Assembly: GCF_021026375.1 (NCBI RefSeq)
Contig: NZ_JAJNDB010000001.1
Coordinates: 1,178,001-1,242,000 of the forward strand
DNA: 64,000 bases
Origin: Actinomycetospora endophytica
GTDB taxonomy: Bacteria; Actinomycetota; Actinomycetes; Mycobacteriales; Pseudonocardiaceae
Direction: 5' to 3'
Shown: piece by piece, positions 1 through 64,000 of the stretch
How the letters are laid out: every line of letters begins with the position of its first letter
How positions within the stretch are numbered: the stretch's first letter is position 1
Notes under the pieces: model-generated
What the model was told of the DNA's origin: nothing
Seen by the model: the letters and a program-made list of their open reading frames with translations, nothing else
The model's database searches: none
Translations under genes and position numbers: made by a program

Positions 1-909
1 CCCACCCTCGCGTCGCTGCAGCAGCGCGTGGCGGACCTGCTCGGCGTCGAGGCGGCGCTGTGGACCCCGACGGGCTGCATGGCCAACGCGATCGCGCTGA
101 TGGACCACCTCGAGCGCGGTGACCGTTTCCTCGCCCCCGCGGGCGCCCACGTGCTGGAGGCCGAGCTCGGCACCTCCGCGTGGCTCGCGGGCGGGCTGCC
201 CGCCCCGCTGCCGCACTCCGGCGGCCCGGGTCGTCCGACCCCGGCCGACGTCACCGCCGCGGCGGGTACGGCCGGCCCCTACTTCGGGCTGCGCACCCGG
301 CTGTTGTGCCTGGAGAACACCCACAACGCCGCGGGCGGGGCGGTGACCCCGGTGGCCGAGCACCGGGCGCTCGTCGCGGCCGCGCACGACGCCGGGCTCG
401 CCGTCCACCTCGACGGGGCCCGGCTCTGGCACGCCGCGGTGGCGCTGGGCGTTCCGCCCTCGGACCTGACCGCCGGCGCGGACACCGTCAGCGTCTGCCT
501 GTCAAAGGGGCTCGGGGCGCCGATGGGGTCGCTCGTGGCCGGCTCGGCGGCGTTCGTGGAGCGGGCGTGGCGGCTGCGCAAGATGCTCGGCGGCGGGATC
601 CGGCAGGGCGGCGTGCTCGGCGCCGCGGGCCACGTCGCGCTGGACGGCATCGACGACCTCGCCGCCGACCACGAGCACGCCCGCCTGCTCGCCGAGGGCC
701 TGGCCGCGAAGGGCTGGCCGGTGTCGACCCCCGAGACCAACATCGTGCTGGTGACGACGTCCGACCCGGCGGCGGTCGTGGCAAAGCTCGCGAAGGTCGA
801 CGTGCGCGCCGTCCCGTTCGGGCCGGGCGTGCGGTTCGTGACCCACCGGGACGTCTCGCGGGCCGACGTCGAGGGCGCGCTGGAGCGCATCGGTGGTCTC
901 GGCCCGTGA
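1..909 (+). CDS. Low-specificity L-threonine aldolase family protein (5' end outside window)
   Basis: This is a PLP-dependent fold-type I lyase of the threonine aldolase / beta-eliminating lyase family, which cleaves L-threonine or L-allo-threonine to glycine and acetaldehyde. The frame is open from base 1, so the start lies upstream; the GTG at 28 is probably internal because family-like sequence precedes it. The segment VCLSKGLGAPMGS carries the expected Schiff-base lysine, and HLDGARLWHAA carries the cofactor-binding Asp and the usual active-site Arg. The C-terminal half is complete and ends with TGA. A 57-base gap separates it from the E1 alpha gene. Nothing ties it to the coenzyme M genes downstream except closeness. 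The family call is firm; the exact substrate is not determined. Confidence 0.85.
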   Translation, partial: PTLASLQQRVADLLGVEAALWTPTGCMANAIALMDHLERGDRFLAPAGAHVLEAELGTSAWLAGGLPAPLPHSGGPGRPTPADVTAAAGTAGPYFGLRTRLLCLENTHNAAGGAVTPVAEHRALVAAAHDAGLAVHLDGARLWHAAVALGVPPSDLTAGADTVSVCLSKGLGAPMGSLVAGSAAFVERAWRLRKMLGGGIRQGGVLGAAGHVALDGIDDLAADHEHARLLAEGLAAKGWPVSTPETNIVLVTTSDPAAVVAKLAKVDVRAVPFGPGVRFVTHRDVSRADVEGALERIGGLGP

Positions 910-966
910 GCGGGCCCGGAGGCCGGCCAGGCCGAAGGACGACCGATCTGTTGGCCTCCGTGGACG

Positions 967-2019
967 ATGCCCCGTGCGACCTGCGTCACTACTTTCGGCG
1001 AGGTGGACGCGCCCGTAGCTACCCCTCCCCGAGCCGAGCAGACGGCCCCGGACCTGCGGGATCTCTACGAGCGGATGCTGCGGATCCGCCAGTTCGAGGC
1101 CAAGGTCGACGTCCTCTACCGGCAGGGACGCGTCCGCGGTCCGGCCCACCTGGGGCTCGGGCAGGAGGCCATCGCCGTCGGGGTCGCGGCGGCGCTGCGG
1201 TCGGGTGACTTCTCGCTCGGCACCTACCGCGGCCACGCCCACGCGCTGGCCCGAGGCGCCTCGGAGGAGGCGGTGCTGCGCGAGCTGCTCGGCCGGGTCG
1301 GCGGCATCTGCGGCGGCAAGGGCGGCTCGATGCACATCACCAGCGTCGAGCACGGCTACTACGGCTCCTACGCGATCGTCGGCGGCCACATCCCGACCGC
1401 CGTCGGCATGGCGTGGGCGAGCCGGATCCGTCGCGACGGCGGCGTCACGGCCTGCTTCTTCGGCGACGGCACGACGAACATCGGCGCCTTCCACGAGGCG
1501 GTCAACCTCGCCGCCGTCTGGTCGCTCCCGGTGGTGTTCGTCTGCGAGAACAACCTCTACATGGAGTACACGCCGATCGGTGACGTGATCCCGGTCGAGC
1601 GGCCGGCCGCCGACCGCGCCTCCGCCTACGGGCTGGCGCCGCTCGTCGTCGACGGCAACGACGTGGCCGCGGTCCGCGAGATGGCGCTGGCCGCCGTCGA
1701 CCGCGCCCGCCGCGGCGACGGGCCGTCGCTGGTCGAGGCCGTCACGTACCGGCTGGGCGGGCACTCGGTCGCCGACGGCGGGGCCTACCGCCACCCCGAC
1801 GAGGTCGCCGCGGCGCGGACCCGCGACCCGCTCGTGCGGCTGGCGACCGAGATGGCGCAGTCCGGCGAGATGGGCGTCGACGAGTCCGACGCCCTCGTCA
1901 CCCGGGTCAAGGGCGAGATGGACGCCCTGGCCGCGCGGGTGCTCGAGGAGCCGACCCCGGACGCCGCCGGCGCCTGGACCGGGATGTGGAGCGACGGGAG
2001 TGCGGCGTGGCGCAACTGA
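967..2019 (+). CDS. Thiamine-diphosphate-dependent E1 component, alpha subunit (pyruvate/acetoin dehydrogenase type)
   Basis: This is the alpha chain of a heterotetrameric E1, which with the beta chain performs thiamine-dependent decarboxylation of a 2-oxo acid or cleavage of an acyloin and passes the acyl unit to a lipoyl E2. The TPP/Mg motif is intact: GDGTTNIG at about residues 166-173 and CENN at about 193-196. The activation-loop region RLGGHSVADGGAYR is the usual phosphorylation-loop equivalent. Length (350 aa) is normal. The coding end overlaps the E1 beta start by 13 bases, and a MetE-family gene follows, so the three form one operon. No E2 or E3 gene is in the window, which leaves the acyl acceptor unknown. 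Pyruvate, acetoin or a CoM-linked carbonyl are all possible substrates. Confidence 0.88.
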   Translation: MPRATCVTTFGEVDAPVATPPRAEQTAPDLRDLYERMLRIRQFEAKVDVLYRQGRVRGPAHLGLGQEAIAVGVAAALRSGDFSLGTYRGHAHALARGASEEAVLRELLGRVGGICGGKGGSMHITSVEHGYYGSYAIVGGHIPTAVGMAWASRIRRDGGVTACFFGDGTTNIGAFHEAVNLAAVWSLPVVFVCENNLYMEYTPIGDVIPVERPAADRASAYGLAPLVVDGNDVAAVREMALAAVDRARRGDGPSLVEAVTYRLGGHSVADGGAYRHPDEVAAARTRDPLVRLATEMAQSGEMGVDESDALVTRVKGEMDALAARVLEEPTPDAAGAWTGMWSDGSAAWRN

Positions 2020-3008
2020 CCTTCCGCGAGGCCGTGGCCGCGGCGCTCGACCAGGAGATGGCCCGCGACGAGACCGTGGTGCTGCTGGGCGAGGACGTCG
2101 GGTCGGGCGGGGTCTTCAAGACGACCGCCGGGCTGAAGGAGCGCTTCGGCCCGGACCGGGTCTGGGACACCCCGATCTCCGAGCAGGCCATCGCCGGTGC
2201 CGCGATGGGGGCGGCCACGGCCGGTCTCCGCCCCGTCGCCGAGATCATGTTCTCGGACTTCTACGCCACCTGCTGGGACCAGGTCGCCAACGAGATCGCC
2301 AAGGCCTGCTACATGACCGGCGGCCAGCTGCGGATGCCGCTGGTGATCCGCGGGACCAACGGCGGCGGGCTCGGGTTCGGCGCGCAGCACAGCCAGTCGG
2401 TCGAGAACTGGGCGATGTGCGTCCCCGGCATCAAGATCGTCTCGCCGTCGACCCCGGACGACATGTGGGGCCTGCTCGCGGCGGCCATCCGCGACCCGGA
2501 GCCGGTGCTGGTGTTCGAGCACAAGGCGCTGTTCGGGACGAAGGCCGAGCGCCCGGCCGGCGACCACCACCTGGTCCCCCTCGGCGAGGCCGCGCTCCGA
2601 CGACGGGGCGACGACGTCACGCTCATCGGCCTGGCCCGCACCGTCGGGATGTGCGAGCAGGCGGCCACCGCACTCGCCGAGGACGGCATCGCCGCGGACG
2701 TCATCGACCTGCGCTGCCTGGTCCCCCTCGACGCCGCCACGGTCCTCGCGTCCGCGCGGCGCACCGGCCGCGTGGTGATCGTCGAGGAGAACCCCGGCCA
2801 GCTCGGCTGGGGCGCGGCCGTCGCCGCGATCCTCGCCGAGGAGGCGTTCCACGACCTGCGGGCGCCGGTCGTGCGCGTGTCCGGCGGCAACGTCCCGCTG
2901 CCGGTCGCCACCGCCATGGAGGCCGCGGTCATGCCGTCGGCCGAGAAGGTCGCCGCCGCCGCTCGGGGCCTGACCGAGGGACGGATTCCAGCCGCAACCC
3001 CAGCCTGA
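2007..3008 (+). CDS. Thiamine-diphosphate-dependent E1 component, beta subunit
   Basis: This is the beta chain of the E1 heterotetramer encoded with the preceding gene. The N-terminus (LTFREAVAAALDQEM, then GEDVG) and the segment GFGAQHSQSVENW, with the histidine that lines the active site in E1 beta chains, are typical. The C-terminal transketolase domain ends in VIVEENPGQLGWGA. I chose the GTG at 2007 over the upstream GTG at 1986 because GGAG lies 6 bases before it and the protein then begins at the usual place for the family (333 aa). The gene overlaps E1 alpha by 13 bases and is followed after 11 bases by the MetE-family gene, which argues for co-transcription and a shared pathway. Confidence 0.88.
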   Translation: MAQLTFREAVAAALDQEMARDETVVLLGEDVGSGGVFKTTAGLKERFGPDRVWDTPISEQAIAGAAMGAATAGLRPVAEIMFSDFYATCWDQVANEIAKACYMTGGQLRMPLVIRGTNGGGLGFGAQHSQSVENWAMCVPGIKIVSPSTPDDMWGLLAAAIRDPEPVLVFEHKALFGTKAERPAGDHHLVPLGEAALRRRGDDVTLIGLARTVGMCEQAATALAEDGIAADVIDLRCLVPLDAATVLASARRTGRVVIVEENPGQLGWGAAVAAILAEEAFHDLRAPVVRVSGGNVPLPVATAMEAAVMPSAEKVAAAARGLTEGRIPAATPA

Positions 3009-3019
3009 GGAGACAGATC

Positions 3020-4060
3020 ATGCGGATTCGGAACGAGGATGTCCTGCTCCCGGTGTCGGCGGTGTCCGCCTTCCCGCGGCCGCACTGGCTGCAGGGACGG
3101 ATTCTCGGCTGCGGGACCGAGCCCACCTACCGCAGCCACAACCTCCGCGTGGCCTACGAGGACGCCTGCAAGCTCACCGCCCGGGAACAGGAGGCGGCCG
3201 GGCTCGACATCCTCTGCGACGGCGCCCAGTACTACGAGTGGGAGGCGCCCGGCTTCCAGCTCGAGCCGATCTTCCACTTCATCCCGGAGAACCTCGGCGG
3301 GATCGACAACTTCGGACCGCCCGGCGACGGCGCGAAGTACGCCCCGTTCTACAAGGGCACGGTGCACAGCAAGGTCGAGTGGGTGCGCCCGATCTTCGAG
3401 GCCGTCGCGTACGCGATGCAGCTCGCCACCGACCGCCCGTTCAAGGTCGCGATGCTCGGCCCCGCGCAGCAGTCGATCATCCTGAACGACCAGCACTACG
3501 GCGACGGCGTCGCGCTCGCCAAGGACATCGCCCGGGCGCTGAACAAGGAACTGCACTACCTGCAGGACATGGGCATGGAGGCCGTCCAGCTCATCGACGT
3601 GCTGCCGCCCTACACCCAGGACATGTGGCAGATCGAGTGCCAGCAGATCATGTTCGAGGGCATCAATATGATCAAGTTCTGGCACGTCTGCTACGGCAGC
3701 GTCGACGGCCAGCGCGACATCTTCGACAACCACGCGGCGGGCATGATGCCGCTGTTCCGGGAGTCGCCCTGCGACGTGATCCACCTGGAGTTCACGAACA
3801 AGGACTTCGTCGAGCTCGAGGCGTTCGCGGACTACCCGACCGACAAGGTGCTCGGCGTCGGGGTGGTGGACGCGAAGAACACCATGGTCGAGCCCGTCGA
3901 GCAGATCGCCGACCGGATCCGGCGGGCGCTCAAGGTCATCCCGGCGGACCGGCTGCTGGTAGCCCCGGACTGCGGGCTCGGCTACTTCAGCCGCACCACC
4001 GCGTACGCGAAGCTGCGCAACATGGGCCAGGCCGCCCGAGAGGTCCGCGCGGCCCTGTAG
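3020..4060 (+). CDS. Short MetE-family zinc protein, candidate epoxyalkane:coenzyme M transferase (2-hydroxyalkyl-CoM lyase)
   Basis: This 346-residue protein matches only the C-terminal barrel of cobalamin-independent methionine synthase. The zinc triad is visible: His222 and Cys224 in FWHVCYGS and Cys318 in VAPDCGLGYF. The length suits the CoM transferases XecA and EtnE, which are single-barrel MetE relatives that join CoM thiolate to an epoxide, and it is far shorter than MetE. The methionine synthase GSFP motif reads SAFPRP. From memory, EtnE has an NYPNPRW-like segment near its N-terminus and VKSTITET near its C-terminus; here the matching places read SAFPRPHW and VDAKNTMVEP, so this is a divergent member. 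GAGGAGA precedes the ATG. It is the last gene of the E1 operon and lies near a complete CoM biosynthesis set. The substrate is inferred. Confidence 0.65.
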   Translation: MRIRNEDVLLPVSAVSAFPRPHWLQGRILGCGTEPTYRSHNLRVAYEDACKLTAREQEAAGLDILCDGAQYYEWEAPGFQLEPIFHFIPENLGGIDNFGPPGDGAKYAPFYKGTVHSKVEWVRPIFEAVAYAMQLATDRPFKVAMLGPAQQSIILNDQHYGDGVALAKDIARALNKELHYLQDMGMEAVQLIDVLPPYTQDMWQIECQQIMFEGINMIKFWHVCYGSVDGQRDIFDNHAAGMMPLFRESPCDVIHLEFTNKDFVELEAFADYPTDKVLGVGVVDAKNTMVEPVEQIADRIRRALKVIPADRLLVAPDCGLGYFSRTTAYAKLRNMGQAAREVRAAL

Positions 4061-4089
4061 AAGGCGTCGTGGCCGGCGCGTCGTCCCCC

Positions 4090-5259
4090 TCACGGCGCGC
4101 CGGCCACCACGTCCTCGGTCGCCCGCAGCTCGGCGAGGTCGCGGTACCCCGCCAGCGCGAGGGTGGTGTCCAGCTCGGCGAGCAGGCACCGGACGACGTG
4201 GTGGACCCCCGCCTGCCCGCCCAGCGCCAGCCCGAACGCGAACGGCCGGCCGACCAGGACCGCGTCCGCGCCCAGCGCGAGGGCGACCGCGGCGTCGGCG
4301 CCCGTGCGGATCCCGGAGTCGAACAGCACCGGCACCCGCCCGGCGACCGACGCGACGACGCCCGGCAGCGCGGACAGCGCCCCGATCGCCCGGTCCACCT
4401 GCCGCCCGCCGTGGTTGGACACGATCACCCCGTCCACCCCGTGCCGGAGGGCCAGCTGCGCGTCCTCGGCGCGCTGGATCCCCTTGACGACCAGCGGTCC
4501 CTCCCACTGCGCCCGGATCCGGTCCAGCCGGTCCCAGCCCCAGGCGGTGCCGGTGAACAGGCGCTGGCGGTGGCGGACCGCCGCGCCGAGGTCCTCCTCC
4601 GGGGAACGGGCGAGGCCGGCGCGGAAGGCCGGGTCCGAGAACGGGATCGCCGTGCCCACGCCGCGCAGGAACGGCAGGTAGGCGCGGTCGAGGTCGCGTG
4701 GGCGCCAGCCGAGGGTCCAGGTGTCGAGGGTGACGACGAGGACGGTGAACCCGGCGGCCCGGGCGCGGGCCAGCAGGCTGGCGGTCACGTCGTCGTCGGT
4801 CGGCCGGTAGAGCTGGTACCAGCGGGGTCCGCGCCCGGAGGCCTCGGCCACCTCCTCGGTGGTGTGCGACGACGCCGTCGAGAGCACCGCCGGGACGCCG
4901 AGAGCCGCCGCGGCCCGGGCGGTGGCGAGCTCGCCGTCGTCGTGCAGCAGGCTCTGCACCCCCACCGGCCCGAGCAGCAGCGGAGCGGGCATCCAGGTGC
5001 CCAGCAGCCGCGTCGACCAGTCCCGGACGTGGTTGCCGCGCAGCATGCGCGGCACGAGGCCGACGCGATCGAAGGCGGCCCGGTTGGCGCGCATCGTCGC
5101 CCCGGACCCGGCCCCGCCCGCGACGTAGTCGAACGCGTGCGCCGGCAGCACGCGGCGCGCGGCCGCCTCGAGCCGCGCGGGGTCGGTGGGCAGCGCGGGG
5201 ACCCGGCCGTCGAGCCCGGCCGCGTAGATCTCGGCGCCGTAGCGGTCGGGGCCGGTCAC
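4090..5259 (-). CDS. FMN-dependent alpha-hydroxy acid dehydrogenase/oxidase (LldD / lactate 2-monooxygenase family)
   Basis: This is a (beta/alpha)8 flavoprotein that oxidises an L-2-hydroxy acid to the 2-oxo acid. The catalytic His and FMN-contact segment VSNHGGRQVDRAIGAL lies at about residue 280, and the phosphate-binding segments DSGIRTGADAAVALALGADAVLVGR follow in order as two halves typical of the family. The N-terminal RYGAEIYAAGL and YVAGGAGS match lactate monooxygenase-like proteins. I chose the GTG at 5259 (389 aa) because family similarity begins there; in-frame ATGs up to 5352 would add a Pro/Gly-rich leader and approach the divergent lyase gene. It is read against the E1/CoM-transferase operon and converges with it. 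It might feed a 2-oxo acid to the neighbouring E1, but that is speculation. Confidence 0.8.
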   Translation of the reverse strand: MTGPDRYGAEIYAAGLDGRVPALPTDPARLEAAARRVLPAHAFDYVAGGAGSGATMRANRAAFDRVGLVPRMLRGNHVRDWSTRLLGTWMPAPLLLGPVGVQSLLHDDGELATARAAAALGVPAVLSTASSHTTEEVAEASGRGPRWYQLYRPTDDDVTASLLARARAAGFTVLVVTLDTWTLGWRPRDLDRAYLPFLRGVGTAIPFSDPAFRAGLARSPEEDLGAAVRHRQRLFTGTAWGWDRLDRIRAQWEGPLVVKGIQRAEDAQLALRHGVDGVIVSNHGGRQVDRAIGALSALPGVVASVAGRVPVLFDSGIRTGADAAVALALGADAVLVGRPFAFGLALGGQAGVHHVVRCLLAELDTTLALAGYRDLAELRATEDVVAGAP

Positions 5260-5357
5260 GGGTCCATCGTCGGCGCGGGGAGGGCCCCCGGGCCAGGGTC
5301 CGGGGTCGGGTTCGTCCCGTCCGGACATGGTCGCCCGGGACATGTCCGGCAAAGCTC

Positions 5358-6821
5358 GTGGTCGTGAGCGGCCGCTACGCCGAAGAGCTCGTCGACGCCG
5401 GATTCGCCGTGGAGGTGGCCGACGCGCCGCTGCTGCACGACGGGCTCAACGTCGCCGACCTGGCCCACCTGCTGGTGCTCGTCGAGCGCGGCGTCGTCCC
5501 GTCGCGGGCCGTCCCGGGCCTGGTCGCGGTGCTGACCGACGCCGACCGGACCCCCGCCGCGGAGTTCGGGTACGACCCGCGCCACGGCGAGGTCTACAAC
5601 TGCCGCGAGAAGCGGTTCGCCGCCGCGATCGGGCGGGACGCGGGCTGGCTCCACGCGGGGCGACCCCGCCGCGAGGCCGTCCGGATCGCGCTGCGCCTGC
5701 GGGTGCGCCGCGATCTCTGCGACCTGATCGAGGCGGCCGCGGCGTTCGCGCTGGCGGGGGCCCGCACGGCCGCGGCGCACGCCGAGACGCTCATGGTCGA
5801 CCAGACCTACCTGCAGCACGCCCAGCCCTCGACGTTCGGGCACTACCTGCTCGGGATGGTCCACCCGGCGCTGCGCGAGATCGAGCGGCTCACCGCGGAC
5901 CTCGACGGCGTCGACCGGAGCCCGGCGGGAGCGGGCGGCGTCAACGGCAGCCCGCTCACCGGCGACCGGGCGCACATCGCCGAGCTCCTCGGGTTCGCCG
6001 AGGTCATCGAGCACACCCGCGACGCGATGTGGGCCTCCGACGGCTACACCGCGCTGGTCGGGCACGCCGCGGGGCTCGCCACCACACTCGACCGGCTCGC
6101 CGAGGACCTCGAGATCTGGAGCAGCGCCGAGTTCGGCTGGGTGCACCTGGCCCTCGAGCACACCCGCACCAGCATCCTCATGCCGCAGAAGCGCAACCCG
6201 TACGCGCTGACGATGGTGCGCGGCGAGGCCGGGGTGCTCATCGGCCGCGCCACCGGGATGCTCGCGCTGGCCAAGAGCCCGTCGGCCCGCAGCGACAACA
6301 TGATCTTCTCCTACGGCGAGGTGCCCCGGTCGGTCGATCTCGCGACCCGCGCCACCCGGCTCATGGCGGGCGTCGTCGCCGAGCTGGAGGTCGACGCGGC
6401 CGCGATGGAGGCGGCGCTGCGCGGCGGCTTCTCGCAGGCCGCCGACCTCGCCGAGCACCTCATGGTCACCGCGGGCCTGGACTACCGCAGCGCCTACGAC
6501 GTCGTCGGGATCGCGGTCCGCCGGGCCGCCGGCGCGGGCCTGACCGGCGCCGACCTCACCCGCGAGGACCTCGAGTCCGCGGCCGCCGAGGCGGGCCTCG
6601 AGCTCACCGCGACGCTCGGCGACCTGGCGGAGGTCCTCGACCCGGCGCGCATCGTCCGGTCCCGGGACTCCCGGGGCGGGGCCGCGCCCGACGAGGTCCG
6701 GCGGATGGCGGCCGCGTGCTGCTCGGTGGCCGAGAAGGCGCGCGACGCGGTCCGGGCCCGACGAGCGGGCTTCGACACCGCCGAGGCCGAGCTCCGACGG
6801 CGGGTCGCGGCCCTCGGGTAG
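5358..6821 (+). CDS. Argininosuccinate-lyase-like protein of the aspartase/fumarase superfamily (candidate CoM biosynthesis lyase)
   Basis: This is a member of the fumarase/aspartase fold that catalyses beta-eliminations. The signature loop TSILMPQKRNPY lies near residue 275, with the earlier conserved blocks YLQHAQPSTFGHYLL and GGVNGSPLTGDR. The overall pattern is closest to argininosuccinate lyase, but no arginine genes are nearby. In Xanthobacter two proteins of this superfamily (XcbB1, XcbC1) act in CoM synthesis, one eliminating phosphate from phosphosulfolactate; this window also has two, this one and 7775-9118. Its stop abuts the convergent stop of the PLP enzyme gene with no gap. GTG at 5364 is an equally good start. 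Which lyase does which step cannot be told from sequence alone. Confidence 0.7.
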   Translation: MVVSGRYAEELVDAGFAVEVADAPLLHDGLNVADLAHLLVLVERGVVPSRAVPGLVAVLTDADRTPAAEFGYDPRHGEVYNCREKRFAAAIGRDAGWLHAGRPRREAVRIALRLRVRRDLCDLIEAAAAFALAGARTAAAHAETLMVDQTYLQHAQPSTFGHYLLGMVHPALREIERLTADLDGVDRSPAGAGGVNGSPLTGDRAHIAELLGFAEVIEHTRDAMWASDGYTALVGHAAGLATTLDRLAEDLEIWSSAEFGWVHLALEHTRTSILMPQKRNPYALTMVRGEAGVLIGRATGMLALAKSPSARSDNMIFSYGEVPRSVDLATRATRLMAGVVAELEVDAAAMEAALRGGFSQAADLAEHLMVTAGLDYRSAYDVVGIAVRRAAGAGLTGADLTREDLESAAAEAGLELTATLGDLAEVLDPARIVRSRDSRGGAAPDEVRRMAAACCSVAEKARDAVRARRAGFDTAEAELRRRVAALG

Positions 6822-7778
6822 CTACGGCGTGGTGAACAGCGTGGGCGCACCCCCGCTGACCAGGAACACCACCGGCCCGGTGACCTCGCCGCGCCGTGCG
6901 GCCACGAGCAGGCCCGCCATCGCCTTGGCGGCGAACACCGGGTCGAGGAACACCCCCTCGGTGCACGCGACGAGTGCCGCGGCGGCGTCGCCCTCCGGCG
7001 AGCGCCGGCCGTAGGCGGGGCCGAGGTGCCCGTCGAGGATCGTCGGCGGTTCCGTCGGGGCGGGGACGCCGAGGAGCTGGGCGGCGCCGCGGGCCAGCGC
7101 CGTCACCCGCTCCACGCACTCCGGGGCGGGCCGGCTCACGGTCACCCCGACGACCCGGCCCAGGCCCTGCCAGGCGACTCCCGCGTGCAGGCCGCCCTGG
7201 GTCCCGCACGAGCCCGTGGCCAGCCAGAACGTCGCCGGCCCGATCCCCGCCGCGGCGAGCTGCCCGGCGAGCTCGACGGCCGCGGTCGCGTAGCCGAGGG
7301 CGCCGACCGGCGTGGCTCCGCCGCGCCCCAGGGCGAGTGGACACGCTCCGGCGGCACGCAGCTCGGCGGCCACCTCCTCCACGACCCGGTCCACGGAGGT
7401 GCGGTCCTGCTCGCCGGTGAAGCGGACGGTCGCGCCGGCGACGCCGGCCAGCGCCATGTTCCCGACGGCGGGTACCGGGTCGCCGTAGCAGACGAGCGTC
7501 GCCGCCAGCCCGTGCAGCCGGGCCGCGAGCGCGGCCAGCATCGCCCAGTTGGACGCGGGCCCGCCGCCGGTGACGAGGTGGTCGCACCCGCGGGCGAGGG
7601 CGTCGCCGAGCAGGTACTCGAGGCCCCGCACCTTGTTCCCGCCGACGCCGAGCCCGGTGAGGTCGTCGCGCTTGAGCCAGATCTCCACCCCGGCGGCCTC
7701 GGAGAGCCGGGGAGCGGGGACCAGCGGCGTCGGCAGCGTCGCCAGCCGGACCCGCGGGAGGGTGAGCGGACCGGTCAT
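6822..7778 (-). CDS. PLP-dependent D-cysteine desulfhydrase / ACC deaminase family protein (candidate CoM biosynthesis enzyme)
   Basis: This is a fold-type II PLP enzyme of the D-cysteine desulfhydrase family. KRDDLTGLGVGGNKVRGLEYL carries the cofactor lysine (Lys49) split over the usual block, followed by GGGPASNWAMLAALAARL and a phosphate-binding WLATGSCGTQGG. At 318 aa it has normal length. It is the last gene of the minus-strand operon that starts with comA, and its ATG overlaps the stop of the upstream lyase (ATGA). Bacterial CoM synthesis in Xanthobacter uses a PLP protein of this kind (XcbD1), and I recall that the published scheme ends with decarboxylation, thiolation and reduction steps. 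A thiolation or C-S chemistry role is therefore likely here; free D-cysteine breakdown is the alternative. Confidence 0.72.
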   Translation of the reverse strand: MTGPLTLPRVRLATLPTPLVPAPRLSEAAGVEIWLKRDDLTGLGVGGNKVRGLEYLLGDALARGCDHLVTGGGPASNWAMLAALAARLHGLAATLVCYGDPVPAVGNMALAGVAGATVRFTGEQDRTSVDRVVEEVAAELRAAGACPLALGRGGATPVGALGYATAAVELAGQLAAAGIGPATFWLATGSCGTQGGLHAGVAWQGLGRVVGVTVSRPAPECVERVTALARGAAQLLGVPAPTEPPTILDGHLGPAYGRRSPEGDAAAALVACTEGVFLDPVFAAKAMAGLLVAARRGEVTGPVVFLVSGGAPTLFTTP

Positions 7779-9118
7779 CCCCGGTCGGGGTCCCGCGCCA
7801 GGACCCGGTCGACGAACGCCGTGGCCATGCCGAGCGAGCGCGCCGGGTCCCGGGCCGCCGCCACCTCCGCCTCCGTCAGCAGCCCCTCGGACACCAGGCG
7901 CTCCCCGAGGTCGACGCCCTCGTCCCGCGCGGCCATGGCGGCGGCGTAGACCTTGTCGTGGGCGGAGTGCTTCCCGACCCGGGCGGCCAGCGCGGCCATG
8001 AGCGGCTCGGAGGCGAGGGATGCGCCGTGCGAGTCGAGGTTCGCCCGCATCCGGGCCGCGTCGACGGTCAGGCCCTCGAGCAGCCGCGTCGCGAACGCCA
8101 GGGCCGCGCCGGTGAGCTGGCACGCCTCGGGCAGCGCGAGCCACTCGGCCTTCCAGCCGCGGCCGTCCCGCTCGTGCAGGGCGACGAGGCCCTCCAGCGC
8201 GACCCCGGCGTCGGACCGCACGATCCGGGCGAGCGTGTCCAGGTGCTCGGAGAGCTCCGGGTTGCGCTTGTGCGGCATCGTGATGCTGCCGACGGTGCCC
8301 GCGACGACGGGTTCGCCCACCTCGCCGATCTCCGGGCGCTGCAGCTCGACGATCTCGGTGCCGATCTTCGCCAGCGTGCCGGTGACCAGCGCCAGGAACC
8401 CGAGGAACTCGGCCACCCGGTCCCGCGCGGTGAGCCACGGCAGGTCCGGCGCGCCGAGGTCGAGCCGGGTGGCGAAGGCGCGCACCAGGTCGAGAGCCCG
8501 CGGGCCCCAGAACTCCAGCGTGCCCAGGGCCCCGGCGAGCTGGACGACCTCGACGCGGGGACGCAGCTGCGCGAGCCGCGCCCGGTGCCGGTCGATCTCG
8601 TCGATCCACACCGCGGCCTTGAACCCGAAGGTGATCGGTTTCCCGGGCTGGGCGTGGGTGCGCCCGCACATGACGGTGTCGCGGTGCCGGCCGGCGAGCG
8701 CGACCGCCGCGGCCCGCACCCGGTCGAGGTCGCGGGCCACGACGTCGGCGGTCGCCCGCATGACCAGCCCGAACCAGGTGTCGGTGACGTCCTGCACCGT
8801 GGCGCCGTAGTACACCCACTCGCGCGCGTCCTCGGGGAGCACGGCCCGCAGCGCGTTGATCAGCCCGAGCGTGGAGTGCCCGGTGGCGCGGGTGCCCGCC
8901 CCGACCTCGACGAGGTCCACCCGGTCGGTGCGGGCGTGCTCGGCGATGGCGGCCGCAGCCTGGTCGGGAATCAGCCCGACCTCGGCCTGCGCGGCGGCGA
9001 GCGCGACGAGGATCTGCAGCCAGCCGCGGGTGCGCCCGGCGTCGTCGAGCAGGTCGTGCAGTTCGGGGACGGTCCAGAGGTGGCCGTAGACGACCGAGTC
9101 GGTGAGGTGGCTGCTCAC
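7775..9118 (-). CDS. Adenylosuccinate-lyase-like protein of the aspartase/fumarase superfamily (candidate CoM biosynthesis lyase)
   Basis: This 447-residue protein shows the adenylosuccinate lyase / 3-carboxymuconate cycloisomerase pattern: GRTHAQPGKPITFG near residue 155 and the flexible signature loop GSITMPHKRNPELSE near residue 278. Purine synthesis is not the likely job, because it is embedded in the comA operon with 4-base overlaps on both sides (GTGA with the upstream unknown gene, ATGA with the PLP gene). In Xanthobacter the lyase XcbB1 turns phosphosulfolactate into sulfoacrylate by phosphate elimination, an activity new to this superfamily. This protein or the one at 5358-6821 is the candidate for that step, and the other for a later one. 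Confidence 0.72.
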   Translation of the reverse strand: MSSHLTDSVVYGHLWTVPELHDLLDDAGRTRGWLQILVALAAAQAEVGLIPDQAAAAIAEHARTDRVDLVEVGAGTRATGHSTLGLINALRAVLPEDAREWVYYGATVQDVTDTWFGLVMRATADVVARDLDRVRAAAVALAGRHRDTVMCGRTHAQPGKPITFGFKAAVWIDEIDRHRARLAQLRPRVEVVQLAGALGTLEFWGPRALDLVRAFATRLDLGAPDLPWLTARDRVAEFLGFLALVTGTLAKIGTEIVELQRPEIGEVGEPVVAGTVGSITMPHKRNPELSEHLDTLARIVRSDAGVALEGLVALHERDGRGWKAEWLALPEACQLTGAALAFATRLLEGLTVDAARMRANLDSHGASLASEPLMAALAARVGKHSAHDKVYAAAMAARDEGVDLGERLVSEGLLTEAEVAAARDPARSLGMATAFVDRVLARDPDRG

Positions 9119-9987
9119 AGCAGGAGCTTCCGCAGGCCCTCGCGCACCTCGTCGAGGTTCGCGCCCCACGGCACGACGGCGGTGCGGTCGGTGGTCTCCA
9201 ACCCGCGTTCGAGCAGGCAGCACTTGGTGAGCGTCGGCGTCCTGTCGTCCGGCGCCGGACGGCGTCGCGGGCACAGGTCGGCGCGCGGCGGGGCGTCGCC
9301 GTAGAAGTGCTCGTGGAACTGCACCGAGCGCTCGCACCCGATGAGCAGCCAGTCGGCGCGCTCGGCCGGCCGGGTGTCGAGGTAGGCGACCGGGGCGTCG
9401 CCGAGGTCGGCGCCGGAGCCCCGGCACGGCAGCAGGTAGTGCGACGACGGGTGCGCGGCGGCCACCTCCTCCACGCGCACGGCGTCGAGGACGAGCTCGA
9501 CCGGCGGCAGGTCCTCGTCGAACGCCACGCACTGCTCGGCCTGGGCGTACAGCTTGGCCGGGGTCGGCGGCACCACCTCGGTCACCCGGACCCGCACCGG
9601 TTCCGGCCGGTGGATGAAGTTGACGTGCTCGAACCGGCCGAGCACCACCGTCGTCAGCGCCCCGGGGACCGCGACCCGGGCGAGCGCGGTGGCGTTGCCG
9701 ACGTCGACGTCGGGGTCCTCGACCCATGCGGTGTCCTCGGGACCCGACAGCACCCGCAGCGCCACGACCGGCGAGAACAGCGGCGCGGTGTCGGCCTTGC
9801 GCACCTCGACCAGGCACACCTGCCCCCGGTGCCGCAGCGCGAGGTACTCGGTGCGCCGGTACACCTCGCGCCCGAGCAGGTGCTCCTCGATCGCGTCCGG
9901 GGTCAGCGCGACGTCGACCTCCTGGACCGACAGCCCGCGGTAGGGGTGGGAGCGGGTGTTCGGTGGGGCCGGCGGGATCGCGGTCAC
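9115..9987 (-). CDS. Uncharacterised protein in the comA operon (290 aa)
   Basis: I do not recognise this family. It is soluble, with no signal peptide or membrane span. An N-terminal half (about residues 1-150) is rich in beta-forming Val/Leu segments such as QVCLVEVRK and RVRVTEVVPP. The C-terminal half carries cysteines and histidines in suggestive places: LPCRGSG, IGCERSVQFHEHFYGD, ADLCPRRR and TKCCLLERG, which could bind metal or hold a redox disulfide. Its GTG overlaps the comA stop (GTGA) and its stop overlaps the lyase start (GTGA), so it is translated in step with ComA and the lyase. By position it corresponds to the extra gene expected in bacterial CoM operons, but I cannot confirm similarity to XcbE1. 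Confidence 0.6.
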   Translation of the reverse strand: MTAIPPAPPNTRSHPYRGLSVQEVDVALTPDAIEEHLLGREVYRRTEYLALRHRGQVCLVEVRKADTAPLFSPVVALRVLSGPEDTAWVEDPDVDVGNATALARVAVPGALTTVVLGRFEHVNFIHRPEPVRVRVTEVVPPTPAKLYAQAEQCVAFDEDLPPVELVLDAVRVEEVAAAHPSSHYLLPCRGSGADLGDAPVAYLDTRPAERADWLLIGCERSVQFHEHFYGDAPPRADLCPRRRPAPDDRTPTLTKCCLLERGLETTDRTAVVPWGANLDEVREGLRKLLL

Positions 9988-10742
9988 GGCCGCACCGCCG
10001 TGTCGGCCCGCAGGCCGAGGCGCAGCGTCTCCAGCGGCAGGACGTCGTCGGGCGCGATGTTGCCGAGGTTGACGTCGGCGCCGAACCGGCGGACGAACCA
10101 GGCCTGCTGGGCCTTGACGGGCGCCTCGAAGATCACCCGCTCGACGGGGACCGCGGCAACCAGCTCCTCCACCAGGGCGGCGCGCACTGCACCGTCGCCG
10201 TCGTAGAGCCCGACGGTGCCGGACTCGCGGCCCTCGGCGATCACCCACGCCGCGCCCGCGGCGAGGTCGGCGGTCATCTCGTCGGCCCACTCGGCGGCGG
10301 CGACGGGTGCGGCGGCGTCCTTCGCGCCGGCCTCGGCGAGGACGGTGAAGTCCGCGGCCAGCTCCGCGACGAGGGCGCGCTGGGCGCCCGGGCCCATCCA
10401 GCCGAGGCCGTTGGACACCTCGAGGGCGTCGATCCCCTCGCCGGTCGCCCAGCGGCGCAGCGCGGTCAGTTCCCCCTGGGCCGCCGCGATCTCGACGAGC
10501 GTGCCGCCGAGGCAGACCACGACCCCGGAGCGCTGGTAGGCGGCCACCCGCTGCTTGAGGGCCCGGTCCAGGTAGCCGATGCCCCAGCCGATCTTGACGA
10601 CGTCGACCAGGTCGGCGGCGGTGGTCAGGAGGCCGTCGACGACGGCGATCGGGGCGCCCTTGTCGAGGACGTGCGTGATCCCGGCCGACCGGGGCTTCCC
10701 CGCTCGATCGGGAAGCCTCAGGAACTCCGGGCGGTCCCACAC
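9984..10742 (-). CDS. comA: Phosphosulfolactate synthase (ComA family), first step of coenzyme M biosynthesis
   Basis: ComA adds sulfite to phosphoenolpyruvate to give (R)-phosphosulfolactate, the entry step of CoM synthesis. Family hallmarks are clear over 252 residues: THVLDKG near the N-terminus, VKIGWGIGYL at 49-58, DALEVSNGLGWMG at 105-117, IAEGRESGTVGLYDGDG at 168-184, FEAPVKAQQAWFVRRFG at 205-221 and VNLGNI at 224-229. Family similarity begins just after the GTG at 10742, so I start there; an in-frame ATG at 10841 would add a Gly/Arg-rich leader overlapping the divergent promoter region. It is the first gene of the minus-strand CoM operon. An alternative family member makes sulfolactate-type spore products in Bacillus (YitD), but the operon partners favour CoM. 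Confidence 0.88.
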   Translation of the reverse strand: MWDRPEFLRLPDRAGKPRSAGITHVLDKGAPIAVVDGLLTTAADLVDVVKIGWGIGYLDRALKQRVAAYQRSGVVVCLGGTLVEIAAAQGELTALRRWATGEGIDALEVSNGLGWMGPGAQRALVAELAADFTVLAEAGAKDAAAPVAAAEWADEMTADLAAGAAWVIAEGRESGTVGLYDGDGAVRAALVEELVAAVPVERVIFEAPVKAQQAWFVRRFGADVNLGNIAPDDVLPLETLRLGLRADTAVRP

Positions 10743-10864
10743 CCGGGGAAATCTACGGCCGCCACTGTGCTCGCGGCCTCGTCCCGGACGGACCAAGACC
10801 CCGGTGTTCTTCGGCCGCCCGGGATGTGCCGGGCGCCACACGGGCCGCCGTAGCGTTCCCGTCC
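10743..10864. promoter_or_regulatory. Divergent promoter region between comA and the disulfide-reductase-like gene
   Basis: This gap of about 120 bases lies between the outward-facing starts of comA and the flavoprotein gene, so it must hold promoters for both CoM operons or their controls. I see no confident -10/-35 pair and no strong Shine-Dalgarno sequence before either start. Candidate binding sites for the MEDS/PucR regulators cannot be named from sequence alone. Confidence 0.5.
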
Positions 10865-12169
10865 GTGGCCGGTCGGCTCGTGGTGCTCGGCGGTGGCGCG
10901 GCGGGGATGTCCGCCGCCTCCGCGGCCCGGCGCGTCGACCCCACGCTCGACGTCGTCGTGCTCGAGAGCACCGGGTTCGCGGCCGCGGGGCTCTGCGGCC
11001 TGCCCTACCACCTCGCGGGGCTCGTGCCGGAGGCCGAGGACCTCGTCGCGTACCCGCCGTCGTACTTCCGCGAGCGGCGCGGCATCGACCTGCGCCTCGG
11101 CACCGAGGTCCACGGGGTGGACCCCGCCCGGCGGCTCGTGCACCACGACGGCGGCCGGCCCCTGGAGTACTCCGCGCTCGTCGTCGCCACCGGCGGACGG
11201 CCCTCGACGATCCCGCTGCCGCGCCCCGACCGGCCCGGCTTCGTCGTCCGTACGGTCGAGGACACGGTGGCGCTGCGGGCGCTCGTCGACGGCGGCACGG
11301 TGCGCCGCGCGCTGGTGATCGGCGCCGGCTACATCGGCCTGGAGACCGCCGAGGCCCTGGTCGCGCGAGGCGTGTCGGTCACCGTCGCCGAACGGATCGA
11401 CCGGGTGCTGCCGACCACCGTCGACGCGGAGGTGGCGGCGGTCGTCGAGGAGCACGTGCGGGGCCACGTCGACCTGCGCCTGGGCACCGACGCGATCCCC
11501 CTGGCCGCCGACCGGTCCTTCGACGTCGTCGTGACCTGCACCGGCGTCCGTCCCGCGGCGGATCTGCTCGCCGACGCCGGCGCGGACACCGGGCCGGGCG
11601 GGGCGGTGCTCGTCGACGACCGGATGCGCACCTCGCTGCCCGGGGTCTGGGCGGCCGGGGACTGCATCGCGCCGTACCACCGGGTGCTCGGCGCACCCGC
11701 GTTCGTCCCGCTGGGACCGACGGCGAACAAGACCGGGCGGGTCGCGGGGACCGTCGCGGCGGGCGGCGACGCGCGGTTCGCGGGCATCGTCGGGACCGCG
11801 GTGGTCAAGGTGTTCGACCTCGAGGTGGCGCGCACCGGACTGACCCTCGCCGAGGCCCGGACCGCGGGGCTGGACGCCGTCGCCGCCGACGTGGTCAGCC
11901 GCAGCCGCGCCAAGTACTACCCCGGGGTGCGCCCGCTGCACGTCCGCGTGGTCCACGAGCCGGGCGGCCGGCTGCTCGGCGCCCAGTTCGTGGGCGTGGA
12001 GGGCGCCGCCAAGCGGGTCGACGTCGTCGCGACCGCGCTGCACGCCGGGCTCTCCGTCGACGACCTCGCCGACCTCGACCTCTCCTACGCCCCGCCGTAC
12101 GCGCCGGTCTACGACCCGGTCCTCGCCGTCGCCCAGGCCGCGCAGCGCGAGACGGCGGCCGCCCGATGA
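10865..12169 (+). CDS. Single-cysteine FAD/NAD(P)H disulfide reductase, CoA-disulfide reductase-like
   Basis: This 434-residue flavoprotein has the FAD Rossmann motif VVLGGGAAGMSAA at its N-terminus, a second nucleotide motif VIGAGYIGLETAEAL, and the FAD-binding GVWAAGDC. The active site has a lone cysteine, Cys44 in AAGLCGLPYHL, the position used by CoA-disulfide reductase and NADH oxidase; it lacks the CxxxxC pair of glutathione reductase and of 2-ketopropyl-CoM carboxylase. Known family members reduce CoA disulfide, persulfides or polysulfide. Divergent to comA and translationally coupled (ATGA) to a short-chain dehydrogenase, it is a good candidate for reducing a CoM disulfide or persulfide, or for releasing CoM from a thioether. 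GTG at 10865 puts the FAD motif at the N-terminus; an ATG at 10826 is also in frame. Confidence 0.72.
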   Translation: MAGRLVVLGGGAAGMSAASAARRVDPTLDVVVLESTGFAAAGLCGLPYHLAGLVPEAEDLVAYPPSYFRERRGIDLRLGTEVHGVDPARRLVHHDGGRPLEYSALVVATGGRPSTIPLPRPDRPGFVVRTVEDTVALRALVDGGTVRRALVIGAGYIGLETAEALVARGVSVTVAERIDRVLPTTVDAEVAAVVEEHVRGHVDLRLGTDAIPLAADRSFDVVVTCTGVRPAADLLADAGADTGPGGAVLVDDRMRTSLPGVWAAGDCIAPYHRVLGAPAFVPLGPTANKTGRVAGTVAAGGDARFAGIVGTAVVKVFDLEVARTGLTLAEARTAGLDAVAADVVSRSRAKYYPGVRPLHVRVVHEPGGRLLGAQFVGVEGAAKRVDVVATALHAGLSVDDLADLDLSYAPPYAPVYDPVLAVAQAAQRETAAAR

Positions 12170-12885
12170 GCCCGCCCGTCGCGGTGGTGACCGGCGGCGC
12201 GTCCGGGATCGGGCGGGCGACCTGCGCCCGGCTGCACGACGACGGGTTCGCGCTCGCCGTCCTCGACCTCGAGCCCCCGCCCGAGGAGGCCGACCTCGTG
12301 CTCACCGTCGACGTGGCCGACGACCTCGAGGTCGGGGCGGCCGTCGACGCCGTGCTCGCCCGCTTCGGGCGGATCGACGTGCTGGTCAACAACGCCGGGG
12401 TCACCGGGGGCCCGGCGGCGACGGTGTGCCACGAGACCCCGGTCGCGGACCTCGACCGGGTCCTCGCCACCAACGTGCGCGGGCCGTTCCTGTGCAGCCG
12501 CGCGGTGCTCCCGACGATGCTCGCCCGCGGCGCCGGGCACATCATCACGGTCGCGTCGTCGGCCGGGATCGCCGCGTTCCCCGGGCGGTGCGCCTACACC
12601 GCGTCCAAGGGCGCCGCGCTGATGTTCGCGAAGTCGCTCGCCCTCGACTACGCGGCCGTCGGCATCCGCTCGAACGCGGTCTGCCCCGGATTCGTCCGGA
12701 CCCCGATGACGCAGTGGCGGCTCGACGACCCGGAGCTCGCCGCGGCGGTCGAGGCGAACATCCCGATCGGCCGGGTCGCGGACCCGGACGACGTGGCCGA
12801 CGCGATCTCGGTGCTCGCCTCGGGACGGATGAGCTACATGACCGGCCACGCGCTGGTCGTCGACGGAGGGTGGACCGCGCGATGA
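12166..12885 (+). CDS. Short-chain dehydrogenase/reductase (first of a pair; hydroxyalkyl-CoM dehydrogenase candidate)
   Basis: This is a classical SDR of 239 residues. TGGASGIGRA near residue 9 binds NAD(P), NNAG is at about 78, and the catalytic Ser and YTASK motif follow. The cofactor-choice Asp in AVLDLE favours NAD. The C-terminal substrate loop runs through PGFVRTPMTQWRLDD. It overlaps the preceding flavoprotein gene (ATGA) and the next SDR gene (ATGA). In propene metabolism, paired SDRs oxidise the R- and S-2-hydroxypropyl-CoM enantiomers and recognise the sulfonate through arginines; this pair may do the same, but which arginines do so here cannot be fixed without alignment. Confidence 0.7.
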   Translation: MSPPVAVVTGGASGIGRATCARLHDDGFALAVLDLEPPPEEADLVLTVDVADDLEVGAAVDAVLARFGRIDVLVNNAGVTGGPAATVCHETPVADLDRVLATNVRGPFLCSRAVLPTMLARGAGHIITVASSAGIAAFPGRCAYTASKGAALMFAKSLALDYAAVGIRSNAVCPGFVRTPMTQWRLDDPELAAAVEANIPIGRVADPDDVADAISVLASGRMSYMTGHALVVDGGWTAR

Positions 12886-13658
12886 CGGGACAGGGCCGGC
12901 TGGCCGGGAAGGTCGCGCTGGTCACCGGCGCGGGGTCGGGCATCGGACAGGCCGCCGCGCAGCGCTTCGCCGCGGAAGGGGCGACGGTCGCGGTGCTCGA
13001 CATCCGCTCCGAGCTCGCCGCGCTCACCACGATGCTGATCGAGAAGGAGCACGAGGACCACGCGATGGCGTTCACCGCCGACGTCGGGAACGCCGCCGAG
13101 ATCGAGACCGCCGTGGACCTCGTCGCCGCCGAGCTCGGCCGCATCGACGTGGTCTACAACAACGCCGGGACCATGGAGCTGGGCTCGGTCGAGGACACCG
13201 CGGAGGAGGTCTGGGACCAGACCTTCGGCGTCCACGCCAAGGGCACCTACCTCACCTCCCGGGCCGCGCTGGAGCACATGGGGCCCGGCGGCGCGATCGT
13301 CAACCAGGGCTCGATCTCCGCCCTCGTCGGCGTGCAGTACCTCGCCGCGTACAGCGCCGCGAAGGGCGCGGTCGTCGCGCTGACCCGGCAGATGGCGGTG
13401 GACCTCGCGCCCCGCGGCATCCGCGTCAACGCCATCTGCCCGGGGACCTGCCGGACCCCGATGACCGAGCCGCTCTTCCGCGCCCGCGGCGAGGGCGACG
13501 CCGAGGCCGGGGTCGCCGCGACGATCCCGAAGTACCCGCTCGGCCGGCTCGGGACCCCGGAGGACATCGCCACCGCCGCGCTGTTCCTGGCGAGCGACGA
13601 GGCGTCGTTCATGACGGGATCGGTGCTGACCTCGGACGGAGGCATGACCGCGCAATGA
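12882..13658 (+). CDS. Short-chain dehydrogenase/reductase (second of a pair; hydroxyalkyl-CoM dehydrogenase candidate)
   Basis: This is a classical SDR of 258 residues with TGAGSGIGQA for NAD(P), an acidic residue at the end of strand 2 (VLDIRSE, NAD-type), NNAG, and YSAAK. The C-terminal substrate loop PGTCRTPMTEPLFRARGEG is arginine-rich, which would suit a sulfonate-bearing substrate; that is an inference. Its ATG overlaps the stop of the first SDR gene. The CoA-transferase alpha gene follows after 10 bases, preceded by GAGGGAG. The two SDRs differ enough in sequence to suggest different substrates or enantiomers and not a recent duplication. Confidence 0.7.
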   Translation: MTGQGRLAGKVALVTGAGSGIGQAAAQRFAAEGATVAVLDIRSELAALTTMLIEKEHEDHAMAFTADVGNAAEIETAVDLVAAELGRIDVVYNNAGTMELGSVEDTAEEVWDQTFGVHAKGTYLTSRAALEHMGPGGAIVNQGSISALVGVQYLAAYSAAKGAVVALTRQMAVDLAPRGIRVNAICPGTCRTPMTEPLFRARGEGDAEAGVAATIPKYPLGRLGTPEDIATAALFLASDEASFMTGSVLTSDGGMTAQ

Positions 13659-13668
13659 GGGAGCCACG

Positions 13669-14577
13669 GTGAGCGCGTTCCACCTCGGCGGCGACAAGCG
13701 CGTCCCGCTGGCCGAGGCCGCCGCGCGGGTCGGCGACGGGGCGCTGGTCGCGCTGGGCGGCGGGCTGTGCGCCCGGCTGCCGATGGCGCTGGTCCGCGAG
13801 CTGGTCCGGCAGGGCCGCCGCGGCCTGCACCTGGTCGGCTCGGCCCACAGCATCGACGTCGACCTGCTGATCGCCACCGGTGCGGTCGCGGTGTGCGAGG
13901 AGAGCTACGTCGGGTTCGAGCAGGATCTCGGGCTGGCGCCGGCGTTCCGGCGGGCCGCCCGCGAGGGAACGGTGGAGATCCGGGAGAGCTGCTGCGCGAC
14001 GATCCTCGCGCAGCTGCGGGCCGCCGAGGCCGGCGTGCCGTTCACCCCGGTGCGCGGGATCAAGGGCACCGACATCGAGGGCCTGCACCCGGAGTACGCC
14101 CGGATGACCTGCCCGTTCACCGGCGAGGAGCTCGTCGTCGTGCCGCCGCTGCGCCCGGACGTCACGCTGCTGCACGCCCCGGTCGGCGACGCCCACGGCA
14201 ACCTGCACCTCGACCAGCCGTTCGTGCTCGACGAGCGGTTCGCCCACGCCTCGGCGCAGGTGGTCGCGACGGTGGACCGGATCGTCCCGACGGCGGAGCT
14301 GGTCACCTCCGGCGTCGTCGTGCCGGGCCACCTCGTCTCGGCGGTCGCCGAAGTGCCCTACGGGGCACACCCGTCGTCGTGCTACCCCGGCTACGCCTAC
14401 GACCGGCCGCACCTGGCGGCCTACCTGGCCGCGGCCACGGCGGGCGGGACCGCGCTCGACGAGTACCTCGCGCGCTACGTGGCCGTCGACGAGGACACCT
14501 ATGTGAAGGACGTCGACCCGGGGCGGCTGGCGTCCTGGTCGGAGTCCACGGCGGCGTGGCAGGAGCTGTTCCGGTGA
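13669..14577 (+). CDS. CoA-transferase family protein, alpha subunit (glutaconate CoA-transferase / IpdA type)
   Basis: This 302-residue protein resembles the A chain of class I CoA-transferases of the glutaconate/3-oxoadipate kind. The N-terminal glycine segment ALGGGLCARLPMALVREL and the later VVPPLRPDVTLLHAP and DAHGNLHL are typical. It overlaps its B-chain partner by GTGA. Such enzymes move CoA between carboxylates. The same fold is also used by IpdAB, which hydrolyses a C-C bond in steroid ring breakdown, so transfer is likely but not certain. Placed between the SDR pair and an acyl-CoA synthetase, it probably acts on the acid or CoA ester made from the oxidised CoM thioether. Confidence 0.72.
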   Translation: MSAFHLGGDKRVPLAEAAARVGDGALVALGGGLCARLPMALVRELVRQGRRGLHLVGSAHSIDVDLLIATGAVAVCEESYVGFEQDLGLAPAFRRAAREGTVEIRESCCATILAQLRAAEAGVPFTPVRGIKGTDIEGLHPEYARMTCPFTGEELVVVPPLRPDVTLLHAPVGDAHGNLHLDQPFVLDERFAHASAQVVATVDRIVPTAELVTSGVVVPGHLVSAVAEVPYGAHPSSCYPGYAYDRPHLAAYLAAATAGGTALDEYLARYVAVDEDTYVKDVDPGRLASWSESTAAWQELFR

Positions 14578-15404
14578 GCGCGTGGTCGCTCGACGAGGCG
14601 TTCGTGGTGGCGCTGGCCCGCACGATCGCCGACCGGGAGGCGGTCTTCCACGGGTTCGCGAGCCCGTGCGCGCAGGTCGCGATGCACGTCGCGAAGCGCA
14701 CCCACGCCCCGGACTGCCTGCTGATCGAGGGCGCGACGTACGCCGTCGACCCCGTCCCGGTCTTCGTCCCGCCGACCGGCAACGACCTCGCCCTGCACCG
14801 CGACGCGGTCTACCGGATGCGGTTCGAGGAGTTCTTCGACGCGGCATGCCGGGGGGCGGTCGACCGGATGTTCCTCTCCGGCGGCCAGATCGACGGCTAC
14901 GGCAGCACGAACGTCACCGCGATCGGCGGGATGCCGCACCCGAAGATCAAGCTCGGCGGCGGGGGCGGTGGCGGCAACATCTCGGCGAGCATCGGCGCGC
15001 TGACCGTCTGGACCTCACGCCACCGAGCGGGCCGCACCCTGGTCGCCGACCTGGACTTCCTCACCGACCTCGGGCACCGCACCCGTGAGGGCACCCGGGC
15101 CGAGCTGGGCTACACCGGCGGCGGTCCGCAGTGGCTGGTCACCGAGCTCGGCGCGTTCGACTTCGACGACGAGGGCCACGCCCGGCTGCGGGCGCTGTGG
15201 CCGGACGTCACCGTCGACGACGTGGCCGCGGCGACCGGCTTCGCGCTGCGGGTCGCCCTCGACGGCGCGGACGGGCTGCTCGACCCGCCGTCGGAGGCGG
15301 AGCTGGCCGCGGTGCGCGCGGTCGACCCGCTCGGGGTGCGGCGCTCGGAGTTCGCGGACCCGGAGCTCGCGCGCACCTTCTCGACGGCGGCGGTCGTCTC
15401 GTGA
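14574..15404 (+). CDS. CoA-transferase family protein, beta subunit
   Basis: This is the B chain (276 aa) paired with the preceding gene by a 4-base GTGA overlap. FHGFASPCAQVAMHVAKRTH followed by APDCLLIEGATY gives the usual entry, with the Glu of IEGA at the place of the catalytic glutamate in glutaconate CoA-transferase. A glycine-rich segment KLGGGGGGGNIS and FLTDLGHRT follow as in family B chains. It ends in a GTGA overlap with the acyl-CoA synthetase gene. The strict coupling of all genes from 12166 to 17383 argues that the products are needed together in fixed ratio. Confidence 0.72.
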   Translation: MSAWSLDEAFVVALARTIADREAVFHGFASPCAQVAMHVAKRTHAPDCLLIEGATYAVDPVPVFVPPTGNDLALHRDAVYRMRFEEFFDAACRGAVDRMFLSGGQIDGYGSTNVTAIGGMPHPKIKLGGGGGGGNISASIGALTVWTSRHRAGRTLVADLDFLTDLGHRTREGTRAELGYTGGGPQWLVTELGAFDFDDEGHARLRALWPDVTVDDVAAATGFALRVALDGADGLLDPPSEAELAAVRAVDPLGVRRSEFADPELARTFSTAAVVS

Positions 15405-17383
15405 CGCTCCTCGACGCGCTGTTCTCGCCGCGCCGGGTCGCGCTGGTCGGGGCCTCCGACCGGGTCGGGAGCCTCGGGCAGGTACTGGCCGCGAACCTCG
15501 CGGACTTCCCCGGCGAGGTGGTGCCGGTGCGCGGCGGGGAGTCGCTGCGCGACGTCACCGGGCCGATCGACCTCGCCGTCGTCTCGGTGCCCGCGAAGGC
15601 CGTGCCCGCCGTCGCCGCCGACGCGGCCGCCGCGGGTGTGACGGCGATGGTGGTGCTCTCCGGCGGGTTCGCCGAGACCGGTCCGGACGGGACGGCGTTG
15701 CAGGACGAGCTGGTCGAGGCGTCGGGGGCGGTGCGCGTCGTCGGGCCGAACTGCTTCGGCATCCAGAACTGCGACCTGCCGCTGAACGCCTCGATGGCGA
15801 CCGGGCTCCCCGACGGCGGCGGCGGCATCTCGCTGATCAGCCAGTCCGGGGCGTACGGGATGGCGATCCGGACGCTCGCCGTCGACGAGCGCACCCGCTT
15901 CGCGAAGATCCTCGCCCCGGGCAACACCTGCGACGTGACCATCGCCGAGCTGCTCGCCGAGCTCTCCGCCGATCCCGCGACGCGGACGCTGTGCTTCCTG
16001 CTCGAGTCCCTGTCCGACGGGCGCGCGTTCGTCGGGACCGCGCGGCGGACCGGGGTGACGAAGCCGGTGATCGTCGCGAAGACCGGGCGCTCGGCGGCCG
16101 GGGCGCGGGCGGCGGCGTCGCACACCGCGGCCCTGGCCTCCTCCGAGAAGGTGTGGCAGGGCGTCTTCCGCCAGGCCGGGATCGTCGAGGTGGGCTCGGG
16201 GCAGGAGCTCCTCGACGTCGCGCGGGCGCTGGACGGGCAGCCCCACCCGGCCGGGAACCGGGTCGCGGTGATCACCAACTCCGGCGGGGTGGGCGTCGAG
16301 CTGTGCGACCTGCTCGCCGACGAGGGCCTCACGGTCCCGGCGCTGTCGCCGGCGCTGCAGGAACGGATCCGGGCGATGCTGCCCGCGTTCGCGAGCCCGG
16401 TGAACCCGGTGGACGTGACCCCGGTGTGGTCACGGTTCGCCGAGCTGTACCCGGCCCTGACGGATCTGCTCGCCCGCAGCGGCGAGGTCGACGTCGTCGT
16501 CCCGGTCCTGCTGCAGCGCGCGGCGATGGACGCGGCGACCGCGGAGGGCCTGCGGGCCACCGTCGCGACGCTGCGCGCGGACGGGGTGGAGGTGCCGGTG
16601 GCGGTGTGCTGGGTCGCGCCGCGCGACGCCCGCCCGAACGCCGACCTGCTCCAGGAGAGCGGGGTGCCGTGCTTCGACTGGCCGGCGCGGACCGCCCGCG
16701 CGCTCGGCCACGCCCACCGCTGGGCCCGCACCCGGGAACGACCGCTGCCGGCGACGCGTCCGGTGGTTCCGGTCGAGGCCCCGCCGGCCCTGGACCCCGA
16801 GGCCGGTGCGACGTTCCTCGCCCGCTTCGGGGTGACGACGGCGCGGTCCGTCGCCTGCGCCGACGCCGACGAGGCCGTCACGGCGGCCGGTGACGCGTTT
16901 CCCGTCGTCGTGAAGATCGCGAGCGCGGCGCACCGCACCGAGCTGGGCGGGGTGCGGGTCGGGCTGTCCTCGGCGACCGAGGTGCGGGACGCGGCGTCCG
17001 AGCTGCTGGCGCACGGGCCGGTGCTCGTCCAGCCGCAGCTCACCGGGGTCGAGGTGGCCGTCGGCGCGCTGCGCGACCCGGTGTTCGGGCCGGTGGTCAT
17101 GGCCGGGCTGGGCGGGGTCTGGATCGAGGTCCTCGCCGACGTCGGGTTCGCCCTCGCCCCGCTCGACCGGGCCGACGCCCGCGAGCTGCTCACCCGGCTG
17201 CGGGGCTACGCGCTGCTGACCGGGGCGCGCGGGGCCGGGTCGGTGGACCTCGACGCTCTGGCCGACGTGATCGTCGGGGCCGGCGACGCGCTGGTCGCGG
17301 CCGACGGTGTCTCCGAGATCGACCTCAACCCGGTGCTCGCGACGCCGGAGCGCGCGGTGGCGGTGGACTGGAAGGTCGCGTGA
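15401..17383 (+). CDS. ADP-forming acyl-CoA synthetase (acetate-CoA ligase, NDP-forming, fused alpha-beta)
   Basis: This fused enzyme (660 aa) makes an acyl-CoA from a carboxylate, CoA and ATP through a phospho-histidine. The N-terminal CoA-binding domain shows VALVGASDRVGSLGQVL, then GPNCFGIQN. The phosphorylated His is expected in AASHTAALAS (about residue 240). The C-terminal ATP-grasp part begins with FPVVVKIASAAHRTELGGV. Its GTG overlaps the CoA-transferase B stop. It could activate a carboxymethyl- or carboxyalkyl-CoM, or ordinary acetate or acetoacetate, to a CoA ester. Run in reverse it would conserve energy as ATP. The reaction class is firm and the substrate unknown. Confidence 0.8.
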   Translation: MTLLDALFSPRRVALVGASDRVGSLGQVLAANLADFPGEVVPVRGGESLRDVTGPIDLAVVSVPAKAVPAVAADAAAAGVTAMVVLSGGFAETGPDGTALQDELVEASGAVRVVGPNCFGIQNCDLPLNASMATGLPDGGGGISLISQSGAYGMAIRTLAVDERTRFAKILAPGNTCDVTIAELLAELSADPATRTLCFLLESLSDGRAFVGTARRTGVTKPVIVAKTGRSAAGARAAASHTAALASSEKVWQGVFRQAGIVEVGSGQELLDVARALDGQPHPAGNRVAVITNSGGVGVELCDLLADEGLTVPALSPALQERIRAMLPAFASPVNPVDVTPVWSRFAELYPALTDLLARSGEVDVVVPVLLQRAAMDAATAEGLRATVATLRADGVEVPVAVCWVAPRDARPNADLLQESGVPCFDWPARTARALGHAHRWARTRERPLPATRPVVPVEAPPALDPEAGATFLARFGVTTARSVACADADEAVTAAGDAFPVVVKIASAAHRTELGGVRVGLSSATEVRDAASELLAHGPVLVQPQLTGVEVAVGALRDPVFGPVVMAGLGGVWIEVLADVGFALAPLDRADARELLTRLRGYALLTGARGAGSVDLDALADVIVGAGDALVAADGVSEIDLNPVLATPERAVAVDWKVA

Positions 17384-17462
17384 GCAGATCGGGGAGCGCA
17401 AGACCTGTCCGGATACCTGTCCCCGGCAGTACGGTATGTGATCTACAGCACAGGAGTGTGCG

Positions 17463-18083
17463 ATGGCGGCGTCGATGACGATGGGCCTGCCCGGCGTCCG
17501 GTTGACGCCGGGCGATCACATCTGCGCCTTCTTCCGCGGCGCCCGGGAACGCGACGCGCTGCTGGTCCCCTACCTGCGCGAAGGGCTGCGGGCCGGGGAC
17601 ATGTGTCTGTGCGTGACCGACGACCCGACGGCCGCGGTCGGCGAGCTGGTCGCCGAGTCGGCGTCGGACCCCGAGCTCGCCCGCGGCCGGTTGCGCTCGA
17701 CCGACTCCGAGTCGACCTACCTCGCCGACGGCTGCTTCGTCATCGACCGGATGCTCGGCTTCTGGGAGACCGAGGTCGGCGGCGCCGTGGTGCGCGACGG
17801 GTTCGACTCGGTGCGCTCGGTCGGGGAGATGACGTGGGCGCTGAGCGGGCGCCCCGGCGTCGAGGGGCTGATCTCGTACGAGTCGCGGCTCAACGACTTC
17901 CTGCCGCGCTACCCGCTCGTCGCGCTCTGCCTGTACGACCTCGAGCGGTTCAGCGACGGCGAGATCGTCGTCGAGATCCTCCAGACCCACCCGGCCGTGC
18001 TGATCGGCGGCGAGCTCGTCGAGAACCCCTGGTACACCGATCCGCACGACTACCTCGGCCGGAGACCGGCCACCGCGTCGTGA
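17463..18083 (+). CDS. MEDS-domain sensor protein
   Basis: This 206-residue protein is almost entirely one MEDS (methanogen/methylotroph DcmR sensory) domain. GDHICAFFRGARERD near residue 18 and the block PYLREGLRAGDMCLCVTDD are the domain hallmarks, and a second conserved piece is GLISYESRLNDFLPRYPL. MEDS domains are thought to sense small organic substrates such as halomethanes or alkenes and control transcription with a partner. Here the partner is the PucR-type regulator, whose GTG overlaps this stop. GGAG sits 8 bases before the ATG. The 79-base gap upstream contains two ACCTGTCC repeats (about 17403 and 17416) that may be operator half-sites. Confidence 0.8.
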   Translation: MAASMTMGLPGVRLTPGDHICAFFRGARERDALLVPYLREGLRAGDMCLCVTDDPTAAVGELVAESASDPELARGRLRSTDSESTYLADGCFVIDRMLGFWETEVGGAVVRDGFDSVRSVGEMTWALSGRPGVEGLISYESRLNDFLPRYPLVALCLYDLERFSDGEIVVEILQTHPAVLIGGELVENPWYTDPHDYLGRRPATAS

Positions 18084-19723
18084 TCTCCGCGCCGCCGGAC
18101 CGGGCGGAGCGCGAGCTCCTCTCGAGCATGCGCAGCCTGCTCCTGCTCGGGAAGATGATGGCCGAGGGTGCGGACGAGCGGCAGATCGTCCTGCTGGCGA
18201 GCGGGGCGGCCCCGTCGCTCGCGCGCTGCGGGTACGCGCAGGTGGTGCTTCCCGGGGACACCGGCCCACGCGAGCTCGCCGCCGAGATCGCCGGGCTCGG
18301 GCCGTCCGGCGGACCGGTGCGCGTGCCCGGGCTCGAGCACGGCTGGGCGTGGCCGTTGCGCCAGACCGAGGACCCGCTCGGCCACCTCGTCGTCGGGGGG
18401 CCGGCCGAGTTCTCCGGCGAGGAGACCTTCCTGCTGCGGGCGCTGGCCCAGCAGACCGGCGACGCCCTGGCCAACCGCCGCCTGCACGACCAGGAACAGG
18501 CCACCGCCGCCACCCTCGTCGCGGTCAACGACCGGCTGCGCGGCACCGTCGAGGCGCTGCGCCGGAGTATGGACATCCACTCCCGGCTCACCGCCGTGGC
18601 CGTCTCCGGGGAGGGGCAGGACGGGATCGCCCGCGCGGTGCACGACCTGACCGGGCTGGGCGTGGCGATCGAGGACCGCTACGGCAACCTGCAGGCGTGG
18701 GCCGGCCCCGACCGGCCGTCGGTGTACCCGAAGGAGCCGCCCGCGTGCCGGGAGCGGCTGATCGCCCGCATCGCCCGGGAGGCCCGGCCGCTGCGACACG
18801 GGACGCAGGTCGTGGCGCTCGCGCACCCGCAGGGCGACACGCTCGGGGCGATCGTGCTCCACGACCCGGACCAGCGCGCCGGCGAGGCCGAGCTCATGGC
18901 GCTGGAGCACGGCGCGACGATCCTCGCGATGGAGCTCGCGCGCGTGCGCAGCCTCGCCGAGAGCGAGCTGCGGCTGCGTCGCGACGTGGTCGACGAGCTG
19001 CTCGGCGGCACCGACGAGGAGTCCAGCCTCGCCCGGGCGATGGCGCTGGGCTACGACCTGCAGCGCCCGCACCGGGTCGTCGTCGTCGAGGGCCACGGCC
19101 GGGTGCGGGACGACGACGCGTTCTTCCAGGCCGTCCGCCGGGCCGCGCGCGACGAGCCCGCCGGGACGCTCGTCGTCGCGCGCCGCGAGGAGGTGGTCCT
19201 GCTCGCCGACAGCGAGCCGGACTGGGAGCACCTGCGGCGCGCGGTGCTGCGCGAGCTCGGGGGCGGGCGCGCGCGGATGGGCGTCGGGCAGCGGTGCGAG
19301 CAGGTGGGCGACTTCCCCCGCTCGTACCGGCAGGCCCGGCTGGCCCTGCGGCTGCCCGCGCAGGCGGAGTGGGACGACCGCGCGATCCGGTTCGACGACC
19401 TCGGGGTCTACCAGCTGTTGGTGGGGATCGAGGACCTCGGGGAGATCGAGCGGTTCGTGCAGCACTGGCTCGGCAAGCTGCTCGAGTACGACACCAGCCG
19501 CGGCTCGGAGCTGGTGCGCACCCTCGCCCACCACCTCGAGCGCGGCGGGAACTACGAGCTGACCGCGAAGTCGCTCATCGTGCACCGCAACACGCTGAAG
19601 TACCGCCTCCAGCGGATCCGGCAGATCGCCGGGGTCGATCTCGGCGATCCCGACGTCTGGTTCAACCTGCACCTGGCCACGCGGGCCTGGCGGACGCTCG
19701 AGGTGCTGCGCGCGAGCCGTTAG
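18080..19723 (+). CDS. PucR/CdaR-family transcriptional regulator with GAF-like sensory region
   Basis: This is a 547-residue regulator. The C-terminal PucR helix-turn-helix (HTH_30) is clear: GGNYELTAKSLIVHRNTLKY and RLQRIRQIAGVDL, followed by WFNLHLATRAW. The middle shows a GGDEF-derived, non-catalytic domain typical of the CdaR group, and residues 20-150 look GAF-like with a helical linker rich in Arg and Glu. It starts in a GTGA overlap with the MEDS sensor, so the two probably act as a pair. I recall a MEDS/PucR pair (EtnR1/EtnR2) beside ethene-degradation genes in mycobacteria. By position it most likely controls the CoM operons. Its stop overlaps the convergent aminotransferase stop by 4 bases. 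Confidence 0.8.
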   Translation: MISAPPDRAERELLSSMRSLLLLGKMMAEGADERQIVLLASGAAPSLARCGYAQVVLPGDTGPRELAAEIAGLGPSGGPVRVPGLEHGWAWPLRQTEDPLGHLVVGGPAEFSGEETFLLRALAQQTGDALANRRLHDQEQATAATLVAVNDRLRGTVEALRRSMDIHSRLTAVAVSGEGQDGIARAVHDLTGLGVAIEDRYGNLQAWAGPDRPSVYPKEPPACRERLIARIAREARPLRHGTQVVALAHPQGDTLGAIVLHDPDQRAGEAELMALEHGATILAMELARVRSLAESELRLRRDVVDELLGGTDEESSLARAMALGYDLQRPHRVVVVEGHGRVRDDDAFFQAVRRAARDEPAGTLVVARREEVVLLADSEPDWEHLRRAVLRELGGGRARMGVGQRCEQVGDFPRSYRQARLALRLPAQAEWDDRAIRFDDLGVYQLLVGIEDLGEIERFVQHWLGKLLEYDTSRGSELVRTLAHHLERGGNYELTAKSLIVHRNTLKYRLQRIRQIAGVDLGDPDVWFNLHLATRAWRTLEVLRASR

Positions 19724-20913
19724 AGCGTCGGGAGCCAGCGGCCGAGACGGTCGAGAGCCTCGCGGACGTCGTCGGTGGCGCCGGCGAACGAGAGCCGGAT
19801 CCAGGTGTGGCCGTCGATCGGGTCGAAGTCGATCCCCGGTGCCACCGCGACCCCGGTCTCGGCGAGGATGCGCTTCCCGAACGCGAGCGTGTCGTCGGTG
19901 TGGTGGCCGACGTCCGCGTAGACGTAGAACGCGCCGTCGGCCGGGGCCAGGCGCGTCAGCCCGATCTGCGGCAGCCCGTCGAGCAGCAGCGCGCGATTGA
20001 TCGCGTACCGCTCGACGTGGCCGTCGGCCTCGGCGTACGCGGCGTCGGTGAAGGCGCCGAGCGCCGCGGCCTGGGCCGGGACCGGCGCGCACACGGTGAA
20101 GTTCCCGGAGATCACGTCGACGGCGCGGCGCAGTCGTTCCGGGACGAGCAGCCAGCCCAGCCGCCACCCGGTCATCGACCAGTACTTCGAGAACGAGGTC
20201 ACGACGACGGCCTCGTGGCTGGTGTTCCACGCGGTCTCGCTGGCCGGGCTCGTGCCGCCCGGGTCGTACTCGATCCCGTGGTAGATCTCGTCGCTGATCA
20301 GCTGGGTGCCGTGCTCGTCGCACCACCGGGCGAGCGCGGCCAGCTCCGCCGGGTCGATGACGGTGCCGGTCGGGTTGGCCGGGCTCGCGACGATCAGGCC
20401 GGCCGGGGCCTCGTCGAGCTCCTCGAGCATCGCCACGGTCGGCTGGAAGCGGGTCTCCGGTCCCGTCGGGAGCTCGACGACGTGGCAGCCGAGGCTCGCG
20501 AGGATGTTCCGGTAGCAGGGGTAGCCGGGGCGGGCGAGGACGACGGTGTCGCCCGCGTCGAACGCCGCCAGGAAGCTCAGCAGGAACCCGCCCGAGCCGC
20601 CGGTGGTGACGATGACGTCGTCCGCGGTCACCGTGTCGTCGCCGTAGCGGCGGCGGTGGTGCGTAGCGATCGCCTCGCGCAGTGCCGGAACGCCGAGCGA
20701 GCCCGAGTAGCCGAGGATCTGCTCGTCGAGGGCCGTGGCGGCGGCGCGCCGGACGTCGACCGGGGCCGGGGTGGAGGGCTGGCCCGCGGAGAGGTTCACC
20801 AGGTCGCCGTGGGTGCGCTGGCGCTCGCCCGCGGCGGCCCACACGTCCATCACGTGGAACGGTGGGACCTGGGCGCGACTCGCGGGATTCCTGGCGGGGC
20901 GCACGGTCGTCAC
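19720..20913 (-). CDS. Class I/II PLP-dependent aminotransferase
   Basis: This 397-residue fold-type I enzyme is of the aspartate/alanine aminotransferase group. The cofactor lysine lies in TSFSKYWSMTGWRLGW, NPTG is in SPANPTGTVID, and IRLSFAGA carries the carboxylate-binding Arg. I chose GTG at 20913 because AGGGTGGA lies just before it and the N-terminus then has family length. It converges on the PucR gene with a 4-base overlap of stops and is probably not part of the CoM operons. The amino donor and acceptor cannot be told from sequence. Confidence 0.8.
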   Translation of the reverse strand: MTTVRPARNPASRAQVPPFHVMDVWAAAGERQRTHGDLVNLSAGQPSTPAPVDVRRAAATALDEQILGYSGSLGVPALREAIATHHRRRYGDDTVTADDVIVTTGGSGGFLLSFLAAFDAGDTVVLARPGYPCYRNILASLGCHVVELPTGPETRFQPTVAMLEELDEAPAGLIVASPANPTGTVIDPAELAALARWCDEHGTQLISDEIYHGIEYDPGGTSPASETAWNTSHEAVVVTSFSKYWSMTGWRLGWLLVPERLRRAVDVISGNFTVCAPVPAQAAALGAFTDAAYAEADGHVERYAINRALLLDGLPQIGLTRLAPADGAFYVYADVGHHTDDTLAFGKRILAETGVAVAPGIDFDPIDGHTWIRLSFAGATDDVREALDRLGRWLPTL

Positions 20914-20953
20914 GCGGTCCACCCTGACACAGCTGCGCCGGGGCCCGATGAGG

Positions 20954-22222
20954 TCAGTAGCCGACGTACGAGTCGCCCCGGGCCAGCGCCTCGACGCCGG
21001 GCACGTTCGACACCGACCCGTACCGTTTGATGGCGTACCGGACCCCCGCGATGATGTTGTCGATCGGGTCGCGGATCTCGCCGTGGCCGGGCAGCTTGTT
21101 GGCGTCGAAGGTCGGGCCGATGGTCTGCATGAGGCCCTGCGACGGGGTGCCCTTCGCCGCGTTGGAGTCCCAGCCGTTGGTGGCGTCCGGGTCCCCGCCG
21201 GATTCGTGGTCGATGATCTTCGCGATGTCGTCCTGGTCCATCTTGTCGGCCGGGACCCCGTGCTCGGCGAGGATCGCGGTGGCCTGACGGATCCAGTCGC
21301 CGACCTTCCCGGGCGGGCCGCCGCCGGGTCCCGACGACGAGGTCTCGCTCGTCCCGGAGGCGGAGTGGCCGCCGCCACCGTCGGTGCTCGTGTCACCGCC
21401 GTGGCTGGTGCTGGAGCTGTCGCCGTCGTGGGAGTCGTCGCCCGAGTGGCCGCTGTGGGTGGCGCCGCTGTGTGTGCCCCCGCTCCCGGCCTCGGATCCC
21501 GTGCTCTCGACCGCCGACCCGCCGTCGTGACCCTGCCCCGACCCGTCGTCGTCCCCGGAGCCGGTGATCCGGGCCGACTGCACCGGTTCGTCGGCGCCGA
21601 CCGTGGCCTGCTGCCGGTCCGACCAGCGGGACGAGGCCCCGGAGGCCGAGGAGACGCCCGCGTCGGGGGAACGCAGGCGCGACCACCCGGTCATGGCTCC
21701 GGAGAGCGCGCGCAGCCGGCGGGCGGAGACGGCGACCTCGGCCTCGGCGCGGTCGAGCGCGTCCTGGGCCCGGGCGGTGGGCTCGGCGACCGCCGCCCGG
21801 ACCTCGGCGACGCTCGGCGAACCGAGTGCCCCGCCCCGGGAGTGGGCCGCGTCCAGGGCGTCCGAGACGTGACCCGCGACCTCGTCGCGCAGCGCCTGCA
21901 GCGTCTGCCCGAGGTCGGCGAGCTCGCGCTGGGCGGCCCGGGCGGCGTCGCCCGTGCCGGCGCCGGCACGGGAGAACTCGGCGGTGTAGCGGGTGAACGC
22001 GTCGGCGCCGGGGCCCTGCCAGGCGCGCCCGACGTCGTCGCCCCCGCCCGACACCGCGCGCATCGAGTCGTCCATCCCGTCGGCGAGCGCCGCGAACCGG
22101 CGGCCGAGGTCGGTCACGGCCGCGGCGTCCACCCGGTCAACCCGGTCGGCGATCGCGAGCAGCGCCTCCGTGCCCGGTGTCGACTCCAGCGCGCCCACGA
22201 CGTCGTACCCCCAGCCCGCCAC
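20954..22222 (-). CDS. WXG100-like / lytic transglycosylase fusion protein, probable ESX-type substrate
   Basis: The protein (422 aa) has three parts. Residues 1-190 are helical and resemble WXG100/LXG-type N-termini of type VII secretion substrates, with AWQGPGADAFTRY at the place of the WXG turn. Residues 195-310 are low-complexity Ser/Gly/His/Asp with many GHSGDDS-like units. Residues 320-422 form an SLT-type muramidase domain, with the catalytic Glu in IIDHESGGDP followed by SQGLMQTIGPTF and DNIIAGVRYAI. It would cut cell-wall peptidoglycan after export. There is no Sec signal. The upstream small gene ends 7 bases before its GTG start and is likely its partner. No ESX core genes are in the window. 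Confidence 0.7.
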   Translation of the reverse strand: MAGWGYDVVGALESTPGTEALLAIADRVDRVDAAAVTDLGRRFAALADGMDDSMRAVSGGGDDVGRAWQGPGADAFTRYTAEFSRAGAGTGDAARAAQRELADLGQTLQALRDEVAGHVSDALDAAHSRGGALGSPSVAEVRAAVAEPTARAQDALDRAEAEVAVSARRLRALSGAMTGWSRLRSPDAGVSSASGASSRWSDRQQATVGADEPVQSARITGSGDDDGSGQGHDGGSAVESTGSEAGSGGTHSGATHSGHSGDDSHDGDSSSTSHGGDTSTDGGGGHSASGTSETSSSGPGGGPPGKVGDWIRQATAILAEHGVPADKMDQDDIAKIIDHESGGDPDATNGWDSNAAKGTPSQGLMQTIGPTFDANKLPGHGEIRDPIDNIIAGVRYAIKRYGSVSNVPGVEALARGDSYVGY

Positions 22223-22229
22223 GGACCAC

Positions 22230-22610
22230 TCACCGCAGGGCGGCCAGGGCGCCCAGTCCCGACGACGAGAAGGTCCGCGTGCCGCTGGAGAGCCCGCTCG
22301 CCCCGCGGGTCACCGCGCGGACGCCGCTCGCCGAGTCGGAGTCGGCGCCCTGCATCGAGCGGAGTGTGGCGTCGAGCGCTCGGTCGACCTCGTCCATGCG
22401 CGCGCCGCCCGCGGTGAGCTCGCTCTCCAGGGCGGCGCGCAGGTCGGCGAGCGCCCCGGTCAGGGAGCCGCCCGCCTCGAGCCCGTCCACCCCGAGATCC
22501 ACCGATCCGGCGCCGAGCACGTCGGCGAGCGCCGGGATGCGGCGCGCCTGTGCCGATGCGGCGACGCGCGCCTGCTCGATGGCGGCGGAGCCGTAGACGA
22601 GGTCGGGCAT
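22230..22610 (-). CDS. Small WXG100/ESX-like helical protein, partner of the transglycosylase fusion
   Basis: This 126-residue alanine-rich helical protein has no cysteine and no signal peptide. The core (ALADLRAALESELTAGGARMDEVDRAL split over two helices) resembles small EsxA/EspC-type proteins that pair with longer secreted partners, but a clear WXG is absent. The ATG at 22610 was chosen because upstream codons run into the dispersed repeat at 22703-22740. The gene is 7 bases upstream of the transglycosylase fusion and on the same strand, so the two form an operon. The family assignment is tentative. Confidence 0.5.
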   Translation of the reverse strand: MPDLVYGSAAIEQARVAASAQARRIPALADVLGAGSVDLGVDGLEAGGSLTGALADLRAALESELTAGGARMDEVDRALDATLRSMQGADSDSASGVRAVTRGASGLSSGTRTFSSSGLGALAALR

Positions 22611-22702
22611 GCCGGGGAGCGTAGGTCGGCGTCGTGGGCCCCGGTGGCGGTTCGGCACAACTCGCGGGGGCGTGATCGGGCGCGACATCGAGGATGTGGA
22701 GT

Positions 22703-22740
22703 TGCTGACATCCAACGTCAGCGGTGCCGCATCGCTGACG
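22703..22740. repeat. GTCAG/CTGAC dispersed palindromic element, copy A
   Basis: An 8-base perfect inverted repeat, CGTCAGCG at 22716-22723 and CGCTGACG at 22733-22740, is preceded by a further CTGAC. On the minus strand, about 27 bases match copy B at 33472-33526 with a single difference. It sits between purD and the WXG100-like gene. Its minus-strand reading gives VSDAAPLTLDVSNST, related to the peptides read from copies B and C. Confidence 0.7.
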
Positions 22741-22747
22741 GAGCCGA

Positions 22748-24010
22748 TCAGCCCGGGACCGAGATCCGACCCTCGACCGCCGCCCGCGCGATGTCGGTGC
22801 GGGCGTGGCCGCCGGGCAGGTGCACCGCGTCGAGCTTCGTGTAGGCGTCCGCGCGGGCGTCCTCGAGCGTCGGACCGGTCCCGACCACCGAGAGCACTCG
22901 CCCACCCGCGGAGACCACCGCCCCGTCGTCGCGCCGCCGCGTCCCGGCATGCAGCACGCCGCGCCCGTCCGCGCCGGTGATCACCTCGCCGGTCCGGACC
23001 GAGCCGGGGTAGCCCTCGGCGGCCATCACGACCGTCACCGCGTAGCCGTCCGTCCAGGTCGGCGCGGGTTCCGCGCCGAGCCGGCCGGTCGCCGTCGCCA
23101 GCAGCAGCGAGGACAGCGACGAGCGCAGCAGCGCCAGCACCGCCTGGGTCTCCGGGTCGCCGAAGCGGGCGTTGAACTCCACGACCTGCGGCCCGGACGA
23201 GGTGAGCGCGAGCCCCGCGTAGAGCAGGCCCGAGAAGGGCGTCCCGCGCCGCGCCATCTCGGCGGCGACCGGGCGCACGATCCGCTCCACCACGTCGTCG
23301 ACCAGCGAGGACGGCGCCCAGGGCAACGGCGCGTAGGCGCCCATGCCGCCGGTGTTGGGGCCCGCGTCGTCGTCGCCGAGGCGCTTGGCGTCCTGCGCGG
23401 GCAGCAGCGGCACGACGTCGGTGCCGTCGACGCAGCAGAACAGCGACACCTCGGGCCCGTCCAGGAACGACTCGAACAGCACCGGATGCCCCGAGTCGAG
23501 CAGCGTCATCGCGTGGGCCCGGGCGTCGTCGTACTCGGGGGTCACGAGCACGCCCTTGCCCGCGGCGAGGCCGTCGTCCTTCACCACCCAGGGTGCGCCG
23601 AACTTCTCCAGCACGGCGTCCAGCCGGGCGGGGGTGTCGACGATCTCGGAGGTCGCCGTCGGCACCCCGGCCGACGCCATGACGTCCTTGGCGAACGCCT
23701 TCGAGCCCTCGATCCGGGCGGCCGCCGCGGTCGGGCCGAAACAGGGGATGCCCGCCTCACGCAGTGCGTCGCCCACGCCCGCGACCAGCGGTGCCTCCGG
23801 GCCGACGACGACGAGGTCCGCCCGCCAGCGCCGCGCCAGGTCGACGACGTCGGGTCCCGACGTCGGGTCGGCGAGCCCCGGGTGCTCGGCGACGCCGGCG
23901 GTGCCGGCGTTGCCCGGGGCGGCCGCGAGGGCCGTCACGGCCGGATCGGCGGCGAGGGCGAGCAGCAGGGCGTGTTCGCGGGCTCCGGACCCGACGACCA
24001 GGACGCGCAC
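22748..24010 (-). CDS. purD: Phosphoribosylamine-glycine ligase
   Basis: PurD joins glycine to 5-phosphoribosylamine to give GAR in purine synthesis. The N-terminus [19 protein letters not shown] is diagnostic, followed by PGNAGTAG and the ATP-grasp block with [12 protein letters not shown]; the metal-binding segment [16 protein letters not shown] lies near residue 290. The length of 420 aa is normal for PurD. The GTG at 24010 starts exactly at the conserved N-terminus. The stop lies a few bases from dispersed repeat copy A. No other early pur gene is adjacent; purA is 2 kb away on the same strand. Confidence 0.95.
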
Positions 24011-24163
24011 GGCCGCCGACCCTACGGGGCCGGGGTCCGCCTCACCGCCCCAGCCCGGACGAACGACCCAGGGGCGGGGAGGGCTCCGTCGTCGAGCATG
24101 TGGCCTGATCGTGTGGCGCGGCGACGCGAGGATCACAGGTACCCCGGGTGTCAGTCTGATCAC

Positions 24164-24388
24164 ATGATCACCAACACCCACAAGGACCACACTCCGCCAC
24201 AGCCGACCCAGGCACCGTCGGGAATCGGAATGCTCTTCGTGCTCGCGGGTGGGGTCTTGTCCCTGCTCCCGCCGCGTCGGGGGTCACCTGCCGCGCCCGC
24301 CCCGATGGCAACGATCGATCACCTCCCGCGGCGTCGAGGAGGCATCGAGGGCATCGAGGACGTCGACGAGTACTCGCGCGCTGCGTGA
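24164..24388 (+). CDS. Small hypothetical protein with one hydrophobic segment (74 aa)
   Basis: This short reading frame begins at ATG 24164 in an otherwise gene-free 458-base gap between purD and the phosphodiesterase gene. The N-terminus is polar ([18 protein letters not shown]), then [16 protein letters not shown] could span the membrane, then a basic and acidic tail. The upstream bases are less GC-rich than the surroundings, and a promoter for it would fit in 24011-24163, but I see no good ribosome-binding site. It could be a real small membrane peptide or chance. Confidence 0.3.
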
Positions 24389-24468
24389 GCGTTCGTGGCT
24401 CCGGGTGTTCACCCGGCGGTCGCCTGCCCGGGTGGCGGCCGCCGGCGCCGTCGGGAAACCATCCGTGC

Positions 24469-25674
24469 ATGGAGATCACCCGTCGTGCCGCGTTCGTGAC
24501 CGCCGGTGGCCTCGCGACCGTGGGCCTGGTCGCCTGCTCGAACACCGCGCCGGCGCCGGGCGCGGCCGGGACCCCCGGTGCGGGACCGGCGGGGGCCGCG
24601 GGAGCCGCCGGTTCCGGCGCGGCCTCGTCGGGCGGAGCGGCACCGACCCCGACGACGCCCGGCCCCGGCCGCTCGGCCGTGACGATCGTGGGCCACCGCG
24701 GGGCGTGCGGGTATCGCCCCGAGCACACCGTCGACTCGTACTCCCTGGCCGCGCGCTTCGGCGCGGACGCCGTCGACGTCGACCTGTGCTCGACCCGCGA
24801 CGGCCACCTGGTCGCCCGGCACGAGCCGGAGATCGGCGGGACGACGGACGTCGCCGCGCACCCCGAGTTCGCCTCGCGCCGCACCACCAAGGTGATCGAC
24901 TCGCTGCCGACCACCGGCTGGTTCACCGTCGACTTCACCCTCGCCGAACTCAAGACGCTGCGCGTGGTCGAGCGGATTCCGGCGACCCGCCCGCACAACA
25001 CCCTCTACAACGGGCGCGGCGAGATCCTCACGTTCGACGAGGTCCTCCACCTCCTCGACGACCTCTCCCGCGAGCTGGGCCGCCGCGTCGGCATCCTCCC
25101 CGAGGTCAAGCACTCGACGTTCCACCGCTCCATCGGGCTGCCGATCGAACCGACCATGGTCGACACGCTGAAGCGCCGGAACATGCAGGCGGACCCCCAC
25201 GTGATCATCCAGTCGTTCGAGACGACCAACCTCAAGGAGCTGAAGACCCAGCTCGGCTGTCCGCTTCTGCAGCTGGTCGACTCGACGGGGGTGGCGCCCG
25301 CCGACCTCGTCGCCGCGGGCGACCGCCGGACGTTCGACGACCTCGTGACCCCGGCCGGGCTGCGGGAGGTCGCCGGTTACGCGACCTGGATCGGGCCGTC
25401 GAAGGAGCGGGTGATCGTCCCGACCGGCGGGCCGACGTCGCTGGTCACCGATGCGAAGGCGGTCGGGCTGAAGACGATGCCCTACACGTTCCGCAACGAG
25501 AACGAGTTCCTCCCGCCGGCGCTGCAGCGCGGCGAGCAGCCCGGTCAGCCCCCGCAGGCGGCGCCGAAGTCGACCTACGGCGACGCCTTCGCGGAGTACG
25601 CGCAGTACCGCGCGCTCGGCGTCGAGGGGCTGTTCAGCGACAACAGCGACACCGCGATCGCCGCCTTCGGGTAG
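24469..25674 (+). CDS. Exported glycerophosphodiester phosphodiesterase family lipoprotein
   Basis: The protein (401 aa) starts with a twin-arginine signal ITRRAAFVTAGGLA and a lipobox GLVAC at about residue 23, so it is probably a Tat-exported lipoprotein on the cell surface. After an Ala/Gly/Pro-rich linker comes the GDPD domain: VGHRGACGYRPEHTVDSY with the catalytic His, then DAVDVDLCSTRDGHLVARHE with the metal and catalytic residues, and ILPEVKHSTF. It would hydrolyse glycerophosphodiesters to glycerol 3-phosphate and an alcohol outside the cell. Its TAG stop lies inside the end of the 78-bp palindrome that separates it from the convergent zinc-finger gene. Confidence 0.85.
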   Translation: MEITRRAAFVTAGGLATVGLVACSNTAPAPGAAGTPGAGPAGAAGAAGSGAASSGGAAPTPTTPGPGRSAVTIVGHRGACGYRPEHTVDSYSLAARFGADAVDVDLCSTRDGHLVARHEPEIGGTTDVAAHPEFASRRTTKVIDSLPTTGWFTVDFTLAELKTLRVVERIPATRPHNTLYNGRGEILTFDEVLHLLDDLSRELGRRVGILPEVKHSTFHRSIGLPIEPTMVDTLKRRNMQADPHVIIQSFETTNLKELKTQLGCPLLQLVDSTGVAPADLVAAGDRRTFDDLVTPAGLREVAGYATWIGPSKERVIVPTGGPTSLVTDAKAVGLKTMPYTFRNENEFLPPALQRGEQPGQPPQAAPKSTYGDAFAEYAQYRALGVEGLFSDNSDTAIAAFG

Positions 25675-25748
25675 GTGCGCTCCGCGCCTGTGAGCACTAA
25701 TTGACGCCCTGGCGTCACTTACTGCTCACGAGCGCGGAGCGCACCTAC
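25671..25748. repeat. 78-bp palindromic element, copy 1, carrying both flanking stop codons
   Basis: The outer arms GTAGGTGCGCTCCGCGC (25671-25687) and its exact complement (25732-25748) enclose a second imperfect stem, TGAGCA..TGACGCC against GGCGTCA..TGCTCA, with 16 of 18 pairs. A near-identical copy is at 59342-59419. In both, the TAG at each end is the stop codon of a convergent gene. It could act as a two-way terminator or be a miniature palindromic mobile element. Confidence 0.85.
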
Positions 25749-26065
25749 CGGGACGCGGGCCTGCCTTCCTGCGCGACCAGCGGGAGCAGGCGGCGGTCGA
25801 CGTAGCACCACCGCCAGGACTCCCCCGGCTCGAACGACTGCATGACGGGGTGGCCGGTCGACTCGTAGTGCACCGTGGCGTGCCGGTACGGACTGGAGTC
25901 GCAGCACGCGACGTGCCCGCAGGTCACGCACATGCGCAGGTGGGCCCACACGTCGTAGCCGGCCTCGCGGCAGTCCGGACAGATCAGCCCGGGACTCTCG
26001 GGATCGACCGCCGGCATCGGCTCATCGAGGTCCTTGGAAGCGATGAGGTGTTCACAGGCGCCCAC
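25745..26065 (-). CDS. UBP-type zinc-finger protein
   Basis: This small protein (about 106 aa) consists of one ZnF-UBP domain. Visible ligands include CEHL near the start, CPDCREAGYDVWAHLRMCVTCGH split by the usual spacing, and HATVHYESTGHPV. In bacteria these domains occur alone or fused to others and bind small C-terminal peptides or act as adaptors; no function is established here. I start at GTG 26065 because it is 11 bases after the purA stop on the same strand and begins with the conserved CEHL; a GTG at 26089 is also in frame. The stop codon is inside the 78-bp palindrome. Confidence 0.75.
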   Translation of the reverse strand: MGACEHLIASKDLDEPMPAVDPESPGLICPDCREAGYDVWAHLRMCVTCGHVACCDSSPYRHATVHYESTGHPVMQSFEPGESWRWCYVDRRLLPLVAQEGRPASR

Positions 26066-26075
26066 CCGATCCAGT

Positions 26076-27422
<1,347 letters not shown>

Positions 27423-27463
27423 TCACCCGATGAGCCATCCGTGCACCCGAAGGGTAGTCGCAC

Positions 27464-28237
27464 TTGTCCGCCGATCCGACACCACGGTCCTCGACCCCCG
27501 GGCCGTTCGTGGTGCTGACCTGCGGAGACGTCACCGCACAGGGATGGGCCGGCGACCTCGGCGAGGCGCTGGGCGGTACGACGGAGATCGTCGCCGTCCC
27601 CCGGCGGCCCGGACGCGCCGACGTCGACCCGGTCCTGGACCGGCCGGCGCTGGCCGGGACCGGCCGACTCGTCGTCGCCGGCGGGGACGACGACCTCGCC
27701 GCGGTCCTGGTGCGCCTGCTGCGCCGCGAGCGGCTCGACGTCCCGGTGGCCTTCCTGCCCTGGTCGGCCTCCGAGGTCGCGGCGGTCTGGGGCGTACCCA
27801 CCGGTCCGCGTCACGCGCTCGACGTGGCGCGCGAGGGCGCCGCCGCGCCCGCCCCGCTGGTCCGCGACGACCGCGGCGGGGTGGTCGTGGGAGCACACCG
27901 CGTCGGCGCATTCGACGGAGTCGTCTACTGCGACGAGCGCGAGGTGGTGCGCGGCGAGGCCGCCGGCCTCGTCGTCCGTCCCGATCCCGCCGGTGGACCC
28001 GCGGCGGTCGGGGGTGTGACGGTGACCGTGACCCGGCGCCGGCGGCTCGGCGGGCTGCTCCGAGGGGCCGAGCTCCACGCGCGCGGGCGGGCCGCCACCA
28101 TCGGGTGCCGACCCGCCGCACTGCACCGCGACGGGGTCGACGAGGACCGCCCGCTGGAGCGCCGCAGCTGGTACCGGCACACCGCCGACTGGATCCTGGT
28201 GCGTCCGGCCGACGCCGTGCCCACAGCAAACCTGTGA
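27464..28237 (+). CDS. Uncharacterised protein with a diacylglycerol-kinase-like GGD segment (257 aa)
   Basis: I cannot place this protein firmly. The segment VVAGGDDDLAAVLVRLLRR resembles the GGDGT nucleotide loop of lipid kinases and NAD kinases, with one position changed, and a beta-rich C-terminal half with VTVTVTRRRRL and GLVVRPDP would suit the second domain of that fold. Much else is unlike a working kinase. It is soluble by composition. It starts with TTG at 27464 after AAGGG, divergent from purA. A degenerate DAGK-like regulator or binding protein is one reading; an unrelated actinobacterial family is equally possible. Confidence 0.55.
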   Translation: MSADPTPRSSTPGPFVVLTCGDVTAQGWAGDLGEALGGTTEIVAVPRRPGRADVDPVLDRPALAGTGRLVVAGGDDDLAAVLVRLLRRERLDVPVAFLPWSASEVAAVWGVPTGPRHALDVAREGAAAPAPLVRDDRGGVVVGAHRVGAFDGVVYCDEREVVRGEAAGLVVRPDPAGGPAAVGGVTVTVTRRRRLGGLLRGAELHARGRAATIGCRPAALHRDGVDEDRPLERRSWYRHTADWILVRPADAVPTANL

Positions 28238-28386
28238 CGCACGGTGAGGATCCAGTAGCCCCCGGTCCGACGCGCACGTGGGTGATGGGTGACCTGTAGC
28301 ACACCTGTCGTAACCGCGCTGCACCGATCGGAGCGACCTGTCCTCAGGGAGGTTCGGCCTCACCCGGACCGGGGTACGTTCTGTTC

Positions 28387-28632
28387 ATGCTGGTCGCGGT
28401 CCTCATCCCGGTACTCCTCCTGATCGCGACGATGCTGATGGAGAAGTTCGAGACCAGGCTGCTGGACACCCGGCCCCGCAGGCGCCCCGTGCGCGGGCCG
28501 CTGCGACTGGAGGCCGGACCGACCCCGCCGGTCGCACAGCGTCACCTCCAGTCGGTGACCGAGCCGGCGCCGCTCGTGCTCGACGCCGGGCCGGTCGAGG
28601 TCGTCGACCAGCCCCTGCGCCGGGCTTCCTGA
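28387..28632 (+). CDS. Small single-span membrane protein (81 aa)
   Basis: MLVAVLIPVLLLIATMLMEKF forms an N-terminal membrane anchor whose first 20 residues are strongly hydrophobic; an Arg/Pro-rich cytoplasmic tail follows (RPRRRPVRG). It is preceded by a plausible promoter region with TACGTT about 15 bases before the ATG. It converges with the DUF3151 gene, the stops being 5 bases apart. No known function is visible. Confidence 0.6.
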   Translation: MLVAVLIPVLLLIATMLMEKFETRLLDTRPRRRPVRGPLRLEAGPTPPVAQRHLQSVTEPAPLVLDAGPVEVVDQPLRRAS

Positions 28633-28637
28633 GGTCC

Positions 28638-29078
28638 TCAGACCACGCCGAGCACGGAGGCGGCCTTCGGGTCGCAGTCGTCGAGCAGGTCGCGGCACCG
28701 CGCGGCCTCGTCGGCCTCGCCGATCGTCGCGCTCGCCCGGGCCAGCACCGCGACCGCGCGCAGGAACCCCTGGTTGGGCACGTGGTCGACGGGCACCGGA
28801 CCGAAGCCCTTCCATCCGTTGCGCCGGAGCTGGTCCAGCCCGCGGTGGTATCCGGTGCGCGCGTAGGCGTAGGCCGCGATGGTCTCGCCGCCGTCGAGGG
28901 CGCGCTCGGCCAGCGTGGCCCACACGGCGCTCGAGGTGGGGTGGTCCGCGGCGACGGCGGCCGGGTCCTCGCCCGCCTCGAGACGCCCCTGCGGCGCCGG
29001 GTCCTCCGGCAGCAGGGTGGGCTGGGGGCCCAGCAGGTTGTGGCCGTGATCGGCGGCGGGCCCGGTCGGGATGGTCAT
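28638..29078 (-). CDS. DUF3151 family protein
   Basis: This 146-residue protein belongs to an actinobacterial family of unknown function. Recognisable segments are LLGPQPTLLPEDP near the N-terminus, HPTSSAVWATLAERAL, AYAYARTGYHRGLDQLRRNG and the Trp-Lys-Gly-x-Gly that follows. It is helical, TPR-like in its alternation of small and aromatic residues, and soluble. ATG 29078 gives the conserved N-terminus. It lies just downstream of fba on the same strand, separated by the hairpin at 29114-29164; the fba neighbour is common in actinobacteria. Confidence 0.8.
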   Translation of the reverse strand: MTIPTGPAADHGHNLLGPQPTLLPEDPAPQGRLEAGEDPAAVAADHPTSSAVWATLAERALDGGETIAAYAYARTGYHRGLDQLRRNGWKGFGPVPVDHVPNQGFLRAVAVLARASATIGEADEAARCRDLLDDCDPKAASVLGVV

Positions 29079-29113
29079 GGCCCGATCGTCCCACCGGCCA
29101 CGGTCCCCGACCG

Positions 29114-29164
29114 GCACGAGGGGAGCCCCCGGCCGGGTAGAGCGGCCGAGGGTTCCCCTCGTGC
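29114..29164. terminator. Strong hairpin downstream of fba
   Basis: An 11-base perfect stem, GCACGAGGGGA (29114-29124) with TCCCCTCGTGC (29154-29164), encloses an inner CGGCCG/CGGCCG stem. It lies 11 bases past the fba stop and before the DUF3151 start, so it likely ends or attenuates fba transcription. A related stem with arms CGAGGGGA/TCCCCTCG occurs at 38052-38096. Confidence 0.65.
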
Positions 29165-29175
29165 GGGTCTCGGGG

Positions 29176-30210
29176 TTACTTCCCGAGCGACTGGCCCGTC
29201 GAGCGCAGGTTCTCGCAGGCCTGCACGACGCGGTCGGCCATGCCCTGCTCGGCGGCCTTGAGGTAGCTGCGCGGGTCGTAGACCTTCTTGTTGCCCACCT
29301 CGTCGTCGACCTTCAGCACGCCGTCGTAGTTGGAGAACATGTGCCCGGCGATGGGCCGGGTGAAGGCGTACTGGGTGTCGGTGTCGACGTTCATCTTGAT
29401 CACGCCGTAGTCGAGGGCCTCGTGAATCTCCTCGATGAGCGAGCCCGACCCGCCGTGGAAGACCAGGTCGAACGGCTTCGAGCCCTCGGGCAGCCCCAGC
29501 TTGCGGGTGGCCACCTCCTGGCCCTGCTTGAGGATGTCCGGGCGCAGCTTGACGTTGCCGGGCTTGTAGACGCCGTGGACGTTGCCGAACGTGGCCGCAA
29601 GCAGGTAGCGGCCCTTCTCGCCCGCGCCGAGCGCGTCGACGGTGGCCTCGTAGTCGCCGGGCGCCGTGTAGAGCTTGTCGTCGCTGGCCGCGGAGATGCC
29701 GTCCTCCTCGCCGCCGACGACGCCGATCTCCACCTCGAGGATGATGTTCGCCTTGACCGCCTGGGCGAGCAGTTCCTGGGCGATGTCGAGGTTCTCGTGC
29801 AGCTCGACGGCCGAGCCGTCCCACATGTGGGACTGGAAGAGCGGCGGCTTCCCGGCCGCCACGCGCTCCTGGGAGATCGCGATCAGCGGGCGGACGAAGG
29901 AGTCGAGCTTGTCCTTCGGGCAGTGGTCGGTGTGGAGCGCAACGTTGATCGAGTACTTCTCGGCGACGACGTGGGCGAACTCGGCCAGCGCCGACGAGCC
30001 GACGACCATGTCCTTCACCGAGAGGCCGGAGCCGAACTCCGACCCGCCGGTCGAGAACTGGATGATGCCGTCACTCTGCGCCTCGGCGAACCCGCGCAGC
30101 GCGGCGTTGACGGTCTCGGAGGAGGTGCAGTTGATCGCGGGGTAGGCGAAGCGGTTCGCCTTCGCCCGGTCGATCATCTCGTTGTAGACCTCGGGGGTCG
30201 CGATCGGCAT
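29176..30210 (-). CDS. fba: Fructose-bisphosphate aldolase, class II
   Basis: This is the zinc-dependent aldolase that splits fructose 1,6-bisphosphate into DHAP and glyceraldehyde 3-phosphate in glycolysis and joins them in gluconeogenesis. ALHTDHCPKDKLDSF gives the catalytic Asp and zinc His, VEIGVVGGEEDGI follows, ATFGNVHGVYKPGNVKL has another zinc His, and VFHGGSGS plus NVDTDTQYAFTRP bind the phosphates. Length (344 aa) is that of the mycobacterial type. GGGAG precedes the ATG. Confidence 0.96.
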   Translation of the reverse strand: MPIATPEVYNEMIDRAKANRFAYPAINCTSSETVNAALRGFAEAQSDGIIQFSTGGSEFGSGLSVKDMVVGSSALAEFAHVVAEKYSINVALHTDHCPKDKLDSFVRPLIAISQERVAAGKPPLFQSHMWDGSAVELHENLDIAQELLAQAVKANIILEVEIGVVGGEEDGISAASDDKLYTAPGDYEATVDALGAGEKGRYLLAATFGNVHGVYKPGNVKLRPDILKQGQEVATRKLGLPEGSKPFDLVFHGGSGSLIEEIHEALDYGVIKMNVDTDTQYAFTRPIAGHMFSNYDGVLKVDDEVGNKKVYDPRSYLKAAEQGMADRVVQACENLRSTGQSLGK

Positions 30211-30489
30211 GAGGTGGCTCCCTCGGTCGGCGCGGTGCGCTTTCTGCGGTTGCGGACCCGGACGACGCCGGGACCTGGCCTGGTTCCCGGGCCCTGGGTG
30301 CACGCCCGGCGCGCGCAGTATGCCCGCCGGAGCGTGATGGGCGCGCCCGTCGTGACAGGGGCGGAGATCACCGGTGACCGGACCGGGACGTCCCCACCTG
30401 GCGCAGCGACGGCGCCACCGCGCGTCACGGCGGCGGGGCCGCGCTCCTCCGGCCCGAGGCAGTCGGAGGGCTGGTCTATCGTCGGGGGC

Positions 30490-31236
30490 GTGGTCGAGCC
30501 GGTGGAGAGCGCGATCGAGCGCACGCTGGGAAGCCTGCGCGCGCTCGATGCCGTGACGGGGGCCGAGGCCTCCGTCGTGCACCCCGCAGCCCCACCGGCA
30601 CCACGCCAGGACTCGCGCGGGCCTGCTCCCGCCCGGCCCGCGCCCGGTCGGCCGGGCCCCGGCCATCCCGCCCCGGCACGCCCCGGCGCGCCGGCACCGC
30701 CGCCGGCTCCCGGCCCGTGGGCGGCCCCCGAGAGCGAGGCGGTCCCGGAGGGTCCCCGGACCCTCGAGGATCTCTACCGCGAGCACCGGATGCGGTTCGT
30801 CCGCCTCGCGATCCTGCTGGTCGACGACCCGGCGACCGCCGAGGACGTCGTCCAGGAGGCCTTCACCGGGCTGCACCGGCACTGGTCGCGGCTGCGGGAC
30901 GAGAACGCCGCGCTCGGGTACCTCCGCACGGCGGTGGTCAACGGCTCCCGCTCGGTGCTGCGCCGCCGCCGGACGGCGCGCGAGTACACCCCGCCGCACA
31001 CCGCGGACGCCCGGTCGGCCGAGTCGCTGGCCATGCTCTCCGCGGAGCACCAGGCGGTGGTGTCCGCGCTGGGCCAGCTGCCCCGCCGCCAGCGCGAGGT
31101 CCTCGTGCTGCGCTACTACGGCGGGCTCTCCGAGGCCGAGATCGCCGACGCCACCGGGATCAGCCGCGGCACCGTGAAGTCGACGGCCAGCCGCGGACTC
31201 GACGCCATCTCCAAGATCGTCGGCGCCGGGCCCTGA
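30490..31236 (+). CDS. SigE-like sigma-70 family RNA polymerase sigma factor with Pro/Ala-rich N-terminal extension
   Basis: Region 2 (LYREHRMRFVRLAILL, then DPATAEDVVQEAF) and region 4 (LPRRQREVLVLRYYGGLSE and ISRGTVKSTASRGL) are complete, as in the SigE/SigM ECF groups. Upstream of them is an unusual extension of about 90 residues made mostly of Pro, Ala and Gly. I start at GTG 30490 because GGGGG precedes it and the sequence before it is not protein-like; an ATG at 30337 is also in frame. No zinc-type anti-sigma gene follows; instead a Pro-rich single-span membrane protein lies 155 bases downstream and might take that role. Target promoters are unknown. Confidence 0.75.
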   Translation: MVEPVESAIERTLGSLRALDAVTGAEASVVHPAAPPAPRQDSRGPAPARPAPGRPGPGHPAPARPGAPAPPPAPGPWAAPESEAVPEGPRTLEDLYREHRMRFVRLAILLVDDPATAEDVVQEAFTGLHRHWSRLRDENAALGYLRTAVVNGSRSVLRRRRTAREYTPPHTADARSAESLAMLSAEHQAVVSALGQLPRRQREVLVLRYYGGLSEAEIADATGISRGTVKSTASRGLDAISKIVGAGP

Positions 31237-31390
31237 AGTCCCGCCGGGTCGGGGCCGCGCCGGCACCCTGGCCCGCTGCGTCATCGGGCGGTGCCCGCTC
31301 GGCCGTTCGGCGCCGTCCACCGCGCCCAGTCCACCGCTGTCCCACACGACCCTGGGGTGACGTCGGGGCCCGCCGCTACGATCCACCGCG

Positions 31391-31960
31391 ATGAGTGACG
31401 AGCGGCTGCTGTCCGAGGCGCTGCGGGCCCACGCCGCAGGAGGCGTGTCGACGCCGCGCACCGACGCGCCGTCCTCGCCGTCCGGTACTCCCGCCCCGGC
31501 CTCCGGTGATCAGCCGGAGCAGCCCGGCGGCAGCCGCCGCCGACGTTTCCGCCCGCTCGGCCGCAGCAAGCGGGCGGAGACGCCGCCGAGCGGTGCGGCG
31601 CCCACCACACCCCGCCCCGACCAGGCGCGACCCGACGTGCCCGCGCCCCGGTCCGGAGGCCCCGGCGTTCCGCCGCCCGCCTACCCGCGCGGCCCGATGC
31701 CCCCGGCCCCGCCCACGGCTCCGGTGCGCTCCGGGCCGTCGTCGACACCGTTCGGGGCGCCCGGTGCGCCCCAGCGCCCCTACGGTCCGGCTCCCCGCCC
31801 TACCGCGCCGCCCCGTCCGGCCCCCGCCGGCCTCGCCGCGCCCGAGGGCTACGCCCCGTGGAGCGCGGCCACCGTGACCTGGTGGAGCGCGGTCGCGGTG
31901 CTCGCCGGCGGCGTCGTCGGCGGGGCGATCGGCGTGCTCTCCCTGCTGCTCCCGGCCTGA
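31391..31960 (+). CDS. Proline-rich protein with C-terminal membrane anchor (189 aa)
   Basis: The first 30 residues (MSDERLLSEALRAHAAGG) are helical. A basic patch RRRRFRPLGRSKR follows, then about 90 residues of Pro/Ala/Gly-rich linker. The C-terminus VAVLAGGVVGGAIGVLSLL is a single membrane span ending the protein, so it is tail-anchored with a cytoplasmic body. It has no enzyme motif. It lies between a sigma factor gene and a DedA gene, all on the plus strand. Regulation of the sigma factor is an untested possibility. Confidence 0.6.
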   Translation: MSDERLLSEALRAHAAGGVSTPRTDAPSSPSGTPAPASGDQPEQPGGSRRRRFRPLGRSKRAETPPSGAAPTTPRPDQARPDVPAPRSGGPGVPPPAYPRGPMPPAPPTAPVRSGPSSTPFGAPGAPQRPYGPAPRPTAPPRPAPAGLAAPEGYAPWSAATVTWWSAVAVLAGGVVGGAIGVLSLLLPA

Positions 31961-32015
31961 CCCGTTCGGGCGCACGGGCCGTCCGCACATCGTCGTCTCA
32001 CGTGCGGCCAGTACC

Positions 32016-32759
32016 GTGAGCGCCGTGACGCCCTCCGACGCCACCACGCTGGTCGCCCTCGGTCCGCAGTGGCTCGACCCGAGCCACATCATCTCGGGCC
32101 TCGGCCCCTGGGCCCTGCTCGGCGTGGCGCTGATCCTGTTCGCCGAGTGCGGCCTGCTGATCGGGTTCTTCCTGCCCGGCGACTCGCTGCTCTTCATCAC
32201 CGGGCTCGCCGCCACGACCGGCCTCATCGCGACGCCGCTGTGGCTGGTGTGCGTGGTGCTCTCCGTCGCCGCCTTCGCGGGCAACGTGTGCGGCTACTAT
32301 ATCGGACGGGCCGCCGGACCGGCGATCTTCGACAAGCCCGACTCCCGGCTGTTCAAGCGCGAGAACGTCGACCGGACCCAGAAATTCTTCGACAAGTACG
32401 GCAACCGGGCGATCGTGCTCGGCCGCTTCGTGCCGATCGTGCGCACCTTCATCACCGTGATGGCAGGCGTGGGGCGGATGGAGGCGCGCCGCTTCCTGAC
32501 GTTCTCCGCGATCGGCGCCGTGGCGTGGGCCGCCGGCGTGACGCTGCTCGGCGCCGTGCTCGGCCAGTTCGACGTCGTCAAGAACAACATCGAGGCGATG
32601 CTCGTCCTCGTCGTCGTGATCTCGCTGATCCCGATCGCGATCGAGGCGCTGCAGGCTCGTCGCGAGAAGAAGCTCGGCGCCTCGAACCTCGCCGAGGAGA
32701 CTCTCGACGGGGCGAACGACGACGCCCCGACCACCCGGATCCAGCGCCCCGGCAACTGA
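32016..32759 (+). CDS. DedA/SNARE-associated family membrane protein
   Basis: This 247-residue multi-span protein has the DedA hallmarks: EcGLLIGFFLPGDSLL-like entry at about residue 48, a re-entrant acidic segment, and GRFVPIVRTFITVMAGVGRM near residue 140. Several DedA proteins move undecaprenyl phosphate or phospholipids across the membrane and affect membrane potential. Five to six hydrophobic segments can be counted. The C-terminus is cytoplasmic and charged. The GTG start follows ACCGTGAGCGCC without a strong ribosome-binding site. Confidence 0.88.
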   Translation: MSAVTPSDATTLVALGPQWLDPSHIISGLGPWALLGVALILFAECGLLIGFFLPGDSLLFITGLAATTGLIATPLWLVCVVLSVAAFAGNVCGYYIGRAAGPAIFDKPDSRLFKRENVDRTQKFFDKYGNRAIVLGRFVPIVRTFITVMAGVGRMEARRFLTFSAIGAVAWAAGVTLLGAVLGQFDVVKNNIEAMLVLVVVISLIPIAIEALQARREKKLGASNLAEETLDGANDDAPTTRIQRPGN

Positions 32760-32808
32760 TCGTCACGGACGACCCCTCGCCGACCGCCGGGGTTCCTGAC
32801 GGCGGGTG

Positions 32809-33543
32809 TCAGGGTCCGGCGTGCTCGCGGATCCAGGCGTGCATGGCGATCCCGGCCGCCACCCCCGCGTTGATCGAGCGGGTCGAGCCGAACTGGGCGA
32901 TCGAGACGACGAGGTCGGCGGCGGCCACGGCCTCGGGCGTGAGCCCCGGGCCCTCCTGCCCGAACAGGAGCACGCAGCGGCGGGGCAGCGCGGCGGTCTC
33001 CAGGGGCACCGCGCCCGGCCCGTTGTCCACCGCCACGATCGGGAGGTCCTCGTCCCGGGCCCACCCGGCGAGCTCCGCGACGTCGGGGTGATGGACGACG
33101 TGCTGGTACCGGTCGGTGACCATCGCGCCGCGGCGGTTCCAGCGGCGGCGCCCGACGATGTGCACCGCGGCCGCGGTGAACGCGTTGGCGGTCCGCACCA
33201 CGGTGCCGATGTTGGCGTCGTGCCGGAGGTTCTCGATCGCCACGTGGAACGGGTGCCTGCGGGTGTCGAGGTCGGCGACGATCGCCTCGCGCCGCCAGTA
33301 GCGGTAGCGGTCGACGACGTTGCGGCGGTCACCGTCCGCGAGCAGCTCCGGGTCGAGGCGCGGGTCCTCCGGCCACGCGTCCGCTCCGCCCGGCCAGGGA
33401 CCGACCCCGACCTCGCGCTCCGGATCGCCCGAGGCCCATTCGGTCGGGCCGGGGTCGGGGCCCTCGTCCGGTGTCAGCGATGCGGCGCCGCTGACGTTGA
33501 GTGTCAGTGACGCCGCATCGCTGACATCGGGTTGCTCGCTCAT
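32809..33543 (-). CDS. TrmH/SpoU-family RNA 2'-O-methyltransferase with repeat-derived N-terminus
   Basis: The SPOUT trefoil-knot motifs are present: motif 1 in ENLRHDANIGTVVRTANAF, motif 2 in LLFGQEGPGL, and motif 3 in QFGSTRSINAGVAAGIAM. It should transfer a methyl group from AdoMet to a ribose 2'-hydroxyl of tRNA or rRNA. The length is 244 aa. The first 28 residues are unusual: they are translated from dispersed palindrome copy B (DVSDAASLTLNVSGAASLT). The ATG overlaps the pyrE stop (ATGA), so the repeat really is inside the coding sequence unless an internal start is used. The RNA target is unknown. Confidence 0.85.
   Translation of the reverse strand: MSEQPDVSDAASLTLNVSGAASLTPDEGPDPGPTEWASGDPEREVGVGPWPGGADAWPEDPRLDPELLADGDRRNVVDRYRYWRREAIVADLDTRRHPFHVAIENLRHDANIGTVVRTANAFTAAAVHIVGRRRWNRRGAMVTDRYQHVVHHPDVAELAGWARDEDLPIVAVDNGPGAVPLETAALPRRCVLLFGQEGPGLTPEAVAAADLVVSIAQFGSTRSINAGVAAGIAMHAWIREHAGP
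33472..33526. repeat. GTCAG/CTGAC dispersed palindromic element, copy B (within the TrmH-family gene)
   Basis: A perfect 16-base inverted repeat, TGTCAGCGATGCGGCG (33472-33487) and CGCCGCATCGCTGACA (33511-33526), contains a further CTGAC...GTCAG pair. About 27 bases match copy A. It is in frame with, and translated as, the N-terminus of the RNA methyltransferase on the minus strand. Confidence 0.8.
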
Positions 33544-34127
33544 CCGAGACCGAGATCCGGGAGCCCGAGCAACGACCGGTACGGCACGCCCCGGCTCTCG
33601 ATCACCTCGGCCGCCCCGGTGGCCCGATCCACGATCGTCGCGATCCCGACCACCTCGGCGCCCGCCTCCCGCAGCGCGTCCAGCGCCGTGACCGGGCTGT
33701 CGCCGGTCGTCGAGGTGTCCTCCACGACGAGGACCCGGCGCCCGACGACGTCCGGACCCTCGATCCGTCGCTGCATGCCGTGCGCCTTGGCCTCCTTGCG
33801 CACGACGAACGAGTCCACCGGCGCGCCCGGGGCGTGCATGATCGCGGCACCCACGGGGTCGGCGCCCATGGTCAGCCCGCCCGCGGCGTCGTAGGCCCAG
33901 TCGGCGGTCATCTCGCGGAGCAGCCGACCGATCAGCGGCGCGGCCTCGTGGTGGAGGCTGATCCGGCGCATGTCGACGTAGTAGTCGGCCTCCCGCCCGG
34001 AGGACAGCGTCACACGGCCGTGCACCACGGCGAGCTCACGGGCCAGGACGGCGAGGCGGTCGCGGGCGGCGGGGTCCACGTCCGGGCCACCGCCGACGGC
34101 GGCCCGCGTGGTGAGGGCGTCGCTCAT
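33540..34127 (-). CDS. pyrE: Orotate phosphoribosyltransferase
   Basis: PyrE joins orotate to PRPP to give OMP in pyrimidine synthesis. The PRPP motif VLVVEDTSTTGDSP is near residue 125, the flexible loop with lysines FVVRKEAKAHG at about 108, and LSSGREADYYVDMRRI at the N-terminal hood. The length of 195 aa is normal. The ATG at 34127 has GGAG 10 bases upstream; an ATG three codons earlier is too close to that site. The downstream RNA methyltransferase gene overlaps by ATGA. No other pyr gene is near. Confidence 0.93.
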   Translation of the reverse strand: MSDALTTRAAVGGGPDVDPAARDRLAVLARELAVVHGRVTLSSGREADYYVDMRRISLHHEAAPLIGRLLREMTADWAYDAAGGLTMGADPVGAAIMHAPGAPVDSFVVRKEAKAHGMQRRIEGPDVVGRRVLVVEDTSTTGDSPVTALDALREAGAEVVGIATIVDRATGAAEVIESRGVPYRSLLGLPDLGLG

Positions 34128-34165
34128 GGCCGTCATTCTCCGCCGGGGTCGGGACGGCGGGCGGT

Positions 34166-34963
34166 TCAGCCCCGTCCGGAGCCGCTGCGCCGCGCGAGTA
34201 CCTGGACGATCCGCAGCGGCGCGAGGCGGCTCACGGTCACGATCGCCTTGTAGACCGCCCCCGGCACCGAGAGCGCCCTGCGCTTCGCGAAGTCCTCGAG
34301 CGCGTCGGCGACCACCCGGTCCGCCTCCAGCCACAGGAATCCCGGCCCGCTGCGCTCCTGGCCGAGCCGCGCGTGGAACTCGGTCTTCGTGTAGCCCGGG
34401 CACAGCGCCATGACGTGGACCCCGGTGCCCGCGACCGACATGAACAGGTTCTGCGAGAGCTGCGTCAGGTAGGCCTTGCCCGCACCGTAGACCGAGCCGC
34501 GGCCCGGCAGGAACCCGGCGACGCTCGACAGGTTGATCACACCGCCGCGGCCGCGCTCGATCATCCCGGGCAGCGCCGCCCGGCACAGCAGCAGCACGCT
34601 GGTGACGTTGACCTCGTGGTTCGCCGCGAGCACGGCCGGGTCGGTGCCGACGAACTCGCCCGCCGTCGCGTAGCCCGCGTTGTTGACCAGCAGGTCGACC
34701 GGTGCCTCGTCGACGGCGGGCTCGGCGAGCCTGCGTTCGACGCGGGCGCGCGCGGCCGGGTCGGCGAGGTCGGCCACCAGGACGTCGGCACGGGTCCCCC
34801 GGGCCCCGAGCCGGTCGGCGAGCGCCCGGAGACGGACCTCGTCACGCGCTACCAGGACGACGTCGTACCCCTGGTCGGCGAGCTGGACCGCGAACTCCGT
34901 CCCCAGGCCCGAACTGGCACCGGTGACGAGGGCGGTGGGACGTGAGGAGGACGCGCCCGTCAT
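34166..34963 (-). CDS. Short-chain dehydrogenase/reductase (SDR)
   Basis: This is a classical SDR of 265 residues: TGASSGLGTEFA binds NAD(P), NNAG is near residue 90, and YGAGKAYL carries the catalytic Tyr and Lys. The charged end of strand 2, LVARDEVRL, favours NADP. The group resembles DltE/KR-like dehydrogenases that reduce acyl chains or hydroxysteroids, but the substrate is unknown. Its ATG overlaps the stop of the upstream membrane protein gene (ATGA), so the two are co-translated. It is not related by position to the SDR pair of the CoM locus. Confidence 0.85.
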   Translation of the reverse strand: MTGASSSRPTALVTGASSGLGTEFAVQLADQGYDVVLVARDEVRLRALADRLGARGTRADVLVADLADPAARARVERRLAEPAVDEAPVDLLVNNAGYATAGEFVGTDPAVLAANHEVNVTSVLLLCRAALPGMIERGRGGVINLSSVAGFLPGRGSVYGAGKAYLTQLSQNLFMSVAGTGVHVMALCPGYTKTEFHARLGQERSGPGFLWLEADRVVADALEDFAKRRALSVPGAVYKAIVTVSRLAPLRIVQVLARRSGSGRG

Positions 34964-36114
34964 CGTCCGCGGAAGGGGCCGCTGCGCCAGGTGCTGCCCT
35001 TCGACGAGCGCGGCTCGGACGGGCTGTCGGTGTCGGGGTCGTCCTGCTCGAGGTCGTAGGGGATGTCGCCGGGGCGCTCCCGGTGGGTCGGCTCGGAGCC
35101 GGCGCGCGAGTACGGGCTGGCGTCCTCCTCGCCGGCCGCGAACCGCTCGAGCTCCTCGTCGTAGTCCTCGTCGTCGTCCTCGTTCGGCCGAGCGGCGCCC
35201 CGGCCGGTGTCCCGGCTCGGCCCGCGGTCGGAGCCTCGACCCCGATCCGAGCCGCGGTCGTCCGGGCGGCCCGAGCCGCCGCGCGATCCGCCGCCGATCG
35301 TGCTGGTCGGCGCGTCGTCGACGCGGGAGCTCCGCACGCTGGTGGTGGGGGCGTCGTCGTCGGCACCCGCCCCGCGCACGGTCGTGGTCGGCGTGTCGTC
35401 GCCGCGGGCCGAGCGCGCGCCCACGACCGCCGTCGCGGCCTCGTCGGCCGGGCTCCCGGCGGCCTCCTCGCGCGAGCCGCCGCCCTCGACGGCCTCCTTG
35501 ATGGCCGCGGACACGTCGACCAGCGACTCGATGAGCCCCTCGACGCGGTCCGGGTCGGCGTCCGGCTCGATGGAGGCCAGCACCCAGGTGTCCTCGGCCC
35601 AGACCAGCGGGACGTCGGCGCCCACGCGGTCGGCCGTGTCGGTGACCTGGCGCGTCAGCAGCCGGCGGCCCTCCAGCGCGTTGCTGACGAACGCGTACCG
35701 GCGACCGACCTGACCCAGGTTGTCGAGCTCGTCGTCGTCCGGCCGCGGCGACTCGGGCAGCCGCAGCTCGATCGCGACCGGCACCGCGACCGTGCCGCGC
35801 ACCGCGGCCACCGTCGCGACGGTCTCGCCGTCCTGCTCCTGGTCGAAGATGCAGCCGAGGCGGCGGCCCCCGGGGCCGGGCACCGCGCCCGTCGCGATGT
35901 CGTAGGCGTGGCGTGGGCCGTCTCCGCGCAGCGTGCCGTAGCGCCACGCGTGCGGCGGTGAGGACAGCGCGTCGGTGAACTCCCAGCCCTTCGACGCCGC
36001 CCAGTCACGCCGGCCGTTACCCCGGCGGGTGGGGCGCGCGCGGTCGTACCAGAGCAGCAGCGCGCCGCCGGCTGCGGCGGCGAGCGCCACGACGAACCAG
36101 ATCCAGGCAGGCAC
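34960..36114 (-). CDS. Membrane-anchored protein with disordered acidic tail (384 aa)
   Basis: VPAWIWFVVALAAAAGGALLL forms an N-terminal membrane anchor whose hydrophobic core is under 20 residues. A folded domain follows at about 40-190, with WAASKGWEF and RRLGCIFDQEQDGETVATV; it resembles an actinobacterial family found beside DNA- or envelope-related genes but has no known role. From about residue 200 on the protein is low-complexity, with repeats around APTTTVRGAGADDDAPTTSV, Thr-rich blocks that could be phosphorylated by Ser/Thr kinases (inference), and long Asp/Glu/Arg tracts. The GTG at 36114 is the only start that keeps the anchor whole. It is coupled by ATGA to the SDR gene. Confidence 0.7.
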   Translation of the reverse strand: MPAWIWFVVALAAAAGGALLLWYDRARPTRRGNGRRDWAASKGWEFTDALSSPPHAWRYGTLRGDGPRHAYDIATGAVPGPGGRRLGCIFDQEQDGETVATVAAVRGTVAVPVAIELRLPESPRPDDDELDNLGQVGRRYAFVSNALEGRRLLTRQVTDTADRVGADVPLVWAEDTWVLASIEPDADPDRVEGLIESLVDVSAAIKEAVEGGGSREEAAGSPADEAATAVVGARSARGDDTPTTTVRGAGADDDAPTTSVRSSRVDDAPTSTIGGGSRGGSGRPDDRGSDRGRGSDRGPSRDTGRGAARPNEDDDEDYDEELERFAAGEEDASPYSRAGSEPTHRERPGDIPYDLEQDDPDTDSPSEPRSSKGSTWRSGPFRGR

Positions 36115-36241
36115 CCGGCGAGCGTACGGCCTGCCCCCGACACCACCGGGGGAGGACACTCGGCGCGGCGTCGCATTTCCCGCCCGGGGATCCGGCTGGT
36201 CAGGGCCGGTGCGCCTCGCGGAGCCCCGATAGGGTCGGACC

Positions 36242-37894
<1,653 letters not shown>

Positions 37895-37997
37895 GCGGCG
37901 CGTTCCTCGGCGCGAGGGGTACGCCAGGCATCCCGGAGCCCGGCTGATCATGCGCCACGTGCCCCTCGTCGAACGGCCGCCCCGCCCCGAACATGAG

Positions 37998-38096
37998 CGA
38001 AGGGCCCCTCCGCTCGAACAGATCGAGCGAAGGGGCCCTTCGGTCGGAACGCGAGGGGAGGATCCGGCCGCTAGAACCGCATCAGGGTTCCCCTCG
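37998..38096. terminator. Two tandem hairpins between ABC-F and clpB (palindrome family 2, copy 1)
   Basis: The first hairpin has 20-base arms at 37998-38017 and 38023-38042 with one mismatch and a 5-base loop; its core is CGAAGGGCCCCT against AGGGGCCCTTCG. The same element recurs at 58548-58598. The second hairpin has arms CGAGGGGA (38052-38059) and TCCCCTCG (38089-38096), like the fba hairpin. Lying between two convergent genes, they should end transcription from both sides. Confidence 0.75.
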
Positions 38097-38121
38097 TGCG
38101 AGAGCGGAACGGCTCCCGCAC

Positions 38122-40716
38122 CTACTCGGCGCGGACCACCGACAGCGCGCCCGCCCCGGCTTCGGCGTCCTTGTCGAGGTCGACCCGCACCGTGTCGCCC
38201 TCGCGGACCCCGCCGCCGAGCAGCTCACGGGCGAGCTGGTCGCCGATCGCGGACTGCACCAGCCGGCGCAGCGGCCGTGCCCCGTAGACCGGGTCGAAGC
38301 CCTGCAGGGCCAGCCACTCCTTCGCCGCGTCGCTGACCTCCAGCGTGAGTCGCCGCCCGGCCAACCGGCCGGCCAACCGCTGGATCTGGATGTCGACGAT
38401 CGAGGTCAGCTCCTCGGTCGAGAGGGCGTGGAACACCACGACGTCGTCGAGCCGGTTGAGGAACTCCGGCTTGAACGAGCGCTTCACGACCTCCATGACC
38501 CGGTCGCGACGGCCGTCGTCGTCGAGCGACGTGTCGGTCAGCGCGGCCGACCCGAGGTTCGAGGTCAGCACCAGGATCGCGTTCCGGAAGTCCACCGTGC
38601 GGCCCTGGCCGTCGGTGAGGCGCCCGTCGTCGAGGACCTGCAGCAGTACGTCGAACACGTCGGGGTGCGCCTTCTCGACCTCGTCGAGCAGCACCACGGA
38701 GTACGGCCGGCGCCGGACGGCCTCGGTGAGCTGGCCGCCCTGGTCGTAGCCGACGTACCCGGGGGGCGCGCCGACGAGCCGGGCGACGGAGTGCTTCTCG
38801 CCGTACTCGCTCATGTCGATGCGGATCATGGCCCGCTCGTCGTCGAACAGGAACGCGGCGAGCGCCTTGGCCAGCTCGGTCTTCCCGACGCCCGTGGGGC
38901 CGAGGAAGAGGAACGAGCCGGTCGGCCGGTCGGGGTCGGCGATGCCGGCTCGGGTCCGGCGCACCGCGTCGGACACCGCGCGCACGGCCTCCTCCTGGCC
39001 GACGACGCGCCCGGCCAGGTCGCCCTCCATGCGCAGCAGCTTCTGGGTCTCGCCCTCGAGCAGCCGGCCGGCGGGGATGCCGGTCCACGCGGAGACGACG
39101 TCGGCCACGTCGTCCGGGCCGACCTCCTCCTGGAGCATCAGCGGGCCGGTCGAGGTGGCCGACTCGGCCGCCTCGAGCTGCTTCTCGACCTCCGGGATGC
39201 GGCTGTAGCGCAGGCGGGCGACCGACTCGTAGTTCCCGTCCCGCTCGGCCCGGGCCTCCTCGCCGCGCAGCGTCTCGAGCTGCTCCTTGAGATCGCGCGT
39301 CGAGTTGATCGACTCCTTCTCACCCGTCCAGCGGGCGGTCAGGGCGTCGAGCTCCTCGCGCTTCTCGGCGAGCTCGGCCCGCAGCGCCACGAGCCGCTCG
39401 GCGGAGGCGGCGTCGGACTCCTTGGCCAGCGCCATCTCCTCGATCTCGAGGCGGCGCACCGCGCGCTCCACCTCGTCGATCTCCACCGGCCGCGAGTCGA
39501 TCTCCATGCGCAGCCGCGAGCTGGCCTCGTCGACCAGGTCGATCGCCTTGTCCGGCAGGAACCGGGCGGTGATGTAGCGGTCGGAGAGCGCCGCGGCGGC
39601 GACGAGGGCGGCGTCGGTGATCCGCACGCCGTGGTGCACCTCGTAGCGCTCCTTGAGCCCGCGCAGGATGCCGACGGTGTCCTCCACCGACGGCTCGCCG
39701 ACGAGGACCTGCTGGAAGCGGCGCTCGAGCGCAGGATCGGACTCGATGTGCTTGCGGTACTCGTCGAGCGTCGTCGCGCCGACCATCCGCAGCTCGCCGC
39801 GCGCCAGCATCGGCTTGATCATGTTGCCGGCGTCCATGGCGGACTCGCCGGTCGCGCCGGCGCCGACGATCGTGTGCAGCTCGTCGATGAACGTGATGAC
39901 CTGGCCCGCGGAGTCGGTGATCTCGCCGAGGACGGCCTTGAGCCGCTCCTCGAACTCACCGCGGTACTTGGCGCCGGCGACCATCGAGCCGAGGTCGAGC
40001 GCGACGACCTTCTTGTCCCGCAGCGACTCGGGGACGTCACCCGCGACGATGCGCTGCGCGAGCCCCTCGACGATCGCGGTCTTGCCCACGCCGGGCTCGC
40101 CGATCAGGACCGGGTTGTTCTTCGTGCGCCGGGAGAGGACCTGCACGACGCGACGGATCTCGGCGTCGCGGCCGACCACCGGGTCGAGCGCCCCGGACCG
40201 GGCACGCTCCGTCAGATCCTGTCCGTACTTCTCGAGCGCCTGGAAGGTGCCCTCGGGGTCGGGTGAGGTGACGCGCGCGGAGCCGCGGACCTTGCCGAAC
40301 GCCTCCTGCAGCGCCTCGGCCGTCGCCCCGTGCCGCTTGAGGATCTCGGCGGTCCGCCCGCCCGTGGCGGCCACGCCGACGAGCAGGTGCTCGGTCGAGA
40401 CGTACTCGTCGCCCATGTCGGCGGCCAGCTGCTGGGCGTGCGCGAGGACGCGTGCCGAGTCCCCGTCGAACTGCGGGGCGGACACGCTGGAGCCGGTCGC
40501 GCTCGGCATCGAGGCGATCAGTCGCTCGGCCTCGGCGCGGACGGCGGCGGGGTCGGCGGACACCGCCTTGAGCAGGGGCGTCGTGATCCCGTCGGTCTGG
40601 TCGAGGAGAGCGACGACGAGGTGGGCGGGGGAGACCTGCGGGTTCCCCGACGCGGTGGCGGCGCGGACCGCGGCGGACACCGCCTGCTGGGTGCGCGTCG
40701 TCGGCGAGAAGTCCAT
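38122..40716 (-). CDS. clpB: ATP-dependent chaperone ClpB
   Basis: ClpB is the disaggregase that works with DnaK. The 864-residue protein has the N-terminal Clp repeat domain (residues 1-150), a first AAA+ module with [18 protein letters not shown], a coiled-coil M-domain at about 410-520, and a second AAA+ module with [26 protein letters not shown] and [14 protein letters not shown] are the two Walker B regions. ATG 40716 begins [14 protein letters not shown], usual for actinobacterial ClpB. A HAIR-like operator lies upstream at 40853-40873, so HspR control is likely. Confidence 0.95.
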
Positions 40717-40852
40717 CTGCCTGTGCCTTTCTGCGACCCGGTCCCTGGCCGGGTCCGAGGTACTCGGTGATCGTGTGTGGTCGAACGCCGTGGGGCGTGG
40801 CCGACGCGCCGGGAACGCGGCGTCGACCGTTGTTGGGGACAGCGCCCGCAGA

Positions 40853-40873
40853 GTTGCGTCTATTCCGCTCAAG
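40853..40873. promoter_or_regulatory. Candidate HAIR (HspR-binding) site upstream of clpB
   Basis: GTTGCGT-N7-GCTCAAG fits the HAIR consensus CTTGAGT-N7-ACTCAAG at 5 of 7 and 6 of 7 positions with exact spacing. It lies about 140 bases before the clpB start on the opposite side of the gap shared with the flavohaemoprotein-like gene, so both could be affected. The remaining part of the 304-base gap (40717-41020) shows no other clear feature. Confidence 0.5.
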
Positions 40874-41020
40874 TCATGGGGGTTTTGACGTTCCGGACAT
40901 CCCGGTCAGTACCGTGAGTGACAAATCGGGGACGGTGCGCCGCTCCCTGGCACGCTCTGTCATGCTGACCCCGACTCGGGCGAGGGACGGGACCTCGCCG
41001 GGGAACGAGGGGAGTTCGGC

Positions 41021-42769
41021 ATGTCGGCGGAACCTGCCGAGCCGATCGGCCCAGCCGTGCCGAGGGGCAGGGCTGCGCGCGAGGGCGGGACGGGTGCGGA
41101 CGAGGTCTCCGCACCCGCCGAGGACCCCGCTTCGGGCGAGACACCCCAGGACCGCGGCCGGGTGCTGCGCCTGGTTCCCGCCGCGCCGAGGCCCACCGCG
41201 CTGGCCACACCCCCCACCGTGCCGCCTCCCCCGGAGGCGATGCCCACCGCCCCGCTGCCCACCCCTGGGCCGCGCATCCCGTCCGCGGCCGCGCCCCGCC
41301 AGGTCCCCGACGACGCCCGCACCGCCGTGGTGCCCCGTGTCACCGACGAGGCACGTCCCGACGACGCCGAGGGCGCTCCCGTCACGCCCCGCCCGGCCGC
41401 TCCCGAGCCGGAGATCGCCCCCGAGCCCGCGTTCACCGCCGAGCCCGAGTTCGCCCCCGAGCCCGCGGCCGCTCCCCGGCCCGAGGTCACCCGCCGGCCC
41501 GAGGTCGACACGACGACGGCGGCCCCGGTCCCCGAGGCCCCGAAGGCCCCCGCACAGGCGCCGACCCCGGCGCGAGCCCAGGCCCCCGCGCGGACCCCCC
41601 GGCCCGAGGCCACCACCCCGCTCGCCTCGCCCCGGTCGGACGCGGCCCGCGCCGGCGAGGCCGTGCGCGCGGTGTGGTCGCGCCTCGACGACCAGGAGGA
41701 CGACCTCGCCCACTGGTTCGCCGCGCTGCTCTTCAGCCTCGCCCCCGGCCTGCGCGCGCACTTCCCCACCCAGGCCGACCGGGCGGCCCGCCGGCTGCTG
41801 CGCGCCTCGATCGCCGCGATGTCCGCGGTCGACCGCCCGCAGGAGCTCGCGAGCGCCGTCGAGACCCTGGCCAAGGAGACGCGCGCCCTCGGGCTCGACG
41901 CCTCGGCCGACGAACCGGTCGGCGTGGCGCTCGTCGGCGCGGTCCGGGAGTTCGCGGGCGAGCTGTGGGCCCCCGGGGCCGACGCCGCCTGGAGCCTCGC
42001 CTACTCGCTGGCCGCCGAGCCCGCGCGCCGCCGCGCGGCGACCATGCCCGGCGTCGTCACCGGCACCGTGGTCGCCCACCGGCGGCTGAGCTGGGATCTC
42101 GCAGTCATCACCGTGGCCCCCGACGAGCCGGTCGACTACCGGCCCGGCCAGTGGGTCACCGTCGAGGTGCCGCAGCGCCCGCGGATGTGGCGGCGCCTCA
42201 CCCCGGCCGGTGCGCCCCGCGCGGACGGCCTGCTCGAGTTCCACGTGCGTGCCGTGGAGGGCGGTTGGGTCAGCCGCAGCCTCGTCGCGCACAGCCAGTG
42301 CGGCGAGCAGTGGCGGATCGGCCCCGCCGAGGGCGACCTCGACGCGGACGTCACCGCCGAGCGCGAGCTGCTGATCGTCGCGGGCGGCACCGGGGCGTCC
42401 GTCGCCCTGGCGCTCTGCGACGACCTCGCCGCGCAGGCCGCGCAGGGCGTCGACGTCCGGCCGACCACGGTGATCGTCGGGGGCCGCACCCCGGAGGACC
42501 TGCACACGCTGGACCGCTTCGCCGCGATCGCCGACGACGCGCCGTGGCTGGCGGTCGTCGGGGCCTGCGAGTCGGACCCGCTCGACCTCGAGCTCGCGCC
42601 GGGCACCGTCGTCGAGGCCGTCACCCGCGCCGGGCAGTGGCTCTCCCACGACGTCGTGCTGGCCGGCTCGCCGGAGATGATCCGGGCGACCACGGCCGCG
42701 TTGCTGGTCGACGGCACGCCGCTGGACCGGATCCACTACGACCCCTTCACCGAGGGCGACGAGGACTGA
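41021..42769 (+). CDS. Flavohaemoprotein-like oxidoreductase with degenerate globin domain
   Basis: Residues 1-205 are a disordered Pro/Ala/Glu-rich extension. About 210-335 look like a globin fold (LFSLAPGLRAHFPTQADRAA), and 340-582 form an FNR-like reductase: YRPGQWVTVEVP and a changed FAD site RMWRRLTPA, then the NAD motif VAGGTGASVALAL and DVVLAGSPEMI. In true flavohaemoglobins the helix-F histidine follows a lysine before the LG segment; here that place reads LAKETRALGL (about residue 285), so the proximal haem ligand seems lost. Nitric oxide dioxygenase activity is therefore doubtful. The ATG follows GAGGGGAG. It is divergent from clpB, and its stop is 6 bases from the convergent hspR gene. 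Confidence 0.75.
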   Translation: MSAEPAEPIGPAVPRGRAAREGGTGADEVSAPAEDPASGETPQDRGRVLRLVPAAPRPTALATPPTVPPPPEAMPTAPLPTPGPRIPSAAAPRQVPDDARTAVVPRVTDEARPDDAEGAPVTPRPAAPEPEIAPEPAFTAEPEFAPEPAAAPRPEVTRRPEVDTTTAAPVPEAPKAPAQAPTPARAQAPARTPRPEATTPLASPRSDAARAGEAVRAVWSRLDDQEDDLAHWFAALLFSLAPGLRAHFPTQADRAARRLLRASIAAMSAVDRPQELASAVETLAKETRALGLDASADEPVGVALVGAVREFAGELWAPGADAAWSLAYSLAAEPARRRAATMPGVVTGTVVAHRRLSWDLAVITVAPDEPVDYRPGQWVTVEVPQRPRMWRRLTPAGAPRADGLLEFHVRAVEGGWVSRSLVAHSQCGEQWRIGPAEGDLDADVTAERELLIVAGGTGASVALALCDDLAAQAAQGVDVRPTTVIVGGRTPEDLHTLDRFAAIADDAPWLAVVGACESDPLDLELAPGTVVEAVTRAGQWLSHDVVLAGSPEMIRATTAALLVDGTPLDRIHYDPFTEGDED

Positions 42770-42775
42770 GCGGCG

Positions 42776-43297
42776 TCACTGGGCGCCGTCGTCGTCCACG
42801 GGCGGTTCGTCGGCCGGCGGACCGGCCGCCCGGCGGCCGGGCTGCCAGACCACGACGGACTGGGTCCGCCGCACCGGCAGCAGGTCCCCGCGCCGTCCGC
42901 CCTGGTCGGTGAGCGCCTGCAGCCGGGCCTGGGTGCGCGCGAGCTCGTCGGTGACCTCGGCGAGCCGGTCGGTGAGCTGGTCGACCTCGCGCTCGAGCTC
43001 GATGATCCGCTTGATGCCGGCGAGGTTGACGCCCTCCTCCTGGGAGAGCCGCTGCACCTCGCGGAGCAGCGCGATGTCGCGCACCGAGTAGCGGCGGCCG
43101 CCGCCGCTCGCGCGGCCGGGCCGCACCAGGCCGATGCGGTCGTAGGAGCGCAGCGTCTGGGCGTGCATGCCGGAGAACTCGGCGGCGATGGAGATGACGA
43201 AGACCGGGGTGTCCTCGTCGGCCCACGACGGGAGCCCCGGGATCGCCGACCCGCCCGCGCCCCGGGCACCGTCGCCCGGGCCGCGACCGCCGGTCAC
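42776..43297 (-). CDS. hspR: Heat-shock repressor HspR (MerR family)
   Basis: HspR represses dnaK and clpB by binding HAIR sites, with DnaK as co-repressor. The MerR-type helix-turn-helix begins with [20 protein letters not shown] and continues [19 protein letters not shown]; a coiled coil ([18 protein letters not shown]) follows. The 173-residue length includes a disordered 35-residue N-terminus and a basic/acidic tail. The GTG at 43297 overlaps the dnaJ stop (GTGA), so it is the last gene of the dnaK operon and closes a feedback loop. Confidence 0.92.
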
Positions 43298-44553
43298 GAC
43301 GCCGCCTCCTTGCGGCCGGCCTCCGCCCGATCCGTCAGGTGGGCGCGGGGATCCTCGTCGGCGGTGGCCCGGGCGTAGGCGTCGAGCGCCTCGCTCGCCT
43401 CGGACGACAGCCGTGAGGGCACCGCGAGCTCGAGGGTCACGAGCAGGTCCCCGGTGTGCTCCTTGCGCTTCACGCCGCGCCCGCGGACCCGCAGGGTGCG
43501 CCCCGAGGAGCTGCCCGGCGGGACCTTGAGCGAGATGCGGCCGTCGAGGGTGGGGACCGCGACGGTGGCGCCGCGGACGAGCTCCGGGTAGGTCACCGGG
43601 AGCGTGAGCGTGAGGTCGTCCGGGTTCTTGGTCGACCGGCCGAACACCGCGTCCGCGGCCACGTGCACGACGACGTAGAGGTCGCCGGACGGCCCGCCGC
43701 TCGGTCCGGGCTGGCCCTTGCCCGCGAGCCGGATGCGCTTGCCGTCCTCGACGCCCGCGGGGATGCGGATCGTCAGGGTGCGCGGGCGGGAGCTCACGCC
43801 GTCGCCGCCGCACTCGGTGCAGGGGTCGTCGACGAGGTGGCCGGTGCCGCGGCAGTCCGGGCACGGCTCGCTGAACGCGAACGCGCCCTGGCTGCGCGAG
43901 ACGAGGCCGGCGCCGCCGCAGCGCGGGCACGTGCGGGGGGTGGTCCCCGGCTTGGCGCCGGAGCCCTCGCAGGTGCCGCAGCGCATCGGGGAGGTCAGCC
44001 GCAACGGCAGCGTCGCGCCGTTGACGGCCTCCGCGAAGTCGATGCGGACCTCGGTCTCGACGTCGGCGCCGCGACGCTGGCGCGGGCTCGACATGCCGCC
44101 GAGCCCGCCACCCATGCCACCGGTGGGGTCGGCCTGGCCGGCGCCACCGGCCCCGCCCATGCCACCGAAGATGCCGCCGAGCAGGTCACCGAGGCCACCG
44201 GCCCCGCCACCGCGCCCGCCGCCGCCGAACAGGTCGTTGACGTCGAACCCGCCCGGGGCGCTCGTCGCACCGCCGCGGCCGCCCCCGCCACCGAAGCCGC
44301 CGAAGCGACCGCCGCCGGCGAGCAGGGTGCGTGCCTCGTCGTACTCCGAGCGCTTGCCCGGGTCGGACAGGACGCCGTAGGCCTCACCGGCCGCCTTGAA
44401 CCGCGCCTCGGCCTTCTCGTCGCCGGGTTTGGTGTCGGGGTGGTTCTCCCGCGCGATCTTGCGGTAGGCCTTCTTGATGTCGTCCTGCGAGGCGTCCTTG
44501 GCGACGCCGAGCTCACGGTAGAAGTCCTTCTCGAGCCAGTCACGATTGGCCAT
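43294..44553 (-). CDS. dnaJ: Chaperone DnaJ
   Basis: DnaJ delivers substrates to DnaK and stimulates its ATPase. The J domain has [20 protein letters not shown] and the essential HPD in [12 protein letters not shown] Gly/Phe-rich region follows (residues 80-150). Four zinc-binding CxxCxGxG repeats are visible: [24 protein letters not shown] and CTECGGDG. The C-terminal substrate-binding domains are complete (419 aa). This is the dnaJ1 type that sits with dnaK. It overlaps hspR by GTGA, and a 96-base gap separates it from grpE. Confidence 0.96.
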
Positions 44554-44649
44554 CGTGGGTTCGTCCTCCCTCCCGCGAGCCCGGCGTGCGCGCGAGCCCT
44601 CTCGTCAGTGTCGATCCTCGCCCAGGAACGCGTCCTGTGCTGTCCTCCC

Positions 44650-45381
44650 TCAGGCCGACTCGCCGCCGCCCGCCGAACCGGTGCCCGCGGGCACCGCGTC
44701 CGGGTCGTGGTCGGTGACCTCGACCATGGCGGGCCGGAGGACCTTCTCGCCGAAGCGGTAGCCGCGGCGCATCACGGTGGTGACGGTCGGGCCGTCCACC
44801 TCCGCCGACGTGCCGTGGGCGACCGCCTCGTGCACCGACGGGTCGAACGCGTCGCCGACCTCGCCGAAGCCGGCCAGCCCGGCCCGCGTCAGGGTCTCGG
44901 TGAGCCGGTCGGCCACCACCTTGAACGGGCCGGTCAGGTCGCCGTGGGTGCCCGCGCGCTCGACGTCGTCGAGCACGGTGAGCAGCTCACCGGCCACCTG
45001 GGCCTTGGCGCCGTTGATCGTGGCCTCGCGGTCACGCTCCACCCGGCGCCGGTAGTTCGCGTACTCCGCCGACACCCGCTTCAGGTCGGCGGTGCGCTCC
45101 TCGAGCTCGGTGCGGAGCTGCGTGAGCTCGGGGTCCTGGTCGGTCGGGGCCTCGGCGGCGCCGTCCGAACCCGTCGTCGGCACCCCGCCGGCGGCGGCGT
45201 CCGGTGCCTGGTCGCCGTCGGCGGGCGCGCCCTCGACGGTGACGCCCTCCGCAGCGGCCTGCGGCTCCTGGACCGACTCGTCCTCCCGGACCTCGGTCGG
45301 GTCCTGCACGGTGACCTCCTCCTCGGGTCCACCGCGCCCGGCCGTGGGGCCGGGCGCGGCGCCGGTGTCCGGTCCGGTCAC
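44650..45381 (-). CDS. grpE: Nucleotide exchange factor GrpE
   Basis: GrpE releases ADP from DnaK. The protein (243 aa) has a long acidic, disordered N-terminus of about 95 residues, then the helical dimer region ([20 protein letters not shown]) and the beta domain with [10 protein letters not shown] and [17 protein letters not shown] at the C-terminal end. The GTG at 45381 overlaps the dnaK stop (GTGA). The acidic leader is longer than in enteric GrpE but usual for actinobacteria. Confidence 0.95.
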
Positions 45382-47225
45382 TGCTTCTTGTCGTCGTCGA
45401 CGATCTCGGCGTCGACCACGTCGTCCTCACCGGCCGACCCGTCGGCCCCGGCGGCACCCGCCGCACCGGCGGCGTCGGTGCCGTCCTGCTGCGAGTAGAT
45501 CGCCTGGCCGAGCTCCTGGGAGTCGGTGGCGAGCTTCTCCACCGCGGTCTTGACGGCCTCGGTGTCGTCGCCCTCGAGCGCCTTCTTCAGGTCGTCGAGC
45601 GAGCCCTGGACCTTGTCCTTGACCTCGGACGGGACCTTGTCGCCGTTCTCGGAGAGGACCTTCTCGGTCTGGTGGACCAGCGACTCCGCCTGGTTGCGGG
45701 TCTCGGCCTCCTCGCGGCGCTGACGGTCCTCGTCGGCGTGGGCCTCGGCGTCCGAGACCATCCGGTCGATCTCCTCCTTGGAGAGGGCCGACCCGCCGGT
45801 GATCGTCATGGCCTGCGACTTGCCGGTGCCCTTGTCGACCGCCGACACGTTGACGATGCCGTTCGCGTCGATGTCGAACGTGACCTCGATCTGCGGCACG
45901 CCCTGGGGGGCGGGCGGCAGGCCGGTCAGCTCGAACATGCCGAGCTTCTTGTTGTAGGCCGCGATCTCACGCTCACCCTGGAAGACCTGGATCTGCACCG
46001 ACGGCTGGTTGTTCTCCGCCGTCGTGAAGACCTCGGACTTCTTGGTCGGGATGGTCGTGTTCTTCTCGATCAGCTTCGTCATGACGCCGCCCTTGGTCTC
46101 GATGCCGAGGGACAGCGGGGTGACGTCGAGCAGCAGGACGTCCTTGACGTCACCGCGCAGCACGCCGGCCTGGAGGGTGGCGCCGACGGCGACGACCTCG
46201 TCCGGGTTGACGCCCTTGTTGGGCTCCTTGCCGCCGAGCAGCTCCTTGACCAGCTCGGTCACGGCGGGCATGCGGGTGGAACCACCGACCATGACCACGT
46301 GGCTGATCTGGCCGACCGAGATGCCGGCGTCCTTGATGACCTGGTTGAACGGCTTGCGCGTCCGCTCCAGCAGGTCGGAGGTGATCCGCTGGAACTCCGA
46401 GCGCGACAGCGTCTCGTCGAGGAACAGCGGGTTCTTCTCGGAGTCGACCGTGATGTAGGGCAGGTTGATGCTCGTCGACGCCGAGCTGGACAGCTCGATC
46501 TTCGCCTTCTCGGCGGCCTCACGGAGCCGCTGCATCGCCATCTTGTCCTTGGACAGGTCGATGCCCTGCGAGCTCTTGAACTTGTCGACCAACCAGCTGA
46601 TGATCTTCTCGTCCCAGTCGTCGCCACCGAGGTTGTTGTCACCGTTGGTGGCGCGGACCTCGACGACACCGTCGCCGATGTCGAGCAGCGAGACGTCGAA
46701 CGTGCCGCCGCCGAGGTCGAAGACGAGGATCGTCTGCTCGCTCTCGCCCTTCTCCAGCCCGTAGGCGAGGGCGGCCGCGGTGGGCTCGTTGACGATGCGC
46801 AGGACGTTGAGGCCAGCGATCTGGCCGGCCTCCTTGGTGGCCTGCCGCTGCGCGTCCTCGAAGTAGGCCGGGACGGTGATCACCGCGTCGGTGACCTCCT
46901 CGCCGAGGTAGGACTCGGCGTCGCGCTTGAGCTTCATCAGCGTGCGGGCGCTGATCTCCTGCGCGGTGTACTTCTTGTCGTCGATCTCGGTGGTCCAGTC
47001 GGTCCCCATGTGCCGCTTCACCGAACGGATCGTGCGATCCACGTTGGTGACGGCCTGGTTCTTCGCCGACTGTCCGACCAGCACGTCCCCGTTGCGGGCG
47101 AAGGCGACCACCGAGGGGGTGGTGCGGCTGCCCTCCGAGTTGGCGATGACCGTCGGCTCGCCGCCCTCCAGGACGGCGACCACGGAGTTGGTGGTGCCGA
47201 GGTCGATGCCGACCGCTCGCGCCAT
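45378..47225 (-). CDS. dnaK: Chaperone DnaK (Hsp70)
   Basis: This is the ATP-driven Hsp70 chaperone (615 aa). The phosphate-1 motif [18 protein letters not shown] is at the N-terminus, then the connect and phosphate-2 segments [13 protein letters not shown] and [13 protein letters not shown]. The interdomain linker [18 protein letters not shown] and the C-terminal lid with acidic tail [16 protein letters not shown] are complete. ATG 47225 gives [10 protein letters not shown], as in other actinobacteria. It is first in the dnaK-grpE-dnaJ-hspR operon, with two HAIR-like sites just upstream. Confidence 0.97.
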
Positions 47226-47252
47226 GCTGATGACTCCTCTCAGAGGTTTCGG

Positions 47253-47273
47253 TGTGAGCCCGTTGCACTCAAG
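47253..47273. promoter_or_regulatory. Candidate HAIR (HspR-binding) site 1 upstream of dnaK
   Basis: TGTGAGC-N7-ACTCAAG matches CTTGAGT-N7-ACTCAAG with one perfect arm and 4 of 7 bases in the other, at the exact spacing, 28-48 bases before the dnaK start codon. It would overlap the promoter or early transcript of the operon. Confidence 0.6.
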
Positions 47274-47307
47274 TCTAGCCACTCCGGCGAACCGGCGACG
47301 ACCCGGG

Positions 47308-47328
47308 TATGAGTCACGGTCGCTCAAC
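47308..47328. promoter_or_regulatory. Candidate HAIR (HspR-binding) site 2 upstream of dnaK
   Basis: TATGAGT-N7-GCTCAAC matches the HAIR consensus at 5 of 7 bases in each arm, again with 7-base spacing, and lies 55 bases centre-to-centre from site 1, about five helical turns. Paired HAIR sites are usual at actinobacterial dnaK promoters. Confidence 0.55.
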
Positions 47329-47384
47329 TTGCTCTCATGGGGCTCAACGAGGCTGGTGCCCGCCGTGTTCCCGCGGCGCGGAGA

Positions 47385-48479
47385 TCACACCGGGGGCGCG
47401 GTACCCGGGCGCGTCGCGAGCGGAACCATGCCCTTCTCCGTGAAGCTCACCGGGCGCACGGCCAGGGGCACCCCGGTCTGCTGCGCCTCCATGATCTTCC
47501 CGTCGCCCAGGTAGAGCGCGACGTGGTGGATGGTGTCCGGGTCCGAGGAGTCGTAGGCCCAGAAGAGCAGGTCACCGGGCTGGGCCTGCGCGACCGGCAC
47601 GTGCGCGCCCGCCCCGTACTGGTCCCGGGCCACGCGGGGCAGCACCACCCCGGCGGCCTGGAAGGCGCGCAGCATCAGGCCCGAGCAGTCGTAGCTCGAC
47701 GGCCCGGTGGCGCCCCACACGTAGGGCTTGCCGCTCGCCGCGACCGCGAAGTCGATGGCGGTCTTCGCGACGCCCGACGGGAGGGTGGTCGCGACGCCGG
47801 CGGCCGGGCCCTCGTCGCACGGGCGGATCGCGCTCGTGACCCCGGCGAGGTCGCCGACCAGGCTCTCGGCCAGCGGCTCCCACTTCGCGTAGGCACCGGG
47901 GAACGCCGAGCGCTGCACGGTCTGCGCGGCCAGCGTGATCGGCATGTCCTGCCAGCCCGGGACGGCCAGCAGGTGCTGCAGGAAGCTCTGCGTCGCGTGC
48001 ACCGGGTCGCGGATCTCGTCGGCGGTGCCCCAGCCCTGGCTGGGCCGCTGCTGGAACAGCCCGAGCGAGTCGTGGTCGACCGCGACGTCCATGCCCGCCG
48101 TACCCATCCCGGACTCCTGCATGGCGGTCGCGAGCGCGACGATCCACGCCCGCGGCGGCGCGGCCATCCCCTTGGCCACCCCGACGATCGTCGCGGCCGC
48201 CTGGCGCTGCACCGGCTGCAGGTCCGCCGCGGTCTGCGGGACCCCGACGGCGGGCCGGCCGTTCGCGTCGCACGTCCCCGCCGCCTGCTGGTCACCGCCC
48301 ACGGTGAACTGGCCGACGACGAGCAGGCCGCCGAGCAGCACGATCACCAGCCCGAGCGCGAGCACCCCGACCGGGATGAGCAGCCGCAGGAACCGCATCC
48401 GCGAGGGCAGGCGCGGGAGCCGCAATGGGACCTGGCGCGACGGGTCCTCACGACGGGGCGGGCGCAGCTGGGTCGGCAC
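47385..48479 (-). CDS. Membrane-anchored cell-wall hydrolase, NlpC/P60 with lysozyme-like domain (type IV secretion-like cluster)
   Basis: A cytoplasmic basic N-terminus and the span LRLLIPVGVLALGLVIVLL anchor this 364-residue protein. Residues 85-215 resemble the lysozyme-like/peptidoglycan-binding part found in conjugation hydrolases (ALATAMQESGMG, with DSLGLFQQRPSQGWG). The NlpC/P60 peptidase follows: catalytic Cys in SSYDCSGLMLRAF and His in TIHHVALYLGDG. It would open the wall for a transenvelope machine. It is the last gene of the minus-strand secretion-like cluster and lies 10 bases after the VirB8-like gene. Confidence 0.85.
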   Translation of the reverse strand: MPTQLRPPRREDPSRQVPLRLPRLPSRMRFLRLLIPVGVLALGLVIVLLGGLLVVGQFTVGGDQQAAGTCDANGRPAVGVPQTAADLQPVQRQAAATIVGVAKGMAAPPRAWIVALATAMQESGMGTAGMDVAVDHDSLGLFQQRPSQGWGTADEIRDPVHATQSFLQHLLAVPGWQDMPITLAAQTVQRSAFPGAYAKWEPLAESLVGDLAGVTSAIRPCDEGPAAGVATTLPSGVAKTAIDFAVAASGKPYVWGATGPSSYDCSGLMLRAFQAAGVVLPRVARDQYGAGAHVPVAQAQPGDLLFWAYDSSDPDTIHHVALYLGDGKIMEAQQTGVPLAVRPVSFTEKGMVPLATRPGTAPPV

Positions 48480-48488
48480 GGCGCGTCC

Positions 48489-49073
48489 TCACGACGCCCG
48501 GTCGTAGCCCGCGACGCGCCAGTCGCCCGGCCCGACCTGGACGAGCAGGAGCTGCAGCGTCACCGCGTCGGTGGGCACCCGGACGCGCACCGAGTCGGGG
48601 TGCACCTCCACCGCCTGCGGCGGGCCGGTGACCCGGGACGACGGGATGTTGCCGGGGTCGACCGACGCGAGGGTCGGCAGGTACTCGTCGGTGGTGTACG
48701 GCCGCAGCTGGTCGCTCCACTGCGCCCCGGTCATGCCGGCCGGGTGGTTGGCCCAGGCACCCGCCCAGCGCTGGGCGACGCCGAGCGCCGCCTGCGGGGC
48801 GGCGGAGAGCGGCAGGTTCGTGGGGGTGAGCTCCGGCGGCGGCGCGGCGGGGGCCGCGGGGGCGGCGGTCACCGTCGGGACGTCGGGGACCGGGGCGAGC
48901 GCACCCGGGGAGCGTCCGGAGTGCGGCGAGAGCCAGTTCCCGAGGTACGCGACGCCGCCGACGACCACGGCGACGAACACCAGCAGGACCAGGAACCGGA
49001 TCGGTGAGTGCAGCGGCCACTCCCAGAGGCCCCGGTAGGCCGACGACCGGCCGCGCCTAGTCCGGATCGGCAC
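48489..49073 (-). CDS. VirB8/TcpC-like single-span conjugation protein
   Basis: The protein (194 aa) has a basic N-terminus with PIRFLVLLVFVAVVVGGVAY as an anchor, a Pro/Ala linker, and an outside domain of about 120 residues (from AALGVAQRWAGAW to GDWRVAGYD) whose ends resemble the NTF2-like fold of TcpC/VirB8. Such proteins form the periplasmic or wall-side scaffold of type IV secretion systems. It overlaps the VirB6-like gene by 17 bases. The similarity is structural in kind, so the family call is moderate. Confidence 0.6.
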   Translation of the reverse strand: MPIRTRRGRSSAYRGLWEWPLHSPIRFLVLLVFVAVVVGGVAYLGNWLSPHSGRSPGALAPVPDVPTVTAAPAAPAAPPPELTPTNLPLSAAPQAALGVAQRWAGAWANHPAGMTGAQWSDQLRPYTTDEYLPTLASVDPGNIPSSRVTGPPQAVEVHPDSVRVRVPTDAVTLQLLLVQVGPGDWRVAGYDRAS

Positions 49074-51024
49074 CGCGGGCTCCCGGGGTCGGCGTCACGG
49101 CCGGGGCGGTGCGGTCGGGGGTCGATCCGCGGTCCACCCGGCTGTCGAGCACCCGCCCCTCGACGACCCGGTCGCGCCCGTCCACCCCGGGCCGGCGCGC
49201 GGACGGCCGGTAGATGCGCTGGGAGGGCTGCCCGTCGACCTCGGGGACCCGGGGGGCGGCGGCGGGCAGCGCCGGCCGGGTGGCGTCGATCTCACGGTGG
49301 GGCACGCCGTCGGACGACCCTCCGGAGCCGGACGCACCCGACGTCGGGCGCAGCACCTCGGAGTCGACGCGCACGGTCCGTCCGGTGCGCGGCCCGCTCG
49401 CCGCCTCGTCGACCCCGGACTCCTCCGGGCGCAGCATCGACCCGCCGCGACGCCGCTCGACGCGTTCGCCCCACCAGGAGTCCTCGTGCGAGTCCGGGCC
49501 GCGCATCCGGCCCAGCGCGCGTCCGAGGGTCCCGGTGCCCGCCGCCGGGAAGAAGCCGCCGACCTGTTCACGGGTGAGGCTGACCATCGACGTCAGGCGG
49601 CGGAACGGCCGCGACACGGCCCAGAGGATCACCGTGACGACCCCGGTGACCAGCAGTCCGAGCCAGGTGTCCACCCCCGATCCGGGGCGGAAGAGCGAGA
49701 TCACCAGCAGCGAGTGCAACCCGGCCAGCGCCCCGACGAGCAGCGTGTTCACCAGCGCCGCGCCGCCGATCCGCAGCATCGCGGGCAGCACCTCGGGCTT
49801 GATGAGCGCCACCACCGCGAGGGCGGGCGCCACCATGACGAGCAGCCGGATCATGAGCATCGACACCAGCACGAGGACCTTGCTCATCAGCTGGAACAGC
49901 GCGATGCAGGCGGCCTGGATGAGCGCGAGCGCCCCGGCCCCGACCCGCGAGCCGGACCGGCCCTGGAAGTAGGAGTAGCGGTCGCCGACCTTGTTCGCGA
50001 CGTCGGTGAACTGCTGCTTCTTGGCGTCGGCCTGCGCCTGGCCGTCCTGCCCCGTCGCGACCTCGACCTTGGTGAACGTCTGCGCCTGCAGGAGCGGTCG
50101 GCCCAGGTCACGGGCCTGCGGCACGTCCGCGGACCCGAACTCGCCGCGCAGCCAGTTGGAGTAGACGATCTGGTCGGTGAGCACCGTGGGCAGGGTGTTC
50201 TGGTCCCCGACGCCGACCTGGCGCAGGAATCCCTGCTGCATCGCGGTGACGCCGTCGAGGAGCACCCCGTCGAGGGAGCGCGACCACTGGATCGGCGCCG
50301 CGTACGCCGCCGCCGCCAGGCCCAGCGCGAGGACCGCGACCAGCCCTCGCCGGGCCTGCTGCGCGAGCTCGCCGCGCATCGCGAGCACCAGCATGATCGC
50401 GGCGAGGGCGGCCAGCGCGACCCCGGCCCACGTCGTGAAGACGGCCTCGTACATCGCCCGGGTGCCGGTCTGGATCACCGTGTCCAGTGGCGTGAGCAGG
50501 CTCGACCCGCGCGCGATCAGGTAGTGCGCCCAGTTGACGCCGCCGACGATGAGCTTGGCGACGTCGAAGACCTGGTTGCCGAGCCAGGTGTCGGTCGCGG
50601 CCGCGGGGTCCCGGGCGCCGCCCGGCCCGCAGCCCAGGTCGTAGGTCCACCAGACCTGGCCCGCGTAGCCGACCTCGTCGTACACGCTGCCGGGCGTCCC
50701 GACGCCGATCGGGGCCGGGTCCAGCGACCCGACGAGGCCGGTGCCGGGCCGGTCGGGGTCGGGCGGGGCCTTGCAGTCGAACGCCTGCGCCGAGGCCGTG
50801 CCGCCGACCAAGATCAGTCCGCCCACCAGGGACACGACGACGAGCAGGGCCCGGGCGCTGCGGGTGCGCGGCAGGTGCCGCGTCAGGAGAGACTCGTTCC
50901 GGACACCTGACGTCAGGAACGACGCTTTCCTGACATCGGGGGCGGCGGCCGACCGAGCCCGCCGAGATCCCCGCCGCCACCCGATGACGAGCGCCGCGAC
51001 GAGGATGCCGACGACGACGATCAC
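49057..51024 (-). CDS. VirB6/TrbL-like polytopic membrane protein with repeat-derived N-terminal segment
   Basis: This is a multi-span protein of 655 residues. MIVVVGILVAALVIG is a first hydrophobic segment; then comes a peptide read from dispersed repeat copy C (PDVRKASFLTSGVRNESLLT), and only then a second hydrophobic, signal-like segment ending TASAQA. Five or more spans lie between residues 170 and 470, including VLVLVSMLMIRLLVMVAPAL, followed by a long disordered, basic tail. It fits the inner-membrane channel part of a type IV secretion-like system. It overlaps the VirB4-like gene by 4 bases. If the repeat was inserted, the original start may have been at the second hydrophobic segment. 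Confidence 0.7.
   Translation of the reverse strand: MIVVVGILVAALVIGWRRGSRRARSAAAPDVRKASFLTSGVRNESLLTRHLPRTRSARALLVVVSLVGGLILVGGTASAQAFDCKAPPDPDRPGTGLVGSLDPAPIGVGTPGSVYDEVGYAGQVWWTYDLGCGPGGARDPAAATDTWLGNQVFDVAKLIVGGVNWAHYLIARGSSLLTPLDTVIQTGTRAMYEAVFTTWAGVALAALAAIMLVLAMRGELAQQARRGLVAVLALGLAAAAYAAPIQWSRSLDGVLLDGVTAMQQGFLRQVGVGDQNTLPTVLTDQIVYSNWLRGEFGSADVPQARDLGRPLLQAQTFTKVEVATGQDGQAQADAKKQQFTDVANKVGDRYSYFQGRSGSRVGAGALALIQAACIALFQLMSKVLVLVSMLMIRLLVMVAPALAVVALIKPEVLPAMLRIGGAALVNTLLVGALAGLHSLLVISLFRPGSGVDTWLGLLVTGVVTVILWAVSRPFRRLTSMVSLTREQVGGFFPAAGTGTLGRALGRMRGPDSHEDSWWGERVERRRGGSMLRPEESGVDEAASGPRTGRTVRVDSEVLRPTSGASGSGGSSDGVPHREIDATRPALPAAAPRVPEVDGQPSQRIYRPSARRPGVDGRDRVVEGRVLDSRVDRGSTPDRTAPAVTPTPGARGADPD
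50882..50935. repeat. GTCAG/CTGAC dispersed palindromic element, copy C (within the VirB6-like gene)
   Basis: Outer arms GTCAGGA and TCCTGAC enclose a perfect CTGACGTCAG palindrome at 50907-50916. Its base sequence differs from copies A and B, but the GTCAG/CTGAC layout and length agree, and the minus-strand peptide has the same pattern DVxxAxxLTxxVxxxxxLT as that of copy B. Confidence 0.7.
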
Positions 51025-54000
51025 CCGTCGCCGCCCCGGCCCGGGCTGCCCGCCGTCGGGACGCCGTCCCCCTGCTCGTCGTCGTCCCGCTCACCCCAGG
51101 CGCGCCGGAACGTCGGGCGCGGCGCGTGGGGCTGCTCCATCCCGGTGTCCGGGTCGGCGTCGTCGGCGGGGGTCCGCGCGCTCGGGGCCGCCGGCGGCTC
51201 GTCCGGGGCCGGCGCGGCGGGCGTGTGGGCGCGGCGCGCGTCGGGGTTGGTGTCCAGGGCCGTGCGCAGGTGCGCCAGGTGCGGGCCCTCGAGGTCGACG
51301 CGGATCTTCTCGACGCCGCCGTGCCCGTCCGAGAAGACGAACTGGCGCGGGGTGTCGTCCGGGTGGTCGTCGTGCTCGCCCAGGGAGCGGCTGGCGGTGG
51401 GCCGGGGCGAGAGGGTGCCGAGCATCTCCTCGTACCCGACGTCGGTCGGCACGCGCAGCAGCCGCAGTGCTTCGGCCTGCGCCTCGGCGTCGTCGGTGCG
51501 CCCGACGAAGACCGCGTCCACCAGCGACGCGAAGCCCGGCACCCGCAGCAGGTCCCCGGCGAGCTGCGAGGCGAACAGCGCGCGGACGTTGAACTTGCGC
51601 GAGTCGCGCGCGAGCCGGTCGATCAGCACCTTGCCGGTGGGGATCTGGGAGAGGAAGTGCGTCTCGTCGAGCGCGACGCCCTTCCGCAGGTCCCGGTCGG
51701 CGGTGTACACGGTCCGCTGCGTCAGCCAGGAGGCGAGGTTGAGCAGCTCGACCGCCAGCGACTCGCCGTCGGTCCACTCCTCGCGCGGGCTGCCGGGGCG
51801 GGGCAGCGACATGCCCTGCATCGTCAGGACGGTGAGCCGGTACTGGTCCTCGTCGAGGATCGACGGGTCCCCGACGGGGCTCTCGTCCGGCCCGCGCGGA
51901 TCGGCCGGGTCCGAGGTGTGCTCGGGGAAGAGCAGGGCGGCCTGGGGAAGCTCGCGGCGCTCCTCGAGGAAGTCCGCGACGACGTCGGCGTGCTCCTCGC
52001 CCTCCCGGGCGTGGCGGCGCAGCGTCGCGATGACCTGGCCCGGGTCGCGGTGCTGCCCGCCGCCGACCTCCCGGACCGCGCGCAGCAGCACGATCCGGGT
52101 GTGGGGCAGACGCGCCACGTCGTAGGGCAGCAGGCCGGTGAGCACGTCGAGCACCAGACGACGCCGGGTCGCGGCGGCCAGCGACCGTTCGCGGCGCCAC
52201 GCCTTCTCCGGGTCGGGCTCGTCGAGGAAGTGGTCCCGGCGGGGCTCGGCCACCACCCGGTACGGGTTGAGGATGCCGGGATCGGCGCCGAGCAGGTGGA
52301 TGTGCCGGGAGAACGGCGCGAGCTCGGGCAGCCGGGTCAGCTCGGCGAGCGGGCCGGACGGGTCGAGCACCGTCCAGCGCGCCCCGGCGCGCAGCGTCTT
52401 GTAGACCATCAGGCCGGTGAGGAACGACTTGCCGGAGCCCAGGCCGCCGACGACGGCGGTCAGGCCCGAGGCCCGTCGTACCTCCTGCGCCATCCACGGG
52501 TCCCAGGCGACCGGACGACGGGTCGCGGTGCAGGTCTCGCCGAGCAGCACCCCGCGCCGGTCGCCCACCGACGCCGACGCGGCGGGAACCCCCGCGGCCA
52601 CCCAGGTCACCGAGCCGCGGCGCCGGTACGCGGTGGAGGCCAGCGGCTCGCCGGGGATGAACTCGCGCGCGTAGGCGTACTGCGCCTCCGGGTGCTCGAG
52701 GGCGACCCGGGGCCGGTAGAGGTCGAGCACCTGCTGCGCGCGGGTGAGGGTCTCGGACTCGTCCCGGCCGGACACCGCGACTCGCCACCAGCCGTAGACC
52801 CGGGTGTTGAGCTGGGTGAGCCCGCCGGAGAGCTCGTCCTCGATCTGCAGCACCCGGTCGGCCTGGCGCTCCAGCGACATCGGCGGGTCGAGGTCGTGGT
52901 CGTGGGTGTAGTGCCGGATCTGGCTGCGGACCTTGCCCATCTGGCGCTGCAGCTCGCCCGAGACCTCCTCCGGGCGGCGCACGTAGATCCGCGCCGACCA
53001 TTCCACCGGGAAGGGCAGGCGGTCGCTGCGCTGCATCCACGGGTCGTCGGCCTCGGGGATGCGCAGCGAGTCCATCAGCCCGACCGAGAGGACCGCGACG
53101 TGCCGCGAGACCGGCTGCAGCCCGTGCCTGCCCTGCACGGTCACCGTGGGCGCGTAGGGCTCCTGGTGCATCGAGACGCCGTCGGTGAACGCCGCGAGGT
53201 CCTCGGTCTCCCACGCGACGCCGGGCTCGGCGTGCACCGACCGCGGCGCGGGCAGGCCCAGCGCGCAGGAGCGGTGCATCAGCCAGGCCATGTCCTCCGC
53301 GCTGCAGGGGACCCCGTCGAGCCCCGGGCCCGAGACCAGCGCGTCGACGTGCGCGATCTCGGTCTCGAGCGCGGTCAGCTCGGCGCTCACGGCCGACGGG
53401 ACCATCCGGTTGAGGAGCGGCGCCGCGGACTCCAGCCAGCGGTCCACCACGGAACGACCGGACACCTCGACGCCGAGGAACACCTCCTTGTCGGCCATCG
53501 ACAGGCCCATGAGGTGGTGCTGCTCGCCGGTGAGGAAGTCCTCCCAGCCCAGCGCGCCCCCGACGTCCTCCGGGCGCCCCGGCGAGTTGCGGTCGAAGGC
53601 CTCGGCCCAGCGCGCGACCGGGAACGGCCGGGTGGTCACCCGCAGGTGGCACCAGCGGCCCTGCAGCTCACCGAGCTGGTTGGCGATGCGCCGGATGAGC
53701 GACTCGCGCTGGGAGTCCGACCGGAAGCTCCACGGCTGGGGCGCGAGGCGGTACCAGGCGGTCACGGCCGAGCCGGTGCGCGCGATGTTGCCGTCGATGG
53801 AGCGCAGCGCGATGTCCGAGCGGTAGCTCGGGGCCGAGGACGCCCCGGCCAGCGCCCGCCCGCGCCGGCGCCGCGTGCTCCCGGTGCGCAACGTCCCGGT
53901 GGGCGCGTCGTCGGCCGGTTCCGGATCGTCGGGCGCCTCCTCGGTGGCGTCGCCGAAGCTCGCGAGCAGGTCGTCGTCGGTCGTCGGGCCGGGATCCGCC

Positions 54001-54176
54001 GGGATGTCCCGCTCGACGGGGACGACCTCGGCCGGGGTCGGGGCGTAGCCGGCCGGGAACGCGCCCCAGCCCGAGGTCGCCTCGGGCTCGCGCTCGGCCT
54101 CGCGCGCGTCCGGCCAGGGGTCCGACCACGACGAGCGACGGCCCCGGCCCGACTCAGGACCGCGCCGGCGCAGCAC
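51021..54176 (-). CDS. VirB4/TraC-like conjugation ATPase
   Basis: This 1051-residue ATPase powers assembly or transfer in type IV secretion-like machines. Residues 1-110 are disordered; 115-540 form the membrane-associated N-terminal part; Walker A is VVGGLGSGKSFLTGLMVY near residue 580 and a Walker B-like VALDETHFLSQIP follows near 840, with SQLAGDLL as a sensor region. A VirB4-type ADP-binding arrangement AWDPW and MAQEVRR precedes the P-loop. GTG 54176 keeps a 23-base overlap with the upstream gene; longer readings run through that gene in another frame. No relaxase or TraD-type coupling gene is near. Confidence 0.82.
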   Translation of the reverse strand: MLRRRGPESGRGRRSSWSDPWPDAREAEREPEATSGWGAFPAGYAPTPAEVVPVERDIPADPGPTTDDDLLASFGDATEEAPDDPEPADDAPTGTLRTGSTRRRRGRALAGASSAPSYRSDIALRSIDGNIARTGSAVTAWYRLAPQPWSFRSDSQRESLIRRIANQLGELQGRWCHLRVTTRPFPVARWAEAFDRNSPGRPEDVGGALGWEDFLTGEQHHLMGLSMADKEVFLGVEVSGRSVVDRWLESAAPLLNRMVPSAVSAELTALETEIAHVDALVSGPGLDGVPCSAEDMAWLMHRSCALGLPAPRSVHAEPGVAWETEDLAAFTDGVSMHQEPYAPTVTVQGRHGLQPVSRHVAVLSVGLMDSLRIPEADDPWMQRSDRLPFPVEWSARIYVRRPEEVSGELQRQMGKVRSQIRHYTHDHDLDPPMSLERQADRVLQIEDELSGGLTQLNTRVYGWWRVAVSGRDESETLTRAQQVLDLYRPRVALEHPEAQYAYAREFIPGEPLASTAYRRRGSVTWVAAGVPAASASVGDRRGVLLGETCTATRRPVAWDPWMAQEVRRASGLTAVVGGLGSGKSFLTGLMVYKTLRAGARWTVLDPSGPLAELTRLPELAPFSRHIHLLGADPGILNPYRVVAEPRRDHFLDEPDPEKAWRRERSLAAATRRRLVLDVLTGLLPYDVARLPHTRIVLLRAVREVGGGQHRDPGQVIATLRRHAREGEEHADVVADFLEERRELPQAALLFPEHTSDPADPRGPDESPVGDPSILDEDQYRLTVLTMQGMSLPRPGSPREEWTDGESLAVELLNLASWLTQRTVYTADRDLRKGVALDETHFLSQIPTGKVLIDRLARDSRKFNVRALFASQLAGDLLRVPGFASLVDAVFVGRTDDAEAQAEALRLLRVPTDVGYEEMLGTLSPRPTASRSLGEHDDHPDDTPRQFVFSDGHGGVEKIRVDLEGPHLAHLRTALDTNPDARRAHTPAAPAPDEPPAAPSARTPADDADPDTGMEQPHAPRPTFRRAWGERDDDEQGDGVPTAGSPGRGGDG

Positions 54177-54987
54177 CGTCGTCCTCCTCGTCGTGTCGGT
54201 CGGGCCCGGTCCCGGTCGCGTCCGTGGTGGGGGCCTCGGACTGTGCGCTCGGGCCGAACCGCCGGGGCCCGCTGACGGGGCGGGTGCGGGGGCGGCGCGG
54301 CTTCGGCTTCGGTTTCGGCTTCTGTGACCGGTCGGCGCGACGGGCGGTGACGTGCAGCACGCCGTCGACGTCGTCGTCGTCGGCCGTGACGGTCGGCTCG
54401 CGGGGTGTCGACGGCGGTGGTTCGGCGCGGGCGCCGCCGCGCGTCGTCCAGGAACGGCGAGGGGTGCGACGACGACGGGTGCCGGTTCCGTCCCCGGGAC
54501 GGCGGCCGGAGCCGGCCTCGTCGTCGGGACCGCGTCGGTCCTCCGTGCGCGCACGCGCGTCGGACACCGTGGCCATCGCCGCGTGCGGGTCGGTGCGCCC
54601 GGCGGGCAGCGCCCGCCGCGGGCGGGCGGCCTCGATCGCGACGTGACCGGTGCCGACGGTGCTGCCCTCGCCGCGGGTGCGCCGGCGCGGTCCGCGGAGT
54701 TCGTGGACGAAGAGCGTCAGCCACTGCAGCAGCGGACGGTCCTCGTCGATCCGTTTCGCGACGAAGCGGACCACCACGACCGTGATGAGCAGGGCCCACG
54801 CCACCGAGAAGAAGCCGATGGGGATGCCGAGCCGGCGCTGGAAGAACATCACGACGATCATGACGATCAACCCGACGCCGTAGCTCGAGTAGCGGGCACG
54901 CCAGGGGAAGGTCGCGCGGGGCGGGCCGAGCCAGACGGCGTCGACCCGGTACACGTCGTCGTCGGTGCGGATCTGCACCCGCGTCAC
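54154..54987 (-). CDS. PrgI/TcpE-like two-span protein of the type IV secretion-like cluster
   Basis: The protein (277 aa) starts with a small cytoplasmic beta segment (VQIRTDDDVYRVDAVWLGP), then two membrane spans in VGLIVMIVVMFFQRR and FFSVAWALLITVVVVRFVA. The remaining 170 residues are a basic, disordered cytoplasmic tail with PKPKPKPRRP. This layout is that of PrgI-like or VirB3-like proteins that sit next to VirB4 ATPases in Gram-positive conjugation gene sets. It overlaps the pilin-like gene by GTGA and the ATPase gene by 23 bases. Confidence 0.65.
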   Translation of the reverse strand: MTRVQIRTDDDVYRVDAVWLGPPRATFPWRARYSSYGVGLIVMIVVMFFQRRLGIPIGFFSVAWALLITVVVVRFVAKRIDEDRPLLQWLTLFVHELRGPRRRTRGEGSTVGTGHVAIEAARPRRALPAGRTDPHAAMATVSDARARTEDRRGPDDEAGSGRRPGDGTGTRRRRTPRRSWTTRGGARAEPPPSTPREPTVTADDDDVDGVLHVTARRADRSQKPKPKPKPRRPRTRPVSGPRRFGPSAQSEAPTTDATGTGPDRHDEEDDGAAPARS

Positions 54988-55298
54988 CCCGTGATCAGCT
55001 GGGCCAGGAACTGGCCGACCGCCGGCCCGTTGCCCGACACGGCGATACCGAGCGCGACCAGGCCGACCAGCAGCCCGACCCCGCGGCGGGCGACTCCGGC
55101 GTTGTCTCCCCGGCCACCGATCCAGAGCATGATCACGGCGATGCCGAGCAGGAGGAGCGGGACGATGTTGTCGCGGATCCAGCCCTGCAGGCCGTTCGTC
55201 CCGAGACCCTGGGCGACGACGGCCGACCCCAGCCAGTGCAGCTCGGCGATCGGGACGCCCGTGCCGACCACCGTGGCGCCGAGGGTGGTGACGGTCAT
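54984..55298 (-). CDS. VirB2/pilin-like two-span small membrane protein
   Basis: This 104-residue protein has an N-terminal amphipathic part followed by two hydrophobic spans, IVPLLLLGIAVIMLWIGG and GVGLLVGLVALGIAVSG, with a short basic loop between. Size and topology fit VirB2/TrbC-type subunits. It is the first gene of the minus-strand cluster and is followed by the PrgI-like gene with a GTGA overlap. Without a cleavable leader the pilin call is a guess from context. Confidence 0.6.
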   Translation of the reverse strand: MTVTTLGATVVGTGVPIAELHWLGSAVVAQGLGTNGLQGWIRDNIVPLLLLGIAVIMLWIGGRGDNAGVARRGVGLLVGLVALGIAVSGNGPAVGQFLAQLITG

Positions 55299-55730
55299 GG
55301 CGGTGGTCCTCCCCGGACGTTCGATGGCACAGTCCTCGGCCGATCTCGACCGGTCGAGTAAACACGTCGGTCGCCGGGCCTGACCACCCCCTGTCGTCGC
55401 GCCGTGCGACGGCCCGACCCACGGTCTGTCACCACGCGCCGCGCGACCCGCTCCGTCGTTCCCGACGACCACGACTCATGGTGGCCCCGATACCGCCGCA
55501 GTGGTGGGACGCGCGCCCACCTGGCCGCGCCGGGTCATCGCGTCGTCCACCACAGAGTGACAGCGACCGGTGACCGGGTGTCGAGCGCCACTGCCCGCGA
55601 GGACCAGGGTTACCGGTGAGTAGGTTCTCACCGTCCTCGCCGGGCCCCCGCCAGGACCAGCCGATACAGTGCGCCGAACGACGGTCGTCGACCCGTGCCA
55701 CCCGGGCAGGGTCCGCTGGGAGGTCGAACA
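55299..55730. promoter_or_regulatory. Divergent 432-base intergenic region
   Basis: The region lies between the outward-facing type IV secretion-like operon and the heterodisulfide-reductase-like gene and must hold both promoters. GTTACCGGTGAGTAGGTT at about 55609-55626 is a possible promoter or operator for the right-hand gene. I find no coding sequence that looks real and no strong hairpin. Confidence 0.4.
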
Positions 55731-58532
55731 GTGCTCGTCCGATTGATCCTGGGCCTCGCGCTCACGGTGGCCGTGGGGGTCGTCGCCGCCCGGCGCGCGT
55801 GGTGGCTCTTCACGTTGATCCGCTCGGGCCAGCCCGACTCGAAGCGCGCCGTCGGCCTCGGTGGCCGGGTGCGCGCGCAGTTCGTCGAGGTGTTCGGCCA
55901 GCGCAAGCTGCTGCGCTGGTCGATCCCCGGCCTCGCCCACCTCTTCACGATGTGGGGCTTCATCATCCTGCTGACGGTCTACATCGAGGCCTACGGCGCG
56001 CTCTTCGTGGACGACTTCGCGATCCCCGGGATCGGGCACTCGCCGATCCTGGGCTTCCTGCAGGACTTCATCGCCGTGATGGTCCTGATCTCGATCATCA
56101 CGTTCGCGATCATGCGTGTGCGCCAGGACCCGGAGCGCAAGCAGCGCTCCTCGCGGTTCTACGGCTCGCACACCAGCGGCGCGTGGATCGTGCTGTTCCT
56201 GATCTTCAACGTCGTCTGGACGCTGTTCGTCTTCCGCGGCGTCGAGTCCGCGGCGGGCAACCTGCCCTACACCTCGGGCGCGTGGGTCTCGATCGCGGTC
56301 GGCCAGCTGTTCACCGGGCTCTCCCCGTCGACGCTGTTCGTCCTCGAGACGATCATGGTGCTGCTCCACATCGGCGTCGCGCTGGTCTTCCTGGTGCAGG
56401 TGCTCTACTCGAAGCACCTCCACATCTTCATCGCCCCGATCAACGTCGCCGCGAAGCGCCTGCCCAAGGCCCTCGGCCCGCTGCAGCCGCTCGAGTACGA
56501 CGGCAAGCCGATCGACTTCGAGGATCCGCCCGAGGAGGCCTCGTTCGGTCGCGGCAAGATCGAGGACTTCACGTGGAAGGGCATGCTCGACTTCGAGACG
56601 TGCACCGAGTGCGGCCGCTGCCAGTCGCAGTGCCCCGCGTGGAACACCGGCAAGCCGCTCTCGCCGAAGCTGCTGATCATGGACCTGCGCGACCACATGC
56701 TCGCGAAGGCGCCGTACATGATCGGCGGCAGGGACATGCCCGACGAGAGCTCGGTGGACCTGCTGGGCGTCACGTCGGGTCACGGGGTCCCGGAGTCCGG
56801 CTACGAGCGCCACACCGGCAGCGACGACGCCCAGGCCGTCCGTCCGCTGGTCGGCAACGCCCAGCAGCTCGGCGTCATCGACCCCGAGGTCCTCTGGTCC
56901 TGCACCACCTGCGGCGCGTGCGTCGAGCAGTGCCCGGTGGACATCGAGCACGTCGACCACATCGTCGACATGCGCCGTAACCAGGTCATGATCGAGTCGG
57001 AGTTCCCCGGCGAGCTCGGGGTGCTCTTCCGCAACCTGGAGAACAAGGGCAACCCCTGGGGTCAGAACAACTCCTCGCGCATGGACTGGGCGAAGGACCT
57101 GCCCTTCGAGGTGCCCGAGTTCGACGGCGAGCTGCGGACCGAGACCGAGTACCTCTTCTTCATCGGCTGCGCCGGCGCGTTCGACGACAACGCCAAGAAG
57201 ACGGTGCGCGCGACCGCCGAGCTGCTGCACATCGCCGGCGTCGACTACGTGGTGCTCGGCAAGGAGGAGAGCTGCACCGGTGACCCGGCGCGGCGCTCGG
57301 GCAACGAGTTCCTGTTCCAGATGATGGCCCAGCAGACGGCCGAGATGCTGAACACGGTGTTCGAGGGCCGCGAGCCCGGGACGCGCAAGATCGTCACCAC
57401 CTGCCCGCACTGCATGAACACCCTCGGGCGCGAGTACCCGCAGCTCGACGGCCACTACGAGGTCGTCCACCACACCCAGCTGCTCAACCAGCTGGTGCGG
57501 GAGAAGAAGCTCGTGCCCGTCGCCGCCGAGCCCTCCCCGGTGCCCGCGGCGAAGCTCGACATCAACCCGTCGACGAACCTGCAGTACCACGGGCCGCAGG
57601 CCGACGGCACCGAGCGCGGGCTCGTCACGGCGAACGGGCACGCCGTCGGCGGACACCCGGACGACCAGGCCGCGCCGGCCGCCGTCGCACTGGCCGAGAA
57701 GGAGGGGTCGTCGAACGGGTCCTCGTCCGCGGGGTCCTCGTCGAACGGGTCCTCGTCCGCGGGGTCCTCGTCGAACGGGTCCTCGTCGTCGAACGGGCAC
57801 GGCGGGTCCGGCGCGAAGACCGTGACCTACCACGACCCGTGCTACCTGGGCCGGCATAACGAGGTCTACACCCCGCCGCGTGAGCTGGTGGAGGCCGCGG
57901 GCGCCACGCTGAAGGAGATGCCGCGTCACGCGGACCGGGCGCTGTGCTGCGGCGCGGGCGGTGCGCGGATGTGGATGGAGGAGAACATCGGCAAGCGCAT
58001 CAACATGGAGCGCGTCGATGAGGCCATCTCCACCGAGACCGACACGATCGCGACCGGCTGCCCGTTCTGCCGCGTCATGCTCACCGACGGCCTCACCGAG
58101 CGGCAGAGCGAGGCGAAGGCCGTCGACACCGAGGTCATGGACGTCTCGCAGATGCTCCTGGCCGCGGTGAAGCGGGGCACGGCGTCGGCCGCTCCGGCCG
58201 CCGACGTCGAGGCCGAGACGGTGGCCGTGTCCTCGGTGTCCTCCATGGACGCCGAGACGACCGCCGTCTCGTCGGTCGACGCGGAGACGACGGCGGTGTC
58301 CTCGGTCGACGCGGAGACCACGGCGGTGTCGTCGGTCGACGCCGAGACGACCGCAGTGTCGTCGGTCGAGTCCGGGTCCGACGGGTCTGCGTCCGACGGG
58401 TCCGGGTCCGACGGGTCTGCGTCCGAGGGGTCCGGGTCGGAGCCGACTCCGGAGGACGAGTCCGACGCACCCGGCGACTCCGACCCGTCGACGACGTCCA
58501 CCTCGGCGAACGTGCAGAACCCGGGCGAGTAG
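55731..58532 (+). CDS. Heterodisulfide-reductase-like (CCG-domain) iron-sulfur membrane protein
   Basis: The protein (933 aa) has five or so N-terminal membrane spans (NarI/HdrE-like), two [4Fe-4S] ferredoxin motifs, CTECGRCQSQCP near residue 289 and CTTCGACVEQCP near 390, and two CCG-type domains. The second CCG domain is complete (DPCYLG, ALCCGAGG, GCPFC); the first has EESCTG in place of the usual Cys-Cys. A Ser/Gly/Asn repeat linker at about 658-692 separates them, and a tail made of VDAETTAVSS units and acidic Ser-rich repeats ends it. Mycobacteria carry a similar essential protein (Rv0338c type). It probably moves electrons between the quinone pool and a thiol or flavoprotein partner. 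GTG 55731 follows GGGAGG. Confidence 0.85.
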   Translation: MLVRLILGLALTVAVGVVAARRAWWLFTLIRSGQPDSKRAVGLGGRVRAQFVEVFGQRKLLRWSIPGLAHLFTMWGFIILLTVYIEAYGALFVDDFAIPGIGHSPILGFLQDFIAVMVLISIITFAIMRVRQDPERKQRSSRFYGSHTSGAWIVLFLIFNVVWTLFVFRGVESAAGNLPYTSGAWVSIAVGQLFTGLSPSTLFVLETIMVLLHIGVALVFLVQVLYSKHLHIFIAPINVAAKRLPKALGPLQPLEYDGKPIDFEDPPEEASFGRGKIEDFTWKGMLDFETCTECGRCQSQCPAWNTGKPLSPKLLIMDLRDHMLAKAPYMIGGRDMPDESSVDLLGVTSGHGVPESGYERHTGSDDAQAVRPLVGNAQQLGVIDPEVLWSCTTCGACVEQCPVDIEHVDHIVDMRRNQVMIESEFPGELGVLFRNLENKGNPWGQNNSSRMDWAKDLPFEVPEFDGELRTETEYLFFIGCAGAFDDNAKKTVRATAELLHIAGVDYVVLGKEESCTGDPARRSGNEFLFQMMAQQTAEMLNTVFEGREPGTRKIVTTCPHCMNTLGREYPQLDGHYEVVHHTQLLNQLVREKKLVPVAAEPSPVPAAKLDINPSTNLQYHGPQADGTERGLVTANGHAVGGHPDDQAAPAAVALAEKEGSSNGSSSAGSSSNGSSSAGSSSNGSSSSNGHGGSGAKTVTYHDPCYLGRHNEVYTPPRELVEAAGATLKEMPRHADRALCCGAGGARMWMEENIGKRINMERVDEAISTETDTIATGCPFCRVMLTDGLTERQSEAKAVDTEVMDVSQMLLAAVKRGTASAAPAADVEAETVAVSSVSSMDAETTAVSSVDAETTAVSSVDAETTAVSSVDAETTAVSSVESGSDGSASDGSGSDGSASEGSGSEPTPEDESDAPGDSDPSTTSTSANVQNPGE

Positions 58533-58547
58533 CTCCTGGCCCGTTCT

Positions 58548-58598
58548 GAGCGAAGGGCCCCTCCGGTCGATCTGTTCGATCGGAGGGGCCCTTCGCTC
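58548..58598. terminator. Hairpin downstream of the Fe-S protein gene (palindrome family 2, copy 2)
   Basis: Arms of 23 bases (58548-58570 and 58576-58598) pair at 22 positions around a 5-base loop, with the core CGAAGGGCCCCTCCG. It is nearly the same as the hairpin at 37998-38042. It begins 16 bases after the stop codon and is a good factor-independent terminator stem, though without a T tract. Confidence 0.75.
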
Positions 58599-58772
58599 GT
58601 TCAGGAGGCGCCGCGCGGGGCGATCTTGTGCTCGCGTCCCGGCGGCCGCCCCACCGCGACGGGCACACCACACACCCCGCGAGGCCTCCGTACCTGCGCC
58701 GTGTGCCCCTCGTCGAACATGCGCCACCCGCCCGGGACTCGGCGTGTCGCGTTCCGCCGATAGTGTGCGTGG

Positions 58773-59345
58773 GTGCTGCTCTCCGACCGCGACGTCCGCG
58801 CCGAGATCGCCGCCGGCCGGGTCGCGCTCGACCCGTTCGACGAGACGCTGCTGCAGCCCTCGAGCGTGGACCTGCGCCTGGACCGGCACTTCCGGACGTT
58901 CAACAACCATGCCTACACCCACATCGACCCGGCGCTGCAGCAGGACGACCTGACGCGCATGGTCGAGCCCCCGGAGGACGAGGCGTTCGTCCTGCACCCC
59001 GGCGAGTTCGTGCTCGGCTCGACCTACGAGGTCATCACGCTGCCGGACGACATCGCGGGGCGGTTGGAGGGGAAGTCGAGCCTCGGCCGGCTGGGCCTGC
59101 TGACCCACTCGACGGCGGGGTTCATCGACCCGGGGTTCTCGGGGCACGTGACGCTGGAGCTGTCCAACGTCGCGAACCTGCCGATCCGGTTGTGGCCGGG
59201 CATGAAGGTCGGCCAGCTGTGCCTCTTCCGGCTGTCCTCGCCGTCGGAGCACCCGTACGGCTCACCGGTCTACGGATCGCGCTACCAGGACCAGCGGGGC
59301 CCGACGCCGTCGCGCTCCTACGTCAACTTCCGCCGCGGGCTGTAG
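58773..59345 (+). CDS. dcd: dCTP deaminase
   Basis: Dcd turns dCTP into dUTP; in actinobacteria many are bifunctional and go on to dUMP. The N-terminus [17 protein letters not shown] is diagnostic, followed by [14 protein letters not shown], the active-site [18 protein letters not shown] and [15 protein letters not shown]. The length (190 aa) is normal. The TAG stop lies in the 78-bp palindrome at 59342-59419. The GTG start follows a short gap with a possible TAGTGT -10 box about 12 bases upstream. Confidence 0.95.
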
Positions 59346-59419
59346 GTGCGCTTCGCGCTCGTGAGCAGTAATTGACGCCATAACGTCAATTAGTGCTCAC
59401 GGGCGCGCAGCGCACCTAC
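59342..59419. repeat. 78-bp palindromic element, copy 2, carrying both flanking stop codons
   Basis: The ends GTAGGTGCGC (59342-59351) and GCGCACCTAC (59410-59419) match those of copy 1 at 25671-25748, as does the inner stem TGAGCAGTAATTGACG against CGTCAATTAGTGCTCA. The total length is the same. The dcd stop codon lies at the left end and the GGDEF gene stop codon at the right end. Confidence 0.85.
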
Positions 59420-61176
59420 CCGACCAGCTGACCCGCGCGATGCACCCGGTTGCGGCCGGAGTTCTTCGCGGAGTAGAGCGCACGGTCGGCCTCGGAGACG
59501 AGCCCCTCGCCGTCGCCGGCGTGCTCGGGCAGCGTCGCGATCCCGAAGGACGCGGTGACGAGCTGGCGTCCGCCGCGCTTGAAGTCGGTCTCGACGCGCT
59601 CGCGCAGACGCTCGGCGAGGGCGACGGCGTCGTCCGGGCCGCCCTCGGTGATGAGGATGGCGAACTCCTCGCCGCCGTAGCGGTAGGCCGTCTCGCCGTC
59701 GCGCATCGAGGCGCGCAGCGTGCTGGCGACCTCCTGCAGGACGACGTCGCCCTGCTGGTGGCCGTAGCGGTCGTTGAGCTCCTTGAAGTGGTCCAGATCG
59801 AGCATGATCACCGACATCGGGTGGCCGTGGCGCTTGGCGTTCGCGACGGCGGTGTCGAGGTCGGCGCCGAGCCGGCGGCGGTTGGCGAGCTGGGTGAGCG
59901 GGTCGTACTGGGAGAGCCGTTCGGTCGCGGCGTGCAGGCGGCTCGCCTCGATCGAGGAGCCGGCGAGGGTCGCGAGCATCTCGACGGCGGACAGCGCCTG
60001 GCCGTCGACCTCCCCCTCGGTGCCGTCGAAGCACTCGAGGACGCCGATCACGCGCGCGCCGACGACGAGCGGCACGGCCACCGAGGCGGCGTCGTCCGTG
60101 TCCGGGTCGCCCCGCGAGATCTGCCCGTACCGGGCGGACCGACCGACCACGCCCACCCCGAGGCTGCAGTGCGACTCCAGCGGCGGGACGGCGCCGCGCT
60201 CCGAGTCGTACGCCAGCTCCAGGCCGCCGCCGTCCTCGTCGAGCAGCCACAGCATCACGCGGCCGTCGGTGACCGCGACGGCGGCCTGCACGGTGGAGTC
60301 GACGACGTAGCGGGTGTTCAGCGAGCCGGCGATCTCCCGGGTCATGATCAGGATGGTTCGGAGGCGGTCGGTCTGCGCCTGGAGGCGTTCGGCCTGGGCG
60401 GTGGTCTCCTCCTGCTGGTGTCGCAGGGCCACCGTCATGTCGGCCAGACCGTCACGCAGGGCGACGAGTTCGGCCGAGCCCGCCACGGGCTCGGGCGGAT
60501 ACAGCCGGCCCTCGGAGATCCCCCGTACCGAGGCGAGGAGCCCGTCGACGGGCGCGACGACGTGACGCTCGAGACGCCGACGACCACGGAGCGCGACCAC
60601 GAGCGTCACGAGGCCGACCATGACGAGCAGCCCGGCGATCCACCACTGGGAGAGGCTGGCCGAGCGCTGGTTGTCGTCGATCGCGACGAGCGTCGCCGCA
60701 CGGGTGTCGTCCTTGCGGTCCCGGTAGCTGTCGAACAGCGCCTTGCCCTGGAGCAGGAACGCCTCGGTGCCGCCGGGCGGCGGGATCTGGCGGGCGGCGT
60801 CGGCCCACTCGGTACGCCAGCGCTGCTGGGCCAGCAGCAGCTGCAGGACGTTCTGCCGGAGCGCGGGCTCCTCGAGCAGGTTGACCATCTGGGTGTCCGC
60901 GGCCGCGAGGGCCGGGCTCGACTTCGTGGCCTCGTCGGCGAAGAACTTGTCGCCGGTCGCGAGGTATCCGCGCAGCGAGGAGTCCATGTCGAGCATGGCC
61001 TGGTTCGAGTCCTCGATCGCGAGGAGACCGGCCTGCAGGCGGTCCTCGGCGGGCCCGGTCACCCCGGCGCTGAACAGCACGCGGGCGACGACGAGCAGCA
61101 CGATGACGAGCGCCGCGACCGACACGGTCACGCCGAGACGCTGGACCTCGGTGATCAACCTCGGCGCCCGTCTCAC
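59416..61176 (-). CDS. Membrane-bound diguanylate cyclase (CHASE3-like, HAMP, GAF, GGDEF)
   Basis: This 586-residue signalling protein makes cyclic di-GMP. Two spans (VSVAALVIVLLVVARVLF and WWIAGLLVMVGLVTLVVAL) frame an outside four-helix sensor of about 140 residues with CHASE3-like MDSSLRGYLATGD. A HAMP-type linker, a coiled coil, and a GAF domain (about 275-415) follow. The catalytic motif is YRYGGEEFAIL near residue 495. The usual RxxD inhibitory site before it reads RDGE, so product inhibition may be weak. The signal sensed is unknown. The stop codon is in the 78-bp palindrome shared with dcd. Confidence 0.9.
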   Translation of the reverse strand: MRRAPRLITEVQRLGVTVSVAALVIVLLVVARVLFSAGVTGPAEDRLQAGLLAIEDSNQAMLDMDSSLRGYLATGDKFFADEATKSSPALAAADTQMVNLLEEPALRQNVLQLLLAQQRWRTEWADAARQIPPPGGTEAFLLQGKALFDSYRDRKDDTRAATLVAIDDNQRSASLSQWWIAGLLVMVGLVTLVVALRGRRRLERHVVAPVDGLLASVRGISEGRLYPPEPVAGSAELVALRDGLADMTVALRHQQEETTAQAERLQAQTDRLRTILIMTREIAGSLNTRYVVDSTVQAAVAVTDGRVMLWLLDEDGGGLELAYDSERGAVPPLESHCSLGVGVVGRSARYGQISRGDPDTDDAASVAVPLVVGARVIGVLECFDGTEGEVDGQALSAVEMLATLAGSSIEASRLHAATERLSQYDPLTQLANRRRLGADLDTAVANAKRHGHPMSVIMLDLDHFKELNDRYGHQQGDVVLQEVASTLRASMRDGETAYRYGGEEFAILITEGGPDDAVALAERLRERVETDFKRGGRQLVTASFGIATLPEHAGDGEGLVSEADRALYSAKNSGRNRVHRAGQLVG

Positions 61177-61274
61177 CCGCCCACACCCCTCCGAGGGTTC
61201 AGCCCCTCACGGGTCCCGGCCCGCCGGCCGGAACCCTCCCCCATTCACATCACCACTCGGAGGCATGACGTTAG

Positions 61275-61311
61275 CCGCTCCGGGGAACTCGTCACAGGTT
61301 TCCCGGAGCGG
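61275..61311. terminator. Hairpin downstream of the unknown gene at 61379
   Basis: CCGCTCCGGGGAA (61275-61287) and TTTCCCGGAGCGG (61299-61311) pair at 12 of 13 positions around an 11-base loop. It lies about 70 bases past the stop of the minus-strand gene at 61379 and upstream of the GGDEF gene, so it can insulate the two. Confidence 0.5.
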
Positions 61312-61378
61312 GAGGTGAGACTCTCGCGCTGTACAGGGCCGTACGGGCGAATGTGCTGCGCCGACAGGGCGCAGACCG

Positions 61379-62017
61379 TCACGCGGTGATCGACGAGCGA
61401 CTGCCACGCCCCGACGGCATCCGGACGACCGTCTGATCGGCCGCGCGATGCCGGTGCGAGGGCGGGGGCGAGAGCAGCCGGTGCACCAGGAGGTCGATCT
61501 CGGTGGGGTACGGCATGCCGCCCGCCGGCGAGGTCTGCCAGGCCGCGAGCTCGGCGACGGCGGCCTGCGTCGCGGCCGTCTCCGCCGTGTCCGGCTCGAC
61601 GGTCAGGTGGAGCACCGGCAGCCCCAGCCTCACCGCGCTGCGGGTGGCGGCGAGGGCCGCTTCGGTGCCGCCGCGGACGACCACCCCCGCCGGCGCGTCC
61701 TCGGCGAGCAGCGCGTCGAGGCGCACCAGCATGTGCGCCGCCTCCTGGGCCCAGTTCTCGCAGGGGCCGTCGAGCAGGAGGAGGCGGCCGGCCGGGGCGT
61801 CGAGGTCGTCGAGGGCGGCGTCGACGTCGAGGGGCTCGGGTCCGGTGGCGACCAGGACGGGGTGCACGTGCCCGCCCACGTCCTGCTGGCGCGCGGGACG
61901 TCCGAGGGGCGCGAGGGCGGCGGCGTCGTCCGCGGTGGCGACGACCACGAAGAGGTCCGGCGTCATCGCGCCGGCACCGCCCTCGTCCCCCTCGACCGAG
62001 TACTCACGGAGCGTCAT
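61379..62017 (-). CDS. Uncharacterised protein with UDP-GlcNAc 2-epimerase-like segment (212 aa)
   Basis: The protein is soluble and Ala/Val-rich. VVVRGGTEAALAATRSAVRL followed by GLPVLHLTVEPD resembles the middle of WecB-type epimerases, where a VQGDTTT loop precedes HVEAGLR, but the catalytic residues of that motif are not kept and the protein is about half the length of WecB. It may be a binding or regulatory remnant or a separate family. ATG 62017 has AGGTGA just upstream. It stands alone between the GGDEF gene and tRNA-Gly. The gap 62018-62287 shows no other feature. Confidence 0.5.
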   Translation of the reverse strand: MTLREYSVEGDEGGAGAMTPDLFVVVATADDAAALAPLGRPARQQDVGGHVHPVLVATGPEPLDVDAALDDLDAPAGRLLLLDGPCENWAQEAAHMLVRLDALLAEDAPAGVVVRGGTEAALAATRSAVRLGLPVLHLTVEPDTAETAATQAAVAELAAWQTSPAGGMPYPTEIDLLVHRLLSPPPSHRHRAADQTVVRMPSGRGSRSSITA

Positions 62018-62287
62018 GTTCACCTACTTCGACGTCGGTGGTCCTACACCCACCGCAACAGCACACACCACATCGGCCCGACAGGACAGGCGGTTGCTCC
62101 AGGATTACCGCTTGGGCTCAATCGTTTCGACGCTGCGTGACCACGGCGCTCGCAATCCGTCCGAGACCATGCCGTGATCCGAGTGAGTTACACCCATGTC
62201 GTTGCGGTATGCGCGGGACCGTCCGGGCCCGGCTCAGGGGGTCGACCGACGGGGCCTGGCGTCCGTGTAGGGTGATTGGCGCAGCAG

Positions 62288-62361
62288 GCGAGTGTAGTTC
62301 AATGGTAGAACATCAGCTTCCCAAGCTGAGAACGCGGGTTCGATTCCCGTCACTCGCTCCA
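62288..62361 (+). tRNA. tRNA-Gly (anticodon CCC), 3' CCA encoded
   Basis: The acceptor stem GCGAGTG (62288-62294) pairs with CACTCGC (62351-62357). The D arm contains TAGTTCAATGGTAGAAC, the anticodon arm TCAGC-TTCCCAA-GCTGA gives anticodon CCC, and the T arm GCGGG-TTCGATT-CCCGT follows. Discriminator base T and the encoded CCA end at 62361. Gly-CCC reads GGG codons. All arms fold without mismatches except one G-T pair. Confidence 0.95.
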
Positions 62362-62433
62362 CGAAGGTTTTCCCCAGCTCACGGGCCCGCCGCCGGAACA
62401 TCCGGAGGCGGGCCGTCGTCGTTCGGTGCCCGC

Positions 62434-63870
62434 TCAGGGGCTCGGCCGCACGTTGTTGTTCAGCCGGAAGAAGTTCTCCGGGTCGTACTCCGCCTTGACC
62501 TTCCCCAGCCGTCGCAGGTTGCGTCCGAAGGCGCTCGCCACGTTGGCGTCCAGGGGCTCGTCGTCCAGCCCGGTGAAGTTGAGGAACGGCATCCCGTTCC
62601 CGTAGCGCGTCATCTCCTGCCACGCCGACCGGGTCCACGCGATCGCGGACGCGTCGTCGGCCGGATCGGTCCACATGCTGTCGAACGACACCATGAACGG
62701 CGCGGACCGCTCGGCGAACGCCGTCTCCTCGGGGCCGAGGTCGTGCACGGCGCCGCCGAAGTGGAAGGTGTTGGTGAGGCTCCTGGGACTGGGCCGGTTC
62801 GCTGCACGGGCGGCGATCGCGTCGATCGCGTCGTCGGTGAGTTCGTCCAGGTACTGCGACTTCCAATAGGCCCGCAGCGTCTGGCGTGGGAAGAACGGGT
62901 CGAACGCCGACTGCACCGCCGTGTAGGGCATCGGCTGGGACATGTCGAACAACGGAGCGCCCAGCTCCCGCAGGGGCTGCAGCGTCGCCATCCCGGCATC
63001 GACGTCCCCGCAGTGGACCGCGCCGACGATCGCGACGGGACGATCGTGGATCACGTCCGGCATGTCCGGATCCGCCGGGAAGGTCGTCGTCACGATGAAC
63101 GAGGTGACCTCCCGGGGGGCCTCGAGGACATAGCTGCGCCACCCGCGCTCGATCCGTCCGAGCTCCTCGAGCGGATAGAACACGCCGGCGAAGGCGACCA
63201 TCGGTCCCACCGGATGCAGCCGGAAGGTGAAGGAGGTGACGATCCCGAAGTTCCCGCCGCCCCCGCGCAGCGCCCAGAACAGATCCGGGTTCTGCTCGGC
63301 GGACGCGGTCACCACCCGACCGTCGGCCAGGACCACCTGGGCCTCGACGAGGTTGTCGCACGCCAGCCCGTACCTGGTGTCGAGGTGGCCGTAGCCCCCG
63401 CCGAGCGTGAGGCCGGCGACACCGGTCTCGGACACCCGACCGAGCGGGGTCGCGAGCCCGAACGCCTGGGTCTCGCGATCGATGTCGCCGAGCAGGGCGC
63501 CGCCCTGGACGTGGGCCAGTCGGCGATGGGGATCGACCTGGACACCGCGCATGAGCGACAGGTCGATGAGCATGCCGTCGGCCACCGAGGACAGGCCCGC
63601 CACCGAGTGCCCGCCGCCGCGGACCCCGACCAGGAGTCCGTGCTCGCGGGCGAAGCCGACGGCGTCCACGACGTCCGCCGTCCCGGTGCAGCGGGTCGAG
63701 ATCGACGGCCGTTCGGTGTGCATGGCGTTCCAGGCGACGCGCGGCTCGGTCGTGGCATCAGCCCCGTCGGGAGCCGTGACCGGACCGCGCAGGTGGGCCC
63801 GCAGGTCCTCCAGCACCGCCGCGCCCAGCTGCTCCCGCGAACCGTCCGGCCTGATCGCCGTCACAGTCAT
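62434..63870 (-). CDS. BBE-type FAD-linked oxidase
   Basis: This is a berberine-bridge-enzyme-like flavoprotein of 478 residues that oxidises sugars, alcohols or secondary metabolites and passes electrons to oxygen. The FAD is probably bound covalently through the His of VRGGGHSVAG near residue 87. The second attachment cysteine of bicovalent members is replaced by His in GGGYGHLDTRYG. The PP-loop/FAD domain has LRGGGGNFGIVTSFTFRLHP, and the C-terminal BBE motif is EYDPENFFRLNNNV. There is no signal peptide. ATG 63870 is preceded by GGAGAGGTGAG. The 130 bases to the window end hold only its promoter region. Confidence 0.88.
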   Translation of the reverse strand: MTVTAIRPDGSREQLGAAVLEDLRAHLRGPVTAPDGADATTEPRVAWNAMHTERPSISTRCTGTADVVDAVGFAREHGLLVGVRGGGHSVAGLSSVADGMLIDLSLMRGVQVDPHRRLAHVQGGALLGDIDRETQAFGLATPLGRVSETGVAGLTLGGGYGHLDTRYGLACDNLVEAQVVLADGRVVTASAEQNPDLFWALRGGGGNFGIVTSFTFRLHPVGPMVAFAGVFYPLEELGRIERGWRSYVLEAPREVTSFIVTTTFPADPDMPDVIHDRPVAIVGAVHCGDVDAGMATLQPLRELGAPLFDMSQPMPYTAVQSAFDPFFPRQTLRAYWKSQYLDELTDDAIDAIAARAANRPSPRSLTNTFHFGGAVHDLGPEETAFAERSAPFMVSFDSMWTDPADDASAIAWTRSAWQEMTRYGNGMPFLNFTGLDDEPLDANVASAFGRNLRRLGKVKAEYDPENFFRLNNNVRPSP

Positions 63871-64000
63871 GACTACTCACCTCTCCCGCCGCGCACGATG
63901 GTCGGTCATCGACCACTCCAGGTGACGATAGGACCGATACCGAGATCGAAGCGCCATTCGTTCGGACGCTTGACGGAGCAGAGTTGTCACGTCACGTCGC

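Follow-up and report, generated by a model that had tools for sequence, protein, structure and literature searches.

A coenzyme M-epoxide gene set divided between two chromosomal sites in Actinomycetospora endophytica, with a conserved MetE-like accessory module

The window analysed here is the whole stretch of 64,000 nucleotides from Actinomycetospora endophytica (GCF_021026375.1, NZ_JAJNDB010000001.1, positions 1,178,001 to 1,242,000, forward strand), and its own coordinates are used below. Curated models and sequence comparison placed ComA, XcbA, XcbC, XcbD, XcbE and a downstream block at 5358-19723. This island occupies the purB/purC site, as it does in Actinomycetospora sp. TBRC 11914 (G009). 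The XcbC-type lyase of the aspartase/fumarase family (5358..6821, plus strand) shares 45-50% identity with XcbC of Mycolicibacterium chubuense NBB4 and Nocardioides sp. JS614, and the XcbE-type PLP enzyme (6822..7778, minus strand), assigned to a late step of coenzyme M (CoM) synthesis, shares 55-65% with the NBB4 and JS614 proteins. The CoM models were the best hits for both, at scores below the curated cut-offs (NF052535, 420 bits against 575; NF052537, 290 against 450). The XcbD-type lyase (7775..9118, minus strand; NF052536, 674 bits, cut-off 600) is annotated in NCBIfam as a 3-sulfopropionylcysteine synthase. The phosphosulfolactate synthase ComA/XcbB (9984..10742, minus strand) scored 249.6 bits with PF02679 (cut-off 25.2), and fell under the cut-off of the archaeal equivalog TIGR03849 (214.5 vs 280); its longest frame extends to 10841, and the start at 10742 is backed by relatives. 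Overlaps of 4 bases link comA, xcbA, xcbD and xcbE on the minus strand.

An earlier note on this DNA had proposed a locus for CoM synthesis and use in an actinomycete, which holds at the level of sequence, with the named genes where it had placed them; its ComA, two aspartase/fumarase lyases and PLP enzyme match, far above chance, the curated models of ComA/XcbB, XcbC, XcbD and XcbE. The protein it called unknown is present at 9115..9987 (minus strand), but belongs to the XcbA family (DUF7714; PF24830, 290 bits; NF052538, 400 bits, cut-off 150). Alignment of 51 XcbA sequences revealed five invariant Cys and one invariant His. The predicted structure has a pLDDT of 95, and its comparison with the PDB gave no convincing match. 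A conserved hypothetical protein at the XcbA position of vinyl chloride clusters was noted previously, according to the available part of PMC8727900.

The downstream block lies on the plus strand. It begins with a flavoprotein resembling CoA-disulfide reductase (CoADR) (10826..12169; TIGR03385, 355 bits, cut-off 578.8), which is 56-62% identical to the NBB4 and JS614 proteins at the same place, and whose solved relatives agree with this family. It was rejected as a 2-ketopropyl-CoM carboxylase (2-KPCC), being CoADR-like and only 23-26% identical to the KPCCs. SDR1 (12166..12885) is of the R-2-hydroxypropyl-CoM dehydrogenase type (XecD); its sole solved match at 1e-45 was that enzyme (2cfc, R-HPCDH), and its R141 and R185 align with R152 and R196 of XecD, so that both arginines are kept, which we take to be the sulfonate-binding ones. 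SDR2 (12882..13658) is XecE-like (46% to XecE; 60-61% to NBB4 and JS614). The subunits A (13669..14577; PF01144, 91 bits) and B (14574..15404; PF01144, 25.6 bits) of a CoA-transferase share 67-70% and 68-72% identity, respectively, with the alkene clusters; the ADP-forming acyl-CoA synthetase (15401..17383; TIGR02717, 359 bits, cut-off 567) shares 48-63%. A MEDS-domain sensor (17463..18083; 47-52% to the NBB4 and JS614 MEDS proteins) and a PucR-type regulator (18080..19723; PF13556, PF17853; 48-54% to alkene-cluster regulators) complete the block, all members of which had been listed in the earlier note and are borne out by family and cluster matches.

A two-cysteine 2-KPCC had been reported as absent. 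This is true of the window but not of the genome, where the XecA and 2-KPCC genes lie about 855 kb from the window locus. The XecA (C9:322421-323527; L020:7422-8528) is 74.5% identical to XecA of Xanthobacter autotrophicus Py2 and falls in the XecA clade in the trees. The adjoining 2-KPCC (C9:320787-322364; L020:5788-7365) matched the 2-oxopropyl-CoM reductase 1mo9 with an E value of 4.9e-180, and keeps the Cys-x4-Cys pair (C79/C84) and an F/H pair (F503/H508), presumably F501/H506 of the Py2 enzyme. Each locus has a MEDS/PucR pair, and between loci the MEDS proteins are 68% and the PucR proteins 65% identical. The pathway genes of A. endophytica are divided between two chromosomal places. In G009, XecA and 2-KPCC are found inside the island, between xcbE and xcbC; XecA has the same position in NBRC 106375 (G012), in which the contig ends nearby and the other flank differs. 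Since XecA and 2-KPCC can be so distant from the CoM synthesis genes, a gene missing from one locus says little. With the main block, Actinomycetospora is added to the bacteria that have genes for CoM-dependent epoxide use, and A. endophytica provides a case in which an actinobacterial chromosome encodes a 2-KPCC and a Xanthobacter-type XecA at a great distance from CoM synthesis.

The earlier note had suggested comparing gene order with the Xanthobacter and etn loci. The genes at 5358-19723 have homologues in the NBB4 and JS614 alkene clusters (45-72% identity), for the most part in the same order, and xcb/xec homologues occur in Py2. The NBB4 clusters (pMYCCH.01/pMYCCH.02) contain the same comA-xcbA-xcbD-xcbE-xcbC genes, CoADR-like protein, SDRs, CoA-transferase pair, acyl-CoA ligase, MEDS/HTH regulators and 2-KPCC; they also carry a diiron alkene-type monooxygenase, with EtnE on pMYCCH.02, whereas XecA and 2-KPCC are unlinked in A. 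endophytica. The vinyl chloride/ethene cluster of JS614 (pNOCA01) has the same synthesis and downstream genes, and its MEDS/PucR, 2-KPCC and LLM protein are also common to the A. endophytica genome; however, it is plasmid-borne, and its transferase is of the EtnE clade and stands beside monooxygenase genes. In the xec/xcb region of Py2 (pXAUT01), identities are 54% for 2-KPCC, 53-54% for the XecD-type SDR and 38-47% for the xcb genes; its regulators are LysR, and in the two stretches viewed neither MEDS/PucR nor the block of CoADR-like, CoA-transferase and ADP-forming ligase genes is listed. By gene content, the main block is a further example of the known CoM-epoxide gene set. The suggestion that substrate and route may be new finds no support in this block, given the same genes in near-same order in alkene/vinyl chloride clusters and the XecA and 2-KPCC of the genome. 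The matches of the flavoprotein, CoA-transferases and ligase to ethene/vinyl chloride clusters would also suit a C2 rather than a propene locus, which appears improbable, as the trees group the CoM transferase with XecA and not with EtnE. Both SDRs and 2-KPCC, a set tied to propylene in the available part of PMC6440738, are present too, but NBB4 and JS614 share them, so they are not decisive.

The classic CoM-dependent epoxide pathway of the Xanthobacter or actinobacterial type, most of it in the window, is our preferred reading (probability roughly 0.75). The split loci and the scores of XcbC, XcbE and ComA (TIGR03849) under curated cut-offs count against it, as do the monooxygenase results and the four extra genes described below. 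Genes, families, diagnostic residues and conserved linkage are read directly from the sequence, and from them we infer the substrate, flux, co-induction and epoxide source. The likeliest role would be the epoxypropane route, where C3 rather than C2 or C4 specificity is read from similarity alone. ComA would couple sulfite with phosphoenolpyruvate, XcbC would remove phosphate to convert phosphosulfolactate to sulfoacrylate, and XcbD and XcbE would add cysteine and then release CoM, with XcbA as a putative conserved helper. XecA would open an epoxide, most likely epoxypropane, with CoM; SDR1 and SDR2 would convert the hydroxypropyl-CoM enantiomers to 2-ketopropyl-CoM, which 2-KPCC would cleave and carboxylate to acetoacetate. 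The CoA-transferase pair and the ligase may lead acetoacetate to acetyl-CoA, and the MEDS/PucR pair at each locus may sense the substrate.

The source of the epoxide is probably alkene co-oxidation by a propane monooxygenase, by analogy with the pMMO proposal for a methanotroph. The earlier report of no alkene monooxygenase agrees with the PF02332 search, which found no alkene-type system in the window or the genome: the matches are a PrmA-type pair (C9:1.076-1.080 Mb), some 100 kb upstream, and an orphan beta subunit on contig C2, nothing else. Of the relevant diiron family, the search of the genome found a monooxygenase of the propane type only. The region before the first base, which the earlier note had proposed to inspect for a monooxygenase, contains purine and other genes over the upstream 20 kb. 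PF02332 matches occur in 16 of the 18 genus genomes (PrmA identity 97-99% in G009 and G012, the two compared), and therefore Prm was not selected together with the locus; G347 and G352 have XecA and no PF02332 match at all. Epoxide detoxification instead of growth would fit the missing alkene-type monooxygenase and the methanotroph precedent, in which CoM/epoxide genes occur without such an enzyme and the epoxide is attributed to pMMO (PMC11507031, in the part available). This has something short of an even chance, because the CoA-transferase, ligase and 2-KPCC indicate carbon assimilation. In the same available part of PMC11507031, the epoxyethane/CoM cluster of Methylohalobius crimeensis likewise lacks an alkene monooxygenase and has a MEDS regulator, but is proteobacterial and a single cluster; its 'pyruvate dehydrogenase complex' protein is an E3 component, not E1.

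Upstream of the xcb genes are four genes that fit nowhere in the classic epoxypropane route. E1alpha (967..2019, plus strand; PF00676, 232.6 bits) is a thiamin-diphosphate 2-oxo acid dehydrogenase of pyruvate type, with PDH E1 alpha as its nearest solved relatives and a retained GDG...ENN motif; E1beta overlaps it (1986..3008, plus strand; PF02779/PF02780; NF006667, 341 bits, cut-off 321). MetE2 (3020..4060, plus strand; PF01717, 82.8 bits) is a MetE-family protein of a CoM-associated clade, and on the minus strand lies an FMN alpha-hydroxyacid oxidase (4090..5352, start possibly 5259; PF01070, 402 bits), like L-lactate oxidase/lactate 2-monooxygenase in its nearest solved relatives. The E1 and FMN oxidase genes had been left out of the earlier discussion. 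MetE2 had been taken for the candidate CoM transferase; it was rejected as EtnE/XecA (29-30% identity, outside both clades in the trees), and the epoxyalkane:CoM transferase of this genome is probably the distant XecA. It forms a separate clade of 18 rows (support 100/99), in which H222, C224 and C318 are kept in 18/18 members and E257 in 17/18, positions that we take to be the zinc ligands; R20, Q70, W121, R123, D157, E177, W203 and Y225 are also kept in all 18. Like B12-independent methionine synthase (MetE C-terminal family), MetE2 has PF01717, where it is above the Pfam cut-off, and the zinc positions; its score falls well short of the equivalog cut-offs of NCBIfam, and its own clade occurs mostly in CoM loci.

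MetE2 (1e-60) was found in 3 of the 18 Actinomycetospora genomes, exactly those with an epoxide-type CoM locus. XcbA is present in 48 of 346 Pseudonocardiaceae genomes, which include 9 of the 10 with MetE2 (chance 8.5e-8, kinship ignored) and all 10 with EtnE/XecA at 1e-60; scoring for MetE2 and EtnE/XecA covered the five or six top candidates of each genome. The exception, G065 (93% complete), has MetE2 and no XcbA match. The order E1alpha-E1beta-MetE2 recurs in the window, G009, G012, G342 and G065, and MetE2-E1alpha-E1beta in G337; MetE2 has no E1 neighbours in G317, G087, G344, G321 and others. The FMN oxidase also occurs in G009, G012, L056, L060 and G342. The complete genome G337 (one contig) carries two MetE2 genes, with xcb genes, a 2-KPCC relative and a free lipoyl domain as neighbours; no EtnE/XecA match was among its best candidates scored, and MetE2 is the sole CoM transferase candidate detected there. 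Across the genomes compared, E1alpha-E1beta-MetE2 with the FMN oxidase is a conserved accessory module linked to CoM loci. The literature searched gave no description of this sub-module (the clade itself is not searchable as such), and in the NBB4 stretches viewed no gene is annotated as PDH E1, FMN hydroxyacid oxidase or MetE2; for this module, though not for the main block, a weaker form of the novelty claim stands.

MetE2 is possibly a CoM transferase for another substrate. It might be a third class of CoM S-alkyl transferase for an oxygenated C3 substrate (e.g., glycidate- or haloacid-like), after which the FMN oxidase would convert CoM-lactate to CoM-pyruvate, 2-KPCC would free pyruvate or oxaloacetate, and E1alpha/beta would convert pyruvate to acetyl-CoA. 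The well-supported clade with its zinc positions and eight residues kept, the co-occurrence with XcbA, the repeated E1 linkage, the G337 genome and the recurring FMN oxidase point this way, as does another MetE2 locus (G012 C22), with LUD and CCG proteins taken for LutC and LutA. Nevertheless, this is rather unlikely: the proposed reactions are read off the names of the genes, the true XecA means that MetE2 is not required as entry enzyme, and G065 and the loci without E1 neighbours do not conform. Slightly more doubtful still is the full proposal, in which E1alpha-E1beta-MetE2 and a hydroxyacid oxidase, FMN-type or Lut-like, would make up a previously undescribed catabolic module dependent on CoM; its MetE2 would stand beside EtnE and XecA and take an oxygenated C3 electrophile, and the adduct would pass through lactate-/pyruvate-like CoM thioethers. 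It is a little more plausible, though still tentative, that the E1 proteins and FMN oxidase handle ordinary lactate/pyruvate from propane or propene diols and that MetE2 is a sulfur-housekeeping methyltransferase, none touching CoM. Lactate oxidase and PDH E1 are the nearest solved relatives, and Pfam/NCBIfam group MetE2 with methionine synthases; but housekeeping accords poorly with its restriction within the genus and its tracking of XcbA in the family. The MetE2 clade is a defined, testable family, which could extend the short list of bacterial CoM reactions. Comparison of the relatives also brought out a second kind of CoM operon, whose stretches viewed contain no epoxide genes; this is relevant to the statement, in the available part of PMC11507031, that only methanogens and alkene users are known to have genes for CoM.

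The coenzyme M (CoM) region is an island set among purine genes, in a 64-kb window of 74% G+C (C9:1178001-1242000 of the 6.98-Mb assembly). Upstream of the region are a gene of the beta-eliminating-lyase family, threonine-aldolase-like by family model, and a set of purine genes, purB and purC among them, named by reading their translations; purD (22748-24190) lies downstream. The neighbour names LutB, P450 and LarE were, like those of the purine genes, read from translations and not from model matches. Genes outside the window were called by codon usage trained on the window genes, which fails on low-G+C loci, and tblastn was therefore used for these.

Within the synthesis block (5358..10742), comA, xcbA, xcbD and xcbE are on the minus strand with 4-base overlaps, and xcbC is on the plus strand with its end back to back with that of xcbE. 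All five proteins were recognised by family models: XcbD and XcbA scored above the curated cut-offs, XcbC and XcbE below, and ComA above that of Pfam and below that of the archaeal equivalog. They share 45-65% identity with the orthologs of Mycolicibacterium chubuense NBB4 and Nocardioides sp. JS614, and 38-47% with those of Xanthobacter autotrophicus Py2. The gene that the earlier note called an unknown protein is present, and its identity is known: family models assign it to XcbA (DUF7714). Part of PMC8727900 describes a conserved hypothetical protein, called xcbF1, between xcbB1 and xcbE1; judged by position, xcbF1 and xcbA should be the same gene. An alignment of 51 XcbA proteins, into which 50 of the 80 retained loci were entered, showed C188, C218, C239, C256, C257 and H121 to be invariant, and the five cysteines perhaps form a metal site. 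The predicted fold of XcbA (9115-9987) is confident (pLDDT 95), and no convincing relative was found among the 50 of 511 PDB matches listed, with TM scores of at most 0.24 when query-normalised and up to 0.47 (a 125-residue chain) when target-normalised. The sole listed match with E <0.001 was an RsmE-like methyltransferase (TM 0.13). Reading a function from the fold was dropped, since these TM values are too low despite the confident model.

The main block is a known kind of system. The downstream block (10826..19723), comprising a flavoprotein, SDR1, SDR2, a CoA-transferase pair, an ADP-forming ligase, MEDS and PucR, shows 47-72% identity to proteins encoded in the alkene clusters of NBB4 and JS614, where the gene order is largely the same. 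SDR1 matched the R-2-hydroxypropyl-CoM dehydrogenase 2cfc and retains both arginines. The flavoprotein is CoADR-like; its identities to 2-ketopropyl-CoM carboxylases (2-KPCC) and its solved relatives rule it out as a 2-KPCC. The absence of a 2-KPCC noted earlier holds for the window and not for the genome, where the enzyme is encoded at a second locus (L020, C9:315000-332000), reached by tracing MetE-like paralogs. This locus contains the epoxyalkane:CoM transferase XecA (74.5% identity to that of Py2), a 2-KPCC (66% to JS614 and 54% to Py2, with the Cys pair and the F/H pair retained), a luciferase-like protein (69% to NBB4), a GNAT protein and a MEDS/PucR pair. The window locus and L020 look like one pathway from the sequence comparisons, because the regulators match (MEDS 68% and PucR 65% identical) and because Actinomycetospora sp. 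TBRC 11914 has XecA and 2-KPCC inside its island, between xcbE and xcbC, and Actinomycetospora sp. NBRC 106375 has XecA in the same position. In the latter a luciferase-like gene follows xcbC, and 2-KPCC was not found in the island stretch viewed. The split in A. endophytica may reflect genes moving out of the island or the gain of a second copy.

In the genome, PF02332 matched a PrmA-type pair lying about 100 kb upstream and, on contig C2, an orphan beta subunit. Part of PMC11507031 reports a methanotroph that has CoM and epoxide genes without an alkene monooxygenase, for which co-oxidation by pMMO is proposed; by the same logic, we infer that propane monooxygenase (Prm) might supply the epoxide by co-oxidation. 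PF02332 matches were present in 9/11 genomes with related CoM loci. Since they also occur in 16/18 Actinomycetospora genomes, no association between Prm and the CoM locus can be drawn, and joint selection of the two was rejected. Pseudonocardia OFTM178, one of the 11, has a Rieske-type diiron cluster on its CoM contig. A P450 adjoining XecA at L020 was dropped as the epoxide maker; it has no relative in the stretches viewed in TBRC 11914 and NBRC 106375. The orphan copy of the propane monooxygenase beta subunit (L023:8456-9601) is almost identical to L022:8021-9166 on C9 over the part compared; in TBRC 11914, too, PF02332 matched a third gene, located on a contig of its own.

The MetE-family protein at 3020..4060 (+), here called MetE2, had been proposed as a CoM transferase; its identification with EtnE/XecA was rejected by low identity and by its separate clade in the trees. 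The 18 MetE2 proteins gathered form a single clade (support 100/99) apart from EtnE and XecA, in which the zinc positions are retained and which has its own invariant residues. This tree included 17 of 20 listed matches and one protein from locus L056, leaving out those on contig C133 of OFTM178 (G342) and on contigs C109 and C9 of G087; the first MetE tree gave a long-branch warning and was rebuilt. At 1e-60, MetE2 was found in 3/18 genomes of the genus (A. endophytica, TBRC 11914 and NBRC 106375), the three with epoxide-type XcbA. Among 346 Pseudonocardiaceae genomes, with scoring limited to the five or six best candidates in each and no correction for kinship, MetE2 occurred in 10 at 1e-45, nine of them among the 48 XcbA-positive genomes (the exception is G065), and EtnE/XecA in 10 at 1e-60, all with XcbA. 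Neither was found at these thresholds in 35/48 XcbA-positive genomes, some of them incomplete assemblies.

The order E1alpha-E1beta-MetE2 is shared by the window (E1 genes at 967..3008), TBRC 11914, NBRC 106375, OFTM178 (E1beta split in two in the gene calls) and G065, and L056 has E1beta-MetE2 at its edge. The FMN oxidase (4090..5352, minus strand) was found again in TBRC 11914, NBRC 106375, L056, L060 and OFTM178. Within the stretches viewed, no E1 gene adjoins the MetE2 genes of G317, G087, G344 and G321, among others. Genome G337 reads comA-xcbA-xcbD-xcbE-xcbC-2-KPCC-lipoyl domain-AMP ligase-MetE2-E1a-E1b, and EtnE/XecA was not found in it at the threshold used. From its sequences and gene order, we read the MetE2 module as conserved and as a possible accessory to CoM metabolism or another way into it. 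A route from CoM-lactate through CoM-pyruvate to pyruvate would be a guess fitting the gene names, nothing more. No description of the module, apparently a variant with a putative function, was found in the open-licence literature searched.

The free lipoyl domain was discarded as a feature of other loci: among those examined it was found in G337 only, apart from an L089 match of 37%. Contig C22 of NBRC 106375 (L185, L045) carries a third type of CoM locus. Here the xcb genes are accompanied by genes for an alpha/beta-hydrolase, a MetE2 relative, a protein with the beta-lactamase fold, CCG and LUD proteins read as LutA and LutC, and a 2-KPCC-like protein (55% to NBB4). OFTM178 (L207-L210) carries five MetE2 genes on one contig and a sixth match on another; the first contig also has XecA, an EtnE relative (60%), the Rieske-type monooxygenase cluster, 2-KPCC and several MEDS/PucR regulators.

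A second type of CoM operon, comA-xcbA-xcbD-xcbE-xcbC, had no epoxide genes found in the stretches viewed, which is suggestive of a use for CoM other than in alkene metabolism. It was seen in six other Actinomycetospora genomes (L046-L051) and at L076, L089, L090, L092, L095, L097, L100, L102-L104, L117 and L124-L130; the survey covered 80 of 125 relatives, and the numbers given for each locus type therefore do not stand for totals. Many of these loci encode AllG and AllH (oxamate carbamoyltransferase families), an AIRS-family protein, OsmC, XRE-cupin and a CoADR-like flavoprotein; no paper linking 'oxamate carbamoyltransferase' with 'coenzyme M' was found in the literature searched. Some also have nickel-pincer cofactor genes, for LarC and for an AIR-carboxylase-family protein and an ATP-pyrophosphatase, the last two taken for LarB and LarE respectively. 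Lar genes adjoin the operon in 5/6 Actinomycetospora loci. Within the genus, LarC is present in 7/8 and AllG in 6/8 genomes with the second XcbA type (two of the eight, 59% and 83% complete, were typed by score only), and each in 0/10 others.
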